From the NCBI GenBank assembly GCA_964036045.1, contig OZ038379.1, positions 18,695,017-18,759,016 of the forward strand: a stretch of DNA of 64,000 bases, read 5' to 3'. The position numbers were made by a program, and so were the translations under genes. This DNA is from Eutreptiella sp. 'Long Island Sound 2002'. Its lineage: Eukaryota; Euglenozoa; Euglenophyceae; Eutreptiales; Eutreptiaceae. Shown here piece by piece: positions 1-64,000 of this stretch. Within the stretch, counting starts at the first letter, position 1; each line of letters starts with the position of its first letter. The notes beneath the pieces were generated by a model. That model ran no database searches, was not told the DNA's origin, and worked only from the letters and a program-made list of their open reading frames with translations.

Positions 1-594
1 TACAAGATTTCTTGGGAGCGACTGAGAGGTGCAATCATTAGATGGGGCTACCCCCCCTCCCTCACCACAAAGCCAAAGTTTTCTTGGAATGACAAGCCTA
101 AGTACATCAACCCGAAGTCACATGCAAAGAAAAGATCAAGGATACACGCCTTCCGTGCCCCACATCACAGCGCCATCCCGATTTCTTTTTCGAGAGTCGT
201 GAGAGGGTTTGTGAACAATTTGTCTTTCCTTCCGGATACACAATTATTTGCTACGTTGCAACTGCCGCCTAACTTGGGGAAATTCTTTCATGGGTGGCGC
301 ACGCGCGCGCTGAGGAAGGCCTGTGCTCCCGATATTTAATTTGTGTTTCGATTGTTGTTCGCTGTATCTATTTTTTCTGTCATTCCCATTACTTTGGTGG
401 GATGCTTTGCAATGGTTTGTCTTTCTCTACTCTTACAGCTGAGGAGGGGCGACTAGCCCGAAACATGTTCATTTGATTGATTTAAATTTGTGATTTGGTG
501 CCATATACCCCGCTTTGCACATTGTTGAGATCGTCGAGGTTTCCTGAGTGCAAAATCATCGGGAGGTGAAACCAACCAAGCGGTCAAACATTTT
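1..594. other. Unassigned sequence left of Ty3-1
   Basis: No convincing coding region, RNA or repeat was recognised here. The short plus-strand frame at 294-476 has no recognisable domain. Homology to the integrase of the complete element Ty3-2 begins only near 595, so this stretch is either a different insertion or the product of a deletion that removed the upstream part of Ty3-1. Confidence 0.4.
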
Positions 595-895
595 GTGACA
601 GTAGGGATAGCGGACTGATTTCCAGCTTACCCATACCCTATTGTGCTAACTCTCTTCTCTATTTGGATTTCATCCACGGCCTACCTCGCTTCGGCGGCTA
701 TGATAGTTGCCTAGTGGTCACCTGTGGTCTATCTCGCTTCACCCGTGTGTTCCCGTGCAATAAGAAAATCACAGGTGAGCAGACTGTGAAAATGTTGGTC
801 GAACAATGGTTTGAACCCTATGGGGCACCTAAGCAGGTGCACTCTGATGAGGATGTACGCATCCGCAGTGACAATGGGTGGTACAAACGAGTGCT
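595..895 (+). pseudogene. Ty3-1 integrase core, first part
   Basis: The translation of this stretch lines up with the integrase of Ty3-2 around 22470-22767. It begins just before the LPIPYCANSLLYLDF block, which holds the first catalytic Asp, and continues through FGGYDSCLVVTCGLSRF to the second acidic block (SDEDVRIRSDNGWYKRVL). The frame stops where the LINE is inserted after the bases gtgct (891-895). It resumes at 3787 in the same gene. Integrase would join cDNA to target DNA; this copy cannot be expressed intact. Confidence 0.8.
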
Positions 896-1640
896 TTTTA
901 TTGGTGCATGGGGGTTGCCCCCCAGCGAGCATAACACAAAAGCGGCCTAACCACGGGCAAGTGAGCGTTCATGGCGAGCCGAAGTTCATCGAAGGACAGC
1001 AGCCATATGTACAATAACTCAGGGGGTGTGACCCTGCTCCAAAATGCACCAAAGCCCTGGTTACTGTGGGCTGTGGCTTCGCCATTAGCCCTGTGGTTGG
1101 TGTTATGACGCAAGACGAATCGAAAAAAAAAGGGACTCTATATATATTTATATATATATATAAATCAGAAACAAACAAGTAATCCCGGCCATAGATCATC
1201 TGGGGTATCATAAAAGACCTCCAGTTAAGTGGAAACCACTGACTTCTCCAAACGTCAGGGGAAGATTCGGAAAGAATCTGAGAATCATGGAAACGTCCTC
1301 TCACTTCCATCACTTTCATCGAGTCACCACGCTATATGGGATTCCGTACTCCAAAGTCCTGAATGGTGTACGAAAAGGAGCTGGAAGAGAGCATCAAAAA
1401 TGCGCTGACACAAACGTGGTCCCATCTTGTCGATCTGTCAAATGGTGTCAAGAAGTTAGGGGGGGGGGGGTGCAGATCGCAGGTGGTGAAGATGAGGAGG
1501 ACAAATAGAAAAAAGAAAAAGAGGGGGGGAGAAACTCGTCACCCGGAGACCAAAGCGGGGCAGAAAACCCCCAGTCGCTTGCGGAGCTTAGTTTCTTTTC
1601 GCGATGGCTTTTTTAGGGTAACGTGTTCCTAATTGGGTAG
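896..1640 (-). other. LINE 3' untranslated region
   Basis: This non-coding stretch lies downstream of the ORF2 remnant and ends at the A-rich tail and target-site repeat. It holds an alternating TA/TTTA tract (1139-1163) and a G-run near 1459-1469. No further gene was recognised. Confidence 0.5.
1139..1163. repeat. TA-rich microsatellite
   Basis: Simple TA repeat with one TTTA interruption, inside the 3' untranslated region of the truncated LINE. Confidence 0.85.
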
Positions 1641-3773
1641 TTACGGTAAATTAAGTAGTTGAGATTTGGTTTTTTTGTTTTTGCTGTGAACGTGTCTGTG
1701 TTTGTGGGGGTGTTTATTGGCAACTGTTGTGTTTGTCCTTTTTGGGTAGGCCAACAAGGTGGAGTTGTGAGACGAAGTGCTGTAGATGGAGTAATGGTTG
1801 TTCCATGGGTTGTCTGCGGAATCTGGTTGGAGTAAGTGCAGATCGTTGATTGGGTTTTGTCTGAGCCAGGTTTGTGTCTCTTGCATTGCTGTTTTGAGTC
1901 GTTTTCTTCTGTATTTAAAGGCTGTTTTTAGGTTTTGTAGGTGTTGGAAGTAGGGAGTGTCGGGTGGGATTTCTCTTAGTGCATTACTGAGTGAGTTGGG
2001 AATGAGCGTGCGGATGTACTTTCTTCTTTCTCCTTTTGTTGCATGTAGCCACCAGTCGATGACTGTTTGTTTGAAGGGTTGTTGCCAGACCTAAAAAAAG
2101 AGGTCACGAACAGGTTTCGCTGTGCCGCATTCGGTCACCGTTGTTATGGGGTCGAGGGGGTGATGAGTGTGGCATTTGGGGCATTGATATGTGTTAAGTT
2201 TGTAATGGGGAAGAAAACCAGTGCAACAGTACAGTCCGTTTGTCCATTTAAAAGGTGGTCTGGAAAACCACAATGTGTGGGCGTAGAAGTCGGTGCTAGA
2301 AGGTAGGTGTATGTTGTTGTGTTTATGGTTTGGAAGTAGGTGTTTGACAGTTTTGCGTGTAATGCGTCCTGGCAGTGGTGTATGATTGTGGTATATGAAG
2401 TGAAAAGTGTCAGGGTTGTGGTGTTCAGGGTGTTGGTGGAGGTTGAGTGATACCCATTTAGAAATTTTGTCAGAGTGCTCATTGCCATCGAAGTCAGCGT
2501 GTCCTTTGATCCAGGTGAAAATTATGTGAAGGTGGGTGTTGTGAAGAAATTCCCAAATATAGTTGTACCAAAGAGCGAAGCAATTAGCGTTAGAAGCGAA
2601 GGGTTTAGTTTTTAATTGTTGTATTTGGTGGAGTGTGGAGCAAACCGACAGGTTGTCAATGGCAAAAATGATTGGTTGAGAGAGAGTGTCGACGTGTTGG
2701 AGGTAGGTAAACAGTATAATGGCATAAATTTCTGGTGGGTAAGATCCTTTTATCGGTGATGTGTTGCAGATGGTTGTTGGCGGTGTAGTGTTGAAGGTGA
2801 TGGCGGCGCCCGATGGCGTGTTCACTGTGGGGTCATCCGACCCGTCGGTGTAGGCAATCGTAGCAATAGGGTAGGCGTCGAGTGCGTTTAAAAGATCGTG
2901 GCACCCCCAGTAGTGCAGGTGCTGAGGGTTTGGGGGAGAGAGATTGTTTTTCAGGGTAAATTGAATGAAATTTTGAGTGGTGATGGTGCCAGTGAAAGAA
3001 AAAGGGAAGTTGGTCGTGTCGGGTAGTGAGAGAGACTTGGTTGGCTTGGAAATATCTTGGGATGTGGGTAGAGTGAGGAAGCGAAACTGGTGGTTGGGGG
3101 TGAGGATTGTAGACATGTCAGGGAAAGTAACTGTGGTTTTCTGAGGCATGGGGTGGTCGACTATGCCTCGGAACCATAGGGTCGTTCTTGTGGTGTGGGT
3201 GGTATTTTTCGTAATGGAATATGTTAATGGGTCGCTGTTGGATTGGTAGTAAATAAAGGCGACTTCGATTGTTGTGTGTGTAGGGATTTGAGAAGGGATA
3301 CATGGGCTGACTGTGGGTACGTTGTGAGTGTGGAAACCTAAAAAGCTAGCAGAGTGGGCAGTCCTGCGTTGCATGGTGTTGGGGTTAGTGGACTTGTAGC
3401 GCAAGGTGTACTTGACTCTCTCGTTGGTGTGGGAAGGTCCGTCGTCGTGTGTGTATCGCAGTACATGGTTGATGGCTTGGATGTGGGTTACGATAGAAAT
3501 TTTCATGATGTTTAGACCTAGTGTGTGTGGGGGGGAGTATTTGGTTTTATTGGGGGTGCGAAAGGATAGTTTGCCTAACTTGGAGATATGACTCCAAATT
3601 GTGGTGTCCAGTTTGTCGAGGTCCTGTTGCGGGAGTGAGTTGTAGATTAATCGGTAGCCGAGGGTAGGTATCAGTTGTATGTTGGATAGTTTTATGATTT
3701 CGTTGTGTGTGAGAGGGAGGGTGGATATGTTGGCGAATAAGGCATGAATGGTGTTGAGTAGAAGTTGGAGCAT
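1641..3773 (-). pseudogene. LINE ORF2 fragment: RT thumb, RNase H, zinc-binding C-terminus
   Basis: Frame 3773-2091 (560 codons) starts in the RT thumb/connection region (IQLIPTLGYRLIYN aligns with VQLMPILSYRLMAH of LINE A). It contains an RNase H domain with the acidic blocks YTDGSDD, PPEIYAI and FAIDN, and a final block resembling GHADFDGNEHSDKISKW. Then comes a C-x2-C...H...C cluster. A frameshift at the A-run near 2091-2097 moves the frame, and the C-terminal domain (motif WWLHATKGERRKYIRTLIP) continues to 1641. The matching C-terminus in LINE A confirms the join. Non-functional remnant. Confidence 0.8.
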
Positions 3774-3786
3774 GCTGGGGTGTGCT

Positions 3787-4729
3787 AAATGCCCTCAACG
3801 TGGAGGTAACCACAGGTGTGCCCTATACCCACACATCTAACCCTCGATGTGAGAGACAGAACCGTGTTGTGGAGCAAAGCCTGAGAATCCTGATGAAACA
3901 AGAGCGTCTCAAAGACTGGTTACGCCTAGTGCCCTCAGCAGTGCTGACCATGAACTCACAGCGAAGCTCTTCTACGGGTTTCACCCCCCGCGAACTGTTC
4001 CATGGAGGACGACCTGCTTGGTTCTTCAAAACCCCCTTTCCTGAGGACTTCAAGAGCCCTGTTGGAGATTGGCTGGAACACAAGCAGTCTATGGCTAACC
4101 AGGCGGGGACTAACCTGAGACACATTCGTGACCGAGAACTGAGCTGGCGGAACCGCCTACGGCGACCTGCCAGCTTCAAGGTTGGTGACCTTGTTTTGGT
4201 TCACCATTCAAGCCTACCCTCCTGGCCACGTAAATGCCTACAGGACCCTTATTTTGGACCCTAGCGTATCATCAGGATAGATGGATCCAGGATCCATGTC
4301 AGGTGCAGTCCACGTCTAGGTTGTGAACCGCTGTGTGCACCTAAACAGTTGAGGCACTATCACTCCCCTGACGATTTGTCCTGGGATGAGTGGCGCCTCA
4401 GCGACAGTGAGGTCGAGCGTATTCACCTAGAGAGCGCTGTCAGCCAAGAGGAGGCAGACAAGCTCGAAGAGATGACTGCCGATGAGATGGCAGTCGGTGG
4501 TTATTACGTGGTTGCAGGTATTGCTCGCCGAGAGTATAAACAGGGCTGGAAATTCCTAACCCTGTGGGATGGCTATGGGTTATCCGAGGCGACCTCGGAA
4601 CCTATGTCAGCCTTCATACTACCAGATGGGAGTATCAACCCCATCTTCCGCTGTTACCTTGTTGAGAACAACGAGGGGCAGCTACTGACCCGTGCTGAGA
4701 CTCTGTCCCAGCGTAAAAAGGAAAACTAA
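3787..4729 (+). pseudogene. Ty3-1 integrase C-terminus and chromodomain
   Basis: The integrase resumes with NALNVEVTTGVPYTHTSNP, including the CER block that carries the third catalytic residue, then a GPY/F-type segment ending DPYFGP. There a TAG codon (4262-4264) sits where Ty3-2 has Tyr. The same frame runs on to a TAA at 4727-4729 and includes a chromodomain-like block with aromatic residues (GGYYVVAGI, GWKFLTLWDGYG). In chromoviruses this module directs integration to particular chromatin. It aligns end to end with residues ~1330-1632 of the Ty3-2 pol. Disabled by the TAG and by the LINE insertion. Confidence 0.8.
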
Positions 4730-7581
4730 TTTCACTGTGTCAGTCTACTGACTGTGTTCTAACCTTACAGGGGCAGTGAGCACTCTTGTGCAGATGTGCC
4801 TGTGTATGTGTGTGAGAGCAGTTGTCACAGTTGCCCCGCATTGCATCGCAGGACAGGACCGTTAGCCCCCCGTGACAACCACTCCCTGGCCGAAGGCCAT
4901 TGGTCTTTCACAGACCACTGCTTACAGAGCACTGCACTGACCCTGTCTGTGCCCTGCGGTCCCATGCCTATGGTTTCCAGCGTGGACTAGGTGGCCGCTT
5001 ATCAGGTTTGCAGCCACCCAGCGAGTGTATGCCTTCTTGACCATGTGTTGCACGGGAACTGCCCTAATGTAATGACCTTGGGGAGCCAACGAAGAACAGT
5101 GGCTTACTACACCAGGGGGGAAATGACAAGCAAGGTGTTTTGAAGCAAGGTGTGTCTTCCCTCCTTGGGGACAAGCGAGCCCACAGTTAGGACCCCTGAC
5201 TGGTCCAGACCCATGGGGTTCTGCCCTTCCTTAGAGGGTTTACCATACCCCTAAGTGTGCTACGTATGTCTGTGTGTGTCTCACTTCTCTCCCTGGCGTG
5301 GCTCCCGGAGACCGGGCTTCGCTGACGTCGGACCGAAGGTCCTAATCAGGTACTATTACCACTCCTATGGCGCCCAATTTCTGTGCTGGCGCCGATCCTT
5401 GGGTGAAGACGGCAAACGCCCTACCTACTAGAGGGGAGGGGTGGCCAAGTGTGCTAAGAGCATACAAAACGCCCATTTTTGCTAAAGGCCAAAAGCTAAC
5501 ACACTCCGCTGCCCATGTGGAAAAGCACGCGGGACAGGAGACACCACTACACTACACTCACTAACGCCAGCACCAGCCTTCAAAGGCAGGGTGAGCACTC
5601 ATCACTTGCACTCAACACCTGCCAGGCTTGCTGACCCTAACACCTACACACTCTACTTGGGGTTGCTGTCAGAGATGTCACGGGTCCTATTGACCCCCCT
5701 GTGAAAGAGCAAGAGAACACAGCGCAACTAAGCGACTGTGGCCTAACAGGGGCACCACTACGTGTTTCCCTGTCAGGGCTTGGAGGGAAGGAGTGTTCAG
5801 TATGCGTGCACAGCGTGGATGGCGGTAAAGTCGGACTGCACTCGCCACTCCTGGCTGAGTTGCAGTTATTTGTTTGTGTGATCTGCGCAGCATATTTTAG
5901 CGCTGCACCAAGAGACTGCACCAATCGCCCTTACCTTCCCACCTGTAAAGCAAAGGCGGATGGCCTGGGTTTGCGGCTGAGGAACCAAGACTACCTCCAC
6001 GGATTATACGCTTCTCAGGTAGCCCTATAATACACTGTCCTCAAACCCATGTGCAAGCAAGCAAGCTTAAGGAACTCCGCCTGTTCTCTTATAGAACGTG
6101 GGGTGGAGTCCCTGGGTAACCTAAACAAGAGTTGTACCGTGCGCAATTCGCGTGGCCTACCCTTTAATGCGTCATATGCATGCACCGGTATGCACTGGTT
6201 TGCCGATTCCTCTTTCTTTCTCCTAATTTAACCAATCACAACCAATCACAGCGTGACTCAACCAGGAGGTGAGCTCCTCCTGGGCTTACCTACCTTACTC
6301 ACCACGCATCATGTGAATGCCGAGGAAGACACGAGCGCAACACAACCTTACGCGCTTAAACAATCCTATGGCGAACTATAAACAGCCCTAAGCGATTGAT
6401 GCATCGTGTGTCATGCATGCTCTTTGGACTTTGTTTCCTGCAGAGAAAACAGAGAGAGTGGTGCTCTGCACGATGCAAAACAAGCCTAAGCGTTTTAAGC
6501 AACCCTATTTTAGCGCTACGGCAACACGAACACGAACAAGCATTTTCTTATCTTACCTGTGAAGAGAGAAAAAGGGTGGATTAGGGCACAGGGAAAGCGA
6601 CACAGCGTGTGAATGCCCAAATTAGGCACATGCATTGCGAGCACAGCGCATATTCTAACCCTACGTGCGCGCTGCGCGCTCCATTTGCTTTGCATACCTT
6701 TGATTTCTGTTTTGACCTGTGCAGAGCAAAGGAGAGAAGCGCCCAAACCCCGAACGAACAAAGCGGTGACAACTCTAACGTTTGGACGAAGCAACCAACA
6801 CGAACGCAATGCATGCGTGTGAAATGACACTGGCATACCTGAGAGGTGGGTTGTCCACCTGCTCTGTGGTGTGGGTTCATTTTCGATACTTTTCCCTAAA
6901 GTTTATAAAACATTTGATGCAACTGTGCAAAATTTTCTTTTAGAACGGCTCATACCTTCTTTTTCTAAAGCCGTTTACGCTTGCGCAACCCTTTTTCTGG
7001 AGTCTGCTTCTGTTGCGCTTGTCTGCGACTTTAAGTTTTAATCTAAAAATGACGATTACTCGCGTAGCTTTGTCAATTTTTAGCGATTTGACTTCTTAAA
7101 TCGCTACACCTTTCGCTAAACCACAGGATTCACTCCCTGGTGGTTACATTTTCTATTTTTCTCAACTCCTGCAGGTTTGTGTCCTCCATTGGGAGTATTG
7201 CTCCGCCCTGGCCCTTGGTCAGGACGTTTACTGAATTGCAGTTTATACAGCGATAGCCGTCCGCATTAGAGTGTTCGACTGTACCCTAGTGGGCAAGCAT
7301 GTGTGCTCTAGGGAGGGAGTCCTGGGTTCAAACCCCACTACCGCCAAATTGTTACCAAACGTTTTCGTCGCACGCTGGCGACGTTTGAGGAATTCCCCAT
7401 CGAAGGGACATCATTCACGGTACATTGGACTGTTTTTCAAGGGTACCTACAGTGTGATAGGCTTCTATGAACTGATGGGAATGTTTTTAGTAGGTGTAAT
7501 GCATTTTCTGAGGTAAGTTTGGGAATATTTGAGCCTTTTTCCTTGGTCCTACTAGCTTGATCAACAAGTACTCCAGGGGGG
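4730..7581 (+). other. Ty3-1 long 3' non-coding region
   Basis: About 2.85 kb lies between the pol stop and the 3' LTR without a credible gene. Its segment 5371-6300 is clearly related to 23885-24770 in Ty3-2: both start around ttctgtgctggcgc and share ggcttggagggaaggagtg and ataatacactgtcc. A conserved non-coding region of this length is unusual for a chromovirus. It ends in a G-rich polypurine tract (aggggggag) next to the LTR. Confidence 0.6.
7266..7347 (+). other. tRNA-like sequence with B-box
   Basis: The sequence contains ccctagtgggc followed by tcctgggttcaaacccc, which matches the pol III B-box consensus (GGTTCAAACCC) at tRNA-like spacing. A proper acceptor stem cannot be formed from the flanks, so it is more likely a tRNA-derived repeat head than a working tRNA. 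It resembles the tRNA-like unit in the Ty3-2 LTRs. Confidence 0.35.
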
Positions 7582-8294
7582 AGTAAGAAAACGTCACTAC
7601 CATGTCTTTCTTGGAGGACGTGATCCAGGCCAAGCCCCCCTTCAAAACCTTTTGTTGATGCCAAGACTAACTTAGGTATTTTTATCACTCTTTTGAAGCT
7701 TAAGGTACACTCTCTCAAAGTAACTAGGGTTATAACCCTAACTCCCCATGAAGTTCACCCCTACCACTCAACTGAGCGGAGGTATCTTCCTTCATGGAGG
7801 ATATGCCGAAATAAAATAGGCATTTCATGCCTAAGGCCTTGGGAGTTAAGCCTAGTGGCGTCTCCCACCCCAAGACCCCTATACTCAATTGTTTCTACCA
7901 CTTATTGTGGTTCTACCTTTTAACTGTTTCTGAATTCAGTTGATTGGCCAAGTCATAATCTGTGTCTGGCCTAACTCCTTTGCCCCGTATTCCTAACCAA
8001 CTCCATTTTATACAAACGAATGCACATGAAGTGCCTGAGACTAATTGGGAGGCAAGAGTCATGCCCGTTTGCATATAAAAATCATTTGTTTTATCCTTTT
8101 GTGATTGAATCTTTGTATTTACACCTGCATTGTCTATCTGCAGCCCTTCTGTGTTACACTGGATTTCAAAACTATTCATTGATTCGATCCAATTCCTGTT
8201 CTTGCTCTACTTGCTGCTTTGGTTTGGGTTTTCAACTTCAAAACCTGCAGGATTTCATTAAAATATCTAGGGCACTAATCAAGGACATCTTTCT
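7582..8294 (+). repeat. Ty3-1 3' LTR
   Basis: It starts with agtaagaaaa directly after the G-rich tract at 7574-7581 and ends with tctttct. These are the same unusual termini (AGTAAG...TTTCT) as the two verified 797-bp LTRs of Ty3-2. Internal similarity is limited to patches such as the gcagccctt motif near the 3' end. The 5' LTR lies outside the window or is lost. Confidence 0.6.
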
Positions 8295-8324
8295 CAGGGC
8301 GGCGGCACCCGGACATGAGCCAAT

Positions 8325-9740
8325 GCAGTATGGAGGGCGGGGCACAGACGAAGCGACCCGCCTTGGTGCCCGCCCGAGGAAGGCGGAGAAACAGACCGCG
8401 GCAAGGAGACCTTCCCGCCCCCTGCCCCGCGGGGCCCCCCGGCCGAGCCCCCAGGGGGGACGGCGCACCGACCACCCCCCCCCCCCCCCCCGCCCGCCAA
8501 GCTGACCCACCGGCGGCCGGCCAGGCCGCGCCCGGCGCCCGGGGCTGCCCAACGACCCCGGCCGAACAAGTATACCTTTGGGGATGCGCCGGCGAAGAAG
8601 GGGGGCTGAGCCGGATGCCACAGGCCACCTCCCCGGAGGAGGGAGGTGGGGAACCACGGCGCGACCCCCCCTCCCCTCTGCCCCCACTGCACCCCTCCGG
8701 CCTGCGCACCACGGGGGCGCCATCCCTCTACCCCCCCGAAGGCAGAGGGGACGCCGCCCCTCCCCCGGAGAGGGCCGTGGCGCCTGGGGGGGGGGACTTG
8801 GCTGAGCGCGTACGCCACGCGCCCCCAAGCCCCGAACCGCCTGCTCCCACGGGGGCCGCGGCGGGCAAGTGAACCCGCGCCGGCGCACAAGGACGCCGCA
8901 CGGACCACGCCCGGGGACAACACGCGAACACAAACCGGAGCAGTATGGGGGCCACACCCTCCATGACCAGAGCGACGACAATGACACCCGCTTTGTTGCC
9001 TGCCCAGGGAAGGCACAGAAACGGACCGAGGTAGGGCGACCCCCCACCGCTCTGGGCCCCCCGGCCGCACCTCCGGGGAGGACGGCACACAGGCCGCCCC
9101 CCCCCCCCCCCCGCCAGGCTGACCCACCGGCGGCCAGCCAGGCCACGCCCGGCGCCCGGGGCTGCCCAACGACCCCGGCCGAACAAGTGTACCTGGGGGG
9201 GATGCGCCGGCGAAGAAGGGGGGTCTGGGCCGGGGGCCACAGGCCACCCCCCCGAAGGAGGGAGGTGGGGAGCCACGGCGCGACCCCCCTCCCCTCTCCC
9301 CCCACTCCCCCCTTCCGGCCCGCGGGCCGCGGGGACGCCGGCCCTCCACCCTCCCCAAGGCAGAGGGGACGTCCCTCCTCCCCCCGAAAGGGCCGCGGCG
9401 CCCGGGATGGGGGACACAGCTGAGCTCGTACGGCACGTGCCCGCGGCCCCCAACCGCCTGCTCCCACGGCAGCCGCGACAGGCAAGCGAACCCGCGCCAG
9501 CGCACAAGGACGCCACACAGACCACGCCCGGGGACAACACGCGAACACGAACCGGAGCAGTTTGGGGGCCACGCCCCCCATGACCAGAGGGACGCCAATG
9601 ACACCCGCTTGGTTGCCTGCCGAGGGAAGGCAGAGGGTCGGACCGAGGTAGGGCGATCCCCCGCCCCTCTGGGCCCCCCGGCCGCACCTCCAGAAGGGAC
9701 GGCTCACAGGCCGCCCCCCCCCTCCGCCCCCCCGGCGCCG
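8325..9740. repeat. ~617-bp GC-rich tandem repeat, about 2.3 units
   Basis: Landmarks recur at constant distance: gccgaacaag at 8561 and 9178, and ggagcag at 8937 and 9554 (617 bp apart). A third partial unit begins near 9555 and fades by about 9740. The period is not a multiple of three, which argues against a protein repeat. Poly-C runs of variable length occur inside each unit. Confidence 0.85.
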
Positions 9741-10389
9741 GAACGCCCCGGACGCGCGGGCCCGCCCCAAGGGGGGCACACAACCCCAAGCCAGGCAGGG
9801 GGGGAACGGGACCGGGACGCCCCCCCCCCAAAGCAAGCCAAACGGAGCACAGGACCGAGGCAGGACACGCAGAGGTGCACGGACCGCGTTGAACGGCCCT
9901 ACCGGCGCCCAGCACCGGGACCACGCAAGGTGCGCACGGCACACCGGCACAGGGAGGGGGGGGGGGGGGGCGAAGGCCGCGGGAGTGCGAGTGCACGCAC
10001 ACGCAAAGGACACGCGGGGAATACCAGAAGGTCAACCGGACCGAGCCCGTTGAACGCACAGACCGCATGGAATGGCGCACCAGCGAGCGAGGATAAGGGA
10101 CACCTGGACAGGACGGCCCGCCACACACAGCGCGGGAAACGCGGGGCGGGAAGGGAGAAACGGGGAAGACACACAACTCAGCACCGACCCCATCCCCCCA
10201 CCGGGCTTGCCCCGAGCGCCGCGCACACAGGACCAGGGCACTGCACCCACCAAGGCAGTAGTGGCGCACCGCGCCACGCACCAGCCCCACGGCTAGGCAG
10301 CCTCCGCGCCAGCCCGAGGGGGTCCCACTGGCGAAAAGCAAGTAGCACGGGCCCGGCGGCGCCGGCACCCCGGGCGACCACGCATTAGG

Positions 10390-10655
10390 GGGGCGACGCG
10401 GTGGGTAAGCGCCTGTGGCTACGGCTGCTAAGTGATGCACTGACCGGGGAGCGGCGAGAAGGGGAAGCCGGGGAGGGACAGGGCTCCGAGCCCTGTGAAC
10501 CCGGGGGACTCTGCCACCAGGCAGGAGATGTGTCATGAAGCGCCCCCCAATAGGACCGGTGGGCAGGATATCACCTGGCCCGACCAGGTGGCCCCCGGGG
10601 CCGAAAGGCGTCTAGTACCCGCAAAATCAAACCTCAAACCTCAAACCTCAAAGCA
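10390..10655 (+). other. Structured tail with (AAACCTC)n end
   Basis: This less repetitive block contains several short complementary pairs (for example cagggctc/gagccctg and cctggccc-gaccagg). It is followed by three copies of aaacctc at 10627-10652. It is interpreted as the 3' terminus that an element's RT would recognise. No match to a named ribozyme or SINE could be established by eye. Confidence 0.35.
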
Positions 10656-11130
10656 ATGGTAAAGACTACTTACTTCACGCGCAGCGGTGACGATCTTATG
10701 AAAAGCATTTCGGCTGCTATAATGCACACAAATGCACAAATGAATGGCATGAGGGAGTGCTGGACTGAAATCTGGACTGGAACTGCAAATTAGCGATTCA
10801 CAGAATTGCAAAGCTACTCTTAACTTCGTGACAATCAAAAAGGTTAAAAGCCAAGCAAGTGGAGTTAAATACTCGATGTCAAAATTCACGTCTTCATCAG
10901 AATTAACAAAAGGAGCGACGTGTTTGTACGACGGCGCGACTCAGAACAATGAGAACCGACAGAAGAGAGATTACACAAAACAAACGCAAAACAAGTGCCG
11001 CTAAAGAAAATGAACTTTCTCTTACTTTATGTTGTAAAAGGTTTCCCACTTGCGTGACTAAGTGCAACGTCAAGGTGAATGACCATTAAATAGGCTATCG
11101 TTTCAACTTGATACGCGTAGAAGGACGCTA
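10656..11130. other. Unassigned AT-richer flank
   Basis: No gene or repeat was recognised between the AAACCTC tail and the decayed Ty3-4 element. Base composition drops sharply compared with the preceding block. Confidence 0.4.
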
Positions 11131-12519
11131 GAATGACCGAGTTGGACGACAGTACATTGTGGAGGTCCGCTAGAGATGGCTTTTTGGGATATTCTTTGGC
11201 TTCGATGCATCCGTTGGAAATATCACGGAAGCATACATGGTGGGTGGGTATCAGCTCAAGGAAGTGCAAAATGCATCCAAGGCCTCAAAAGATCCTACAA
11301 GCATTGCGGTTTCGAGGCCATTGTGTATGATGCTACCTCCGCCTTTGACGATACGCATGTCACTACTTCCAACCCCACACCAATTCCAATAGGTGCACTA
11401 GCACCGGCCGCGGTCTCAGAGCCGATGAATCTCGGCTCCATGGAGAAGCTCTGCGAGGAATTGCATGCGTACATTGGAGAACAACGTAATGAGACTCCGG
11501 GGGACGTTTGTGGGTGCTTCAATAGTGGCTACCGAGAGACCGATCGCAAGATTGCCGCAAGAATTCAGCACCCTTCAGACGAAGGGATCCTCATCGGTCA
11601 AGCTTTGGAGCCTCCCGTCAAGAGCACAGCCCGGATCAAAAGCGGCCATTTCAGTCACGCCCCAAGAGGGGAGAAAGGCCTCCACAGCTGAGAAAAACAA
11701 TCTGAAGAACTAGCGCAAGTCCTCGAGACGAGTTGCAGTTTGCGACCAATCAAGTTAAAGGAACGTTGGCATTTGAAGGTGTTTTTTTTATCAAAGACAC
11801 CAGACATGTGACGGTGTTCACGGTCACCGGGCACCTGTTCAAGCATCAAGAGGGGCTCCAACATTCGATGGGAGTACAACTGTTGCGCACATGTGGAGCA
11901 ACTGGGGGTTTTATGTCAATGCAAACAGCACAGAGTGCACGACATCACCTCTACAGACTAACTAGACCCGGACATGTCATGACAGCAGAAGGTATCCACG
12001 CTGAAATCCGATACCATGCCCCAGCTCATGTTTGACTGGCTAGCTTCGTATGTCAACGCCTCTTCAAGGTTCTTGAATTACTACCGGACCTGGTACTTAC
12101 TTCCAATTGGACTACCATTGGACTACCATGGCCAATGCAGCCGACACATGGAAGAGAGAGTGTAGAAAACAGCGACAATTGTTAATCTGATACCTATGGC
12201 TGCCCGATGATGAGTCTGGGGCCCTTGAGATCCAGTGCATTTCTCTGCGGAAAGTTAAGGGGCAGATGTGTCGAGCAGATGTCAACGGGGACCAAAGATA
12301 TGTTTGCTGCATGCCTCCACCAGCAATGCCGGTCGAGCACATACACAGCATGCAACATGGAGAGGACACGAAGGATATTAGTGGACCCGAGCGATCTTAT
12401 CAGCAGTTGCCGGCTCCAATGCACAAATGCGCCAATCTCTATGACCAAGAATGAGGTGAACGTGGCGAGCTACCTCCTCACTAACCTGGACAGGATGACC
12501 GAAAACTTCTTCAGACCGA
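11131..12519 (+). pseudogene. Ty3-4 upstream part (gag/protease region), decayed
   Basis: Weakly coding-like frames lie directly upstream of a recognisable Ty3/gypsy RT. One of them (11176-11691) includes a segment EPMNLGSMEKLCEELHAYI that resembles the region following gag in some gypsy elements. No zinc knuckle or DTG protease motif could be found. The assignment rests mainly on position. Confidence 0.3.
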
Positions 12520-12707
12520 GGAAAATCCTCCTTGCGTACATCGTTATACAATGGATCCAAGCCAATATAAAGAGCTTCCATGCCAGTTGGATAAGCTACA
12601 TCGTTCAGGCGGGAATCCGCCATCCTCAAGTCCGTATGGTGCTAGATGTCTGTTGGTTCGAGAAAAGAACGCACAATGGTACATTTTTGTCAACTACCGG
12701 GGGTTGA
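12520..12707 (+). pseudogene. Ty3-4 RT, N-terminal part (split by LINE B)
   Basis: One frame contains CQLDKLHRSGG, PPSSSPYGA and, ending at the insertion, KNAQWYIFVNYRGL. These correspond to the conserved gypsy RT start (linker, SPYGAPV and the VDYRxLN block). The frame breaks at 12707 and continues at 49088, where NIRTVRD and the LPFG block follow. This shows that 12708-49074 is an insertion inside one RT gene. Confidence 0.75.
12695..12707. repeat. LINE B target-site duplication, left copy
   Basis: The 13-bp sequence taccgggggttga is repeated exactly at 49075-49087. Removing 12708-49087 rejoins the Ty3-4 RT frame (Tyr-Arg-Gly-Leu-Asn). Confidence 0.85.
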
Positions 12708-13164
12708 GGTAGGGTAGGCAGGTAGGTCGACTCGGGACTGGGGTTGCCCCGCAGGGGGGTCTTACCAAGGGGCTTTTGCTCACCCACCCACGGCCCTACT
12801 GCACGTGCCCCCACAAAGCGGCTCCCCCACATGGGGGAAGGGCGCGGTCGCCGCGAGCAGTACCCTACAGCGGGTTCTGCCCAGAGAGGTAACCCATGTT
12901 CGACCAAAGTCTCACACTCCTCTCCTTCGGGCGGATGATGCGTGGGGGAGGGTCCCATCGCACATCCTCATCAACCTCCGGATTCTGGGGCCCAGCGGCC
13001 GGGAGCCAGGCCATAGGCCCTGTCCTGCAGGCACCCCCACCTGGGTTGGTTTTCAGTAGGCGTGAGGCGACTTGAAGAAGCACGTGCTACGGGACTCGGA
13101 TGCCGTGGCGCACACTCACGCCTCCTGACTTGGTCGAGCTTGCGCTCTCCCGGGGGCCGGGGGT
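12708..13164 (-). other. LINE B 3' end
   Basis: Non-coding, GC-rich terminal segment. On the minus strand it finishes with ...cctacctgcctaccctacc next to the target repeat, a short imperfect CCTA-type tail instead of poly(A). Confidence 0.5.
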
Positions 13165-14330
13165 TCGAAGTACGTCGTTGTGGTCGGTTGGTCGGTCCGC
13201 TAACGGTTTGGCGTAGTTTGTTAATGTTGGTCGGTTGGTTGCGTGATGGTAGAGTCCCGGTTTTGTTCGCGGACATGGTCGTCGGCGGGCGTGGCGCACC
13301 GTGGTGTCGCCAACCCGATGGACGCCGTTCCCGTTTCGACCCGTGCACGCCTGGCTGGTTTGGTGTTGGCCGGCTTGCGTGTGGTCTGTTTGCCGTCAAG
13401 TGGCGGCTGCAGCTGCGGTGTAGTTGGTGCGCGGTTGTCTTGGCACCTCATGGTCGGCTTGGTCTGCGTGGTTTTCGTCGCGCTGCTGCCGGTGGTCGTA
13501 TCGCCGAATGTTGTTTGTGCAGCCGGCACGTCCGTGTCGGCGCTGGCTAGTTGCGTCTCGGTTGGTCCAAGTGCGGCGTAGTGCGGTTCCTCAGCGCTGG
13601 TTGGCCGCGTTCGTAATCGTAGGGCCGCGGTGTGCTGTCGTGTTCATGGGCATGGTCGCCAGTGGGCGCGGCGCACCACGGCGCCGCCATCCTGTTGGAC
13701 GCCGTTCCTGTTTCGACCCGTGCACGCCTGGCTGGTTTGGTGTTGGCAGGCTTGCGTGTGGTCTGTTCATGGTCAGGTGGCGGCTGCAGCTGCGGTGTGG
13801 TTGGTGCGCGGTTGTCGCGGCCGCTTCATGGTCGGCTGGGTTCGTGTGGGTTCCGTTGGGCCGCTGCCGGTGGTCTGATTGTCAGTTCCTGCTCATGTAG
13901 CCGGCAGATTCGTGTCGGTGCTGGTTGGTTGCGTCTTGGTTTGTCCGAGCGTAGTGTAGTGTAGTTTGTTAACGTTGGTTGGCCGCGTCCGCAGTTGTAG
14001 AGTTACGGTGTTCCTCTGTGTTCGCGGTCATGGTGGTCGGCGAGCGTGGCTAGCCACGGTGTCGCCAGCTCGTTGGACGTCGTTCTCGCACCGGCCCATG
14101 CATGTCCGGCCAGCTTGGCATTGGCCGGCGTGCGTGCGGTCTGTTTAAGGTCACGTCGTGTCCGCTGTAGCTGTAGCTGTCGGTGTGCGGTCGTGTTGGT
14201 CGCCTCTTGGTCGGTTCGTTCAGCGTTGGTTCCTTGTCGTTGCAGTGGGCGCCTGCGCAGTCAGATTTGTTGCGTGCAGGTGTTCTGCATGCTGCGGTGT
14301 TGGCTGGCGCCAGTTGCGTGGGGCCGGCAC
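13165..14330. repeat. ~377-bp tandem repeat, about 3 units, in LINE B 3' region
   Basis: The motif gac-g-cgttc followed by ccgtgcacgcctggctgg occurs at 13321, 13698 and, diverged, at 14076, giving periods of 377-378 bp. Each unit also has a ttggtcggttggt-type start and a gtgcggtcgtgttgg-type end. The open frames across it on both strands are incidental. Confidence 0.85.
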
Positions 14331-15390
14331 GGTACGTTTGTACCGTGCGCCGTCTGCCCACCGTGGGGGAGAAAAGTAATGACAAGTGGTCGGACCGCTG
14401 TAGGCCAAATTTTCCAGATTCCGTGCCCTTTTCCCTGCCCCGCCCTGGCAGTGTTGCATGCACAACCCATCATCCGGTATCTCGCGGTGCTCTGTAGCCG
14501 TCCTTCCAGTTTCGCTTGTGCCATGCATATGTACACCCCCCCGCCGGTGGAAAGGCCCCGTCGGTCCCCCTCAGTGCGTCCCTGTGCTCCCCATGGGAGC
14601 CCCAGGGTGCTGTTCCAGCTCGGTTTTGCGATGCTCGTGTTCGTGTCTGCCTGCCTGCCGTGCGCCATATCGTGCCGTCTTTTGCGGGTCATGTTGGTGG
14701 CGTGTCTGTGTGGCGGTGCTGAGTTTGGTGGTTAGGATGGTTAGGGCGGTTCGGCTTGTGCTGTGGTGCCCGGATTTTCCGTCCGACTTGGTGGGTTGGG
14801 CTTGGTGTAACACACCCGTGCCCGCTGGCAGGGGGTCGGCGTGGCCCCGTTTGTTGAGTCTGTGGTCCCCCGCGTGCCCCGGGTGGGGTTTCGGAGGGTA
14901 GGAATACCAGGCAGTGTTGCAGCCCCCCTCCCGCTTATTGACGTTGTTAACTTTCTTCGGGGAGTGTGCCCCTCGTACCATTCGCGTAGGTTATATGCGC
15001 CGAGACCCCCCCGGCGTCCCAGGCGTTCCACTTTCCCGGAGGAGGTGTGCACCGGTCCCCGCGGTGCACGTATCCCTGGATGCTCACCTTGGAAGGTAAT
15101 ACTCTGGACGATTGCTCATTAACATTCTCGTGGTTATCGGCCCGGCCGTGGGTTCCGCGTGTGTGGCCGGGCGTTTTGCCTGGCCCCTCGTGGATCCGGC
15201 TCGCGGGAGAGGAGGGTGAGGTGGAATGATGGGTCCGGGTGTGGCGCCTCCCCTTTCTCTGCTGCAGGCAGGTTGCGGGGGTCCGGGAAGTGTGGCCCAG
15301 CCCGGGGGATGTAGGAGGAAGTCGTTGGGTTTTCGTTCCTGCTCGACACCACGGGCTGCTAGCGCTAGCCCCCACTCTTCGGGTATCTGT
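14331..15390 (-). other. LINE B 3' region between the tandem arrays
   Basis: Non-coding. The right part (15117-15390) is clearly related to 27258-27530 and was joined to 26771 before Ty3-2 inserted. No gene was seen in 14331-15116. Confidence 0.5.
15386..15390. repeat. Ty3-2 target-site duplication, left
   Basis: TCTGT here and at 26766-26770 flank the two LTRs. The repaired site matches the paralogous repeat unit around 27488-27550, confirming the boundary. Confidence 0.85.
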
Positions 15391-16187
15391 AGTAAGAAAA
15401 AGTGCTTTTCCATTGCTTTGAGGCATACTCTAGTTGTATTAGAGATGCACTGAGCATCCATGCATTTTTATCTTAGTATTGGTCCCACCAAAAGTGGTGA
15501 TAACACATTTTGACCTATGGAACCAAACACCCAATCAGGATATGGAGTGGACCCCTTAATCCCCTTTCAATATGAAGTAAAACATCTTTTCCTGAGTTGA
15601 CTGAGCACTGACATACCTAAAGTAGAGCCTATGAATTTATCTATGTTTTTGCATGAATTCTTAGCTATCCTAGTGGTATGCACCCTAGTGGGCTGGGCAC
15701 CTCTTTTTGAGAGGTCCTGGGTTCAATTCCTGGTCAGCCTAGCTAAGTAGGAAGATCCCATGTGACATGGCAGTGACCTCATCGCCACATACCATGCCAC
15801 CTCAGCACATATGGGACCCAAAACAAAGAGTGCACATCTCCTGAGATGGCACTATGGAGAGAGAGTGACCATGGGGAAGTTTTCTAACTCTTTTCCCAAA
15901 ACATTTCAGCTATCTTTGTGAATATGCATTCATTTGTGACCTGAGTTGCAGTTTCTGTGAATATCCAATCATCTTTCACTGTTTACACTGCAGCCCTTCA
16001 TGCTTTGATCCTGAATCCTCTTCTCTTTGCATACTATACGCTTGGGCTATCCTGGAGTGACTTGGAGTCACTGTATTTCATCAAAACAAAGCTTTTCATC
16101 TCCAAAAACAAGCAGCGGGAAACCCTACACCAACAGCAAGCAGCAGGAGAGGCAAAACACAGTGCTGAAAACACTATAAACCTTTCT
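15391..16187 (+). repeat. Ty3-2 5' LTR (797 bp)
   Basis: Direct repeat of 25969-26765. It begins agtaag and ends cctttct, so it lacks the usual TG...CA ends, yet it is flanked by an exact 5-bp duplication. It contains a tRNA-like unit at 15664-15741. Confidence 0.9.
15664..15741 (+). other. tRNA-like unit inside the LTR
   Basis: The segment has an A-box-like tagtggtatg, a 5-bp stem with a 7-base loop (acctc-tttttga-gaggt, anticodon position TTT) and a B-box ggttcaattcc. The T-arm pairs only with wobbles and no acceptor stem forms, so it is tRNA-derived rather than a tRNA gene. An equivalent copy is in the 3' LTR at 26242-26319. It could supply an internal pol III promoter. Confidence 0.45.
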
Positions 16188-16200
16188 GGTAGCAAGAGGC
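16187..16200 (+). promoter_or_regulatory. Ty3-2 primer-binding site
   Basis: tggtagcaagaggc follows the 5' LTR immediately. Apart from one extra A it equals the site in Ty3-3 (tggtagcagaggc) and is complementary to the 3' end of an initiator tRNA-Met ending CCTCTGCTACCA. Confidence 0.7.
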
Positions 16201-16287
16201 AGCCTGTCTCTGCGCACCGGCAGCAACCCCGTGCCGTACATCCAGTGCGCCGAGTACGGGCAAATATAAGCTGAAGGGTGAAAGAAG

Positions 16288-17466
16288 ATGGATCCAGGAA
16301 AGGTGAACGCCGACGTGAAGACAGCGCCAGCGCCTGAGGCACCGGCAAGGCCGGCACCTGGCGCTGTACCTTCGGCGGAGCCCTTACATGGGCCAGTGGA
16401 TACGGCGGAGGACTCCCTGGATGGACTCCAGACGGCCTTCGGGGCCTTGTCTGTCGAAGAAGTGGTCTCTCAACCCCAGCCTGTGAAGAGGAAGAGAGAG
16501 AACGAGAGCGAGAAGGATGCGGGAGAAGGAGCAGACGAAGGAGAGGAACAAGGGCAAGACCTGACGAGTATCCCAACCTTCGAAGGCGCACCAAGCGCTT
16601 CTGGCCTCCACGCATCACCCTCTCCCATAACCACCACACTCCCAGCCGCCGCAACATCCACTTCCACAACCAGCCCGCCTATGGCAGAGGGCACAGGCTT
16701 TACTGGCATGCCTCACTACCCCGCCTATGGTATGGGCCCACCTACCACTGCGCTCCATGAGGCAACTACTGCCAGTGAGCCGGAGGGTTCCAGCTCTGCG
16801 CCGCGATGGTATGCGGCTGACTATCCCCATCCACTACACGCTACTGGAACCTACATGGATGTTCCTGGGTATGCTCCTGGTTATGCACCTGGGTATGCAC
16901 CCTTGAGTGGGTTGAGGAGAGGACCAGAGTCTCTTGGAGGCAGGAGTAGAGGATCGGGAAGATCCTCCAACAGGTCCCTGACGCGGTCGGAGATCAACGA
17001 GGTGCTCCGAGGAGCCACTTCAAAAATCGTGGGCGACCTCACGCAAGAGATCAGGGAGAAACTGGAGCCCCTGATGATCCCGTCCCATGCGTCACCTACG
17101 ACGGTGGGAATGTCACCCCACCGAGTACAGGCTAACCACCTGGCGGCAGGGTTGACAAATACCCTGGGGAGCCTGAGGAGCCGACCGATGCCGACTCCTG
17201 CAGCAATACCGAGAAGTCCATTCGTCCCGAGAACGGCCCAGCCGCCCTACAGCCACGTGACGAACTCGACGAGGGCCGAGCTGGACCAGCTGGGGCTGAC
17301 AGCCTTAAGGGCTATGGTGGACGTAGAGCCTTATGGCTCTAGTGATCTTGGCGGAGACCCCTTCGATGACGAGCCGCCGTCGATGGATTCTTCTTCGCCC
17401 TCCGATGACGATGACCCTGAGGACCCCAAGGGTAAGAAGAAGAAGAAGAAGAAGAAGAAGACCTGA
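16288..17466 (+). CDS. gag: Ty3-2 gag, N-terminal section (ends at UGA)
   Basis: 392 codons from an ATG in good context (agaagATGg). The protein is mostly low complexity: Pro/Ala-rich start, acidic-basic middle, a GYAP repeat near residues 190-205 and a Ser/Asp-rich tail ending in nine Lys codons. One possible helical segment lies around residues 233-265. The stop is UGA followed by CGC. The same frame continues without another stop into the capsid section at 17521, so the two are probably one gag read through UGA, or else a gag broken by a single mutation. Gag packages the element RNA into particles. Confidence 0.65.
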   Translation: MDPGKVNADVKTAPAPEAPARPAPGAVPSAEPLHGPVDTAEDSLDGLQTAFGALSVEEVVSQPQPVKRKRENESEKDAGEGADEGEEQGQDLTSIPTFEGAPSASGLHASPSPITTTLPAAATSTSTTSPPMAEGTGFTGMPHYPAYGMGPPTTALHEATTASEPEGSSSAPRWYAADYPHPLHATGTYMDVPGYAPGYAPGYAPLSGLRRGPESLGGRSRGSGRSSNRSLTRSEINEVLRGATSKIVGDLTQEIREKLEPLMIPSHASPTTVGMSPHRVQANHLAAGLTNTLGSLRSRPMPTPAAIPRSPFVPRTAQPPYSHVTNSTRAELDQLGLTALRAMVDVEPYGSSDLGGDPFDDEPPSMDSSSPSDDDDPEDPKGKKKKKKKKKT

Positions 17467-18780
17467 CGCCCTGAAGGACGCCGAGCTCAGGAGGCGAAGG
17501 CTATTGCCACCTCCAAGATAGTGGTGAACCTGCCTGAGTTCACAGGCAAGGACCTCAGCGAGTTCGCTGAGAACTTTGGCCGGTTCCTACGACTGACCGG
17601 CGGAACCCACGCGAGTGGGCGAGTGAAGTGCGATCTGCTCCTGCAGTGCTGCAAGACCAAGTACCTGGAGAAGCGGGTCAGGCAGATCGTAACTAACTCC
17701 GCCACCTTTGCCGATGTGTTGGTTGCCCTGGAGAGGCAGTACCCAACCTACGAAACCGACCTCTCCATCAGGGCCGAGATCCAGAACCTGCCCGTGCTGC
17801 CCAACAACCCCAAACCTGGCAGGGTCTCCGAGCTGTTGGCTGACCTGGATCACTGGGCTGGACGACTGACGCCCGGTTCCTACAGCAGCGACGACCTGCT
17901 GTTCTGGTTGTGCGCCAAGCTCCCCCGAGAGCTATGGGAAGAGTGCCGTTTGACGGCTGAGCGCAAGGCTAGATCCCTCCGCTACGAGGATCAATGCGTG
18001 CTGCTCCTGGAGATGGCGCTGGAGAAGGAGAGCGACCAGCACCTGAACAACTACCGTCCTGGTGGTGGAGGTTCTGGAGGCAAAGGGTACCAAGGGTCCC
18101 GACCTGGGCAGGGGACTACCCCCAAACACGCCCACGCCCGTATCATGGAGAACGTGAAGGAGCTATTCTGGTGTGATGCCAGAGATGAGCAGGGCCACCT
18201 GCAGCACGCCTCTGACTGCGAGCAGCGAGACTGCTTCGTCGTCCAGGGGAAGCAGCAGGAGAAGAACACCGGCGCCAAAGCGAAGCTGCCGGATCATTAC
18301 CGCTGCACCCTCACGTGTGCATTCTGCGGTAAGCGGAAGCACTACGAGGATGAGTGCTACCATAAGCAACGCCTATCGGCGAAGCTTAAGGGGGAAGATC
18401 CTGGCAAAGGCTCAGGCAAAGGTGGAGGCAAGGCCAAAGGCAACGACTCCGGCAAGGGCAAGTCGAAAGGACGTGGTCAAGGTGGTCAGGACAAGGGTCA
18501 AGGTGGACGAGGAGGAGGCGCTAACCGCCAGACCGACAACAAGAACAAGGACAAGAACGGAGGCAACCCCAACCCTAATCCAGGGGGGAACTCCGAGCAC
18601 TCTGGAGGGCAGTCTGGACCTACCACACGCTCACAAACGCAGGCCCAGCAAGAACAAGGAGCCAAGCGTGAGCATGAAGGTGGTGATGACGGCAACGCTA
18701 AGAAGAGGAGCCGTTTCATGAGGATGGCCCGCAAATTGCGGAACAAGGGGTTCGAGGTGACCTGTCCCGCGGAGTTCTGA
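17467..18780 (+). CDS. gag: Ty3-2 gag, capsid and nucleocapsid section
   Basis: In frame with the preceding ORF; the first Met is at 17521. A retrotransposon capsid-like domain (IVVNLPEFTGKDLSEFAENF onwards, about residues 1-170) is followed by a Gly-rich linker. Next is a single CCHC zinc knuckle, CAFCGKRKHYEDEC (C-x2-C-x4-H-x4-C), then a long Gly/Lys/Asn-rich basic tail suited to RNA binding. It ends at a UGA whose next codon is CGG, a context known for stop readthrough, and the pol frame continues directly. Confident as gag; the readthrough is an inference. Confidence 0.8.
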   Translation, partial: RPEGRRAQEAKAIATSKIVVNLPEFTGKDLSEFAENFGRFLRLTGGTHASGRVKCDLLLQCCKTKYLEKRVRQIVTNSATFADVLVALERQYPTYETDLSIRAEIQNLPVLPNNPKPGRVSELLADLDHWAGRLTPGSYSSDDLLFWLCAKLPRELWEECRLTAERKARSLRYEDQCVLLLEMALEKESDQHLNNYRPGGGGSGGKGYQGSRPGQGTTPKHAHARIMENVKELFWCDARDEQGHLQHASDCEQRDCFVVQGKQQEKNTGAKAKLPDHYRCTLTCAFCGKRKHYEDECYHKQRLSAKLKGEDPGKGSGKGGGKAKGNDSGKGKSKGRGQGGQDKGQGGRGGGANRQTDNKNKDKNGGNPNPNPGGNSEHSGGQSGPTTRSQTQAQQEQGAKREHEGGDDGNAKKRSRFMRMARKLRNKGFEVTCPAEF

Positions 18781-21700
18781 CGGGGACGCTCTGGTGGCAC
18801 CCAAGACCTGGTGTTTTGGGTACGTATCCGACTAGGGGGACGTGAATACCTGGGGGTACTGGATACTGGCGCCACAATATCGATAGTGGTCAAGAAAATT
18901 TTACCTTATGGGAGCCTGAAGAACACCATGACCACCGCCGCTATACGCATTGGGGATGGACATGTGGTGCACAGCTGCGGGGACTGTGAAGTGGAGGTAC
19001 CTATGGGCTCCAGGACTATCGCCCATCGGTTCTATTTGATGGACACTGATGCCTTCGACTTTGTACTGGGGACTGACTTCTTCGTGCAGCACTCCCAGAT
19101 ACAATCCCTGACGCTGCAAGCGCCCTACCTCCTCTACGTGGACCACGGCAGTGGCAGAGAGTCTGTGCCACTGGAGCAGTCGGAACATACCTCGAGTTAC
19201 CTGAGGCTATCGAAGGAGGAGCCCTCTAACATGATGGCGGCTTCCAAAACTGAGGACTATCAACTATTGGGGGAAGTCCTAGACCAAGGTCTGAAGGAGT
19301 TGGGTTACTCTCGAGAAGACCTGAGTGTGGAGTTGTTCGCCAGCGACAAGCAACATGTACTGGACCTTTACTGCAGCAAGGGGAAGAACTGCAGCTACAA
19401 ATTTTACTGGCCCTCTTTCGTGATGGCCTACGGGAACCCCAGATTCAGTGAACTGGGGAAGGTGCTGACCAAGGTGGCCTTGGAACGTTCCCGTATGGTC
19501 CTGTGTTCCCCCGATTGGGGAGCCCATGGGGGCAACGAGTACTGGCGAAACCTCCTGGACAGGCTGACTATCAGCTCTGTACGTTTGCCTGATGAGGCCA
19601 TCTACGTGCCTCTGGGACGCAAGACGCCTATTGGGAAGCCCGGATGGGGGAGTATGCTCAGCGTGGTGGACGGAAGTCTTACCACCATCCCCTGGGAGGA
19701 CCTGGACCCTACTCTGGTCCAGGCTATACAACGAGAAAGCGATGGACTCGCCTTGGGTGACTTGAAGGATCGCCTACGACCTCAAGATGCTGTTGAGACT
19801 ACACCCGGAGGAGATGAGTACGTCGTGACCGACACCAACGCCCCCAACTCTCCCTGTCATGTACCTGTTACTGATGGAGTCTCTGAGTGTGGACTATCTG
19901 AGCTACCTAGCTCTATCCACTCAGACGACGAAACTGAGCACGACGCCTTCTTCGTGCAGACCTGTGTGGAGGAAGTGGAGAACGCCGAGTACGTCGCCCC
20001 ACTGAAACCCCTACTCTCCATGAGGGTGGAAGACCCCGTGGACGAGGAGCTGGACCCTCGATCCAGGCTCAGGGAGTATGTGGATTCCAAGAGGAAGTTG
20101 GTTGCGAAAAAGCTATGCTACGCGAAGCCTACCCGCAGCTCGTGGCCACTGAAGCAAGGACGTATGGGAGACCTATCCCAATTGAAGGAGGACCCCGAAC
20201 AGAAGATCACCACCTGGCAAAGGGAGGTAGATCTCAAGCTCATGAAGAGCGTGTGGGGCGCCCATGTGAGGACCCCAGAGGAGGACGACCTCTCGGAGGA
20301 ACGTGTGTGTGAACCCCCTCGAGCGTGCCTATGCTGCCATCGTCCATCGGAGATGGTTGAACAAGACCTTCTATATGCCTACCAAGGGCTGAAGGATACT
20401 ACCACGGGCGAAGAGTCGGTGGAGGACCACCTCCCGAAGTCTATTCAAGGGGCAAGCAACTTACACTCCGACGAGGACATGGAGGACAAGATCAAGGTTT
20501 TGGACCCGCGGGTACAGAAGCTTATAAGGACCTATCTGGAGGTGTTCGGAGAACTACCCCCTCCAGCCTCATGTGACAAGCTGGTACAGATGGACCTCAA
20601 GCTGAAACCCGAGTTCGTGGGTCACAAGATCCGGAGGAGACCCTATCCAGCTCCTAAAGAGCAGGCCGACGAGATCGAGCGACAGATACAAGAGTGTATC
20701 GACACTGGCCTAGTCCTGGAGTACAAGGACGGGGACTACCCCCTACACTGCAGCCCCTGTTTCCTGGTGGCTAAACCTGGGTCTACAGCTAAACGGCTGG
20801 TAGTGGACTACGGAGAGCTGAACAAGAAGACGTTGAACCACTCAGGGTCCATTCGCAATATGGAGTCTACGCGGGAGAAGATAGCCTACTGCCGCTACAA
20901 GACCAAGATGGACAAGCGAAGCGGATTCTGGCAAGTGGACCTGACGCCCAACGCACAGGAACTACTGGCCTTCATCACCCCTCAGGGGAGGGTGTTCAAG
21001 TGGAAGGTCATGCCGTTTGGCGTGGCTAACGCACCTGCTCTATTCCAGGAGCTGATGAACAAGATCTTCTCCATCCTACGAAGGAGACCTAAGGTGCAGG
21101 AGCTCATATCCCGTGGTGCCCAGATGGAGGCTCATATCGACGATGTATGCCTCGGTACCAATACCCAGGAGGATCACCTAATCCTCTTGGGTGAGTTCTT
21201 TGCGGTCTGCCAGGAGAACCACACTCGACTCAAGCTGGAGAAGTGTGAGTTCATGCAGGAGACCATGCAGTACTTGGGGTTTGACGTTGGCTATGGGTGG
21301 TGGACCCCAGCAGCCTCTAAGGCCAAACCCCTGATGGATGCCAAGGTACGACACGAAGACCCCAAGAAAGGACTTCATGATGTACGCAGTTTCATTGGGG
21401 CGTGCAACTTCTATCGCCGCCACATCAAGAACTTCACCTACACCAGCGCCGTTCTGACGGACTTGATCAAGAAGAGTACTACTTGGCGCTGGGGCCCACA
21501 AGAGCAACAAGCGTTTGACGAGCTCAAAGACAAGGTAGCCAACGCTAAGTGCTTGGGCGTGCCTAGGGCACAAGGGAAGATTAACCTGGTGACCGACGCC
21601 AGCAATGTGGGCGGTGGTGGAACGTTGTTCCAATGGCAAGCACTAGAGAAGGAGGAGTTCGACTCGGCCATTTCCCAATGGGGGACGGAAGGTCTCAACC

Positions 21701-23709
21701 GAGATGGAACCCTCAAGCACAGCTACCCTGACAACAAGTGGGTCCTAGTACCTCTGGGCCACTGGAACTGGAAGTGGAACCAGGCCAGGGGGAACTACTC
21801 CACCTATGAGCAGGAATTGCTCGCGGGTATGCCGGTGCTATCCTCACAAGCACGACTGTTTGGGAGTAACCCTGTGGTCTGGCTGTGCGACCAAGAACCG
21901 GTCCGCAGTTTCCAGAAGGGTCCCCCACCTGAGAAGGCCAAGCTACGTCGCTGGTGGACCTACCTCAGTCAACTACGGCTGACGGTACACCATATCCAGG
22001 GAGTGAAGAACGAGTGCGCCGACTACATCAGCCGCAACAACTTCGACGCCCTGATTGGTGCCCGGTCTGAAGCGCTGGCTAAGGAGGCGTTCAGCCGTAT
22101 GGACGTACACCTGGACCTGAACATGACCATGATACGCCCCCTGGATGGACTCCAACAATCGGAGTACCTGAAGGAGTTCGGGGATATCTACCGGCGCCTG
22201 GAGAAACGCCTTGAACCCCTCCTGGTCAACCAGGACCAGTGGAAGAGGGACAAGAGCTACCTCTGGCACGAGGACCGCATTGTGGTGCCTAGTGACCGAG
22301 TCCCAGCGCTGCTGAAGTGGACCCATGAGTCCAGCGGTCATGTGGGTGCTGACCGTACCCTGAGGCTGTTCAAGCAGTGGTTCCACACTACGTGGACTGA
22401 CGACCAACTGCGGAAGACACTCCAGCTTATCGTGGACAAGTGCCCGTGCAGGTCCTGTAAACCAGGGGATATCAGGGACAGAGGTCTCTACTCGACCCTG
22501 CCCATCCCACACTGTGCTAACAGTGTTCTATACGTGGACTACACGGAGATGCCGAAGTTCGGGGGCTATGACTTCGCCCTCGTGGTAACCTGTGGGTTGA
22601 CCAGGTTTACCAGGGTGTTCCCATGTACCAAGCACATTACCGGGGAGGAGACTATCAAGATACTCCTGGAGGAGTGGTTTTGTGTCTATGGGGCGCCCAA
22701 GGAGATCAACTCCGATGAGGACGTGCGAGTACGCTCAGATACTGGCTGGTACAAGAGGGTCCTGAGATCCCTCAATGTCCAGGTGTCTACGGGGATTCCC
22801 TACTCTCACACGAGCAACCCCCTATGTGAGCGACAGATCTGTGTCCTCAAGGAGAACGTCAGGGTATGGTGCAAAACTGAACGCACCAGAGACTGGGTGA
22901 GACTACTCCCCGTCCTATCCTTGATGATGAACTCCCAAGAGAGTTCAGCTACTGGCTACTCGCCTCATGAGCTATTCCTAGGGCGCCCGGCATGGTTCCT
23001 ACATGCCCCCTATCCAGAGGACACCCATTCTTCTGTGGGTGAATGGGTCCAAGAGCAACAAGCGAAGGTGGACAAGGCCAAGGCTATGCTCCAGAGAGTG
23101 AGGGAGCGTCAGTGGAACAAGAAGAACAAGCACCGAGTACCGGCCACCTACCAAGAGGGGGACTGGGTGCTGGTGCACCACAGTCGACTACCCGCCTGGC
23201 CACGCTCTACCAGCGATGACCCATACTTCGGGCCGTACAAGATCCTATCAGTGGATGGACACCGTATCACTGTGCGGTGTTCTCCCCGTCTAGGGGGGAC
23301 CCTGGTGTGCGCTGCTCAACACCTGAAGCGCTACCATGATCCTGAAGACCTCTTTGGGGAGGAGTGGGAGCTGAACGACGAGGAAATCGCCGCTCTGGAC
23401 CTACAAGGGGCTGCCAGCCCTATGGAAGTTGAAGGTGAACTCCCCGACATGAACGCCGAGGAGATGGCTAAGGAGGGCTTCTACGTGGTGAAGTCTGTCC
23501 TACGCCACCGCTATCGCCAGGGTTGGCGCTTCTTCACCCTCTGGGAAGGGTTTGGGGTCGAAGAGGCCACCTGGGAGCCCTTCTCTGCATTTGTACTACC
23601 TGAGGGACGCCTAAACTCAGTTCTGGTTGACTACTTGTCCCAGAACAACCTTGGTGAGTTGCTGAGGCTCGCTGAGACGCTTGCCTCCAAGACTAAAGCT
23701 AGGGACTGA
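18781..23709 (+). CDS. pol: Ty3-2 pol: protease, Dam-like domain, RT, RNase H, integrase, chromodomain
   Basis: In frame with gag; the first Met is at 18811 (1632 codons). Domain order by residue from that Met: aspartic protease (VLDTGAT, ~16-120); a Dam-like methyltransferase-related segment (VELFAS, YGNPRF, CSPDW, ~150-260); a long acidic linker; RT (~590-860, with LVVDYGELN, FKWKVMPFGVANAP and the HIDDVCLG active site); RNase H (TDAS, TYEQEL, WLCDQE, CADYIS, ~920-1080); integrase (zinc-binding H..H..C..C at ~1170-1220, LYVDYTEM, NSDEDVRVRS, CERQ); GPY/F module (DPYFGPYKIL); and a C-terminal chromodomain (FYVVKSVL, GWRFFTLWEGFG). No internal stop or frameshift. The enzyme set copies the RNA and inserts the cDNA. 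Confidence 0.9.
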   Translation, partial: RGRSGGTQDLVFWVRIRLGGREYLGVLDTGATISIVVKKILPYGSLKNTMTTAAIRIGDGHVVHSCGDCEVEVPMGSRTIAHRFYLMDTDAFDFVLGTDFFVQHSQIQSLTLQAPYLLYVDHGSGRESVPLEQSEHTSSYLRLSKEEPSNMMAASKTEDYQLLGEVLDQGLKELGYSREDLSVELFASDKQHVLDLYCSKGKNCSYKFYWPSFVMAYGNPRFSELGKVLTKVALERSRMVLCSPDWGAHGGNEYWRNLLDRLTISSVRLPDEAIYVPLGRKTPIGKPGWGSMLSVVDGSLTTIPWEDLDPTLVQAIQRESDGLALGDLKDRLRPQDAVETTPGGDEYVVTDTNAPNSPCHVPVTDGVSECGLSELPSSIHSDDETEHDAFFVQTCVEEVENAEYVAPLKPLLSMRVEDPVDEELDPRSRLREYVDSKRKLVAKKLCYAKPTRSSWPLKQGRMGDLSQLKEDPEQKITTWQREVDLKLMKSVWGAHVRTPEEDDLSEERVCEPPRACLCCHRPSEMVEQDLLYAYQGLKDTTTGEESVEDHLPKSIQGASNLHSDEDMEDKIKVLDPRVQKLIRTYLEVFGELPPPASCDKLVQMDLKLKPEFVGHKIRRRPYPAPKEQADEIERQIQECIDTGLVLEYKDGDYPLHCSPCFLVAKPGSTAKRLVVDYGELNKKTLNHSGSIRNMESTREKIAYCRYKTKMDKRSGFWQVDLTPNAQELLAFITPQGRVFKWKVMPFGVANAPALFQELMNKIFSILRRRPKVQELISRGAQMEAHIDDVCLGTNTQEDHLILLGEFFAVCQENHTRLKLEKCEFMQETMQYLGFDVGYGWWTPAASKAKPLMDAKVRHEDPKKGLHDVRSFIGACNFYRRHIKNFTYTSAVLTDLIKKSTTWRWGPQEQQAFDELKDKVANAKCLGVPRAQGKINLVTDASNVGGGGTLFQWQALEKEEFDSAISQWGTEGLNRDGTLKHSYPDNKWVLVPLGHWNWKWNQARGNYSTYEQELLAGMPVLSSQARLFGSNPVVWLCDQEPVRSFQKGPPPEKAKLRRWWTYLSQLRLTVHHIQGVKNECADYISRNNFDALIGARSEALAKEAFSRMDVHLDLNMTMIRPLDGLQQSEYLKEFGDIYRRLEKRLEPLLVNQDQWKRDKSYLWHEDRIVVPSDRVPALLKWTHESSGHVGADRTLRLFKQWFHTTWTDDQLRKTLQLIVDKCPCRSCKPGDIRDRGLYSTLPIPHCANSVLYVDYTEMPKFGGYDFALVVTCGLTRFTRVFPCTKHITGEETIKILLEEWFCVYGAPKEINSDEDVRVRSDTGWYKRVLRSLNVQVSTGIPYSHTSNPLCERQICVLKENVRVWCKTERTRDWVRLLPVLSLMMNSQESSATGYSPHELFLGRPAWFLHAPYPEDTHSSVGEWVQEQQAKVDKAKAMLQRVRERQWNKKNKHRVPATYQEGDWVLVHHSRLPAWPRSTSDDPYFGPYKILSVDGHRITVRCSPRLGGTLVCAAQHLKRYHDPEDLFGEEWELNDEEIAALDLQGAASPMEVEGELPDMNAEEMAKEGFYVVKSVLRHRYRQGWRFFTLWEGFGVEEATWEPFSAFVLPEGRLNSVLVDYLSQNNLGELLRLAETLASKTKARD

Positions 23710-25960
23710 ACCTTACCCTTACCTGCCGAAGCGTATGTGTGAGTGTGCTATTCCTAAGGTCCTGAGAGCAAGCCGCAGAAGTGGTGTCCTAATTATACCC
23801 AAGTCTGCGCCCTTGCTAAACCTGGAGGGTTGGCTTATTGATGCCACGGGGTACGCCCCGGGTCTTGCCTCCCCTATGCGCCCAAGTTCTGTGCTGGCGC
23901 AAAACCTTTGGGGAATACCCAGCATACTAATCCAGGTATTGTTTTCCCTACCTATCTGTCTACTACAGGGAGGGGTGGCCAAAAGCTATGAAGGCATGAA
24001 AACGCCGTTTTGCTATGTGGCCAAAACACTGACCTAACCACTGCCACAGCCCACCAACCCTGCTAAAAATGCAGGAAACGGGTGGGACAGTGACACACGC
24101 ACCACAGGTCCTACACACCCTACAGTGGCACCATCCTGGTGGGCGAGCACTGGGCAACTGGCTCTAGCCCCCACACAGGACAACCACTCCTACACGCACA
24201 CTCTACTGGGCGTTGCGAAGTCAAAGGTGTCGTGGGTCCTAGCGACCCTCCTGTGAAATGACAAGAGAAGACAGCGCTGCTAAGCAACTGTGGCCTAACA
24301 GGGGACGCCACAACCCGTTTCCCCTGCTAGGGCTTGGAGGGAAGGAGTGCTCTCGCGTGCAAGGCGCAGATGACGATGAAGTCGGACTCCTTGCTCTGCC
24401 ACAGGCGGAGCGGAGTTACTTGTTTGTGTGATCTGCGCCCTTGTTTAGCAGGGCAAAAAAAAAGGCTGCTGCACCAATCACCCTACCTGCCCACCTGTAA
24501 AACAAAGGCAAATGAAAGGGCGTTTGCGGCGGAGGAACCAAGCCACACTCCAGGTATTATACCCTTCTCAGTGTGACCTATAATACACTGTCCGCAAACA
24601 CGCTGGAAGACCAGCTACCCTTGTCAAGCAAGCAAGCGTTAAGGGACTCCTCAGGTTCTCTTAAAGAACGTACCGAGCAGCCCCTGGGTAGCCTAAACAA
24701 GGTTTACCGTGCGCACTTCGCGTGGCCTACCCTTTAATGCGTGTGTGAATGCGCGGGCATGCACTTGGGTCGTGGGCAAACCTGCCCATCTTCACCGCAA
24801 TCTTGACTCCACGAGGGGGTGGCCCCGCCTGGGCGTACCCACCTTACCTACCGTTGGGAAGTGAAGCAAGGTGAGAGGTAAAACGGGGCGCACGCGAAGA
24901 ACGTTGCTATGCACTTGTGTGTATGTCTAATCACCCTGATCTGACCGCTAATCATCTGCAATCTTTCTAATCAATCCCTCTATCGCGGTCTATCTTTGTT
25001 AGCGCTGCTACAAGGCTCGTTCACGGAGACACGAGACGAGCAATGTGTATGCGGCATGCGAGACGAACATACCTGTAGTTTATACCTGATTCATTGAAGT
25101 CTTTTCGTTCATTTTCGAATTCTTGAATTTTTGAAGCTTCTATTAGTGTGGGTGGAATCTGTATGTTTATTTATTAATGTGTGTCTCGTCATTTTCAAGA
25201 CTACATGAGACATACGTTTATAATTCCATCATTTCTCCACTTTCCGGCGCTTCGCTAGGAGCCGCTCCTGCGCGCCGCCATTTTATGCGTATGAATTTCT
25301 GGATTTAAAAAATCTAGAGATGACTATAATTTCTATAAAAATGTGCTTCTGATGCACAATTGGATTCTGCTCAGGTGTGTCGTTTCAGAAAAATTCTACG
25401 CCGTCATTTGACGGATTTTGATGTCGTCGCTTCGTTTTTGCGTGGATTCGTCCATAATTCTCCCATTCCTGCCTCTGCAGATACCCACGCGCAGCCTCGC
25501 TGAGTAGGCCGTGTTCGGGCCGGAACGCAGGTGCCTGGAGAGACTGAGCAGAACCAAGACCCCTCCAAGGGGCAAATTAATTTCTTTCTCGACTCCCTTC
25601 GCCCCAAGACAGGTCACAGGTCGCCAGCAGGTTTACGAGAACCCATGCGAGTGTGTATATTGTGTCTTGCGTTTGGGTTGTGTCGACGCTGCGTCTTGGA
25701 GGGAGGGATGCATATGCACATGTTTGGCATGCTCCCATACTAACCCAACCAAGCCACAGGAGCCCCGGCAGCGCCATGAGCGCTGAGTCTTCTGTAGGAT
25801 ATGTTACAAACAAAGCAGCAAAAGAGCGCCAGCCATGGTGAGCGCTCATTTTTCAGTGTGAGGGAGACTGTAGGTATTTTAAAGTAGATGTGGAAACCAA
25901 GGAGAGGCCAAGAAAAATTCCCTTTTTCCTAAAATGCGACAGTGGTGGCCACCACAGCAC
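23710..25960 (+). other. Ty3-2 long 3' non-coding region
   Basis: 2.25 kb lies between the pol stop and the polypurine tract. No env-like or antisense gene was recognised. The first kilobase is conserved with Ty3-1; the rest is AT-richer. Its function is unknown; it may hold packaging or regulatory sequence. Confidence 0.6.
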
Positions 25961-25968
25961 AAGGGGGG
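25961..25968 (+). promoter_or_regulatory. Ty3-2 polypurine tract
   Basis: aagggggg sits directly before the 3' LTR. It is the expected primer for plus-strand DNA synthesis and helps fix the LTR start at AGTAAG. Confidence 0.8.
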
Positions 25969-26765
25969 AGTAAGAAAAAGTGCTTTTCCATTGCTTTGAG
26001 GCATACTCTAGTTGTATTAGAGATGCACTGAGCATCCATGCATTTTTATCTTAGTATTGGTCCCACCAAAAGTGGTGATAACACATTTTGACCTATGGAA
26101 CCAAACACCCAGTCAGGATATGGAGTGGACGCCTTAATCCCCTTTCAATGTGAAATAAAACATCTTTTCCTGAGTTGACTGAGCACTGACATACCTAAAG
26201 TAGAGCCTATGAATTTATCTATGTTTTTCCATGAATTCTTAGCTATCCTAGTGGTATGCACCCTAGGGGGCTGGGCACCTCTTTTTGAGAGGTCCTGGGT
26301 TCAATTCCTGGTCAGCCTAGCTAAGTAGGAAGATCCCATGTGACATGGCAGTGACCTCATCGCCACATACCATGCCACCTCAGCACATATGGGACCCAAA
26401 ACAAAGAGTGCACATCTCCTGAGATGGCACTATGGAGAGAGAGTGACCATGGGGCAGTTTTCTAACTCTTTTCCCAAAACATTTCAGCTATCTTTCCGAA
26501 TATGCATTCATTTGTGACCTGAGTTGCAGTTTCTGTGAATATCCAATCATCTTTCACTGTTTACACTGCAGCCCTTCATGCTTTGATCCTGAATCCTCTT
26601 TTCTTTGCATACTATTGGCTTGGGCTATCCTGGAGTGACTTGGAGTGACTGTATTTCATCAAAACAAAGCTTTTCATCTCCAAAAACAAGCAGCAGGAAA
26701 CCCTACACCAACAGCAAGCAGCAGGAGAGGCAAAACACAGTGCTGAAGACACTAGAAACCTTTCT
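25969..26765 (+). repeat. Ty3-2 3' LTR (797 bp)
   Basis: Same length and termini as the 5' LTR. It is followed by the TCTGT target duplication (26766-26770) and then by the continuation of the LINE B repeat that was interrupted at 15390. Confidence 0.9.
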
Positions 26766-26770
26766 TCTGT

Positions 26771-27980
26771 TGCATGTGTCGGGCAGGTTGACGTCTTTCC
26801 CGTCAGTGTGTCCGACAGTCAGGTGTTGCTGGGGTGTGTTGCGCGGCCGTGCGCCGTCGGGTTGTACCGGGGGTCCTTGTGGGCGAGGTTGGCCCGCCCG
26901 GGGTCGTCGTGGTTTATGGCCGAGTGCGCAGCTGTTGGTGTGACGTCCATCGGCCGGCCCTCCGGTGGGGGAAGGTGACCCCGCAGCCATCGTGTCGTCT
27001 CCCCCCTTGCTCATGGGCGGTGCGGGACTCGCGTCGCGCGCGTGCGGCTGTGCGTCGTCGCTGCAGGTCCTGTGGCCGGGTGCGGCTCACGGTCCTGGGG
27101 GGTTTCCCACGCGTCGCACAAGGGTGCCGCCGAGGGTACTGAAGATTTCGTGCACAGGGGCCGGGTGTGCCGCCCGGTCCTCTGTCTCAGTGCGGGTGGC
27201 GGGCTGCCGTCGTTCGCCCAGCTCCACCGCCCGGATCTGGCGGATGGCGGTGTTCGGCAACGCTCCCGTGGTCATTGGCTCGGTCGTGGGCCCCGCGTGT
27301 TTGGCTGGCTCCTTTTCCCCGGCCCCCCGCGGATCCGTTACGTGGGAGAGGAGGGTCAGATGGGATGACGGGTCCGTGTGTGGTGCTGCCCCCATTCCCT
27401 GTTGCAGGTGGGTCGCGGGAATCTGGGAAGTGCGGCCCGCACCCGGTAGATGTGGGAGGAGGTCGTTGGTTTTTCCTTCGTGTCTGACACCATGGGCTGC
27501 TAAGGCTAGCCTCTACTCCTTGGGTGCCCGTTGCACGTGCCGGGTAGGTTGACGCCTTCCCTGCTGGTGTGCCCGGTCGACGGGCGTTGCTGGAGTGTAC
27601 TGCGCGGCCGCGCGTTGTTGGGTTGTACGAGGGGGTCTGTTTGGACGTGGTCCGCCCGCCTGGGGACGTCGTGGTTCGTGGCCCACTCCGCAGCCGGTGG
27701 CGTGACGTCCGTTGTCCGGTCCTCCGGCGGGAGGAGGCGACCCCGCGTCCGCCGTGTCGTCTCTTCCCTTCCGCATGGCCGTTGCGGGTTTCGCGGCCGG
27801 CTGTGGCTCAGGGCCCTGGGGGGTTACCCACGCGTCGCACAAGGGCGCTGCGGAGGGCACTGAAGATTTCGTGCACCAGGGCTGCGTGCGCCGCCTGGGC
27901 TTCAGTCTTAGTGCGGATGGTGGGCTGCAGTTGCTCGCCCAGTGCCAGCGCCCGGACCTGGTGGATCGCGAAGACGGGGC
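26771..27980. repeat. Diverged ~720-760-bp tandem duplication in LINE B 3' region
   Basis: tgcatgtgtcgggcaggttgac at 26771 recurs as tgcacgtgccgggtaggttgac at 27532, and acgcgtcgcacaaggg recurs at 27109 and 27830. A further partial unit lies at 15117-15390, left of Ty3-2. Each unit includes the C-terminal end of the Ulp1-like ORF (VRRVGNPPGP), so a coding end and its downstream sequence were duplicated together. Confidence 0.8.
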
Positions 27981-28908
27981 ACAGGTTGATCGCGATGGGG
28001 GTCTCTGCCGTTCGTTCCGGGATAGCCTCCAACTGCTGCCGGCCGCCAAGGTAGAACCTCCGCGCCGCTGACCACGCCCTGGTGTGTGGCCAGGGGCGTC
28101 GCGCCGGCCGCCAGAGGCAGTGGAGGGCGTGGCCTGGGTGCCAGGTGCCTGCTGTCCCCGACACGACGGCCGACAGGGGGTCCGGGGGTTGGTCTGGGAG
28201 CAGGGGGCGGGGGCTGTCCAGCAGGTCCGTGGTCGCCGGGAGCATGGAGTCGAGGGCCTCCAAGCTCCAGTGGCCCCTCTGCGGGGGCGGCATGATCCGC
28301 GCTTGGTAGTAGTGGCCATTCTCCAACACGATCATGGCGATGGTGCCGGGGTCACGTTCGCGCAGTGGGGGCGCCGCGCGCGCCGTCTCCGGGTAGCGTG
28401 CTGCCAGGCTTGTGAGGTTGTGGCCCCTGCTACGGGCGGTCCCGCTTTCCCATGCCGCCAGGCCTTCGTGCGGCGGGATACGGAGGTTGTTGGGCCTCGG
28501 TGGCGGGGCGGCCCGCTCCCGGCCCCCGGTGCTGGGCGCGGGCCTGGGGTCCGTCCGCGGCGCTATGAGCGTGTGTACCCAGCCCAGGTGTGGGACCCAC
28601 ACACCCCCCTGGGCTGGTTGGCGGGTTTTCAACCACCAGATCCACGCTTCAACAAGGTCTTCGGAGATCTGTGCCCCGGGGGTGACGAGCGCCTGGAGCT
28701 GCCGCACAAAAATTCTGGTTGATGCGGCGTGTCGCAGGGGGACCAGGGCGAAGAGCCTGTCCTGGTCCACGTCACGGAGGTGTTCCCGGAGGGTTGCCAC
28801 CAGCTCGCTCGAGGGCGTGGAAGCATGGATGGCGTAGAGCGCTCTCAGCTCCGCGTCGTCGAAGGGACCCGCGCTTCTTTGCTGCGGCGGTGGGGGGGGC
28901 ATGGCCAC
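27808..28908 (-). CDS. LINE B Ulp1-like (C48-type) cysteine protease ORF
   Basis: 366 codons. Residues 81-118 (ISEDLVEAWIWWLK then VWVPHLGWVHTLI) resemble the entry segment of Ulp1/SENP proteases. His199 (ENGHYYQARI), Asp220 (EALDSML) and Cys264 (ALHCLW) follow at spacings (21 and 44) close to those of Ulp1 catalytic residues. The usual Gln before the Cys is not visible. Ulp1-type proteases cleave SUMO or ubiquitin conjugates, and related proteases occur in NeSL-type non-LTR elements. A frameshift within the Cys region is possible. The ORF end is repeated downstream in the tandem array. Similarity was judged by eye. Confidence 0.45.
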   Translation of the reverse strand: MAMPPPPPQQRSAGPFDDAELRALYAIHASTPSSELVATLREHLRDVDQDRLFALVPLRHAASTRIFVRQLQALVTPGAQISEDLVEAWIWWLKTRQPAQGGVWVPHLGWVHTLIAPRTDPRPAPSTGGRERAAPPPRPNNLRIPPHEGLAAWESGTARSRGHNLTSLAARYPETARAAPPLRERDPGTIAMIVLENGHYYQARIMPPPQRGHWSLEALDSMLPATTDLLDSPRPLLPDQPPDPLSAVVSGTAGTWHPGHALHCLWRPARRPWPHTRAWSAARRFYLGGRQQLEAIPERTAETPIAINLCPVFAIHQVRALALGEQLQPTIRTKTEAQAAHAALVHEIFSALRSALVRRVGNPPGP

Positions 28909-28968
28909 CCGGTCCTGGTCCAGCGCTGCACCAGCCGGGGAGGGGTGCTGTGAGGTGGTGCCAGGGTG

Positions 28969-30063
28969 TCACCCAGGCACGTACTCCGTGGGGGGTTCCT
29001 GTTGCTGGGGCACCGAGCAGGGCGTGGCGGCGGGCAGTGGGCCAGCGGACTCCTTGGGGCCGGAGGTCCCCGTCATTTCTGTGTCCGCCCTTCGGCCGCT
29101 CGCGTCGTGCCCCGGTTGCCGCGATGTGCCCTCCGTGGCTTGGCGGTTTTCGGGCTGCGGGGAGGGCTGCCCCCTCGCTCCTTGCGCAGGGCTTGAGTCG
29201 GCCGCAGTCTCCCTTGGTCGCGTGTCCGTGGCGTGTGGTCCCCCCGACACTGGGTTGGCTACTGACCCTGGCAGGAAGGCGGCGGATGAGCTGGATGCTT
29301 CACCCGCCGCCTGGCGGGGGTCCGCTTGAAGCGCTGCCTGCCGCCCGCGCTCGACTGGCGTGAGAATGGTGGGGATGTGCGTTCGTTTGGTGCGGGGCCT
29401 CTTGGACCGGCGTCTGGGATCAGTGGCAGATGATGTTCGTCGGGCGTGAGGGTCGCAGGGGCCCCCGTGGTCCCTGTCCATATCCTCATGGAAGTTGACT
29501 TGCCGCGCCGTGGGAGGCAGCGTGCGGCTGCGGCAACGGGATCGGCCAGGGTTCCTTGTCTCTTGTTGTTGTTTTGGCGTGCCGCCTTGCGCCCGCGAGG
29601 CCTGGGGACTGCCCGGGCTCCTCCGCGGGGCGAACGGTCGCAGGGGGCTGCTGTATGTGCCAGAGGGGGAGCCCCTCCCGGGTGGTGGACCCCGTGGGCG
29701 TTCCGGGGAGTGTCGGCGCGCCGCCTGCCTGGGAGGCTCCGGGACGTCTTGGGACCGCGGCCTCCGGTGGCCTGAGGCGTGTCCTTGGTAGCCCGGTGAT
29801 CCAGGGATTTCCCAGATATCATGGTCCTGCATGGTCGCACGGATGCGCAGGGCGGCGCGCTGGTGCCACTGCCAGTGGAGTCCATTCCATTCATCGGGGC
29901 TGTAGGCCCCCATATGCGCCATGAGCCGGGTGGCCACATAGTGCCATTGGCCGGGGTGGTCCATGGTGGCGGGAGCCTGTGCCCCGTCCGATGGCCAAAC
30001 GTGACATCTGCCATGGTGCGGGTTCCCTCCGCGAGGTGGCGGGACCGTGAAGAAAGCAGCCAT
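28969..30063 (-). pseudogene. LINE B disordered ORF, unknown function
   Basis: 364 codons, mostly Pro/Arg/Ser/Gln-rich and probably disordered. The N-terminal part has a short ordered stretch (WHYVATRLMAHMGAYSPDEW). A second frame just upstream (around 30014-30140) also looks protein-like, with AGEQLALAVCIRWLLS. This suggests that a frameshift separates the start of the protein from the rest. No domain was recognised. It lies between the P/A-rich ORF and the Ulp1-like ORF on the same strand. Confidence 0.35.
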
Positions 30064-30149
30064 CGTATGCAGACTGCCAGGGCGAGCTGCTCCCCGGCGG
30101 TGAGCCCGGGGACCCAGAGGCCCAGGTCTTGGGTCGCCGATTCCTCAGC

Positions 30150-31637
30150 TTATTCGCTGGGGTGGCTGGCGTCGCCCTCCAAGCGTGCGTAGTCCAGGTG
30201 CCCCCACCCCCAGGGCGGGGCGGCCCCCGGCGGCGGGCCGATAGGCTCGCTAGCGGTGTTGGTGGCCGCTTCCACGCGCGCACCCTGTCCTAGGGCGCCG
30301 CGCTCGTCCGCGGTCCGGTCCAACGCACCGCCCGCGGTCGCCCGCTCCTCACCCGCAGTGGTAACCTGCCCCAGGGCGGTGTAATCGCGCTGGAGATGTG
30401 CTTGTCGTGATGCCGTGAGGGGTGTGTCTTCTGCCTGGTCACGTCGCGGCTCCGGGCGCACGCGTGGCGCCACCGGTGCCGGGACCATGTGGGGGTCACC
30501 CCTGCAGGACACCATGAAGGCATCGAAAGAGTCGTGGTCACAGTTGTGTCCGTTGGGTGACTTTCTTCCTTCGGCCGCGCGCTGGGGCGTGTCGGGTGTG
30601 GCTTCCCGGGTCTCTGACCCCGCGCGGGCTTCCGGTGGATCTCGCTGCGGCCCCCCCCCCCAAGCGTGCTTGCGTCTGCGCGAAGTGCTAGGTTCGCCAG
30701 GGGGGTGGCGCCCGCGCGATCTGCGGCTGGGGGTCGGCGGAGTCCGTCCCCACACTCGGTGTCCGGAGTCGGTTCCTCAGGTGCCGCGTCAGGCTGGCCA
30801 GCGGCCAATGCCTCGTCACCTCTGTGTGCCGCGTCGTTCGGCGGGTCGGCACTCTGCATTGACGGCCGGTCCGCTCCCCTGACAGGCTCCCCCATTTGTT
30901 TTGGCGCCGGTGTCCGTTGTGGGGGCCCCTGCATTGCTTCCGCGCCCACCGTGGGCTCCCCGTGCTGCGGTTGGGTCGGCGGTGCAGGCGGTTCGGCTTC
31001 ATCGTTCGTCGGTTGCGGTGCCCCTCGGGCGTGGCCTTCCGCCACGGGCGGCGGCTCGGGTCGGCTCCCCGGGCCCGCGGGCTGTGGGGTCGCCGCCTGG
31101 GGCGGCGATGCGTGCCGGATCTGGGCCGGGGTCCGTGCCGGGGGCTTGGCAACCGGGAGATGACGGCTCTGCCGGTCGCTCCGGCGGCCCGGTTGATGGG
31201 GCATGGTGCCGCTGGGGCGCCGTTCCGTCGTGCGTCATGGCCCGTAGATCTTCGGTGCGGGACGTTGCCGGAGCCTGGGGGGTTAGGCCCTCGGTGGGTC
31301 CGGGGGTGTGGGGCTGCACGGTGTTGGAGGGCCGGGCGGCGGTAGTGTCGGTCCGGGCAGCGGTGTGTGCCTGTGTGGGGGGGCTGTCGGGTGGCGTGTA
31401 TGCTGGGTCCGCCGCCGGCCGGTCAGGTGTGCCATGGTGCGGGCGGGGTTCCGGGTGGGCCTGTGCTGCTGCCGCTCGGCTGGCTGCCGGCCGTGGACCG
31501 TGCGCAGGCGCGACGGGTGGTGTTAGGGGTTGCGGGCTTCCTGTGGGGCTCGGGGCCAGTTCCCTGTGCGGGTTTGCGGTCCCGGGGGGTTGCTCCGGCT
31601 GGGTGCCCATCGCCCCCGTATTCGTGGGGCCGGGCAT
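30150..31637 (-). pseudogene. LINE B Pro/Ala-rich low-complexity ORFs
   Basis: Overlapping minus-strand frames (30999-31637, 30290-31204, 30150-30755) are rich in Pro, Ala, Thr and Arg with no recognisable fold. They may be pieces of one disordered protein shifted by indels, or simply open because of GC content. The plus-strand frame 30901-32142 is judged a shadow. Confidence 0.3.
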
Positions 31638-31970
31638 GGCTCTGCTCCCGGTAGGTGATGCCCGGTGTCCCCGGTTCCCAGTGGCCGTGTGGTGTTGTGT
31701 TGGTTGTCTTTGCGCCGCCCGTTTGGACGCACGCTCTTGTCGGGGGCTTCGTGGCGTGCCGGCCCTAAATGGTGCCGCATCGCCCGTAGTCCGCGTGGCG
31801 TTGGTGGCCGGCTGTTGGTGTGGTGCGGCGACGGGTGTGGGGGGGGCGGAGGTGGACGGGTTGGGGGACGTGGAAGACGTTGCGGCGGACGTTCGGGCCC
31901 GTACATTCGTGGCCCTAATTGCCGTCGTGGCGCGGGATCAGGGCGGGAGGGTGGTGATGGTCGTGGTGGT

Positions 31971-32240
31971 TCACCAGGGGGAGCAGGATGAGCCGTCGAG
32001 CCGGGTCCCCCTGGCCATCATTCTGGCCACTGCCGCATTACCGTACGTGCCCGGTTGCGGCGGCGGGACGTGCGGCTGCTGGGCGCGCTGTACCAGCGAC
32101 CGGAGGCTGCGTGGAGGGGGGATGCCCCTCCACGTGAGGTAGGCCGCCATCAGCCTCTCGGTCGCCCCCGGGGCCAGGGCCCCGCCGCGTCGGAAGAAGT
32201 CCCGCCGCTCGGCGCCATGGGCGCCGCGGGCCATGCCCAT
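31971..32240 (-). CDS. LINE B small ORF downstream of RING ORF
   Basis: 89 codons, in the same frame as the RING ORF and separated from its stop (32316) by about 25 codons. It contains a possible helical stretch (ATERLMAAYLTWRGI, then RSLRSLVQRAQQ). It could be a continuation of the RING protein after a nonsense change. No known domain. Confidence 0.3.
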   Translation of the reverse strand: MGMARGAHGAERRDFFRRGGALAPGATERLMAAYLTWRGIPPPRSLRSLVQRAQQPHVPPPQPGTYGNAAVARMMARGTRLDGSSCSPW

Positions 32241-32315
32241 CGCCCATTCCGCGTCCCCCGGCAGCCAGCCGAAGGCGATCGGGAGGCGGGTGGTGAAGGT
32301 GACGACGATGGGGCG

Positions 32316-32969
32316 TTAGTTGTTGAGGTTCATGGGGGTGACATTGCCCCAACTGTCTGGCAGATTGCCAATGGGGGGTAGACTGCCCCGTCGCGCGGCG
32401 TCGTAGTGTTCGTGGTCGGGGACGTAAATCGTGGGGTCCGCCCCCGGGTCTGGCAGCGCCCAGGTTGGTGCGCGCCAGGGGGGGCGGGGGGGTGGTGTCG
32501 CCGGGTCCGCGTTAGTGAGGACGTCCAACCACTCGACGTCGGGGCTGTCCTCCCTCGCGCCGTCGTTCCAGACGTTTTGCCGGATCAGAGTGCGCAGTGT
32601 CTGGAGTGTGAGGTCTTCGTCTTGCGTTTCGCGCGGTGGCAGAGCTGTGCAGAGTCGATGCGGTCGCCGGCAGAGTGGGCACGACCACAAGTTCGCGATG
32701 CACGGGCTGCAGAACCAGTGCAGCTGCTCGGTGCCGCCGCAGCCGAGGTCATGCGCACGAAGCGGGTTGCCGTCTTCGTCGTTCACCTCCATGCAGACCC
32801 CGCATGGGTTCCCCGGCCGCGGATGCGGAGCTTCACCTTCGGGAATCCTGAGGAGAGGTTTGTAGGACGATCGGGCCTCTACACGGGAGGGGGCGCGCGC
32901 GCTCGGGGCGGTGCGGTGCCTGGCGGTCGCCGCGGGCCCGCGCGTGTGGCTAGTCGCTAGGCGGTGCAT
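32316..32969 (-). CDS. LINE B RING-finger ORF
   Basis: 218 codons. The ATG (32967-32969) lies 20 nt inside the end of ORF2 (stop at 32950), a tight overlap that suggests coupled translation. A RING-type zinc-binding block is plain: C54-x2-C57, C75, H82, C85-x2-C88 and C95-x2-C98, with the typical SCPLCRR ending. RING domains usually recruit ubiquitin-conjugating enzymes and act as E3 ligases. The C-terminal half is acidic, then Pro-rich. Such an ORF downstream of the RNase H of a non-LTR element is unusual. It could ubiquitinate host factors or the element's own proteins; that is inference. Confidence 0.65.
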   Translation of the reverse strand: MHRLATSHTRGPAATARHRTAPSARAPSRVEARSSYKPLLRIPEGEAPHPRPGNPCGVCMEVNDEDGNPLRAHDLGCGGTEQLHWFCSPCIANLWSCPLCRRPHRLCTALPPRETQDEDLTLQTLRTLIRQNVWNDGAREDSPDVEWLDVLTNADPATPPPRPPWRAPTWALPDPGADPTIYVPDHEHYDAARRGSLPPIGNLPDSWGNVTPMNLNN

Positions 32970-34744
32970 GTTGGTAGTGGATGAGGAGGTTATAGTACAT
33001 GCGGCAGTCGTGGGATGCTTGTTGTGCTTCCTGTGCGTATACCTGGACACGGTGCTGCAGCTGTGCATCCGCCCTCTTGATGGCGGTGAGCTGCATCTGA
33101 CGTATGGTGGCCTTAGGTTCTGGGGCGTGGTCGGCAACGACCCTGTAGAGCTGGAGTGGCACCGCTCCCCTGAGTACCGCCTCCTTGATCTCCGGTTGCC
33201 GCAACAGGCGCCGAACCTCATTTGCCGGTGGTGTGGCCGGGCCCCATCCGGCGTGTTGCGCTATGGTGTTCTCCGGTATCCACGTCGCCTAGTGGTTGTC
33301 CCCTTGGGATAATGGGCAGCGCTTGAAGTGCTCCCATGTTTCTGGCTGTTGGAGATGGCAGGGGCATATGGTGTATTCCGGGGGTATGTCTATACCTCGC
33401 CGGGCATACCAGCGTGCCACCCTGTCTAGGAGGGGTAGTTGTTCGAGCAGGAGCTGGGCACGTCGTGTCTGCAGGTGTAGCGGTATTAGGGATGGGTCAA
33501 GAGCCGAGAAGTACAATGCTGTGCACATTGTATGTTGGAGACGGCCCAAAAGGGCGCTGTCGGCTTGACTGCCCCGAATGTGCGCCATGGTGCAGACGGG
33601 TTGTGGGTAGTGGTATCCCTGTCCCGAGTCGTTATAGATGCGATCGTCTGGCACCCAGGCTGGTGGTTCCCCGGGGCGTGGGACTGGCGGCAGGTGTTGG
33701 AGGTGTGTGTGCATGTGGTCTCCTAGCGGGGGGTCCTCACCGTCCTGCATATGCTCGGCAAGCTGGTTGCGGGCGTGCAAGTCTACGTGTCCGTTGCCCC
33801 GGCTATACCGATGAGAGTCTTGTTTGACGAGATGCAGGACGACGTGTTTGGGGAGGCGCCGCAAGGCTGTCCAGAGGTGTAGGGCCTGGGTGCCCAGGCT
33901 AGAGTCAGTCGCTTTGTGCAGGGGCTGTCCCGCCAACCTGCAGACAATTTGGAAGCCCACCGCTGCGTCCACCACGACCCATACATGGTGCGCGTGGTCA
34001 CGCGGTTCTTGGTGGGTGTCCCTGACGGCGTCCACGACGATCGCCAGTGTCTTCAGTTCCCCGTGAGAGGAGGCCCCGAAGATAGTAGCCCCTGTGAGGT
34101 GGTGTTGGCGCAGTCGGCCTGTCGTGTCTACTTTCAACTCCAAAGCCGCCCCCCCGGCCGCTGGGGTGAGGCTTGTAGTGCCGGAGACATCCGCAAAAAT
34201 GACTGTGTTGTGGTTGTCCGGGTGCGGTAGGTGGCATGCCATCGTTGGTTCGTAAGCATGGATGTGTGCTCCCCGTTCCGTGGTGGCCCAAGGCGTGTTG
34301 GTGTCCGGCCGGAGTCTCCGGGTAGCATACACGCCCAGCCCCTGGCGGATGATCTCGGTTGCCGCCGGGTTCATGCGGACATAGTCGTTGTCCCTCTCAT
34401 GGCCCTGTGTCAGATAGCTGTACACGTACTGGAGCAGGTACGACGTCTGCGGGTGGAATGTGGTCCACTCGACCGTCTGCCAGTCCTGTACTTGGGAGCA
34501 TCGGTGTTTGACCGGGTAGGCGGGGGCCTCCGGCGTGGCGCTGCGGTGTTTGGCTAGCACCGGGAAGGTGATGGCCGGGTGCTGGGTGTCCCACGTTCCT
34601 CGGTGGAATCTCCATTCCGCCTCTGCGCTGGGGCCCCACGCCACTGTGGCCGTGTCCCTCTCCGCGGCCCGTTCGAAGTGCGTGTGTAGCCACCGGTGTT
34701 GTTCTGGGGTAGCGTGGGCCGTTGGCATTGGGTGGTAGCGCGCC
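32950..34744 (-). pseudogene. LINE B ORF2, C-terminal part: RNase H and zinc cluster
   Basis: This is the continuation of the RT gene at 42593-46134, separated from it by LINE A. It has an RNase H-like domain with FADVSGTT, GELKTLAIVVDAV, VWVVVDA and a final GNGHVDLHARNQLAE block, which give the four acidic positions. A C-x-C...H...C cluster (ICPCHLQQPETWEHFKRC) follows. A TAG at 33289-33291 interrupts the frame, after which about 113 codons continue to 32950 with helical character (RQPEIKEAVLRGAVPLQLY). RNase H would remove the RNA template strand during reverse transcription. Confidence 0.75.
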
Positions 34745-34761
34745 AGTAACTGGAGGAGGGG
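34745..34761. repeat. LINE A target-site duplication, left
   Basis: agtaactggaggagggg is repeated at 42593-42609. Taking out 34762-42609 restores the LINE B reading frame (PLLQLL then ARYHP); the removed length is a multiple of three. Confidence 0.85.
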
Positions 34762-34987
34762 GCACACTTTCTGAGTGTCTATTTTTTTTTCGATTGACCC
34801 TCAGCATTTTGTTGATTGATCCACCAGTAGTCCAGGCTATTCGGTGATTGGCGAAAATCCTGGGCTGTTCAAGTTCTGGAGCCTTTCCCGCAGTTTTCAA
34901 ATCATCACCTCAATTCCCGAGTCCAAATACACGCTCGCAACCTTTCAATTGACGCAAAGTCGCCTTTTCGTTCATCCCGAGAACACC

Positions 34988-35956
34988 ATGAAGTTCACCC
35001 TATTTGGAAGCTCCAAAGCCGCCGATGATGGCCTTTCAACGCTTTTTAACTATTCCCCGTCACACCTCTTTCAAAAACACCAAGCCTCAAATTGGCCGTT
35101 ACAAACACGCTTTCCGTCAGGCCAATTTGAAGCTGTTGAAGGCAAAATATTTGACACACGCCAACGCATTTTCGTTCCCGAAGTTTACCGCCGTCTACAA
35201 GACTACTCCGAGTTCTACCTGGATGTGGAAGGCACCGATATTCAATCCGCCTTTGTTGGGAGCAACTCCACGGAAATTCTAGACGGAGGCAGGGTCTCTT
35301 CCGTTGCGCACAATAACTACAACGAGCTTGAACAGCTTTTGTTCAAGCACAAGCGTTTCTACCTAAAGCCGTATGAGTTGGACTATTCTCAAACCGAAGC
35401 CAAGAAGTCTCCGCCTACCGCCACCCCGTAGGCTAAACAATTAAGAACCGTGCTAGATAAAGCCAAAGAAGAGAACAAAGACCTCAAAGGATGGTTCGTT
35501 ATTCCGGCGTGGGACGCTCAAGTGGTTGCCGCCACCTTTCGCATGCTAGGCTCAACTTCCGCCCTTTTTCCTCTCCTTCCTTACATTTCTAGCGTGATAT
35601 GCATGCACGGAGCACAACTTCGGGACGCCTACAAGGTCAAAAAGGACGGCAAAGACTCCTACGAGTTCCACATGAGCGGCCATCAAACGATGCCGTATGT
35701 TGCCTTACTCCTAAACACCTCTTCCTTCGACGAGTGCCGATATGAAGACATCAATTTTAAGTTTGAACCCTTCCGCTTCGCCGCCAAGCACGCCCATCCG
35801 ACGGTGCGTGACCTCCGGTTGCACAAAACACTACGTTTTGAGGTGAGCATAGAGTTCCTTGATCACATTGAGCCTTCGCCGCCGGAGGTCAGGGCCTTTG
35901 GGCGCCCGCAAGCGAGCCCACGCAACGCCGGCCCCGCCCTCATACGACTCGTCTAA
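34988..35956 (+). pseudogene. LINE A ORF1, N-terminal part, unknown function
   Basis: A likely start is ATG 34988 (context accATGa); an upstream in-frame ATG lies at 34844. The protein is globular-looking (EFYLDVEGTDIQ, then after a TAG at 35429-35431 GWFVIPAWDAQVVAATFRML). The frame ends at 35956, overlapping the AlkB frame that starts at 35859. I do not recognise the fold and see no CCHC knuckle or RRM. As the first ORF of a LINE it may bind RNA. Confidence 0.5.
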
Positions 35957-37094
35957 GGCCCCGAAGACCGCCTTGCTCCTAGTGGCCCCAAGATCGGCGC
36001 ATGCTCTCGACTTGCGCGTCCAAGCGGGTTTCCTTGGCCCATACGTGTCGTTCGAACCCACGCGACCTCCCTACGAGCACCAACAAGCCCACCTCTTGGT
36101 CTACGAAAAGGAGGAATCCGCGCTGCTAGCGCATGATTTCAAATATGGAGACGCTGCCTTTGCCCCTCTACACCGCAACCTCCTCGCCCTCGAGAAGATA
36201 CTCCGCGCTCAAGACCCGGATGTGGCCGAGCACGAGCAACCCATCGTGCAGCGCCTCCAAGCGGGCGCCGCCTTGGGGTCCGGGGCCTTTGTGTCCCAGC
36301 TTGTCTCCGCCCTTCGTGATAGGCCCGCGACGGGGCTGACTGAGCGCATCAGCGAGTGGAACGCGGCACCGGATGACGCCGACGCCGCTACGCCAACGCA
36401 GGGACCAAACCGCATCGAAGAGATGTCCGAGATCAGCGTCCCGCTGCTTGCTCCGCTGAGAGGCGAGGCAACCACCCTCCTACCCCCCGACCACGATGCC
36501 CCCACCCCCGCCTCGGAGATACAAATCGACCCCCGCCTCCCTACTGGTTTTTATTACGTCTGCGACGTATTCTGCGAGAGCCAAGAGGAAACGGTCAAAA
36601 AAGTTCTCCACGACAACACGTGGGAGAAATACCACGGGCGCTCAGTCCAACACTTCGGCCACGCATACCTCGGCCCGAGCAAAGTCACCGCCACGTCCCA
36701 CATCCCGGAAGAGTTTTCCTCTATCATCCAAACCTACAATGCCACGCTGGAGCGACTAGGCCTCTCGCACCCCCCCCCCAACCAAATCACGGGCACAATG
36801 TATCTCCCGGGAGAGCGCATCGGCTACCACAGGGACGACCCCTTGCTAGGCGACCCGGTGTCCATTTTTGGTTCCCAGTCGGACACCACAATGTTATTTA
36901 AAACCCCTTCCAACGGGGACTCTTTCCGCATCCGCCTCTTTGCCCGCTCTCTCCTCGTCCTCACGGGGGCCGCACGCCATGAGTGGCACCACGGGATACC
37001 CCGACAGAGGGAAGACGAAGTGTTTGGGCTAACTGTCCCGCGTACCATCACTCGACTCGCTCTAATCCTCCGCCACATCCCACAGGCAAGCTAA
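35859..37094 (+). CDS. LINE A AlkB-like 2OG/Fe(II) dioxygenase ORF
   Basis: 411 codons. The N-terminal ~200 residues are of unknown fold. An AlkB-like dioxygenase occupies about residues 225-411: ITGTMYLPGERIGYHRDDP holds the metal ligands His324 and Asp326, GAARHEWHHGIP holds the third ligand His378, and RLALILR gives the R-x5-R pair (Arg399, Arg405) that binds 2-oxoglutarate and substrate. The spacing agrees with eukaryotic ALKBH proteins. Such enzymes remove methyl groups from DNA or RNA bases. It overlaps the endonuclease ORF by about 110 nt. A role in repairing or demethylating element RNA or cDNA is inferred. The catalytic set looks intact although neighbouring frames are broken. Confidence 0.8.
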   Translation: MITLSLRRRRSGPLGARKRAHATPAPPSYDSSKAPKTALLLVAPRSAHALDLRVQAGFLGPYVSFEPTRPPYEHQQAHLLVYEKEESALLAHDFKYGDAAFAPLHRNLLALEKILRAQDPDVAEHEQPIVQRLQAGAALGSGAFVSQLVSALRDRPATGLTERISEWNAAPDDADAATPTQGPNRIEEMSEISVPLLAPLRGEATTLLPPDHDAPTPASEIQIDPRLPTGFYYVCDVFCESQEETVKKVLHDNTWEKYHGRSVQHFGHAYLGPSKVTATSHIPEEFSSIIQTYNATLERLGLSHPPPNQITGTMYLPGERIGYHRDDPLLGDPVSIFGSQSDTTMLFKTPSNGDSFRIRLFARSLLVLTGAARHEWHHGIPRQREDEVFGLTVPRTITRLALILRHIPQAS

Positions 37095-38202
37095 CCCACG
37101 AAAGCCAGAGGGCCGGATACCCGCCTCCTGCACTCTCTAGCCCCCTCTGCCTGAAAACACAAGGGTCAAGATTCGGTGAAACACCGGCCCAGTCACGGCT
37201 TCCTCCGTCACCGGCAAGGGGCTGGACGAAGAGCTCCCCTCGGCCGGAGTACCGGCCGACCAAATTCAGCATTTCCGTAGCCTTAGCCGGCCCAGCCAGC
37301 CCAACCCCCCAGCACCCCCTCAGCCCCCCCCTATCCCGCCCCAACCGAAGTCCGGTACGCGCCTACGGAAGGGGTACCAACGGCCTCACCGCCCCCCCAT
37401 ACCCCTCCCTTCAGGAACTGCGTTTTCTGTCCCACAACTTGCAGAAGAAACCTATAGTGAGCAGCCAAATTCTCCGGCACCTCAAGAACGACTTCAACAT
37501 CCTCTTCCTCCAAGAAATCAATCACGCCCCCATCCTCCCCCACGTATACGCCTACGGTTCGGGCACTAAAGCCACCATTGTTTCGAACATCAGCCAGGAC
37601 AAACACTCCAGAGGCGAGCACGGGTCCGTTTTGGTTTGCTCCCCATGGCTCGCCCGTTTCGTTAGGCCCCTCCCCCGACTCGATAAGGAAGGGCTGCTGC
37701 AGGAGCCGTTCTCACCCTCCCTGGGGCCCGGCCCACCTTGTTGGTCTCGGTATACGCCCCGAGCGCGGGCGTCCACCGCTCAAAAATTGAAAACATCCTG
37801 CGGCCACTCATGCATCAGTATCCCAACCACGTCCTAGGCGGAGACACCAACTGCAGAATGTGCCCTGAGCTGGACGGAGCGAACCTCCAAACGGACAACG
37901 AGTGGCCATGGCTCCGCAGGCAGGTCACGAGCGACCCACGCGCCTCATGGATACCTTCCGGCACATTCACCCGACCGAGCGGTCTTTCTCCCGATACCCC
38001 AACCCGTACAGGGCAAGCAGCAGCCGACTCGACCATATTTTGCTCTCCCCGGCGGCTTCGGAATTTTTTGCCCCCATCTCTGCAACCATCCAAACCGACG
38101 ACAAAACGTCAGACCACCACCCAGTCACGTACACCTCTCAAGTCCCCCCCCACCCCTTCTCCGAAACACCCACCACTAAGAGAGAAGTTTTCCGCAAACT
38201 GA
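36983..38202 (+). pseudogene. LINE A APE-type endonuclease (frameshifted)
   Basis: Apurinic-endonuclease-like motifs appear in order in three frames: RFLSHNLQKK and NILFLQEIN (frame from 36983), VSVYAPSAG and VLGGDTNCR (frame from 37738), then SSRLDHILLS and TSDHHPVTY (frame from 37902). Together they give the Asn, Glu, GD-N, Asp and DH residues of the fold. This endonuclease nicks target DNA so that RT can prime. Two frameshifts near 37700 and 37900 break it here. Confidence 0.75.
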
Positions 38203-38924
38203 CGCAGCGGGAGCGCTTCAAGCACCACGACTCCCTCGCCCCCCTGGCGCGATGGTGCGAGTCTACCCTCCCCCGCTTTGAGTCTTTATCCTCGGCAGAC
38301 ATAGAGCTTATCACAGATGTGGTGCTGGACGAAGTAGCGACCAGCTACCACAATATCACCACACCGTCACACCCCACCTCCTCGGCTCTGGTTAAGAAAA
38401 TCAAAGCGTCCCTGCAAGCCCTGCCCCCCCCCAACCATCCCAACTACCCTGCTTCCATGGACACGCTCAACAAACTCGTCAAGGAGTGGGAAACCAAAGT
38501 GAACAAGGCCGCAACCACCAAAATCCATCGGTGCCTTGTGAGGAAAAGTAGGATCAAGCGCACCATCAACGAGGCGCTCAACCCCGTGGAACGCGGTGAA
38601 ATAACGCTGAAGCGCCCGGGCGCCACACAGCTTGTCTCCACCCCTAAAGAAGTGAGCTCTATTTTTTCTTCCACACTCCTCACCCCCGGGGGCAGCCTCG
38701 AATACGCACCGCCAAGCACACTAGTAGATCGCCTGCTCACACAGTCCCCCTCCTGCCCTGAACCCACAAAACACAGCCCTGTCTCTGACATTACCTGGGA
38801 ATCATTCCGCAACACGCTCAAGAGGTCAAAGCCCAACAGGGCGGGTGGGCAGGACTTCACGAACAACTACACTTTGCACATCTCCCCCCCCCCCTATCCA
38901 ACAATTCATTTGGAGGGTATGTAA
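37902..38924 (+). pseudogene. LINE A endonuclease end and linker to RT
   Basis: It begins with the final endonuclease motifs. It then holds a helical linker (LVKEWETKVNKAATTKIHR) and the pre-RT segment ending at an 11-C run (38884-38894), where the frame shifts into the RT ORF. Confidence 0.6.
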
Positions 38925-40518
38925 CCACTACCTCCACCAGCCGTTGCCCGAGAAATGGCTCGAAGCCAACATTATGTTGCTTTTTAAGAAAGGGGACGTG
39001 ACGAACCCTGTAAATTACAGGCCTATAGCCTTGCTGAACAGCGTCTACAAAATAATTGCAACACACGCCAACCGTGAGCTACTGACAGCGGCCATGGAAC
39101 ACTCCATCATACACCCCACCCAGTTCGGAGGGCTTCCCAACCGCAGATGCCAAGACCACATTTTCAACCTCTTATCCACGTTTCGGGAATCAGTCGGTAG
39201 CTACAGCCTCTACATTGATTTCAATAAGGCTTTCAACTCCGTCCCCCACACCACCCTCTTCACAGTGCTGTCCCGCCTGAACTTTCCCACGCCCCTTGTA
39301 AACCTCATTCAATCCTTGTACCGTGCCCCCCGTGACTTCCCGGTGGTGTCAGGGCGCACCCACTCCTCCCACCTGCAAACCAGAGGTGTTCGGCAGGGAT
39401 GCCCCATGTCACCCATCCTTCTCTGCCTTTACCTGAATGTTCTCCTCTTTGACCTGCCGTCTGACGTCACGGCGCCCCCCTCCCCACAGGACTCGGGCCA
39501 CGCCTTCGTTGACGACCTCCTCTATCGATCAGAGGATGGGGACCGCATACAACAAATTTTGAATTTCTTCGACACGGTCGCCAGGGAGTGGGGTCTAGAC
39601 TTAAACGTCAGCAAAACCGAGATCCATGCTATGGGAACAGCCCCCCCCAGAACTTTCACCTCCCCCTCGGGCACCCCCCTGTCAACAACCAACCAGAAGA
39701 CGGGGCAACCACACAACTGCTACAAATACCTAGAGGTGTACATCTTCACCGCCAACCACGAGGCACAAACACTGGCATTGGCCAAGTCGGAAATACGCTC
39801 CTTTTTCACAACCCTCCAACCCCTCCGGCTCACCCTTTCGGAATACATTCACTTAGTAAACGTCCAACTCATGCCTATTCTTTCCTACCGCCTCATGGCA
39901 CACCCCATGGCCCTGAACGAGTTGGGAGCCCTCCAGGCCATGATCTGGCAAAATATTGCACATGACCCCTCCCCGGACAAGGCCAACAGGATTTCCCGCC
40001 TCGTCTCTCCTAAGGACCGCTACACCCCCCGCCACCAGGGAGGCTTAGGACTCCGCCACTTCACTTTTTCCATTAGCATGGCCCTGGTGAACACTGCAAT
40101 CAGGTACCTCAACGGAGACGGCCCAGCCTCAACAAAGAAATCCCTTTCCGAAGCGATGCTCTCCACCACACGCAACCCAATCCATAGGCCTCCGATACCA
40201 CAGCATCGGCCTCTGGGCCTCCTGCCCACCCTCCCTCTTCCTCCCGAAAGAGAAAGTCCAAGTCCGGTTCCTAGCCACCAAACCAGCACCACGATACAGC
40301 AAGTTCGGCAACAAGTTGAAACGAACACCCCAAGACCTAGGGTTCCACCTAGGAACAGTCACGGGGGTGCACACAGAATCGGCCACACTCCAGTTTTTGG
40401 ACGGCACCACCCACACCATCAAAGACCCCGGTCTCCGCCGCAACGAAAAAGAGTACACCTTTCAAAACCCAGCCATTTCTGTCCGCCCCCAACTGGCGGG
40501 GGACCACAAACTGCTTAG
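38845..40518 (+). pseudogene. LINE A reverse transcriptase
   Basis: RT blocks follow in order: LLFKKGDVTNPVNYRPIALL, QFGGLPNRRC, SLYIDFNKAFNSV (first catalytic Asp), TRGVRQGCPMSPIL, GHAFVDDLLYRS (catalytic Asp pair), then LDLNVSKTEIHAMG and a thumb/connection region. The fit to LINE-type RT is good across about 450 codons. The start of the frame is displaced by the homopolymer frameshift, and another shift before 40400 moves into the RNase H frame. Confidence 0.85.
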
Positions 40519-42010
40519 GCCCCCCCTTTTTCCACCCCCAAGAGTACATCCTCAACCCCCCCCCCCCGGGCCACACGGCAGAGGCCTGCTCGACTCGTCA
40601 CTGCATGGTGAGCTGGGGCGGCTCCCAGATGAACCTCAGTCCCTTGACCCCGATGACCTCGAAGAATGGGGTTGTGAAGCAGCCCTTGCCATCCTCCTCA
40701 CATCGTCCCCCGGCAAGACATTGGTGTACTTGGATGGCTCAGCAGTCGCCTTGGGCTACGGGTCTGCAGCCACCCTGTTTTTCCCAAATGGCTCCAGATG
40801 GGTGCTGTGCCAAACGTCCCCATACCAGTCCTCAGAGGGATCGGAGTTCTGGGCGGCTATTATGTTCCTACGGTGGGCCCTTGCATCTCACCCGCACCTC
40901 ACCTTTGCAGTGCTAGGGGACAACCTCCATGTTATCACTGTTCTCTCCCCGAGCACCCCCCCAAACCTCCCGTCACGCTCGCCAGCCGGCACGTGGGGAT
41001 CCTCTCTTCAGTCCATCCAGGCCTCCCTACGCCCAGGGATAATCCAGGGTTGGGGGTGGATCAAGGGGCACGCCGGGTTTGTGGGGAATGAAATCTCGGA
41101 TGCTTACTCAAAGTGGGCCGCCCACGTGATGATCTGGGACCCCTCCCTCCTTCCCCCCTCCCCGATAGGGTGCATATCCAGAGGCCCCCTACCCGTCATA
41201 CACAAACTGACTACCACCTCAATCAAGCACCTCCTCCCTTGCCACAAACACGAAAACATCCACGCACCGTCCAGCTTCCATTTTTACAACAGCACTTCAT
41301 GGTTCCAAGGCCTCCCTTTCAAATGGTCCTCCGGAAATTTCAACATGGCGACGTTTGCTTTCCACGACGACTTGCGCCCTCGCCATTGCCACGCTTGCCC
41401 CGACCCGCACCCAATGGATGTTATCTCTTTCGTCTCACACTGCCCAACATGCGAACACCTGGTGCAAACCTACATTCAGTCCTGGCGCCCCCCCTTCACC
41501 ACGGTTGTGTCCCAATGGTGGTCGGCGACCACACACGTCGGGGAGAGGCACAATTTCGTCCGGGGGCTTGTCCCCATGTCCCTGTACACCAAACTCACAA
41601 CCCCCCCCTCCGCCCGAAGAAAACCAGCACACTGTCATGACTTCAAACCCGCCCTGAAAGCTCGCGTTCCCCTGCTCCTCAATGCCCTATACCGCATGCT
41701 GGAATGGCTAAACGACAACCCCCCCCCCAGCCCCGCTCACCCCCCCTCACGGGCCCCAACTCATGGGGACGCCCCTGGTCACGTTACAGCACGTCACACA
41801 GCGCCCTACAGCGCCCCCCCCCCGCCTACCACCCTCTGCCCCTCCTCCCAGACAAAGTGGCATCCAAGCCTCCAAAGCGCCCCGTCCCCCATCCCCTGCG
41901 GTACACGCCAAAGCTCGCAAAAACGCCCGCCAGCCCCCAAGACCTGTCCGCCCTCTATCGCTGAAACGCAATACCGCAAGCCAACCTCAGCAAGAGCCCC
42001 CGCCCCCTAA
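40316..42010 (+). pseudogene. LINE A RNase H and zinc-binding C-terminus
   Basis: RNase H motifs are LVYLDGSAVALG, SEGSEFWAAI, FAVLGDN and WIKGHAGFVGNEISDAYSKWA. Downstream is a zinc-binding cluster (CHACPDPHPMD then HCPTC), also present in the truncated copy at 896-3781, and a conserved helical block (WWSATTHVGERHNFVRGL). The last ~110 codons are Pro-rich and low complexity. Confidence 0.8.
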
Positions 42011-42592
42011 ACGGCCGCTCACAATCCGGGACATGTTCAACCTCCCCCCCCCCTCGACCAGCACCCCCCCTCGCCGCCTCCGCCCCTGTTTCCGCCCCTT
42101 CTCCCCGCATAACAAGGTACTTCGCACCAGCCCCCCCCTCCCCCGCGAGCACAAACTCACAATCGTCCTCATCTTCGTCCAACGTGTCATCTCTTTGAGA
42201 AAACCCAAACTTACACGCTTCTCTCATGCCAGCCCTCAACAGCCCTAACACAGCGCAACCAATCAGTACTACCACACTGGCGCTCACCAGTCACTTCTGC
42301 AAATGAATCCCTCCCCCAAGCCACCCCCCGTGCTCAAGCCGTCATGCTCTAACCCCCAAAACCGCAACCGTACAGCCTTCGGGAATCAGGCAGAGACCCC
42401 GGCTCTGCGGTTGTCTTTAGCGGGGTCGCCAGGTCTCATTGAGATAAGGCAGAGGAGGACAGCAACGTGCAGCGGTACTCAGCCCGCGATTGAACTTGAT
42501 TTCGGGCTCCCGCCCCTCCCTCAAAAAGCTTGGCGCGCAAGAGCCTTTCTCCCCGGCCTGGCCAGCCACAAAAGGCGCCGTTCAGTGCAAAA
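42011..42592 (+). other. LINE A 3' untranslated region
   Basis: C-rich non-coding segment ending gccgttcagtgcaaaa at the target duplication (42593-42609). No gene seen. Confidence 0.6.
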
Positions 42593-45500
42593 AGTAACTG
42601 GAGGAGGGGCCACGGGATGGCCAGCGCGTGGGGCCCACATCGCCAGCAAGTGGTGGGGGTGCCCGTCAGCTTGTCTTGCGATAGTGGCGGCGGACAGAAG
42701 GGGCGCACCGTGGGTGGCGGTAGCATCCACAAGCTGCCCCCTGCTCTGCCCGGCCGCAACGTGGCCTTGAGCCCGTTGGGCGCTAGGAGGAGCACCGCGG
42801 GCACCGTGGTACCGGGTACATATTCCCCTTGCTCTGATGGCCGGTGGTGGGCCTGGCTCCCTCGCGGTGGGCTCGGTGGCAATGGCCGTTTGTGTGTGTT
42901 CCAAAACAGGTTGTACGCTTCACGTACTTCCCCATCTGTTGGTTGGGGGTGCCCGGTTTGGGTGGCCGCACTGCGCATGTGGTTCTCCAGGAGTGATTTG
43001 TTTGGCCACTCCGGGTGTTTTAGGAATGGGACGTGGTGTGTGCCCACTCGTTTGAGGGCTTGTATCTGGTTTGGGGTGACCCGCACGAGGTGGAGGGTGG
43101 TGCCCACCAGGTCCAGAGTGGTGGTGCTTCCCGTTGGTCCACCCCCCACATAGGTGTGAAGGACCGCCAGAGGGCCGGTTTCCCTGCACCGATGGTTCGT
43201 TTGGATGACGTGTTGGTGGTGGGGCAGCAGGAGTTGTAGGTAGTTCCATATGCGGGCCCCCACCTTGGTGGGGAGGCCCCGCTGGTGAAGTATGTATTGG
43301 GGGCAGGTGTTGCGATGGTATTGGGCCTCCCGCAGTGTCAGCGTGAAGACTTCTCGTACCTCCGGCTCATGATTGTGCATGAGACGATGTACGTGGGCTG
43401 CAGTGTGAGCTGTGTACGCGTTGTTGACGAGGTGATCGGTGTTGTCTCCGTAGTACGGTGGTGATGCAGCGCGTACCGTTGCAGGTAGCGATGTGGGCCG
43501 GTGGCTGTGGATGGTCCACGCTCGTCGCACTGTGGTAGCGGCCGCTTGCAGCATGTGTTGGGGGTGCGTTAGGTGCAAGGCCTGGAATCCTATAGCTGCG
43601 TTGAGAACGGCTTGTAGAAAATATGCCAGGGCCTGGTCGGAGAGTGCCGTGATGCGTGCTATGACTAGTGTCCGTGTCAGCTGCCGTACCAGGTTTGGCG
43701 GCAGGGTGACCCCGCCTGCGGTGGCCGCTTGTTGGACCCCCAGGTAGGTGGCCGTGTTTACTGGGTTCATGGGTAGGTCTCCGGGGCGGAGGGGCGGCGG
43801 CGGTGCGTTGTGTACCATGGTGGCAGATTTGACGTTGTGTACCAGCAGCTGGTTGCCCTCCAGGTAGGTGGTGACGACGTGGAGGACTTTGGTGGCTCTG
43901 GTGGGGTCCAGGGTGGTCGGCAGGGGTTGACGTGTGGTGGCGGTCATCACCGCAATGTCGTCCGCAAACGCTAGGAGCGTGGTCCGTAGGAGATATGGTG
44001 CCACGTCCGGGTATGTGCGTCGGATGTAAAACGCCAGTGGTAGGGTGACGAGTAGGAAGGGGAATGGGCCTTCCGCGCCCCCTTGCGGGACCCCACTGGC
44101 GGGGTGGACCCATGGGGTGGTGCCCACGTCGGTTTTTATGGCGTACATGCGGGTGGCGAGGTACGCTTGCAGGAAGCCCTGGAAGGGGAGCCCCATGTGC
44201 TCCCAGACGGCCCGCAGGAGGCGGTGCGGGGTGTTGGGGAAGGCCTCTTTCACATCCAGGGACGTGATGATGAGGCTGATTGGGTCCATGTCCACCACGG
44301 CGTCTTGCATAAATATGGCCTCCAATGGTGACCTACCCGGTATGGCCCCCCACATTGTGGGCGGTACAGCCCGGTACACTGCCGGGGCCACCCGTTTGAG
44401 GATGAGCATCCATATGAGTTTGGCTTCCGTGGTGGCACACACGATGGGTCTCCAGTTGTCTGGGTTTGCCCCGTCGCCTTTCTCATACAGCGGGTTTACT
44501 AGGTTTGCCCAGTCGGGTGGTACGTCCGTTCTCTTGATGGCGATATCCCACAGGCGCGCGGCCAAGTGTCTCTTCAGGTCCAGCGGGAGCCTACGGTAGA
44601 GCTCCGCTGGGAGTCCGTCCACCCCCGGGGTTTTTCCCGGTTGTAGCTTGTACAACACCTCATCGAGTTCACGAATAGTGAACGGGGTTCGGTGCATGTC
44701 TCGTCGCTGCGTCCGGTTGCAGAGTTTCAGCAGGTGGGATATCAGTTCCTCCGTGTATGCTGACAGCTCGCCATCCTCAGTGTTGTGTTGGCGCAGGAAG
44801 CTGTTGAGGACTTCTTCCAGGACCACCTTGGGATTGTTGGTCACTGTGCCGTCCTGCAGGCGTACCACGATGATGCCTCGGTGGCCGGTGTCCCCCAGGA
44901 CCTTGTCCACGTGTTTCAGGGATTTGTAGGGTTGGGGGTTTTGGAAGTAGCGGTGTTGTTCTTGCGCCAGTTCCTTTGCCCGGCGGATGTGCCATTCTCT
45001 GAGTTGCCGGCGTGTGGTGTCCAGTCGTGCGGCGATTTCCTGGGCGTCATGTTGGGCTTGTAGGTCATGCGAGTGCACTGCTGTGTGCATTGCTCGCTTG
45101 TCGTGCCATATGGTTGTGACCAGGGATCGTAGGTCTTGATGCGGGATGGTATCGTCCTGTGATCTGTGTTGTCCGCTGAGGCCGCATGCTGTGGCCACCT
45201 GTCGCATGGCGAGGTTGAGGTCCGTCTTGTCTTGTTGGCCCAGGATGCGTTGTACCGTGCGGTAGTACGCTACCCATTTGTGGGTGTCGTGCTCTCCTGG
45301 CGGCTTGATGGGTGCTTGCTCTTTGTGGTCCATGCCATCCCTGGAGGTCGGGGGTACCTGAAGTACCTTCATTTGTATCTCGAGGGGTCGATGTCCGGTG
45401 ATCTTGGATGGCAGGTCGTGGTTTTGCGCCCGCGCCACCTCGACGTGTGCCGAGTCCCCGTAGCAGAGGTCGATGCGGGAATCTGCCGCTCAAGGCTGTG

Positions 45501-46134
45501 GTGGTCTGTGTGAGGGCTGGCCTCGTAGAGAGGCTGTGAGGTCCTGCGGGCCCAGATGTTGCATGGCCACTTGCACCGCTGCGTCCTCGGGCGTCGGTCG
45601 CCCTCCGCAATCGTCCGCTGATGGGGCTGCGTTGAAGTCTCCTATGATGACTGTCGGCCCCATCATGGCAAGCTGTCGGTAGGCCTCCATGAGATGTTCG
45701 AGGAATGTCTCCGTGGCGTCTCCTAAGGGGACGTGTACGTTGATGACATTCAGTTGCCACGTTGGGCCTACCAGTTCGTATGCCGCTAAGCGGCCTTCCA
45801 CCCCCAGGTGGTGGTGGACGTGCACTTAGACTTCACCTTTGTGGGATATGGGCACTCCCTTGACCCATGTGGTGCGGTATTGGTGTCCTGTCCTGGTGAG
45901 GACGGGGGTTAGGTTGGGGTAGACTGCCTGGGTTTTGAGGGCCTGTTCCTGCCACACCATGGCGTCCGGGTCGCATTGTGCCATGATAGGTACGTCTTGT
46001 AGGTCCGGAGCTTTAGCCGCGTCGTACAGGGCGCCTGGTTCGTTGAGGGACATGAGAGTGACGAGCGCAGTTGTGACCTCGTGGGCGCGCGCCTTGGTGG
46101 CCCCTGGGGGGTCCCTGGCGCGGCGCGGTAGTAG
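42593..46134 (-). pseudogene. LINE B ORF2, N-terminal part: APE endonuclease and RT
   Basis: One frame runs from a UGA at 46135 to the LINE A insertion. The endonuclease comes first (DAMVWQEQ, VINVHVPLG, VIIGDFNAAPS, SRIDLCYGD, ITGHRPL). The RT follows (LQPGKTPGVDGLPAEL, YEKGDGANPDNWRPIVC, TSLDVKEAFPNTP, ASGVPQGGAEGPF, LLAFADDIAVM at about 43960, then YLGVQQ). It is interrupted by TAA at 45826 and TGA at 45490 and continues past LINE A into the RNase H at 34744. The intact frame would be about 1780 codons. The frame tail 42436-42592 is read into LINE A and is not real. Confidence 0.82.
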
Positions 46135-47979
46135 TCATTGTCCCAGGCGTAGTTTGTGGTTAATCGCTGTGGCCACCCTTTGTTCCTCCGGTACATCCGG
46201 CTCCTCCAGCCATGTCTGCGGCACGTCACCTGTCCAGATGGTGCCCGGTGGTACCTGGTTGGCGGGTGTGCAGATCTGCACCGGGCACTCCGGGAATTGT
46301 CTGTCGTCCCAGAGTTCGAGGTTTGAGGTCTCCACTCTTTCGTCCCATTCTGGGAGTGCTTGCCACTTGATTTTCAACTGTAGGTTGCCATGTTGGCCCT
46401 GTGTGGCCAGTCTGCCCTGTATCTTGCCCAGGAAACATACAAACTGTTTCGGTTGTCCTCTAAGCGTGGCTCCGTACACTCCCTGTACTTCTGCGCCGTC
46501 TGGCCATTCGGGGTGCATGGCGGCAGGTTCCGCCGGCGTGGAAAATGGGCACGCTGGGGCCTTCCGCTTCGGTTGTGGATCGGATGGCGGCGGCGCTGGG
46601 GCCACTTTGGGCTCCGGTTTGGGTCGTTTGGCCCAGCGGGCCGAGGCGTCCGCCGCCCCTGGGCGGGGCCTCGGTTTGGGCTGGGGCTGTTCTGCCGCCG
46701 GTTTGGGGGCCGGCTTCGGTGCGTCGCAACGGAATATGCTGTACGCCGGTCCCTGTCCCTCCTGCGGCCTGTGGATACCCCCAAGCCGATTTGCGTGTTC
46801 TTGTAGGCTGGCGATGCGGGGTTTGAGAGTTCCCTCCGTGTCCGTGGGCCACGACATCCAGCGCTGCGCTCGTGCTGTCCTGTGCATTCGCACATAGGCT
46901 GCCAGGTTGCGCGTGAGTGTGAGCCACGTCTTGGGCAGCGTGGTGTCCGTGGCTGGGGCATCTACTGTTCAGCGCATCGCCGTTTTGAGGGCCAACCAGT
47001 GCGCCCTGGGGTGGTTGGTGTGGTGGGTGGAGTGGCTAAAGCGGTCCCCCAGTGCCAGTGGGGTCGCCGGTTTCGCTTCCGGTGTGAATGTGTGGACCCT
47101 GTCCGTTGTGCCCGTGGCGTTCCACTGTGCCACCCACCATGTTTGTTGCTGGCACGTTAGTGTCACCGTGGGTGTATCCGGGGGTCTGTCATTAAAGGCC
47201 GCCCAGTCAGTGACCTTCGGACCTTCGGTTTTCCGGTCGTGCTGTTCCGCTGGACTTGTCAGGGTCACCAGATGGTTCATAAGGTCCGGCGTCAGGGTGT
47301 CTTCTGTGCCCTGTACTCTGTCCTTACGCGCCGTGGGGTGGCCCACGGCAAAGTCCCACGCGTCCGTGGTGGCCGTCAGGGTGTTGGCCGCCAGGGTGAT
47401 GACATCGTCCGTCAGGCCCTCCACGATGAAGTACTTTTCCCCCGCCAGGGTGGTCGGGACTTGGGCCGTGTGTTTCATGGTGAGGTGTAGCAGCGCCCTG
47501 TCGAGGCCCGGGGCGTTTGGGTCCACGGGCCAGGGGTTGCGCGCGCCGTGTCTCGCCAACAGGTGCCGTGGTTTGTCGGTGTTGGGTAGTCGTGGCCCCA
47601 GGGCCATGTGGTTTACCTGATCGGGAGGGATGGCTTGGCCCGTGGTGTCGCCCGCCGTGAGGTACACTCCTTTGGCACCTGTTACCGTGTTTAGGCATAT
47701 ACCTGGGAGTGGGGCGGGTTGTGGGGGCAATGGTTGGAACAGGGCGTGGGGGCAGGGATGGCCGCAGGGGGGGTCCCCGGGCCGCAGTCCAGGGCAGGGG
47801 CCATCCAGGCCGTGGGGTACGGGATATAGTATGTAGGGCCCCGCCACCCTGCGTAGTTTTTTGGGGTTTAGGGTGTTCAACCACCCCCCCACCCTGATGG
47901 TGACAGAGCCCTGGTCGATCCAGGTGGCTTGGTCGCGGTCAATGTCGTGGTGTAGGGTCCTTCTGATGGTGCCCCACAT
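46135..47979 (-). pseudogene. LINE B ORF1, C-terminal section
   Basis: 614 codons in one frame, broken by a TGA at 46969 and ending at a TGA at 46135 that is followed by CTA. It contains an ordered N-terminal half (WIDQGSVTIRVGGWLNTLNP, KYFIVEGLTDDVITLAANTL), a Pro/Lys-rich linker and a C-terminal small domain (QFVCFLGKIQGRLATQGQHG). No zinc knuckle or known ORF1 fold was recognised. It is immediately upstream of, and in frame with, the endonuclease of ORF2. Confidence 0.55.
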
Positions 47980-47995
47980 TCAGCGGTGAGTGGTG

Positions 47996-49074
47996 TCATC
48001 TGGGGCGGGGCACCCCGTGTCTATGAGGGGCATTCTGGCGTTTGCGAGGGCGGAGTTTATGATGTTTGGGGGGGGGGGGGTTGTCGTGGGTGCCGGTGGC
48101 GGTGTTCCCCGCGGGTTTGATGCTCTGGCGTGGTACTCGCCTCCCGTGGAGGGGTTGGTGCCAGGACGGGTCGGGGTGCCAGATGGGGATTGGTAGGTCC
48201 CCGTATCGTGCCCAAGTGTACACCGTGTATGCCGTGCCCTCGGTGTCGGCCTGCAGTCAGTATGCGGACTTCCCTGCCTCGCGGTAGGTGACTAGTGCAT
48301 TTGAGGTGGGGACGGTGTAGTTGAGGTGTGTGTGTGCCAGGGCGTGCGTGATTTGTACTTCTGTGCCCTTCCGCTTGTCTCCATGGTCTTCCAGTATGAA
48401 GTGTACCATCCATGGACTTTGGGGTTGGAGGTTACCGTCTTTGTCGTGCAACGGCGGGTGTATTTGGCGTCCAGCCTGCTGCGCTTTGTTGGCGTTGTGG
48501 TGGGCGCGTTGCTCGACAAGGACGTTCGGTGTCCAGTCCTGCAGGGCACCCTCCCTGTGCGCCATGGCTTGGGCCGCCTTGGCGAGTGCCGTGACAGTAG
48601 GGGGCAGTGCGGGTTCAGCGACCTGGGGCACCATGCCGGTGTCTGTCGGGAAGTTCCAGTATATTGTGAACATCCCCGGCTGGTGGGCGTTGTGGGTGTC
48701 CGGGAGGGTCAGAGAGAGCGCCTCTTTGATCTGGATTACCGCCTCTGGATGTATGGTAGTGGGGTAGTCCCAGAGGGTGTGCTTGGTGGGGTCCCGGTGT
48801 GTCCGGGCGGTACGTCCCGCGGGTTCCATTGTCTGCGACGTGAGCGTGTCGTCAAGGGCGACTTCGTCGAGGCGGTTGGCTTCAGCGGCCCACCTTGTCT
48901 GCCATTCCGTCAGTGTGGGGTCGTCCTCGGCGCAGTCTAGGGTGTAGTGGATAGCTATCCAGTCCGGGTCGGGGTCGACGGTAATGGCGGTACCCGTTGT
49001 CGCGTTTATCCAGATCGCTTGTGTGGGTCTCGCCTGGGGCCTCCCGTCGTCGTCGCCCAGGGCTGTGCCTTCCA
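47996..49074 (-). pseudogene. LINE B ORF1, N-terminal section
   Basis: It starts at an ATG that coincides with the 5' end of the element (49074). The frame passes a TGA at 48257 (followed by CTG) and ends near a 13-G run on the plus strand (48068-48080), where a frameshift leads to the next section. It is acidic and globular-looking (IAIHYTLDCAEDDPTLTEW, FTIYWNFPTDTG). Function not recognised. The lack of any 5' leader suggests slight 5' truncation of this copy. Confidence 0.5.
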
Positions 49075-49087
49075 TACCGGGGGTTGA
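49075..49087. repeat. LINE B target-site duplication, right copy
   Basis: taccgggggttga, identical to 12695-12707. Confidence 0.85.
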
Positions 49088-49760
49088 ACATCCGCACCGT
49101 CCGAGACTGATACCTGTTACCCTCAATCCAACCAATACTCTCGGTACTTTGAGCAATTTCACTGTTTATTGGAAGATTCATCTGGTCTCGACTTCCACCA
49201 GATCTACGTACATGATGCAGGCATCAAGAGTTGTGCCTTCAACACAAAATGTGGTGCGAAGGATTGGGTTATTTTGCCATTTGGACTTTGGAATGCCCCC
49301 TCGATGTTTTAGCGCGTGGTCCATGATGTACGTCTGGACCACTTGTGTGAAATTGTCCTAAACAGCCGTAGGTTCCAACCAGTCTTCCGGATGCTACTTT
49401 CACTCTTGGGGGAGTGTCCGGTATGGGCTCATTTCCCAGGCTGAGCACGCACAGCGATGACAAAAGATCCCTTGTCTATCTAACAGGATGAGAAGAGCCA
49501 TATCGCGCACGAGAGTATGTACAATACATTGCAGAAAAAAAGGGGGGGGGGCAATCAAGCCCTAGGATGACACTAAATCTCAAATTTGTATGGGGATCCA
49601 AGATCTTTGACCTGAAACTAATAAGGGGTCACAGAATAACTCTATTTGGGCTTTGATTGGGAGTCAAGAAGCCAAGGCCCATGGACAACCAGACAGTCAG
49701 ACATTTTTTGGGTTCTACCCTCTCATTTTCGGACAGTCACCTTACAAGGGTGGGGCATGT
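49088..49760 (+). pseudogene. Ty3-4 RT, remainder
   Basis: It continues the RT gene split at 12707: NIRTVRD, then (in shifted frames) SGLDFHQIYVHDAGIK and WVILPFGLWNAPSMF, where a stop replaces Gln, followed by RVVHDVRLDH. Farther on, RPMDNQTVRHFLGST (about 49677-49720) matches the segment before RNase H in gypsy elements. Stops and frameshifts show long decay. Confidence 0.65.
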
Positions 49761-50865
49761 CCACAGCACTTCCGAACGCTTCCAGCACGCCATATTTGGT
49801 GATGGATCTTCCATGACGGTCCTTCACAGGGCGTTGGCTGTCAGCCACCATGCTCCAGGTATTCTGGTAGGAGGCGCAAAACTCAAATATCCACTTGGGC
49901 AAAAATGACAAATTTGACATACATAGGCACGGTATTATGACCAGGTACAATAGCGCATACACAAGATCAAGGATCATATATAAAAGACCTCAGTCCTCAT
50001 GCACAATCATGCAATAGGATTTTCAAAGATCTTCCAATGGCTTGGTATTGTAGGCCAAGGGATAGACCCATGAGATGGCATAAAACAGTGAAAAACGGGG
50101 CCATCTCGGTTCATGAATACCAGCATAAGTGCTATAACTTGTAATATGCACAGCCGAGCAAAAAATGAACTGAGGAGTGACGCACCTTGCTTGAAGAATA
50201 GCCAAGCATGCGGTCCTATGTCGCATGCTCAATAGAGATATGATATTTGAAAGATGGCCCACTTTGCAAAGAAATACGATTTCGGGCAAAGTTGAGTTTA
50301 CTGATCGATGGCACATCTCCATATACACGGCGATCAGGAAGACAAGTAATGGCTCCTTGAGTAGGAGCAAATTGCGGCTCCCTGCATGTCTAATGGGGAG
50401 CTTTTTCCGTACTTCTAACTACTGTTCCCCTTAGACGAAAAGAACCCCATGAAAACCTGAAAATACGGAGAGCCCCTTTTGCCAATGCGAAGCTGTCAGG
50501 GGTTCATCGCCTATTTCAGGAGGGTTGGTGTACTCCTGGCCAGTCGCCATGGTACTTGGAAAGTGGATGCATGGGCACCCGCGGCTCAAATCAAGGAAAC
50601 CCATTTCTGTGTGGTATTTGCGCCATTATCCTCAAAAATGGCCAGAAAGTCCGCCTCCACTATTTTTTTTTCTGTGGTTCCCAAGAGGGTTGGATTTAGG
50701 ACAAATACCTTCACGTTGCTCATGTCCTCCAGCCACAATAGCAAATGGGTTTGGGTTAGGACACGCACTGTAGGTATTTTTTGGACAGTGAATCTTTGGG
50801 ACACGCAACAATGCACAAAAACCGTGAGAGTGGCGAAAAAATTAAGTTTCCAAACAAGGCATCAT
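49761..50865. other. Unassigned, possibly decayed Ty3-4 downstream part
   Basis: No domain could be recognised with confidence. The position suggests it is RNase H/integrase sequence of Ty3-4 beyond recognition. Ty3-3 is inserted at its right edge. Confidence 0.35.
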
Positions 50866-51209
50866 TGAAACCAGACCGGGTGGTCAGGAGCAGAGGTCGC
50901 AGTGGCATGGGCAGCAACATTGCTTGGCACCGAAGACATAACGAAAGTGTTGACTGAATAGTATCCTGCAAACAGATATGGTACACATAGCCAATGAAAT
51001 ACCTGATATGCACATATGAGAAATCCACCCTATCATCCAGTAATTGATATAACTACTAAACATCCAAGAATGCCTTATCCATCCCACATCCTATGTTCCT
51101 AACAAGGAAATGGAACATGATATACCCTATCCCACATATATCCCATATATAGGGCCATATAATGCTCCCTTAGGGGTAAAATGCCAGGGTAGGGTTGTGA
51201 CCTGCTTCA
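50866..51209 (-). repeat. Ty3-3 3' LTR (344 bp)
   Basis: Matches 63428-63771 except for one base (aacatg against aatatg). On the minus strand it starts TGAAGCAGG after the polypurine tract and ends GGTTTCA. TATA-rich stretches (ctatatatgggatatatg) may serve as promoter elements. Confidence 0.92.
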
Positions 51210-51220
51210 CCCCCCCACTT
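51210..51220 (-). promoter_or_regulatory. Ty3-3 polypurine tract
   Basis: On the minus strand aagtggggggg lies directly before the 3' LTR start TGAAGC. Confidence 0.75.
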
Positions 51221-51299
51221 AAAACGACTGCCACGGGCAGGAAGTACATGCCCAAGAGGAACGTAGCAGTCACAAACAGCAGCAAATCACAGGTTAGCA

Positions 51300-51410
51300 G
51301 ATTCCCTCCAACCGGGAATCGAACCTACGCAAGCAATCTCGGAGCCGGCCGCACGGCCGCTGAGGTAGCTCCGATCGGTGGGAATCGAACCACCGCCGAT
51401 CCCCAGAAAC
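51300..51410 (-). other. tRNA-like sequences with A/B boxes
   Basis: On the minus strand an A-box-like tacctcagcgg (51357-51367) precedes a B-box ggttcgattcc (51315-51325) at tRNA-like spacing. A second B-box lies at 51381-51391 within a strong hairpin (ggtgg-ttcgattc-ccacc). Complete cloverleaves were not found, so these are tRNA-derived remnants or decoys rather than genes. Confidence 0.4.
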
Positions 51411-53140
51411 TGACAAACGGGATCCCGCAGGTCCCGCAATAAGTAGTAGGCGAAATCGCGAGCTGTTGCGCGTAGAGTCTGGTCCCTGCGTGTCGCATGA
51501 GGCATGTGGGGTCCAGCAGGTAAGGGCAGGTAGTTTTTCAAAGAATTGAAACTAAAGGCAAAGTGAAATCACACTTTTAAACAAAACTGAAGGTAATGGT
51601 ACATGCGAAGCGGTGCGACGCGAAAGTGCAAAAATTTCACATGTTGAAAAAGAAAAACTGCCTGGAGTATTGACGGGAATGTCCAACAGTAACGTAGGAC
51701 TGTGCCTGCACAAGGGAGCACGTGGGGAAACAACGATAGAGGGCAGGGATGCATGTCTGACTTGTGCTCGCCACTGCCTTGTGCATGCCTAGGTCACTTA
51801 ACAAACACGGCCACGATGGCCCACCGTGCGCGCGGTAGCTCACTAACTAGAGGGAAGAGGTCACGATGGCCTCAGGGTAAATGATCGACGATCATTTAGG
51901 CACAAACCAAAACACGGGTACGATGCCCACACCTTGCACCCACGTGCTTTAGATCGTTTATGAGGGCTTGATGTGCTTGATGTTCTTGATGTGCTTGCCC
52001 GTAACGCTTGTAGTAATGAGTGAGCTCTTGCTTGTAAGATGTAAACTTGCTTGCTCACTTGCTTGTAAACGTCCAGACAAGGCCTAGCCAAAGGCCCACT
52101 CGTCAAACTGACCCGACACACAACAAAAATGAAACGAAGGCCGGTGTGCCTTGTGTGTGGATTGCCGGAAACCAGCCACGGCTGTGGCTAAATGCTACGG
52201 GCACGGCTCAGCCAAGGGCCGTGTCCGTGTGGATGCTTAATTTAGCATGTGTGTCACACGTGATGCACCACGTAGAGGGTAAAGGAGGAGGTACGGAGAT
52301 GGGATGAGGGTGTGAGTAGACACACTTAAATAGACAAACCTCATAACCATGTAATAATAACCTGACCTCACTGCTAACCCCTCACCTAGGAGCCATACTA
52401 CGTATATATATCATATATACACATAATAGAGCGATGCACACCGACAAACACAAGACACACTTGTGCGCGCACACCCATTGGCAGGGCCCGGGGGCACACA
52501 CTCGCCCGGAGGGCATCACAGAGTGTGGGTCTCGCGGTGGCGGCCTTGGGGCACGTGATGGGGGCACTCCACACATACGGCACGTGCAAGAGCTTCCACA
52601 AACTACTCACGTACACACAACAAACAGTAAGCATATCCACAATAGAACACGTGTATAGATACGCCACCTTGTTGCTTGGTGTTTGTGTGTGTCTTGGGGG
52701 CGTGCGTATAAACACTTAGGTTAGCTTGCGTGTTACCTTTGTCGGTGGGTGTGCCACCGGCGGGCCGTAGCGCAGGGGGTCACCTCCAGGTTGCAAATTG
52801 GGGAGGTCGCCCGTACGGTCCCGCTGGTGTATCAGCCCACCCTGCTCCCCGGGGGCACGATGACACGCCCCGAAGGAGTTTTACTCCCCCAACCCCTCTA
52901 CACCGTGTATGACGGATTCATGTTTACACCTCCGTGTGTAAACTTGGGCCGGTGTACACGGCTACAAAACCCCAAAGGTAGGTGTCAACCTAGGTCTTGC
53001 TTGTTCGGGGGGCGGGCGATAACCAACGTAATAGGCAACCATATAATCCCGTAACTAAATTAATGGCATGCGCACACACACGCTACCATTGGCCAAGGGC
53101 ACACCCGGTTTTGGTGTGTCTCGGACAGAGAGACTCGTGT

Positions 53141-53265
53141 GTGTTGTGGAAATCCAAGTCCACGCACGGGTCTCTATAAAGAAAAATACCACGCCCATAT
53201 CCCAACCCGTTTGGTTGGGTGTTGGGATAGAGGACCCCTCGGGTGTTGTGGAAATCCAAGTCCAC
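53141..53265. repeat. 23-bp direct repeat pair
   Basis: A gtgttgtggaaatccaagtc unit followed by cac occurs at 53141-53163 and again at 53243-53265. Between them lies an inverted repeat (tatcccaaccc / ggttgggtgttgggata). It lies in the non-coding 3' region of Ty3-3. Confidence 0.8.
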
Positions 53266-54373
53266 TCGTGGGGAACTCTAGAGAAAACATTAATATACAT
53301 ATTCTCTCCTAAACATATGCATGTGCACACTCGCCCTTTTCATCATATTGTTTGTTCCCTCTCGTTGCAGGCAGGAATTCCCCCGCGAAATTCATCAAGG
53401 ACATGAAGAGCACACCCAGCCAGCATGCGGCCCCATGCAATGGCAATGGAGGGTACCCACTCCCAACCCGGGCACGCATAGCGACCGGGGACAAATACCC
53501 AGGCGGCGGAGACGGCCCAAATCCGCAACGCCACTCTCTGCCTTTGAAGACCTTACCCACTCATAGAGTGACGGGGCAAAGGCACCCATTGCAATTCATA
53601 TTAGAATACTTGTATTGTAGAGGACGACCCCTCCCTCTAGGCTTAAGTCCTCGCCGTATGTAGTGGCAATTTTGCACGCCACGAAATTTTTTCCACGTAA
53701 TGTGAGCCACAAGAGTACTTCGTACCTTGTATACCTACCCTCGTGTGGACAAGGGTAAATCGGTGGAAAACCATCACGCCCAACACAAAAAGGGAAAATG
53801 GGTTGTACCCGCCAACCCAACGAAGTTTTCAAGCCTTCGCCATTTTGAGCAAATGATTTAGCTCGTTGGCTTGGGTCACGGGTCAGGGACGGTCGTGGGG
53901 TCGTGGTTTCGGTACGGGGCGGCACTCCGAAACCTTGCAAACACCACCATGCGCACAACCCGGCAGAGTGTTCGGGAAGTGCTTGCCACGTTGTTAGCAC
54001 CCTTGACAGGGGGCGTCATCGTGGGCAGGACTGACGGCAGTAGTCCTGGTGGTGGTAGGAGTGCTCCAGTAAGACCCAAGGATAGGGGTTTGAATGGCAT
54101 TAAGACCCCCGAAAGAACACGTCCCACTTCCGCCCCAGGCTATATGCCACGCCACCCCACCCCAAGGACTCTCAAGCCTTTAGCGGTGAGAGAGGTAGAC
54201 GGTGGGGTAAGCCTGCGGTACCCACCGCCCTGCTCCGGTGGGGATTTTTGTAACCGAGGAGCGCGCCGTGCATGCACATCTTCTTTCCTGTCTCCCACCG
54301 CTTCTCGCTCTCTCCTCCCTTCCCCAAACAATAATATATCCATATCGGTTAGGGTTTTCTTTTCGTGGCACGC

Positions 54374-55291
54374 TCATGAGAGCGGTCCACCAAGGTGGGC
54401 AAGGATGTCAACGGTTTGGGTGAGATTCTGTTTCTGCAAGTAATCTCTCCAAACTTTGTTGTAGGATGGTAAGAAGGTTTCAACGAGTTCCTCGGTATCC
54501 CAATCTTTGGTATAACCCTCCCACCGCACCTTGAAGAGAAGTCTCTTGCGGTAAGTACGGTGACTTAATATTTTCTTGACATTATAGGTGTCCTCCTCAA
54601 ACTGGGAGGGCACCCTAGCAACCTCCTCCGTGTAATTTAGAGGCACGGGGGAGCGAGGGGAGTTGACCGTTTTCATTAAACAATCAACGTGGACGTCAAC
54701 TAACCTCCGTTGGTCCACTTGAATAACATAGAGGTCGTGCGCCTTCTTGGCCACAACCTCATAGGGCCCATCCCAATAGGGACAAGTCTTATCGCCAAGA
54801 TTTTTGCGTTGGCGACGGACCCATACGCGGTCCCCTTTTGAGAAATTGGGGGACATCCTCCTACTCTTATTATACTTACGAGCCATTGTCTCTTGCACTT
54901 GAATCATAGCCCTCCGTGCAAGAGCAATAAGCTCCTCACGCCGTTGGAAGTAGTGAGCGGCGTCTTGGGCCACCCCCTTAGGCTCAGCAAGAGGAGGCCC
55001 CTTAGTACGGTTGTGTTTACCAAACACAATCTCGTTAGGTGTATAACCTGAAGGACCTGTAGTCTCATGCCACGCTCGTACAACGGCGGGCAAAACCTCT
55101 ACCCAATTGGTTTTCTTTTTCTTCAAGGTAATGGCTTTAGCAACGGCACGCCTTAGCTGCTTGCCAGTATTTTCGGCCTTGCCATTACCTTGGTGCCTAC
55201 CCGCGAGACACATAGTCGAGCGGGCACCAATCTTAGAACAAAGGGTTTGGAAATATTGGCTCACAAATTGTGTGGCCCACGGTCGGAGCAT
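54374..55291 (-). CDS. pol: Ty3-3 integrase C-terminal half and chromodomain
   Basis: 305 codons, separated from the rest of pol by a frameshift. From residue ~8 (QFVSQYFQTLCSKIG) it completes the integrase core with the catalytic Glu (GNGKAEN). A GPY-type module follows (DKTCPYWDGPYEVV), then a C-terminal chromodomain (YNVKKILSHR, LLFKVRWEGYTKDWDTEE). The aromatic cage-like residues are better preserved than in Ty3-2. The Met at the start of this frame lies upstream of the real junction and is probably not used. Confidence 0.8.
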   Translation of the reverse strand: MLRPWATQFVSQYFQTLCSKIGARSTMCLAGRHQGNGKAENTGKQLRRAVAKAITLKKKKTNWVEVLPAVVRAWHETTGPSGYTPNEIVFGKHNRTKGPPLAEPKGVAQDAAHYFQRREELIALARRAMIQVQETMARKYNKSRRMSPNFSKGDRVWVRRQRKNLGDKTCPYWDGPYEVVAKKAHDLYVIQVDQRRLVDVHVDCLMKTVNSPRSPVPLNYTEEVARVPSQFEEDTYNVKKILSHRTYRKRLLFKVRWEGYTKDWDTEELVETFLPSYNKVWRDYLQKQNLTQTVDILAHLGGPLS

Positions 55292-58200
55292 ATTTCACGA
55301 GGGGCTCCGAACCTATCCACCCAGCGCTCCATTACCAAATGGGCCGCTCTTCTCCCCGTTAGCCCTTCATCCTTGTCTCCATGACGGGGTTTAGGAATAG
55401 GGATCGCGATGAGGTAGCCGGAAAGCCGGCATACACATAAGAGCATTCGGTCATACACCTCTCCATCGTGGGAGGTGGAAGGGTAGTGAAACACATCAAG
55501 CGCTATGGAGTCCATGGGCTCCATAGGTATAGGCATAGGGGTCATGTACCCTTGCTTGCGCTTGGTGTCATGCGTGTGAATGGCACATGAGGGACACGTT
55601 TGACATTGCAGTTCCACTGCTTTGTACAACCCCTCACCTTCCACGCCATGGTTAATTTCCTTCCAGTGTTTTTCCACACTGGAGGTAGTTAAGTGAAATG
55701 CATCATGGTATTCGGCTACCAAACGATGCACTAGCGGCGTAGGAACACACCACCGTCCATTACGGACGAGCTTGTTATCCACCAACCTCACTCCATCTTG
55801 GAAGCTCCCATTCAAGGCATCTTGCCACATTTGTTTGTAGCGTTGACAATTTGGGTAGTGTTTAGCCCAATTTATCTCAAAAACATTGGGAGCATCCTCC
55901 CCATGTATAGGAGTTGCTTTTTTGTGGGACTTCCAAGATTTTTTTATCTTGACAATTCGCTCCAGTCTCCGAAGCTTTCTCTTTTGCTTCGTCCCCCCCC
56001 CCACTGGAGGCGAAGCCAGAGGGGGTGGATCACACGCGGGTGCCCCTTGAGCCCGAGGCGCCGCTTTAGACCTAGTAACAACGGGCGCCACAACCGCCCT
56101 AAATACAAGGGGGCGGGCGAGAAGTTCCTCCTTCTCGGCCGCCATCATGTCCCGCACATCCCCGGCCGCTTGGGCCGTCCCATGTATGGACACATCACCC
56201 AACGCCGGGTTAGCAGGGTAAGCCCAACGGGACAAGAAATCACCAACGGGGTTCACTGGCCCCGGAGTGTAAACCACATGGAGGTCGAATTTAGAGAACA
56301 ATTCATGCCAACGTGCTTGGCGTGGAGAGGGACCCCCCACGGTTTTGAGGTCCTCCGTAGCCCAATTTTCAAGGCTACGGTGGTCCGTACGGACCTCCAC
56401 GCGCTTGTTCCCCACCCAACCATGCCATTTGAAAAGCGCCGCCACTATGGCGTAGCATTCTTTCTCCCGAGGGCTCCAATTCAATTGGCTGCCCGACAAT
56501 TTGCGGGAGAAAAAGGCAAGGGGGCGTAGGGCACCATCGGGACCTTCCTGCTGTAGGGCCGCCCCCACCGCCCAATTACTAGCGTCCGGGGTGAGGACAA
56601 AGTCCTTATCCCAATCGGCTAGTTGGAGGGGAACAATATCCGTAATAGCACGCTTGAGCTTCAAAAAGGCCTCGTTAGCCGAAGCATTCCATGTTAGGCC
56701 TATCTTTTTGCCATTCTTATGCTTAGGCAAATCCTTCAACATATTAATCAAAGGGGTAGCTATGGAGGCGTAGTGTTGGACATAGCCCGAATAATAGTTG
56801 GCGAGCCCCAAGAACCCCCGGAGCTCCCGAACATTATCCGGTTTGTCCCAACGCTCAAGCGCCAACATTTTCCCTGGCGCCGGCCGACGTGTGCCATTTT
56901 CCAACACATGGCCACAAAACTCAACCGAACGAACAAAGAAATCGGTTTTGCTAACCGAAGCAACCAACTCCTCTTTTCGTAGCCTATCCAACACGGCACG
57001 CACGTCGCGGTCGTGGTTAGCCAATAGCTCCTCCTCTGTCGCACCGGAGGAACCAATAATAATATCATCAATATATACGTCCGCACAATCCAAACCCTGC
57101 AAAACATGGTCCATGACCCGTTGAAAAATAGCGGGCCCATTCTTGATACCCATAGGCATAACACGCCATTGGTATCGCTTACCCGCCAAATTCATGGCGG
57201 TCTTAGCCCGGGATTCAGGGTGAAGGGGAATTTGATGAAACCCTTTACTCAAGTCCACAATAGTGAAAATCTTGTGTTTGGATTGATTTTCCAACATGTT
57301 TTCTATGAGGGGGAGGGGGTGTGCGTCGGGCAAGGTAGCCTCATTAAGTTGGCGGTAGTCCACCACGAGGCGCCATTTTTTCTTCTCTTTCTTGGGCACA
57401 ACGAAACCGTTGGACGCCCATTCGGAGGCAGGGCACGGCTCAATCCAGCCACGAGCCAAAAAGTCCTCCACTATTTCTTGCTCCGCCGCGGCACGCTCCC
57501 CCACCAACCGTATAGGCTTCACGGACTTGGGTTTGGCGTTCGGGTATAGGTCAAGTTTAGCAAACCCCAACCGCTCCGTACCACGGACCTTAGGGTGTTC
57601 CTGGTCCGGACGGAGACGAACCTCCCCGCTAAAAACATCCCGCTCATAGTCCGCGAGGATGCGTTTCCCCATGAGCTCCACCTCCGGAGACACAATAGGC
57701 TCTTGGGTGGTGACAACGCCACCCACACGAGAAGCCGCCAACAATCGTGTGGCGCCTTTACGTTTTCGGTAACGCTTAACGGTAGTGGCCCTCCCACCCA
57801 ATAACTCTCGTTCAATTTTCGCAATGCGTGAACGCACGCATTCCTGTGCCTCCAAATCTTCGGGGGTAGGATCAAGAGTAACGGGTGCGAGGATTTTTTT
57901 ATGGGTCGCCTGATACGTGAGGGTGCGCACCGAAGCCAAATGGTTAGGCACCCTTTCCTCCTCCGACTCTTCCTCCGAGGTCATGCCCGGCTCGCCATCC
58001 GTGTTGGGGTTGGAGACCGGTGCCAAAACGGAGGCCACATGACATTTAGTGGCCGCCAAATTTTCCTCCGCAATACCACCGTCCACGTATAGCGCCACCG
58101 TGGACCAACCCCGTTGAGGAAGGGGCGTGAGGTGGTCATTCTGATAGAGACAGGCTTTAGTCTCTGGCCCAGGAAGGTGGTACCCTTGCAAAGTAATTTC

Positions 58201-59349
58201 CATAAGGGGTTTCGACCACTCCCTATGTGTCCACCTCGGCCCTACGACGATGGCTCGTAGTTTTTCTTGCCGAATTTTCCGAACACAATCGGAAAACCGA
58301 TGATAGGGAGGGCACATCCAATACAATTTGGAGGGGTCCGCGGGAGTGGAAAAGAAATCCTCAAGCGGCGAAACCCAACGGGTAGCCTGGGCCATACCCG
58401 GGACCCTATTGAAGGCGTCCACGTCGGGGTTTTTGCCAAATTGTTTTTTGACACGTGCGGCCCAATATGGCGTGAGGCCATAGTCAGACTGGGTCCACAT
58501 GGACCCATCGCGCCGCGTAGGTAGAACATCACGGGCAAGGGGTTCGGGAGCAAATTCAACGAGCTCCAAAGCACAAGGCCGGTCCTGTACGGGGGCCACG
58601 GAGGAAGCGGTCAAGGCATAGGATATGTGTTTCTCGGCCTCAACACGGTTAGGCGGTTCGCCACCAGGGGGCGTAACCACAATGGCCGGGGCAGGGTGCG
58701 TAGGAGCGACCGCCCCAATGACTGGAACGGTTAGGCCCCACACGGACTGACGTGACACCTTACCATGAATGGGTTTCACCAAAAATGGTTTGCCGGTTCG
58801 TGGAGCCTCACGGAAGTCCTCAATCCAAAAACGGGGGTGCACTGGATGGTGAGAGTACAAACAATTGAAACGGGCAAAATGGCTCACACAATGTTCGTAA
58901 CCCCATGGGTGCCCCAAAACCATATCCCAAGGTAAATTCGGGACAAGGTACGGGGACACGCCATACTGGGCAACACGAGGAAGTGAAACACTACCATCCA
59001 CAACCCCCGTAAATTGAATTTTGACGTCTATTTGCTCGTCCCCCCCCGGCAAAGGTGTCTCATTATCGGCTTGGAGTAGGCGCCTCCGTTGGGGGGATTC
59101 ATATTTTTCGGAGAGTTGGTCTCCAAAAACATTGGGGTTGGCCAAAGCGACCGCTTGGCACCCAAAATCCACCAAAACACGGAGGGCCTTGCGTTCTCCA
59201 TTGGGCAAAACAACCTGAACGGAAAGTTCGGTTTGAATCTCACTAGTCACTATATGCCCCTTCATGACTCTCGATGGAACGAGAGCCACGGTAGTGTCAC
59301 AGGGGTGCCCGAGGTTTTCTTCTTTCGAAGGGGGCGCCTCTGGGCACCT
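55261..59349 (-). CDS. pol: Ty3-3 pol: protease, Dam-like domain, RT, RNase H, integrase N-terminal half
   Basis: In frame with gag after a UAG; first Met at 59289 (1342 codons). A retropepsin-like segment has LVDFGCQ in place of DTGA and DMVLGHPWG as its second motif. A Dam-like methyltransferase-related segment (residues ~256-366: GLTPYWAARV, VDAFNR, WMCPPYHRF, IVVGPRWTHREW) precedes RT (WRLVVDYRQLN, VMPMGIKNGPAIFQ, ADVYIDDIIIG at ~57070). RNase H follows (LTPDASNWAVG, REKECYAIV, VRTDHRS) and then integrase: zinc-binding HDAFH...CQTCPSC, ALDVFHYP and ICSDRGP. A surplus CA dinucleotide then shifts the frame. The protease active site is atypical, which may matter for maturation. Confidence 0.87.
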   Translation of the reverse strand, partial: RCPEAPPSKEENLGHPCDTTVALVPSRVMKGHIVTSEIQTELSVQVVLPNGERKALRVLVDFGCQAVALANPNVFGDQLSEKYESPQRRRLLQADNETPLPGGDEQIDVKIQFTGVVDGSVSLPRVAQYGVSPYLVPNLPWDMVLGHPWGYEHCVSHFARFNCLYSHHPVHPRFWIEDFREAPRTGKPFLVKPIHGKVSRQSVWGLTVPVIGAVAPTHPAPAIVVTPPGGEPPNRVEAEKHISYALTASSVAPVQDRPCALELVEFAPEPLARDVLPTRRDGSMWTQSDYGLTPYWAARVKKQFGKNPDVDAFNRVPGMAQATRWVSPLEDFFSTPADPSKLYWMCPPYHRFSDCVRKIRQEKLRAIVVGPRWTHREWSKPLMEITLQGYHLPGPETKACLYQNDHLTPLPQRGWSTVALYVDGGIAEENLAATKCHVASVLAPVSNPNTDGEPGMTSEEESEEERVPNHLASVRTLTYQATHKKILAPVTLDPTPEDLEAQECVRSRIAKIERELLGGRATTVKRYRKRKGATRLLAASRVGGVVTTQEPIVSPEVELMGKRILADYERDVFSGEVRLRPDQEHPKVRGTERLGFAKLDLYPNAKPKSVKPIRLVGERAAAEQEIVEDFLARGWIEPCPASEWASNGFVVPKKEKKKWRLVVDYRQLNEATLPDAHPLPLIENMLENQSKHKIFTIVDLSKGFHQIPLHPESRAKTAMNLAGKRYQWRVMPMGIKNGPAIFQRVMDHVLQGLDCADVYIDDIIIGSSGATEEELLANHDRDVRAVLDRLRKEELVASVSKTDFFVRSVEFCGHVLENGTRRPAPGKMLALERWDKPDNVRELRGFLGLANYYSGYVQHYASIATPLINMLKDLPKHKNGKKIGLTWNASANEAFLKLKRAITDIVPLQLADWDKDFVLTPDASNWAVGAALQQEGPDGALRPLAFFSRKLSGSQLNWSPREKECYAIVAALFKWHGWVGNKRVEVRTDHRSLENWATEDLKTVGGPSPRQARWHELFSKFDLHVVYTPGPVNPVGDFLSRWAYPANPALGDVSIHGTAQAAGDVRDMMAAEKEELLARPLVFRAVVAPVVTRSKAAPRAQGAPACDPPPLASPPVGGGTKQKRKLRRLERIVKIKKSWKSHKKATPIHGEDAPNVFEINWAKHYPNCQRYKQMWQDALNGSFQDGVRLVDNKLVRNGRWCVPTPLVHRLVAEYHDAFHLTTSSVEKHWKEINHGVEGEGLYKAVELQCQTCPSCAIHTHDTKRKQGYMTPMPIPMEPMDSIALDVFHYPSTSHDGEVYDRMLLCVCRLSGYLIAIPIPKPRHGDKDEGLTGRRAAHLVMERWVDRFGAPREICSDRGPHNL

Positions 59350-60426
59350 CTACCAACGTCCGCGCCCGTTCGGCGCTCCCTTGCCTCCTTTATCGCCCTT
59401 GCCGCCGCCACCCTTATAACCACCACCACCCTTATCACCACCGCCACCCTTATCGCCACCCTTAGGCTTACCACCTTTAGACTTACCCGCAATGTTCCAA
59501 TGAGTGTCATTGCACGGAGAATTAGGCTTACACGTCCAAAGGGTGGTATTGGTGGCACCCCAATCAATCCAAGACATGTCCATATCCGTTTGTTTACGTG
59601 TTTTCCAATGTTTGGAACACGGAACCCAAAAGGTAGGTGGCGGTTTAGCCCCGGGGTCGACGGGTTTCTTCGCCGGAGGTTTAGAGTGACCCACGTCGTT
59701 GACGGAGGTGTCAGCGGGTTCGGAGGTGTCAGGGTCCGCCGTAGCCTCCGCATTAACCGCATGCACCGCGGTTTTATTGTGAGAAGGGCGATGAGTGTAC
59801 GTCACCGTCGTCTTGTCTCCTTTATTGAGGCGTTCGAGAGCTTCCCTCTCCGACACGCTTTTATGGGCAAGGGCGTAGATTTCCGCAGGCTTCAAACGAG
59901 GCCTACGTTGCTCCACTTTCATAGTGTAGCCGCGTGTGTGAGGTGTGTTGTTGAGCTTCAAGATCCACTCCTGGAGAGTCGGGTCTTTGCAGTCAACTAT
60001 CACCCCCGGCCCCGAATAGGAAACAATCTCAGGAACCGTAGTGCAAGCTTGAGCGCTATATTTCCTGAGTTCTTTTTCGAACGGGGCGCGACCCGGCGAA
60101 GGGTCAAGGCCACTAAAATCCACCACATAGCTGTCTGGGCTATTCTTAGCCTCTTGCTTGACGACCTTCTCCTTGATCCACGGGAGCTTGCTTAGGAGCT
60201 GCTCCCGGATCACGTGGGGACGAGTCTCATTGCTCAGAGGCAACAAACGTTGCCAACGAGCATAGAAATCTTCAAGGTCGATGAGGGTCACTTGCCCTCT
60301 AACCACCCTGGGGGTGAGGGCTCGCCATCTTTCATCAGCCCTTGAGGGGTCATACTCGTGGAAACGTTGTTCCAAAAAGTCCCACAACTCTTTGAGGGTG
60401 GGGGCCGTGCGTGTGTGGTGGGTGGC
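59350..60426 (-). CDS. gag: Ty3-3 gag, capsid C-terminal and nucleocapsid section
   Basis: In frame with both neighbours and bounded by UAG codons at 60427 and 59350; first Met at 60387. It has the retrotransposon gag core (LWDFLEQRFHEYDPSRADERW to LPWIKEKVV), a Cys/His-containing segment (WVPCSKHW, LWTCKPNSPCNDTHW) that may bind zinc but is not a standard CCHC, and a Lys/Gly repeat tail (KGGGGDKGGGG) for RNA binding. The UAG at 59350 directly precedes pol. Confidence 0.75.
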   Translation of the reverse strand, partial: ATHHTRTAPTLKELWDFLEQRFHEYDPSRADERWRALTPRVVRGQVTLIDLEDFYARWQRLLPLSNETRPHVIREQLLSKLPWIKEKVVKQEAKNSPDSYVVDFSGLDPSPGRAPFEKELRKYSAQACTTVPEIVSYSGPGVIVDCKDPTLQEWILKLNNTPHTRGYTMKVEQRRPRLKPAEIYALAHKSVSEREALERLNKGDKTTVTYTHRPSHNKTAVHAVNAEATADPDTSEPADTSVNDVGHSKPPAKKPVDPGAKPPPTFWVPCSKHWKTRKQTDMDMSWIDWGATNTTLWTCKPNSPCNDTHWNIAGKSKGGKPKGGDKGGGGDKGGGGYKGGGGKGDKGGKGAPNGRGRW

Positions 60427-63400
60427 CTAGGCAACCCGGGCGTTGATGATCGCCTTTAGCCATGGGGGCAAGGTACTCAAAATCATTTTTGCCTCGTTGG
60501 CCTTTCGGTACATGGTATCACACCCCCCCAACCATTGTTGAAGCTTCTCCACCCACTCGTCGTAGCACTCTAGCTGCCCATTAAATTGTGGTTTAGGCAT
60601 ATCACTATCCTCCACCGCTTTGGTGTAACTATTTTGCACCATAGGCATTTGGTACGGGTGGTAAGCAGGGGGAGCCATGGTTGGGGGTGCACCTCCACTT
60701 GCACTTGGTGCAACTTTCACTGGAGAGACTGTACACGTATCCGTAGGATGAGAGGGCGTGTACGAAGGTTTCCCAGGGTAAGTGAAAACATTTTTCGTGA
60801 GGGGATTAATGTTCCCCAACGAAGAGGTGTTCTCCTCTTCATTGGCCCACGGGGCCGTAGGCTCCGTGGGGTGTTCTTCGCCCTTAGGCGTCGCCCTCCA
60901 CTCGGGAACAGCACGTTCCTTCTGCTTTTCGGCGATTCCCCTCCACGATGTAGGTTCTTGGGGGTGGGGGTGTTCGTGGTGTTCTTCCCCCCCCCTCGGC
61001 CACCCCGAATCCGGACAAGCGTTCGGATGGTAGATGCAATCGTGGGATGGGTGGACGGAGAAAGGAAGGACACACCCACCACCGGATGAACCGGATGGCG
61101 CGCCCATGGGCGCCGTAGGCGCCGCCGGTGTAGGATCAGGAACGGGCGGAGGCGCCGATGGCGTGGGTGGGACCACCGTAACGGGTTCCGCAGGCGTGGA
61201 GTACCAGTGGTCCCACGCATCGATCCTAGATGCAACGGCGGCGTAACGTGTAGCGAGCGACTCCACTGCGCTAAAGCACTTAGCCGTGTTGCCGTTGGAC
61301 ATCTTAAGATGATCTGCCACGCTAGCCTCCACCACCTTAGAATCCCGTTGGTATGCCTGAACCACCGCGTCAAACTTAGCCAATGTAGACAAGATTTGGG
61401 TCATCCGGTCCCCGTAGGACTGACTGATGCCCACAGTAGAGGCTACTGCCTGAGAAAGTTCCTGATGGGATCGCTGCAACTCCAGATTCTGATTTCGCAG
61501 GTCCCTCACCTGTGCCATCAGAGATTGGATGCACGTTTCGTAGTGCACCACACACCGTGGACAGTCACAGGTGTGCTGTAGGTCGTCCTCCCCCCGTGTA
61601 GGAGTGGGGCCCCCAGAATGTCGAAAAGATGGACCCCCCCCTCCACGAGGAGGAGATGACCCACCACCGCCCCCCCCAGCAGCCCCCCCTGCCACGGAGG
61701 GACCAGAGGGCCCCCCCGCAGGGCGAGAAGGGGGTGTGGGGCGCGCAGCAACAGGCGCTGGCGCCCCCCCACTAGAGGGATGTCCCCCCCCCGAACCCCC
61801 ACCACTAGATGGCCGAACCAGGTGCGGGATTCCTTGCACGTGCTCGATGTAAGCCACCTGGCGGTGGCGGGGTGACGGCGGAGGGGGAACATGACCAACA
61901 GTATTTGGTCGCGGCGGTGGGGGCGGGGAATCGTCCACCACAATATACTGTGGTGACTCATGAACCACCATAGGTGGTCGAGTTCTCGGATGGGAAGCAA
62001 AAACAGGCTCCGATCCCGTTGCAACCGCTGGATCCCCCCCCCAATTGGGCAGTTGGGGGTCCTCCGTAGGAGATGTATTTGTGGGGGGAGAGACCAAATT
62101 TATTGGGAGGGTTGCTGAACCTCCCTCCACCTGATTCCCTCCCCCCCAGCACAGATTGTTGACCTTCGGCACTGCCGGAGAATCATCCACTAGGGATGGA
62201 CGATCTTTCGTGCCACTCATGGGCACTGAAGATGTAGTACCGGCCCGGTCCTCCGTAGGCTCCGGCGATTCCACGATAAGACACGGGCGGTTTTTGACGC
62301 CGCTCATAGGCACCGGGGACTCTTCCACAACAATGAACTGAGGGGCCGGAGAGTCCTCCACCGTGATGTAGTGGGGGGCCGGGGATTCTTCCACAAGCAT
62401 GGGGCGATCCCTGGTCCCTGACATAGGTTCAGGAGGTGCAGGCGACGAGGCAACGGAAATAGGGGAATGATGGAGTTCATGACGTTCCAACACTCCAATC
62501 TCCTCCTCCTCATCGTCGTTCCACTGCTCCACCGCCCGGGGGAACCACTGGTCACACTCATCCTCTTCGATTTGCGTGGGGGATTCCTCGATGATCGTAG
62601 GATTTAGCCTGGATCCGCTCGGGGGATTGGGATACGCTCCCAAGGCAGGAGATTCCTCCACCAGGGAGGGAAACCGCCGCGATCCACTCATTGGAGTGGG
62701 CGACGATTCCACCACAGTGGGGTTCTGCCTAGTCCCCGACAGGGCTTGCTGGATCAGGGCCACGGCCTCTCGAGCCGGACCCAGATGGCCATGGGGATCA
62801 GGCGTGAGCGCGAGGACTCGACGGTTTTCAGCGTCGAGTTGGTCAACAATGGGGCTGACGGGCCCTGCCGCAAACAGGTTTTTTCTGACCTGAGGCTCTG
62901 GCAACCCCCCTAGCGACGGAGGAGTGCCAGAGTCGACCACGATAGGCCCCATTGGCGAAGCCATCGTACCCCAGTCGGCAGCGCGTGAGGGCGCAGCGTT
63001 CGTACGCTCGATCAGCCCAGTAGACAGGTCGATTACTGCCCGATTCTCGGCGCTAGTAACGGTTCCCGAGCCCATAATAGGCGATTGTGGTCCTCTTATC
63101 GCTCCCTGAGGGTGGCCGTCTATTTCCCCCCCAACCATCCCAGGTACCCCAGCTGGATGTCGAGGATGGGGGGCCCCGATGGGAACATTCGGGGATTTCG
63201 GAAACTTAGGATTTGTAGCCACTTGGGGCTTGGCCCGTTTTTGCGGCCCCTGCCCGGTCGATGGGGTCAGGGCCGAGGAGGTCCTGAGAGTGGGGACCTG
63301 GACACCCTCAGCTATCCCTCCCGGGGAAGAGATTTTAACTTGAATTTGGTCCACGAAATCTTGGACCGATCGCTTTCCGCGATGCCAAGCGCCCAACAGA

Positions 63401-63501
63401 GACGAAAAATTTTCGCCTCTGCTACCATGAAACCAGACCGGGTGGTCAGGAGCAGAGGTCGCAGTGGCATGGGCAGCAACATTGCTTGGCACCGAAGACA
63501 T
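60427..63501 (-). CDS. gag: Ty3-3 gag, long N-terminal section (starts inside the LTR)
   Basis: 1024 codons. The first Met (63501) lies within the 5' LTR, and the frame reads through the LTR end and the primer-binding site. A degenerate repeat of the type MSG-x-R-x-x-P...EESP recurs about ten times (61950-62760), followed by Pro/Gly-rich sequence. A coiled coil (MAQVRDLRNQNLELQRSHQEL, about 61450-61540) and the start of the capsid (YDEWVEKLQQWLGGCD) come near the end. The UAG at 60427 falls inside the capsid domain and is followed by a matching continuation. The N-terminal extension is far longer than usual for gag. Confidence 0.7.
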   Translation of the reverse strand: MSSVPSNVAAHATATSAPDHPVWFHGSRGENFSSLLGAWHRGKRSVQDFVDQIQVKISSPGGIAEGVQVPTLRTSSALTPSTGQGPQKRAKPQVATNPKFPKSPNVPIGAPHPRHPAGVPGMVGGEIDGHPQGAIRGPQSPIMGSGTVTSAENRAVIDLSTGLIERTNAAPSRAADWGTMASPMGPIVVDSGTPPSLGGLPEPQVRKNLFAAGPVSPIVDQLDAENRRVLALTPDPHGHLGPAREAVALIQQALSGTRQNPTVVESSPTPMSGSRRFPSLVEESPALGAYPNPPSGSRLNPTIIEESPTQIEEDECDQWFPRAVEQWNDDEEEEIGVLERHELHHSPISVASSPAPPEPMSGTRDRPMLVEESPAPHYITVEDSPAPQFIVVEESPVPMSGVKNRPCLIVESPEPTEDRAGTTSSVPMSGTKDRPSLVDDSPAVPKVNNLCWGGGNQVEGGSATLPINLVSPPTNTSPTEDPQLPNWGGDPAVATGSEPVFASHPRTRPPMVVHESPQYIVVDDSPPPPPRPNTVGHVPPPPSPRHRQVAYIEHVQGIPHLVRPSSGGGSGGGHPSSGGAPAPVAARPTPPSRPAGGPSGPSVAGGAAGGGGGGSSPPRGGGGPSFRHSGGPTPTRGEDDLQHTCDCPRCVVHYETCIQSLMAQVRDLRNQNLELQRSHQELSQAVASTVGISQSYGDRMTQILSTLAKFDAVVQAYQRDSKVVEASVADHLKMSNGNTAKCFSAVESLATRYAAVASRIDAWDHWYSTPAEPVTVVPPTPSAPPPVPDPTPAAPTAPMGAPSGSSGGGCVLPFSVHPSHDCIYHPNACPDSGWPRGGEEHHEHPHPQEPTSWRGIAEKQKERAVPEWRATPKGEEHPTEPTAPWANEEENTSSLGNINPLTKNVFTYPGKPSYTPSHPTDTCTVSPVKVAPSASGGAPPTMAPPAYHPYQMPMVQNSYTKAVEDSDMPKPQFNGQLECYDEWVEKLQQWLGGCDTMYRKANEAKMILSTLPPWLKAIINARVA
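63415..63427 (-). promoter_or_regulatory. Ty3-3 primer-binding site
   Basis: On the minus strand tggtagcagaggc follows the LTR directly. It is complementary to an initiator tRNA-Met 3' end (CCTCTGCTACCA). Confidence 0.85.
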
Positions 63502-63771
63502 AACGAAAGTGTTGACTGAATAGTATCCTGCAAACAGATATGGTACACATAGCCAATGAAATACCTGATATGCACATATGAGAAATCCACCCTATCATCC
63601 AGTAATTGATATAACTACTAAACATCCAAGAATGCCTTATCCATCCCACATCCTATGTTCCTAACAAGGAAATGGAATATGATATACCCTATCCCACATA
63701 TATCCCATATATAGGGCCATATAATGCTCCCTTAGGGGTAAAATGCCAGGGTAGGGTTGTGACCTGCTTCA
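63428..63771 (-). repeat. Ty3-3 5' LTR (344 bp)
   Basis: Right-hand copy of the LTR. It includes the first gag codons (ATG at 63501) in its U5-side portion. It ends TTCA next to the primer site. Confidence 0.92.
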
Positions 63772-64000
63772 TCATAGGATCGTTACAACATGGCATATAG
63801 TCCAATTGAGGGTACCTATGTAGGGCCTTCAAGACAAACTTAGCTTAGGCCATATGTCCCCAACGAACCCAAGGAAACATGGTCGCCATATGCACAACGG
63901 AAGAGAACTCCCATGTGCGCCATGCACTCACAAACACCTACGATTTCTAGCGGTCCAAAAATCGCAAAACGAGCGACAGGCAAACTACTAAATTTTTTTG
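63772..64000. other. Unassigned right flank
   Basis: No recognisable feature beyond the 4-bp TCAT repeat next to the LTR. Confidence 0.4.

Follow-up and report, generated by a model that had tools for sequence, protein, structure and literature searches.

LINEs are usually limited to several kilobases, and 4–8 kb is their usual length. This size limit is explained by the way in which they are copied, since reverse transcription of each copy has to be completed in a single pass on the chromosome. Ingi elements are present in Euglenozoa, and Dualen/RandI elements carry a cysteine protease. In excerpts of PMC4640811, the APE-type LINEs with RNase H are placed in the I group, with Ingi, I, Nimb, Loa, R1, Tad1, Loner and Outcast. 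The same excerpts present NeSL and Utopia-1_TSP as non-LTR elements with an N-terminal Ulp1-like cysteine protease and a restriction-like endonuclease, and list RNase H for Dualen/RandI; in Dualen an APE endonuclease is accompanied by a restriction-like one. Among giant retroelements, excerpts of PMC6431247 cover the Penelope-related Terminons and the LTR elements Burro and Ogre; a giant APE LINE is not described there, and the sole mention of "non-LTR" in these excerpts concerns short L1 transductions. A LINE of ~22 kb was not found in the open-access literature searched, although search terms are no proof of absence in print.

The window analysed here, a stretch of 64,000 nucleotides, holds a truncated copy of such an element, and further copies were sought in the same 2.28-Gb genome. 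With a probability of about 95%, the full-length element is a giant APE-type non-LTR retrotransposon (LINE) of 21.9–22.3 kb in a euglenozoan genome. Paraflagellar-rod matches mark the host as euglenozoan, and a vertebrate or plant host was rejected on their strength.

The copy in the window and its later insertions

The features of the window copy are listed below by position and strand.

12695–12707, no strand: target duplication adjoining the 3' end (exact 13-bp match)
12708–49074, minus: giant non-LTR element, 5'-truncated copy including two later insertions (uninterrupted copies at other loci of the genome are colinear with it)
12708–15390, minus: 3' non-coding tandem repeats, downstream half, with the CCTA-type tail at the end (common 3' terminus in ten copies)
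15391–26765, plus: Ty3-2, a Ty3 LTR retrotransposon, later insertion (797-bp LTRs, TCTGT duplication, Pfam domains)
26766–26770: copy of the Ty3-2 target duplication
26771–27810, minus: 3' non-coding tandem repeats, upstream half (repeats; no codon-position bias)
27811–32913, minus: ORF3 region, decayed in the window (mapping; one frame in copy C1a; codon-position bias)
27811–30059, minus: "Ulp1-like" C-terminal part of ORF3, with a disordered middle between it and the RING-like part
~32387–32913, minus: RING-like part of ORF3
32953–34761, minus: last part of ORF2, with the RNase H-like motif region and a C-terminal cysteine/histidine cluster (P0001 across the insertion point; motif)
34762–42592, plus: LINE A, later insertion (17-bp duplication; AlkB-like dioxygenase domain, reverse transcriptase, weak RNase H)
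42593–46134, minus: first part of ORF2, with the APE-type endonuclease and reverse transcriptase (Pfam)
46135–46137, minus: in-frame UGA, then CUA, between ORF1 and ORF2 (site comparison among 20 loci)
46138–49074, minus: ORF1 without its first ~52 codons, disrupted here by stops and a change of frame (coordinates transferred from the chromosome-15 copy)
49075–49087, no strand: target duplication adjoining the truncated 5' end (exact 13-bp match)

The two flanking repeats, TACCGGGGGTTGA at 12695–12707 and 49075–49087, are identical, and shuffles of the window gave a mean of 0.17 matches with one mismatch allowed. When the flanks are joined with one copy of the repeat, a frame ...SPYGARCLLVREKNAQWYIFVNYRGLNIRTVRD* is obtained, with further stops downstream. 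We take SPYGARCLLVREKNAQWYIFVNYRGLNIRTVRD to be a Ty3/gypsy reverse transcriptase motif, and the target of the window copy is inside a Ty3 reverse-transcriptase frame. An earlier note on this DNA had reported the exact repeat, the rejoined frame and about 17.1 kb on one strand after subtraction of Ty3-2 and LINE A, and all three were borne out, the last for the window copy, whose own sequence of ~17.1 kb lies on the minus strand. The note had also proposed an exceptionally large non-LTR element of ~17 kb. Its type and exceptional size hold, but 17 kb is the length of a truncated copy of an element that is ~22 kb long when complete. The window copy is classed as 5'-truncated because full copies have ~4.9 kb extra, and this upstream sequence is common to three copies.

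Each insertion has its own boundaries. The LTRs of Ty3-2 (797 bp) are 98% identical and TCTGT stands on both sides; the Pfam scan gave RVT_1, RNase H and an integrase just below the cut-off. The minus-strand tandem repeats resume across it, so that 15121–15384 matches 27259–27525 and 26769–27249 matches 27530–27970. LINE A is enclosed by a 17-bp duplication (34745–34761 and 42593–42609) and carries PF13532, the AlkB-like dioxygenase (E=1.1e-8), RVT_1 (E=3.8e-30) and an RNase_H match below the cut-off. The natural copy P0001 is uninterrupted at this point and represents the empty site. The idea that Ty3-2 and LINE A are parts of the giant element was rejected on the basis of their own ends and duplications and of the empty LINE A site in P0001.

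Coding and non-coding content

In the full element, a 5' non-coding region of ~4.8 kb with degenerate ~350-bp repeats precedes ORF1, and 3' repeats of ~3.6 kb are followed by a CCTA-type tail. A 5'-end ribozyme was rejected, as Rfam gave nothing at gathering and three matches far below the gathering scores; a 3' hairpin was also rejected (RNA fold of the 3' end, z −0.43, not significant). By codon-position tests, ORF1 and ORF2 are under purifying selection, as are two parts of ORF3, the RING part and the C-terminal one; no selection was seen by these tests in the flanking stretches tested at the two ends of the element.

ORF1 encodes ~1,000 aa and shows codon-position bias (p=1e-9; dN/dS ~0.52). 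It has no Pfam match, apart from one non-significant match in the relative P0241. At the junction with ORF2, the site is present at 16 of 20 loci, with UGA in 16/16 and CUA next in 15/16. ORF2 (1,778 aa) combines an endonuclease, a reverse transcriptase and an RNase H-like motif. In the window, RVT_1 is matched at ~43732–44475 (E=1.6e-17), and the endonuclease piece (45493–45825) gives a weak Pfam match of 21.7 bits against a cut-off of 24.5. Exo_endo_phos is above the cut-off in the relatives P0037 and P0018 and is not reported for P0039. The reverse transcriptase of P0037 matches human L1 ORF2p in the PDB with E=3e-4, and all four P0037 matches at E<=0.01 are to L1 ORF2p. The RNase H-like motif, of the D-E-D-H-D type, is kept in three families and has no Pfam or PDB profile match.

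Downstream of ORF2, the RING-like, disordered and "Ulp1-like" parts all lie in the same frame in C1a, and they are probably segments of one ORF3 of ~1,700 aa. The RING-like part has a C-x2-C ... C-x2-C metal-binding pattern in two families, with no significant Pfam or PDB match. In the C-terminal part, H197, D218 and C308 of P0121 (His-(20)-Asp-(89)-Cys) each recur in no fewer than 90% of the 20 relatives aligned; their context is HYY...VDSM...LCPVF, which we take to resemble C48 peptidases. A glutamine is usual before the catalytic cysteine of these peptidases. It is not evident here. The residue order presumably fits Ulp1/C48, but the spacing and the missing glutamine give no clear fit. A Ulp1 assignment by profile was rejected, as Pfam and PDB profile searches were empty: no Pfam peptidase was found at E<=10 in 20/20 members scanned, and the PDB gave no match to the domain by sequence or profile. 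Weighing these searches and the glutamine against the conserved His-Asp-Cys set, we lean slightly towards another, possibly new, fold in place of a Ulp1/C48 protease. The inventory in the earlier note stands for ORF1, endonuclease, reverse transcriptase and 3' repeats, and its RNase H and Ulp1 are candidates at the level of motifs. The note's polycistronic element, in which the RING, disordered and Ulp1-like segments are counted apart, is right in having extra coding sequence beyond ORF2, but there are probably three ORFs in all, and Ulp1 is a candidate label for the end of the third.

The downstream part might also be host genes that a LINE captured once by 3' transduction and that are now non-functional passenger DNA. 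Such a history would fit the weaker selection in its middle (dN/dS ~0.87; 15200–16048 as numbered in the codon test) and its breakage in the copies examined, although C15 and C1a keep their C-terminal part unbroken. Against it stand the open frames and the codon-position bias, with p=2e-6 for the C-terminal part and p=0.009 for the RING part. Among the best candidates scored, 64 of 107 C-terminal matches have no internal stop. In a related family, which has the RING-like ORF and whose intact copies are nearly identical, the RING-ORF is stop-free in 149 of 150 scored matches, often within 1,151-aa open frames. The frame of the window's RING region contains a stop in 123 of 126 scored matches; this query starts ~116 codons before ORF3, so the RING part alone is not tested by that count. 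A captured and inert passenger is very unlikely.

Full-length copies and the unity of the element

Two copies, C15 (21,936 bp) and C8 (22,337 bp), are whole, uninterrupted and colinear. In C4, C5 and C1c, the ends lie 21.9–22.3 kb apart, with reverse transcriptase and/or C-terminal ORF3 matches at the expected places. By the earlier note, copies that end soon after RNase H would have made the RING-to-Ulp1 part a separate element. The six copies first fetched all continue past ORF2 through the "Ulp1-like" part, and none of them ends shortly after ORF2. C15 and C8 run uninterrupted down to a common 3' end, which C1a and C25 share, with insertions. In C13, the element sequence continues to the edge of the fetched stretch. 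The match of C1b is lost within the 3' repeats and is followed by ~3 kb of other sequence to the edge, so that its 3' end is outside the view.

The same 3' terminus with different flanks is found in ten copies (the window, C15, C8, C1a, C25, C4, C5, C1c, C1d and C17). Of the 5'-end matches, 34 of the 40 scored among 1136 first-look DNA candidates begin within the first four query bases, and at the 3' end all 40 scored of 2026 candidates come within 6 bases of the query end. Self-comparison of C15 and C8 gave local repeats only; no repeat joins their two ends, and the element is therefore without LTRs. Target duplications were found in five of the eight copies with both ends read: 13 bp in the window, 13 bp with one mismatch in C8, 15–16 bp in C4, 30 bp in C1c and 13 bp in C1d. 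The duplication of C1c is unusually long, and ~25 extra bases precede its 5' end. C15, C5 and the C17 pair gave no target duplication; the two C17 ends, separated by 72.6 kb, are possibly not those of a single copy. Among the copies examined, none keeps ORF1, ORF2 and ORF3 intact together. One copy is nested inside an older copy, and one copy has the RING match three times, in 3.19-kb steps. No relatives were found in viral contigs, from which records of this genome have possibly been left out.

Taken by itself, the window with its nested insertions would be compatible with two elements, namely an ordinary 8–9-kb LINE ending after ORF2 and a chance neighbour with the RING and C-terminal parts. 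The whole uninterrupted copies argue against this, as do target duplications that lie outside the full 22-kb unit. Among the matches listed, the spacing from reverse transcriptase to RING is 4359–4385 bp in 13 of 16 pairs and that to the "Ulp1-like" part is 8646–8690 bp in 10 of 12, across many contigs; with spacings fixed in most pairs, the downstream part belongs to the same element. The related family, 53% diverged in ORF2, likewise has a RING-like ORF, the frame of which opens 18 bases after its ORF2 match. The two-element reading is thus rejected as highly improbable. That part of a chromosome was duplicated, segmentally or in tandem, with no mobile element involved, as the nested copy and the tripled RING match might suggest, is hardly credible for copies that encode a reverse transcriptase and an endonuclease and occur on many contigs with the same ends and unrelated flanks with duplicated targets.

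Possible life cycle and comparison with known elements

Transcription of the giant LINE would begin in its own 5' region and yield a single very long RNA. The ORF2 protein, which may be made when ribosomes read through the UGA-CUA stop at the end of ORF1, would nick the target and prime cDNA synthesis from the 3' tail, and such priming could leave target duplications of ~13 bp or more and sometimes a 5' truncation. ORF3 would probably act on the host ubiquitin/SUMO machinery or process the element's own proteins. The most specific version of this proposal is a doubtful one: a euglenid lineage of giant LINEs in which UGA-CUA read-through makes ORF2, the third gene joins a RING ligase to a SUMO/ubiquitin-type protease and serves either to disarm host control or to mature an ORF1-ORF2 read-through protein, and one family is still jumping.

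Uninterrupted copies of 22 kb show that the size limit of LINEs is far higher, and a LINE is seen to carry a gene that possibly acts on ubiquitin or SUMO. With its intact and nearly identical copies, the sister family would allow the idea to be tested in a protist that can be cultured. In Euglena gracilis, excerpts of PMC11252322 give an unclassified repeat fraction of 32.7%. We suggest that part of this fraction could be giant LINEs.

Among known systems, the I group shares with the giant element an APE endonuclease, a non-LTR reverse transcriptase, an RNase H-like motif behind it, target duplications and 5' truncation, a likeness by features and not a clade placement; the giant element differs in being 3–4 times longer than usual LINEs and in its ORF3, one part of which is RING-like and another protease-like. 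NeSL and Utopia-1_TSP are comparable as LINEs with a Ulp1-like protease, but here the protease is a candidate at motif level, in a separate ORF3, and the endonuclease is of the APE type. Dualen/RandI are alike in their large size, whereas the second endonuclease of Dualen was not seen in the giant element, without a systematic test. Terminons, Burro and Ogre resemble it as very long retroelements with extra ORFs.

Window copy and its nested insertions

The giant LINE of the window is interrupted by two later insertions.

Window 12708-49074 (-): giant LINE, window copy
Window 15391-26765: Ty3-2, a Ty3 element with 797-bp LTRs that are 98% identical
Window 34762-42592 (+): LINE A, with a 17-bp duplication

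The earlier note had reconstructed this element from nested fragments, and its reading of the window holds. The 13-bp duplication flanking the copy is an exact match, joining the flanks restores a Ty3 RT motif, and the giant-LINE minus-strand sequence left in the window amounts to ~17.1 kb, in agreement with the earlier figure. The ORF2-related protein P0001 (85% identical) is continuous across the LINE A site without LINE A and is a natural empty site for this insertion. LINE A itself carries an AlkB-like 2OG-Fe(II) oxygenase domain before its RT (PF13532, E=1.1e-8, above cut-off), and open-access literature listings gave no obvious precedent for such a domain in a LINE.

Elsewhere in the window, a further Ty3 element lies at 54377-63591 (-) and encodes RT, RNase H and a chromo domain. 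A near-identical 344-bp pair (50866-51209 and 63428-63771) on either side of it could be its LTRs. Positions 8241-10611 are GC-rich (70% in 8001-10000); this stretch includes a tandem duplication, and both of its strands carry long open frames that overlap. The paraflagellar-rod family PF05149, a marker of Euglenozoa, has 39 matches in the same genome (best E 1.2e-105) and 0 in 14 control genomes; the host genome is therefore euglenozoan.

Ends, length and spacing of the giant LINE

The window is located on contig 2 of the 2.28-Gb genome. A search of this genome with the RT part gave 21,324 candidates, the best 45 of which were scored, and six copies were retrieved. In piecewise comparison, all three window pieces were matched as a single uninterrupted run in copies C15 and C8; C1a and C25 contain insertions and reach the 3' end. 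The giant LINE is still running at the edge of the stretch retrieved for C13, and in C1b the match stops within the 3' repeats, followed by ~3 kb of other sequence to the edge. An identical 3' end with differing flanks is present in the window copy, C15, C8, C1a and C25, and the same end recurs in C4, C5, C1c, C1d and C17; C16 showed none within the 3' stretch retrieved.

Upstream of the window copy's 5' end, C15, C8 and C1b carry on as giant LINE. With further upstream sequence, a common 5' end was found, which puts C8 at 22,337 bp and C15 at 21,936 bp, the latter without approximately the first 25 bases. Because this end lies further upstream in other copies, the window copy is 5'-truncated by ~4.9 kb. 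The ends of C4, C5 and C1c are 21.9-22.3 kb apart, with interiors placed by RT and/or C-terminal ORF3 matches. At ~2822-3189 (element orientation) of the C1a stretches L021-L023, the copy starts with a 5' end that has only ~73% similarity to that of the main type, and from there it passes abruptly into ORF1; this can be read either as a variant 5' end or as a deletion.

Direct repeats were found at the ends of five of the eight copies with both ends read.

Target duplications of giant-LINE copies
Window copy: 13 bp
C8 (full-length 22.3-kb copy, G000:C8:60599377-60621713): 13 bp, one mismatch; nested in an older copy of the same giant LINE
C4: 15-16 bp
C1c (G000:C1:154494860-154495010): 30 bp exact, maybe longer; 5' end preceded by ~25 extra bases
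C1d: 13 bp; ends 35.0 kb apart

The distance between its ends implies that C1d presumably contains other insertions. No duplication was found at C15, C5 or C17, both ends of which were read; the C17 ends, 72.6 kb apart, may belong to different source copies. When the C4 flanks were shuffled 2000 times with their composition kept, matches reached 10 bases at most.

Internal spacing was determined from the scored matches, which cover only the best candidates: all 45 RT places, the 40 true 5' ends among 72 matches to the 5' end (internal repeats account for the others), and 38 of 126 RING and 32 of 107 C-terminal places picked by eye near a partner. Since places were hand-picked in this way, the counts are pairs found and not rates: 8418-8550 bp from 5' end to RT (6/8), 4359-4385 bp from RT to RING (13/16), 8646-8690 bp from RT to the C-terminal part (10/12) and 4289-4326 bp from RING to the C-terminal part (16/23). 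One exception is shorter (4069 bp) and the remainder are longer, as expected from insertions; the window's surplus is LINE A. Behind one RT, three successive RING-part matches follow at 3.19-kb steps (G000:C6:33635037, 33638225 and 33641413), either an internal tandem triplication or an assembly effect.

Open frames and protein features

With C15 as reference, variable sites were counted by codon position in five copies and the window; the p-values are rough, with sites taken as independent.

Variable sites at codon positions 1/2/3
ORF1: 125/110/213, p=1e-9
ORF2: 249/198/400, p=1e-17
RING part: 29/24/48, p=0.009
ORF3 first middle part: 91/89/129, p=0.007
ORF3 second middle part: 82/82/85, no bias
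ORF3 C-terminal part: 147/133/220, p=2e-6

No bias was found in four 5' and three 3' stretches, one frame being tested per stretch; dN/dS was 0.88-1.15 in six of these seven and 1.83 in one short stretch.

ORF1 gave no Pfam match at E<=0.1. In ORF2, RT and endonuclease were identified, and an RNase H-like motif is present without profile support. ORF1 and ORF2 lie in one frame, separated by a single UGA (window 46135-46137 (-)). UGA-CUA is a read-through context. The site was found in 16 of 20 loci, with UGA in all 16 and CUA next in 15, which is weak evidence because the copies are closely related; this is a possible read-through site.

At the ORF3 N-terminus, cysteines and histidines form a RING-like pattern; its PDB matches are weak and not significant, with RING finger, PHD and unrelated proteins among them. 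Its C-terminus has conserved His, Asp and Cys, and neither Pfam nor PDB supported the Ulp1 assignment. In C1a, all three parts of ORF3 (RING, middle and C-terminal) share one frame interrupted by a few stops, and one open frame of 1,199 aa runs through the middle part and most of the C-terminal one; the remaining retrieved copies show frame changes in ORF3. Around C-terminal matches elsewhere in the genome, open frames of 1,710 and 1,840 aa have lengths that fit an ORF3 of ~1,700 aa. Against an ORF3 of this length, nearly all scored matches to the RING-region frame of the window (123 of 126) contain a stop; these stops may fall before ORF3, since the query starts ~116 codons upstream of it.

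Sister family, mobility and known systems

A sister LINE family is represented by P0037, an ORF2-related protein (47% identity, covering 95% of the query). Of 23,291 candidates, the best 27 were scored; all 27 were 99-100% identical and 25 had no stop. Its 1774-aa ORF2 is mostly intact and 99% identical at G000:C6:141751650-141756830 and 26 other places, and the family is probably still active. A RING-like ORF opens 18 bases past the ORF2 match; of 26,502 candidates for it, the best 150 were scored, and identity was 97-100% in all 150, 149 had no stop, and open frames were often 1,151 aa. The downstream part of one sister copy (L054) has an apparent cut at position ~604, past which the sequence is repeated elsewhere, partly as pairs 14.2 kb apart.

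The end structure and target duplications of the giant LINE, together with the RT and endonuclease that it encodes, show that it is mobile. A promoter would lie within the repeated 5' region, ORF2 would be made via read-through or re-initiation, and a CCTA-type tail would be used in target-primed reverse transcription. ORF3 may target ubiquitin/SUMO pathways or the giant LINE's own proteins.

No LINE of ~22 kb was found in the open-access literature searched (one collection). The giants named in the consulted passages of a 2019 review of giant transposons are LTR, Penelope-related and DNA elements (PMC6431247). According to the portion of another source consulted, RNase H occurs in LINEs of the I group and others, and a Ulp1-like protease is known in NeSL and Utopia-1_TSP (PMC4640811).
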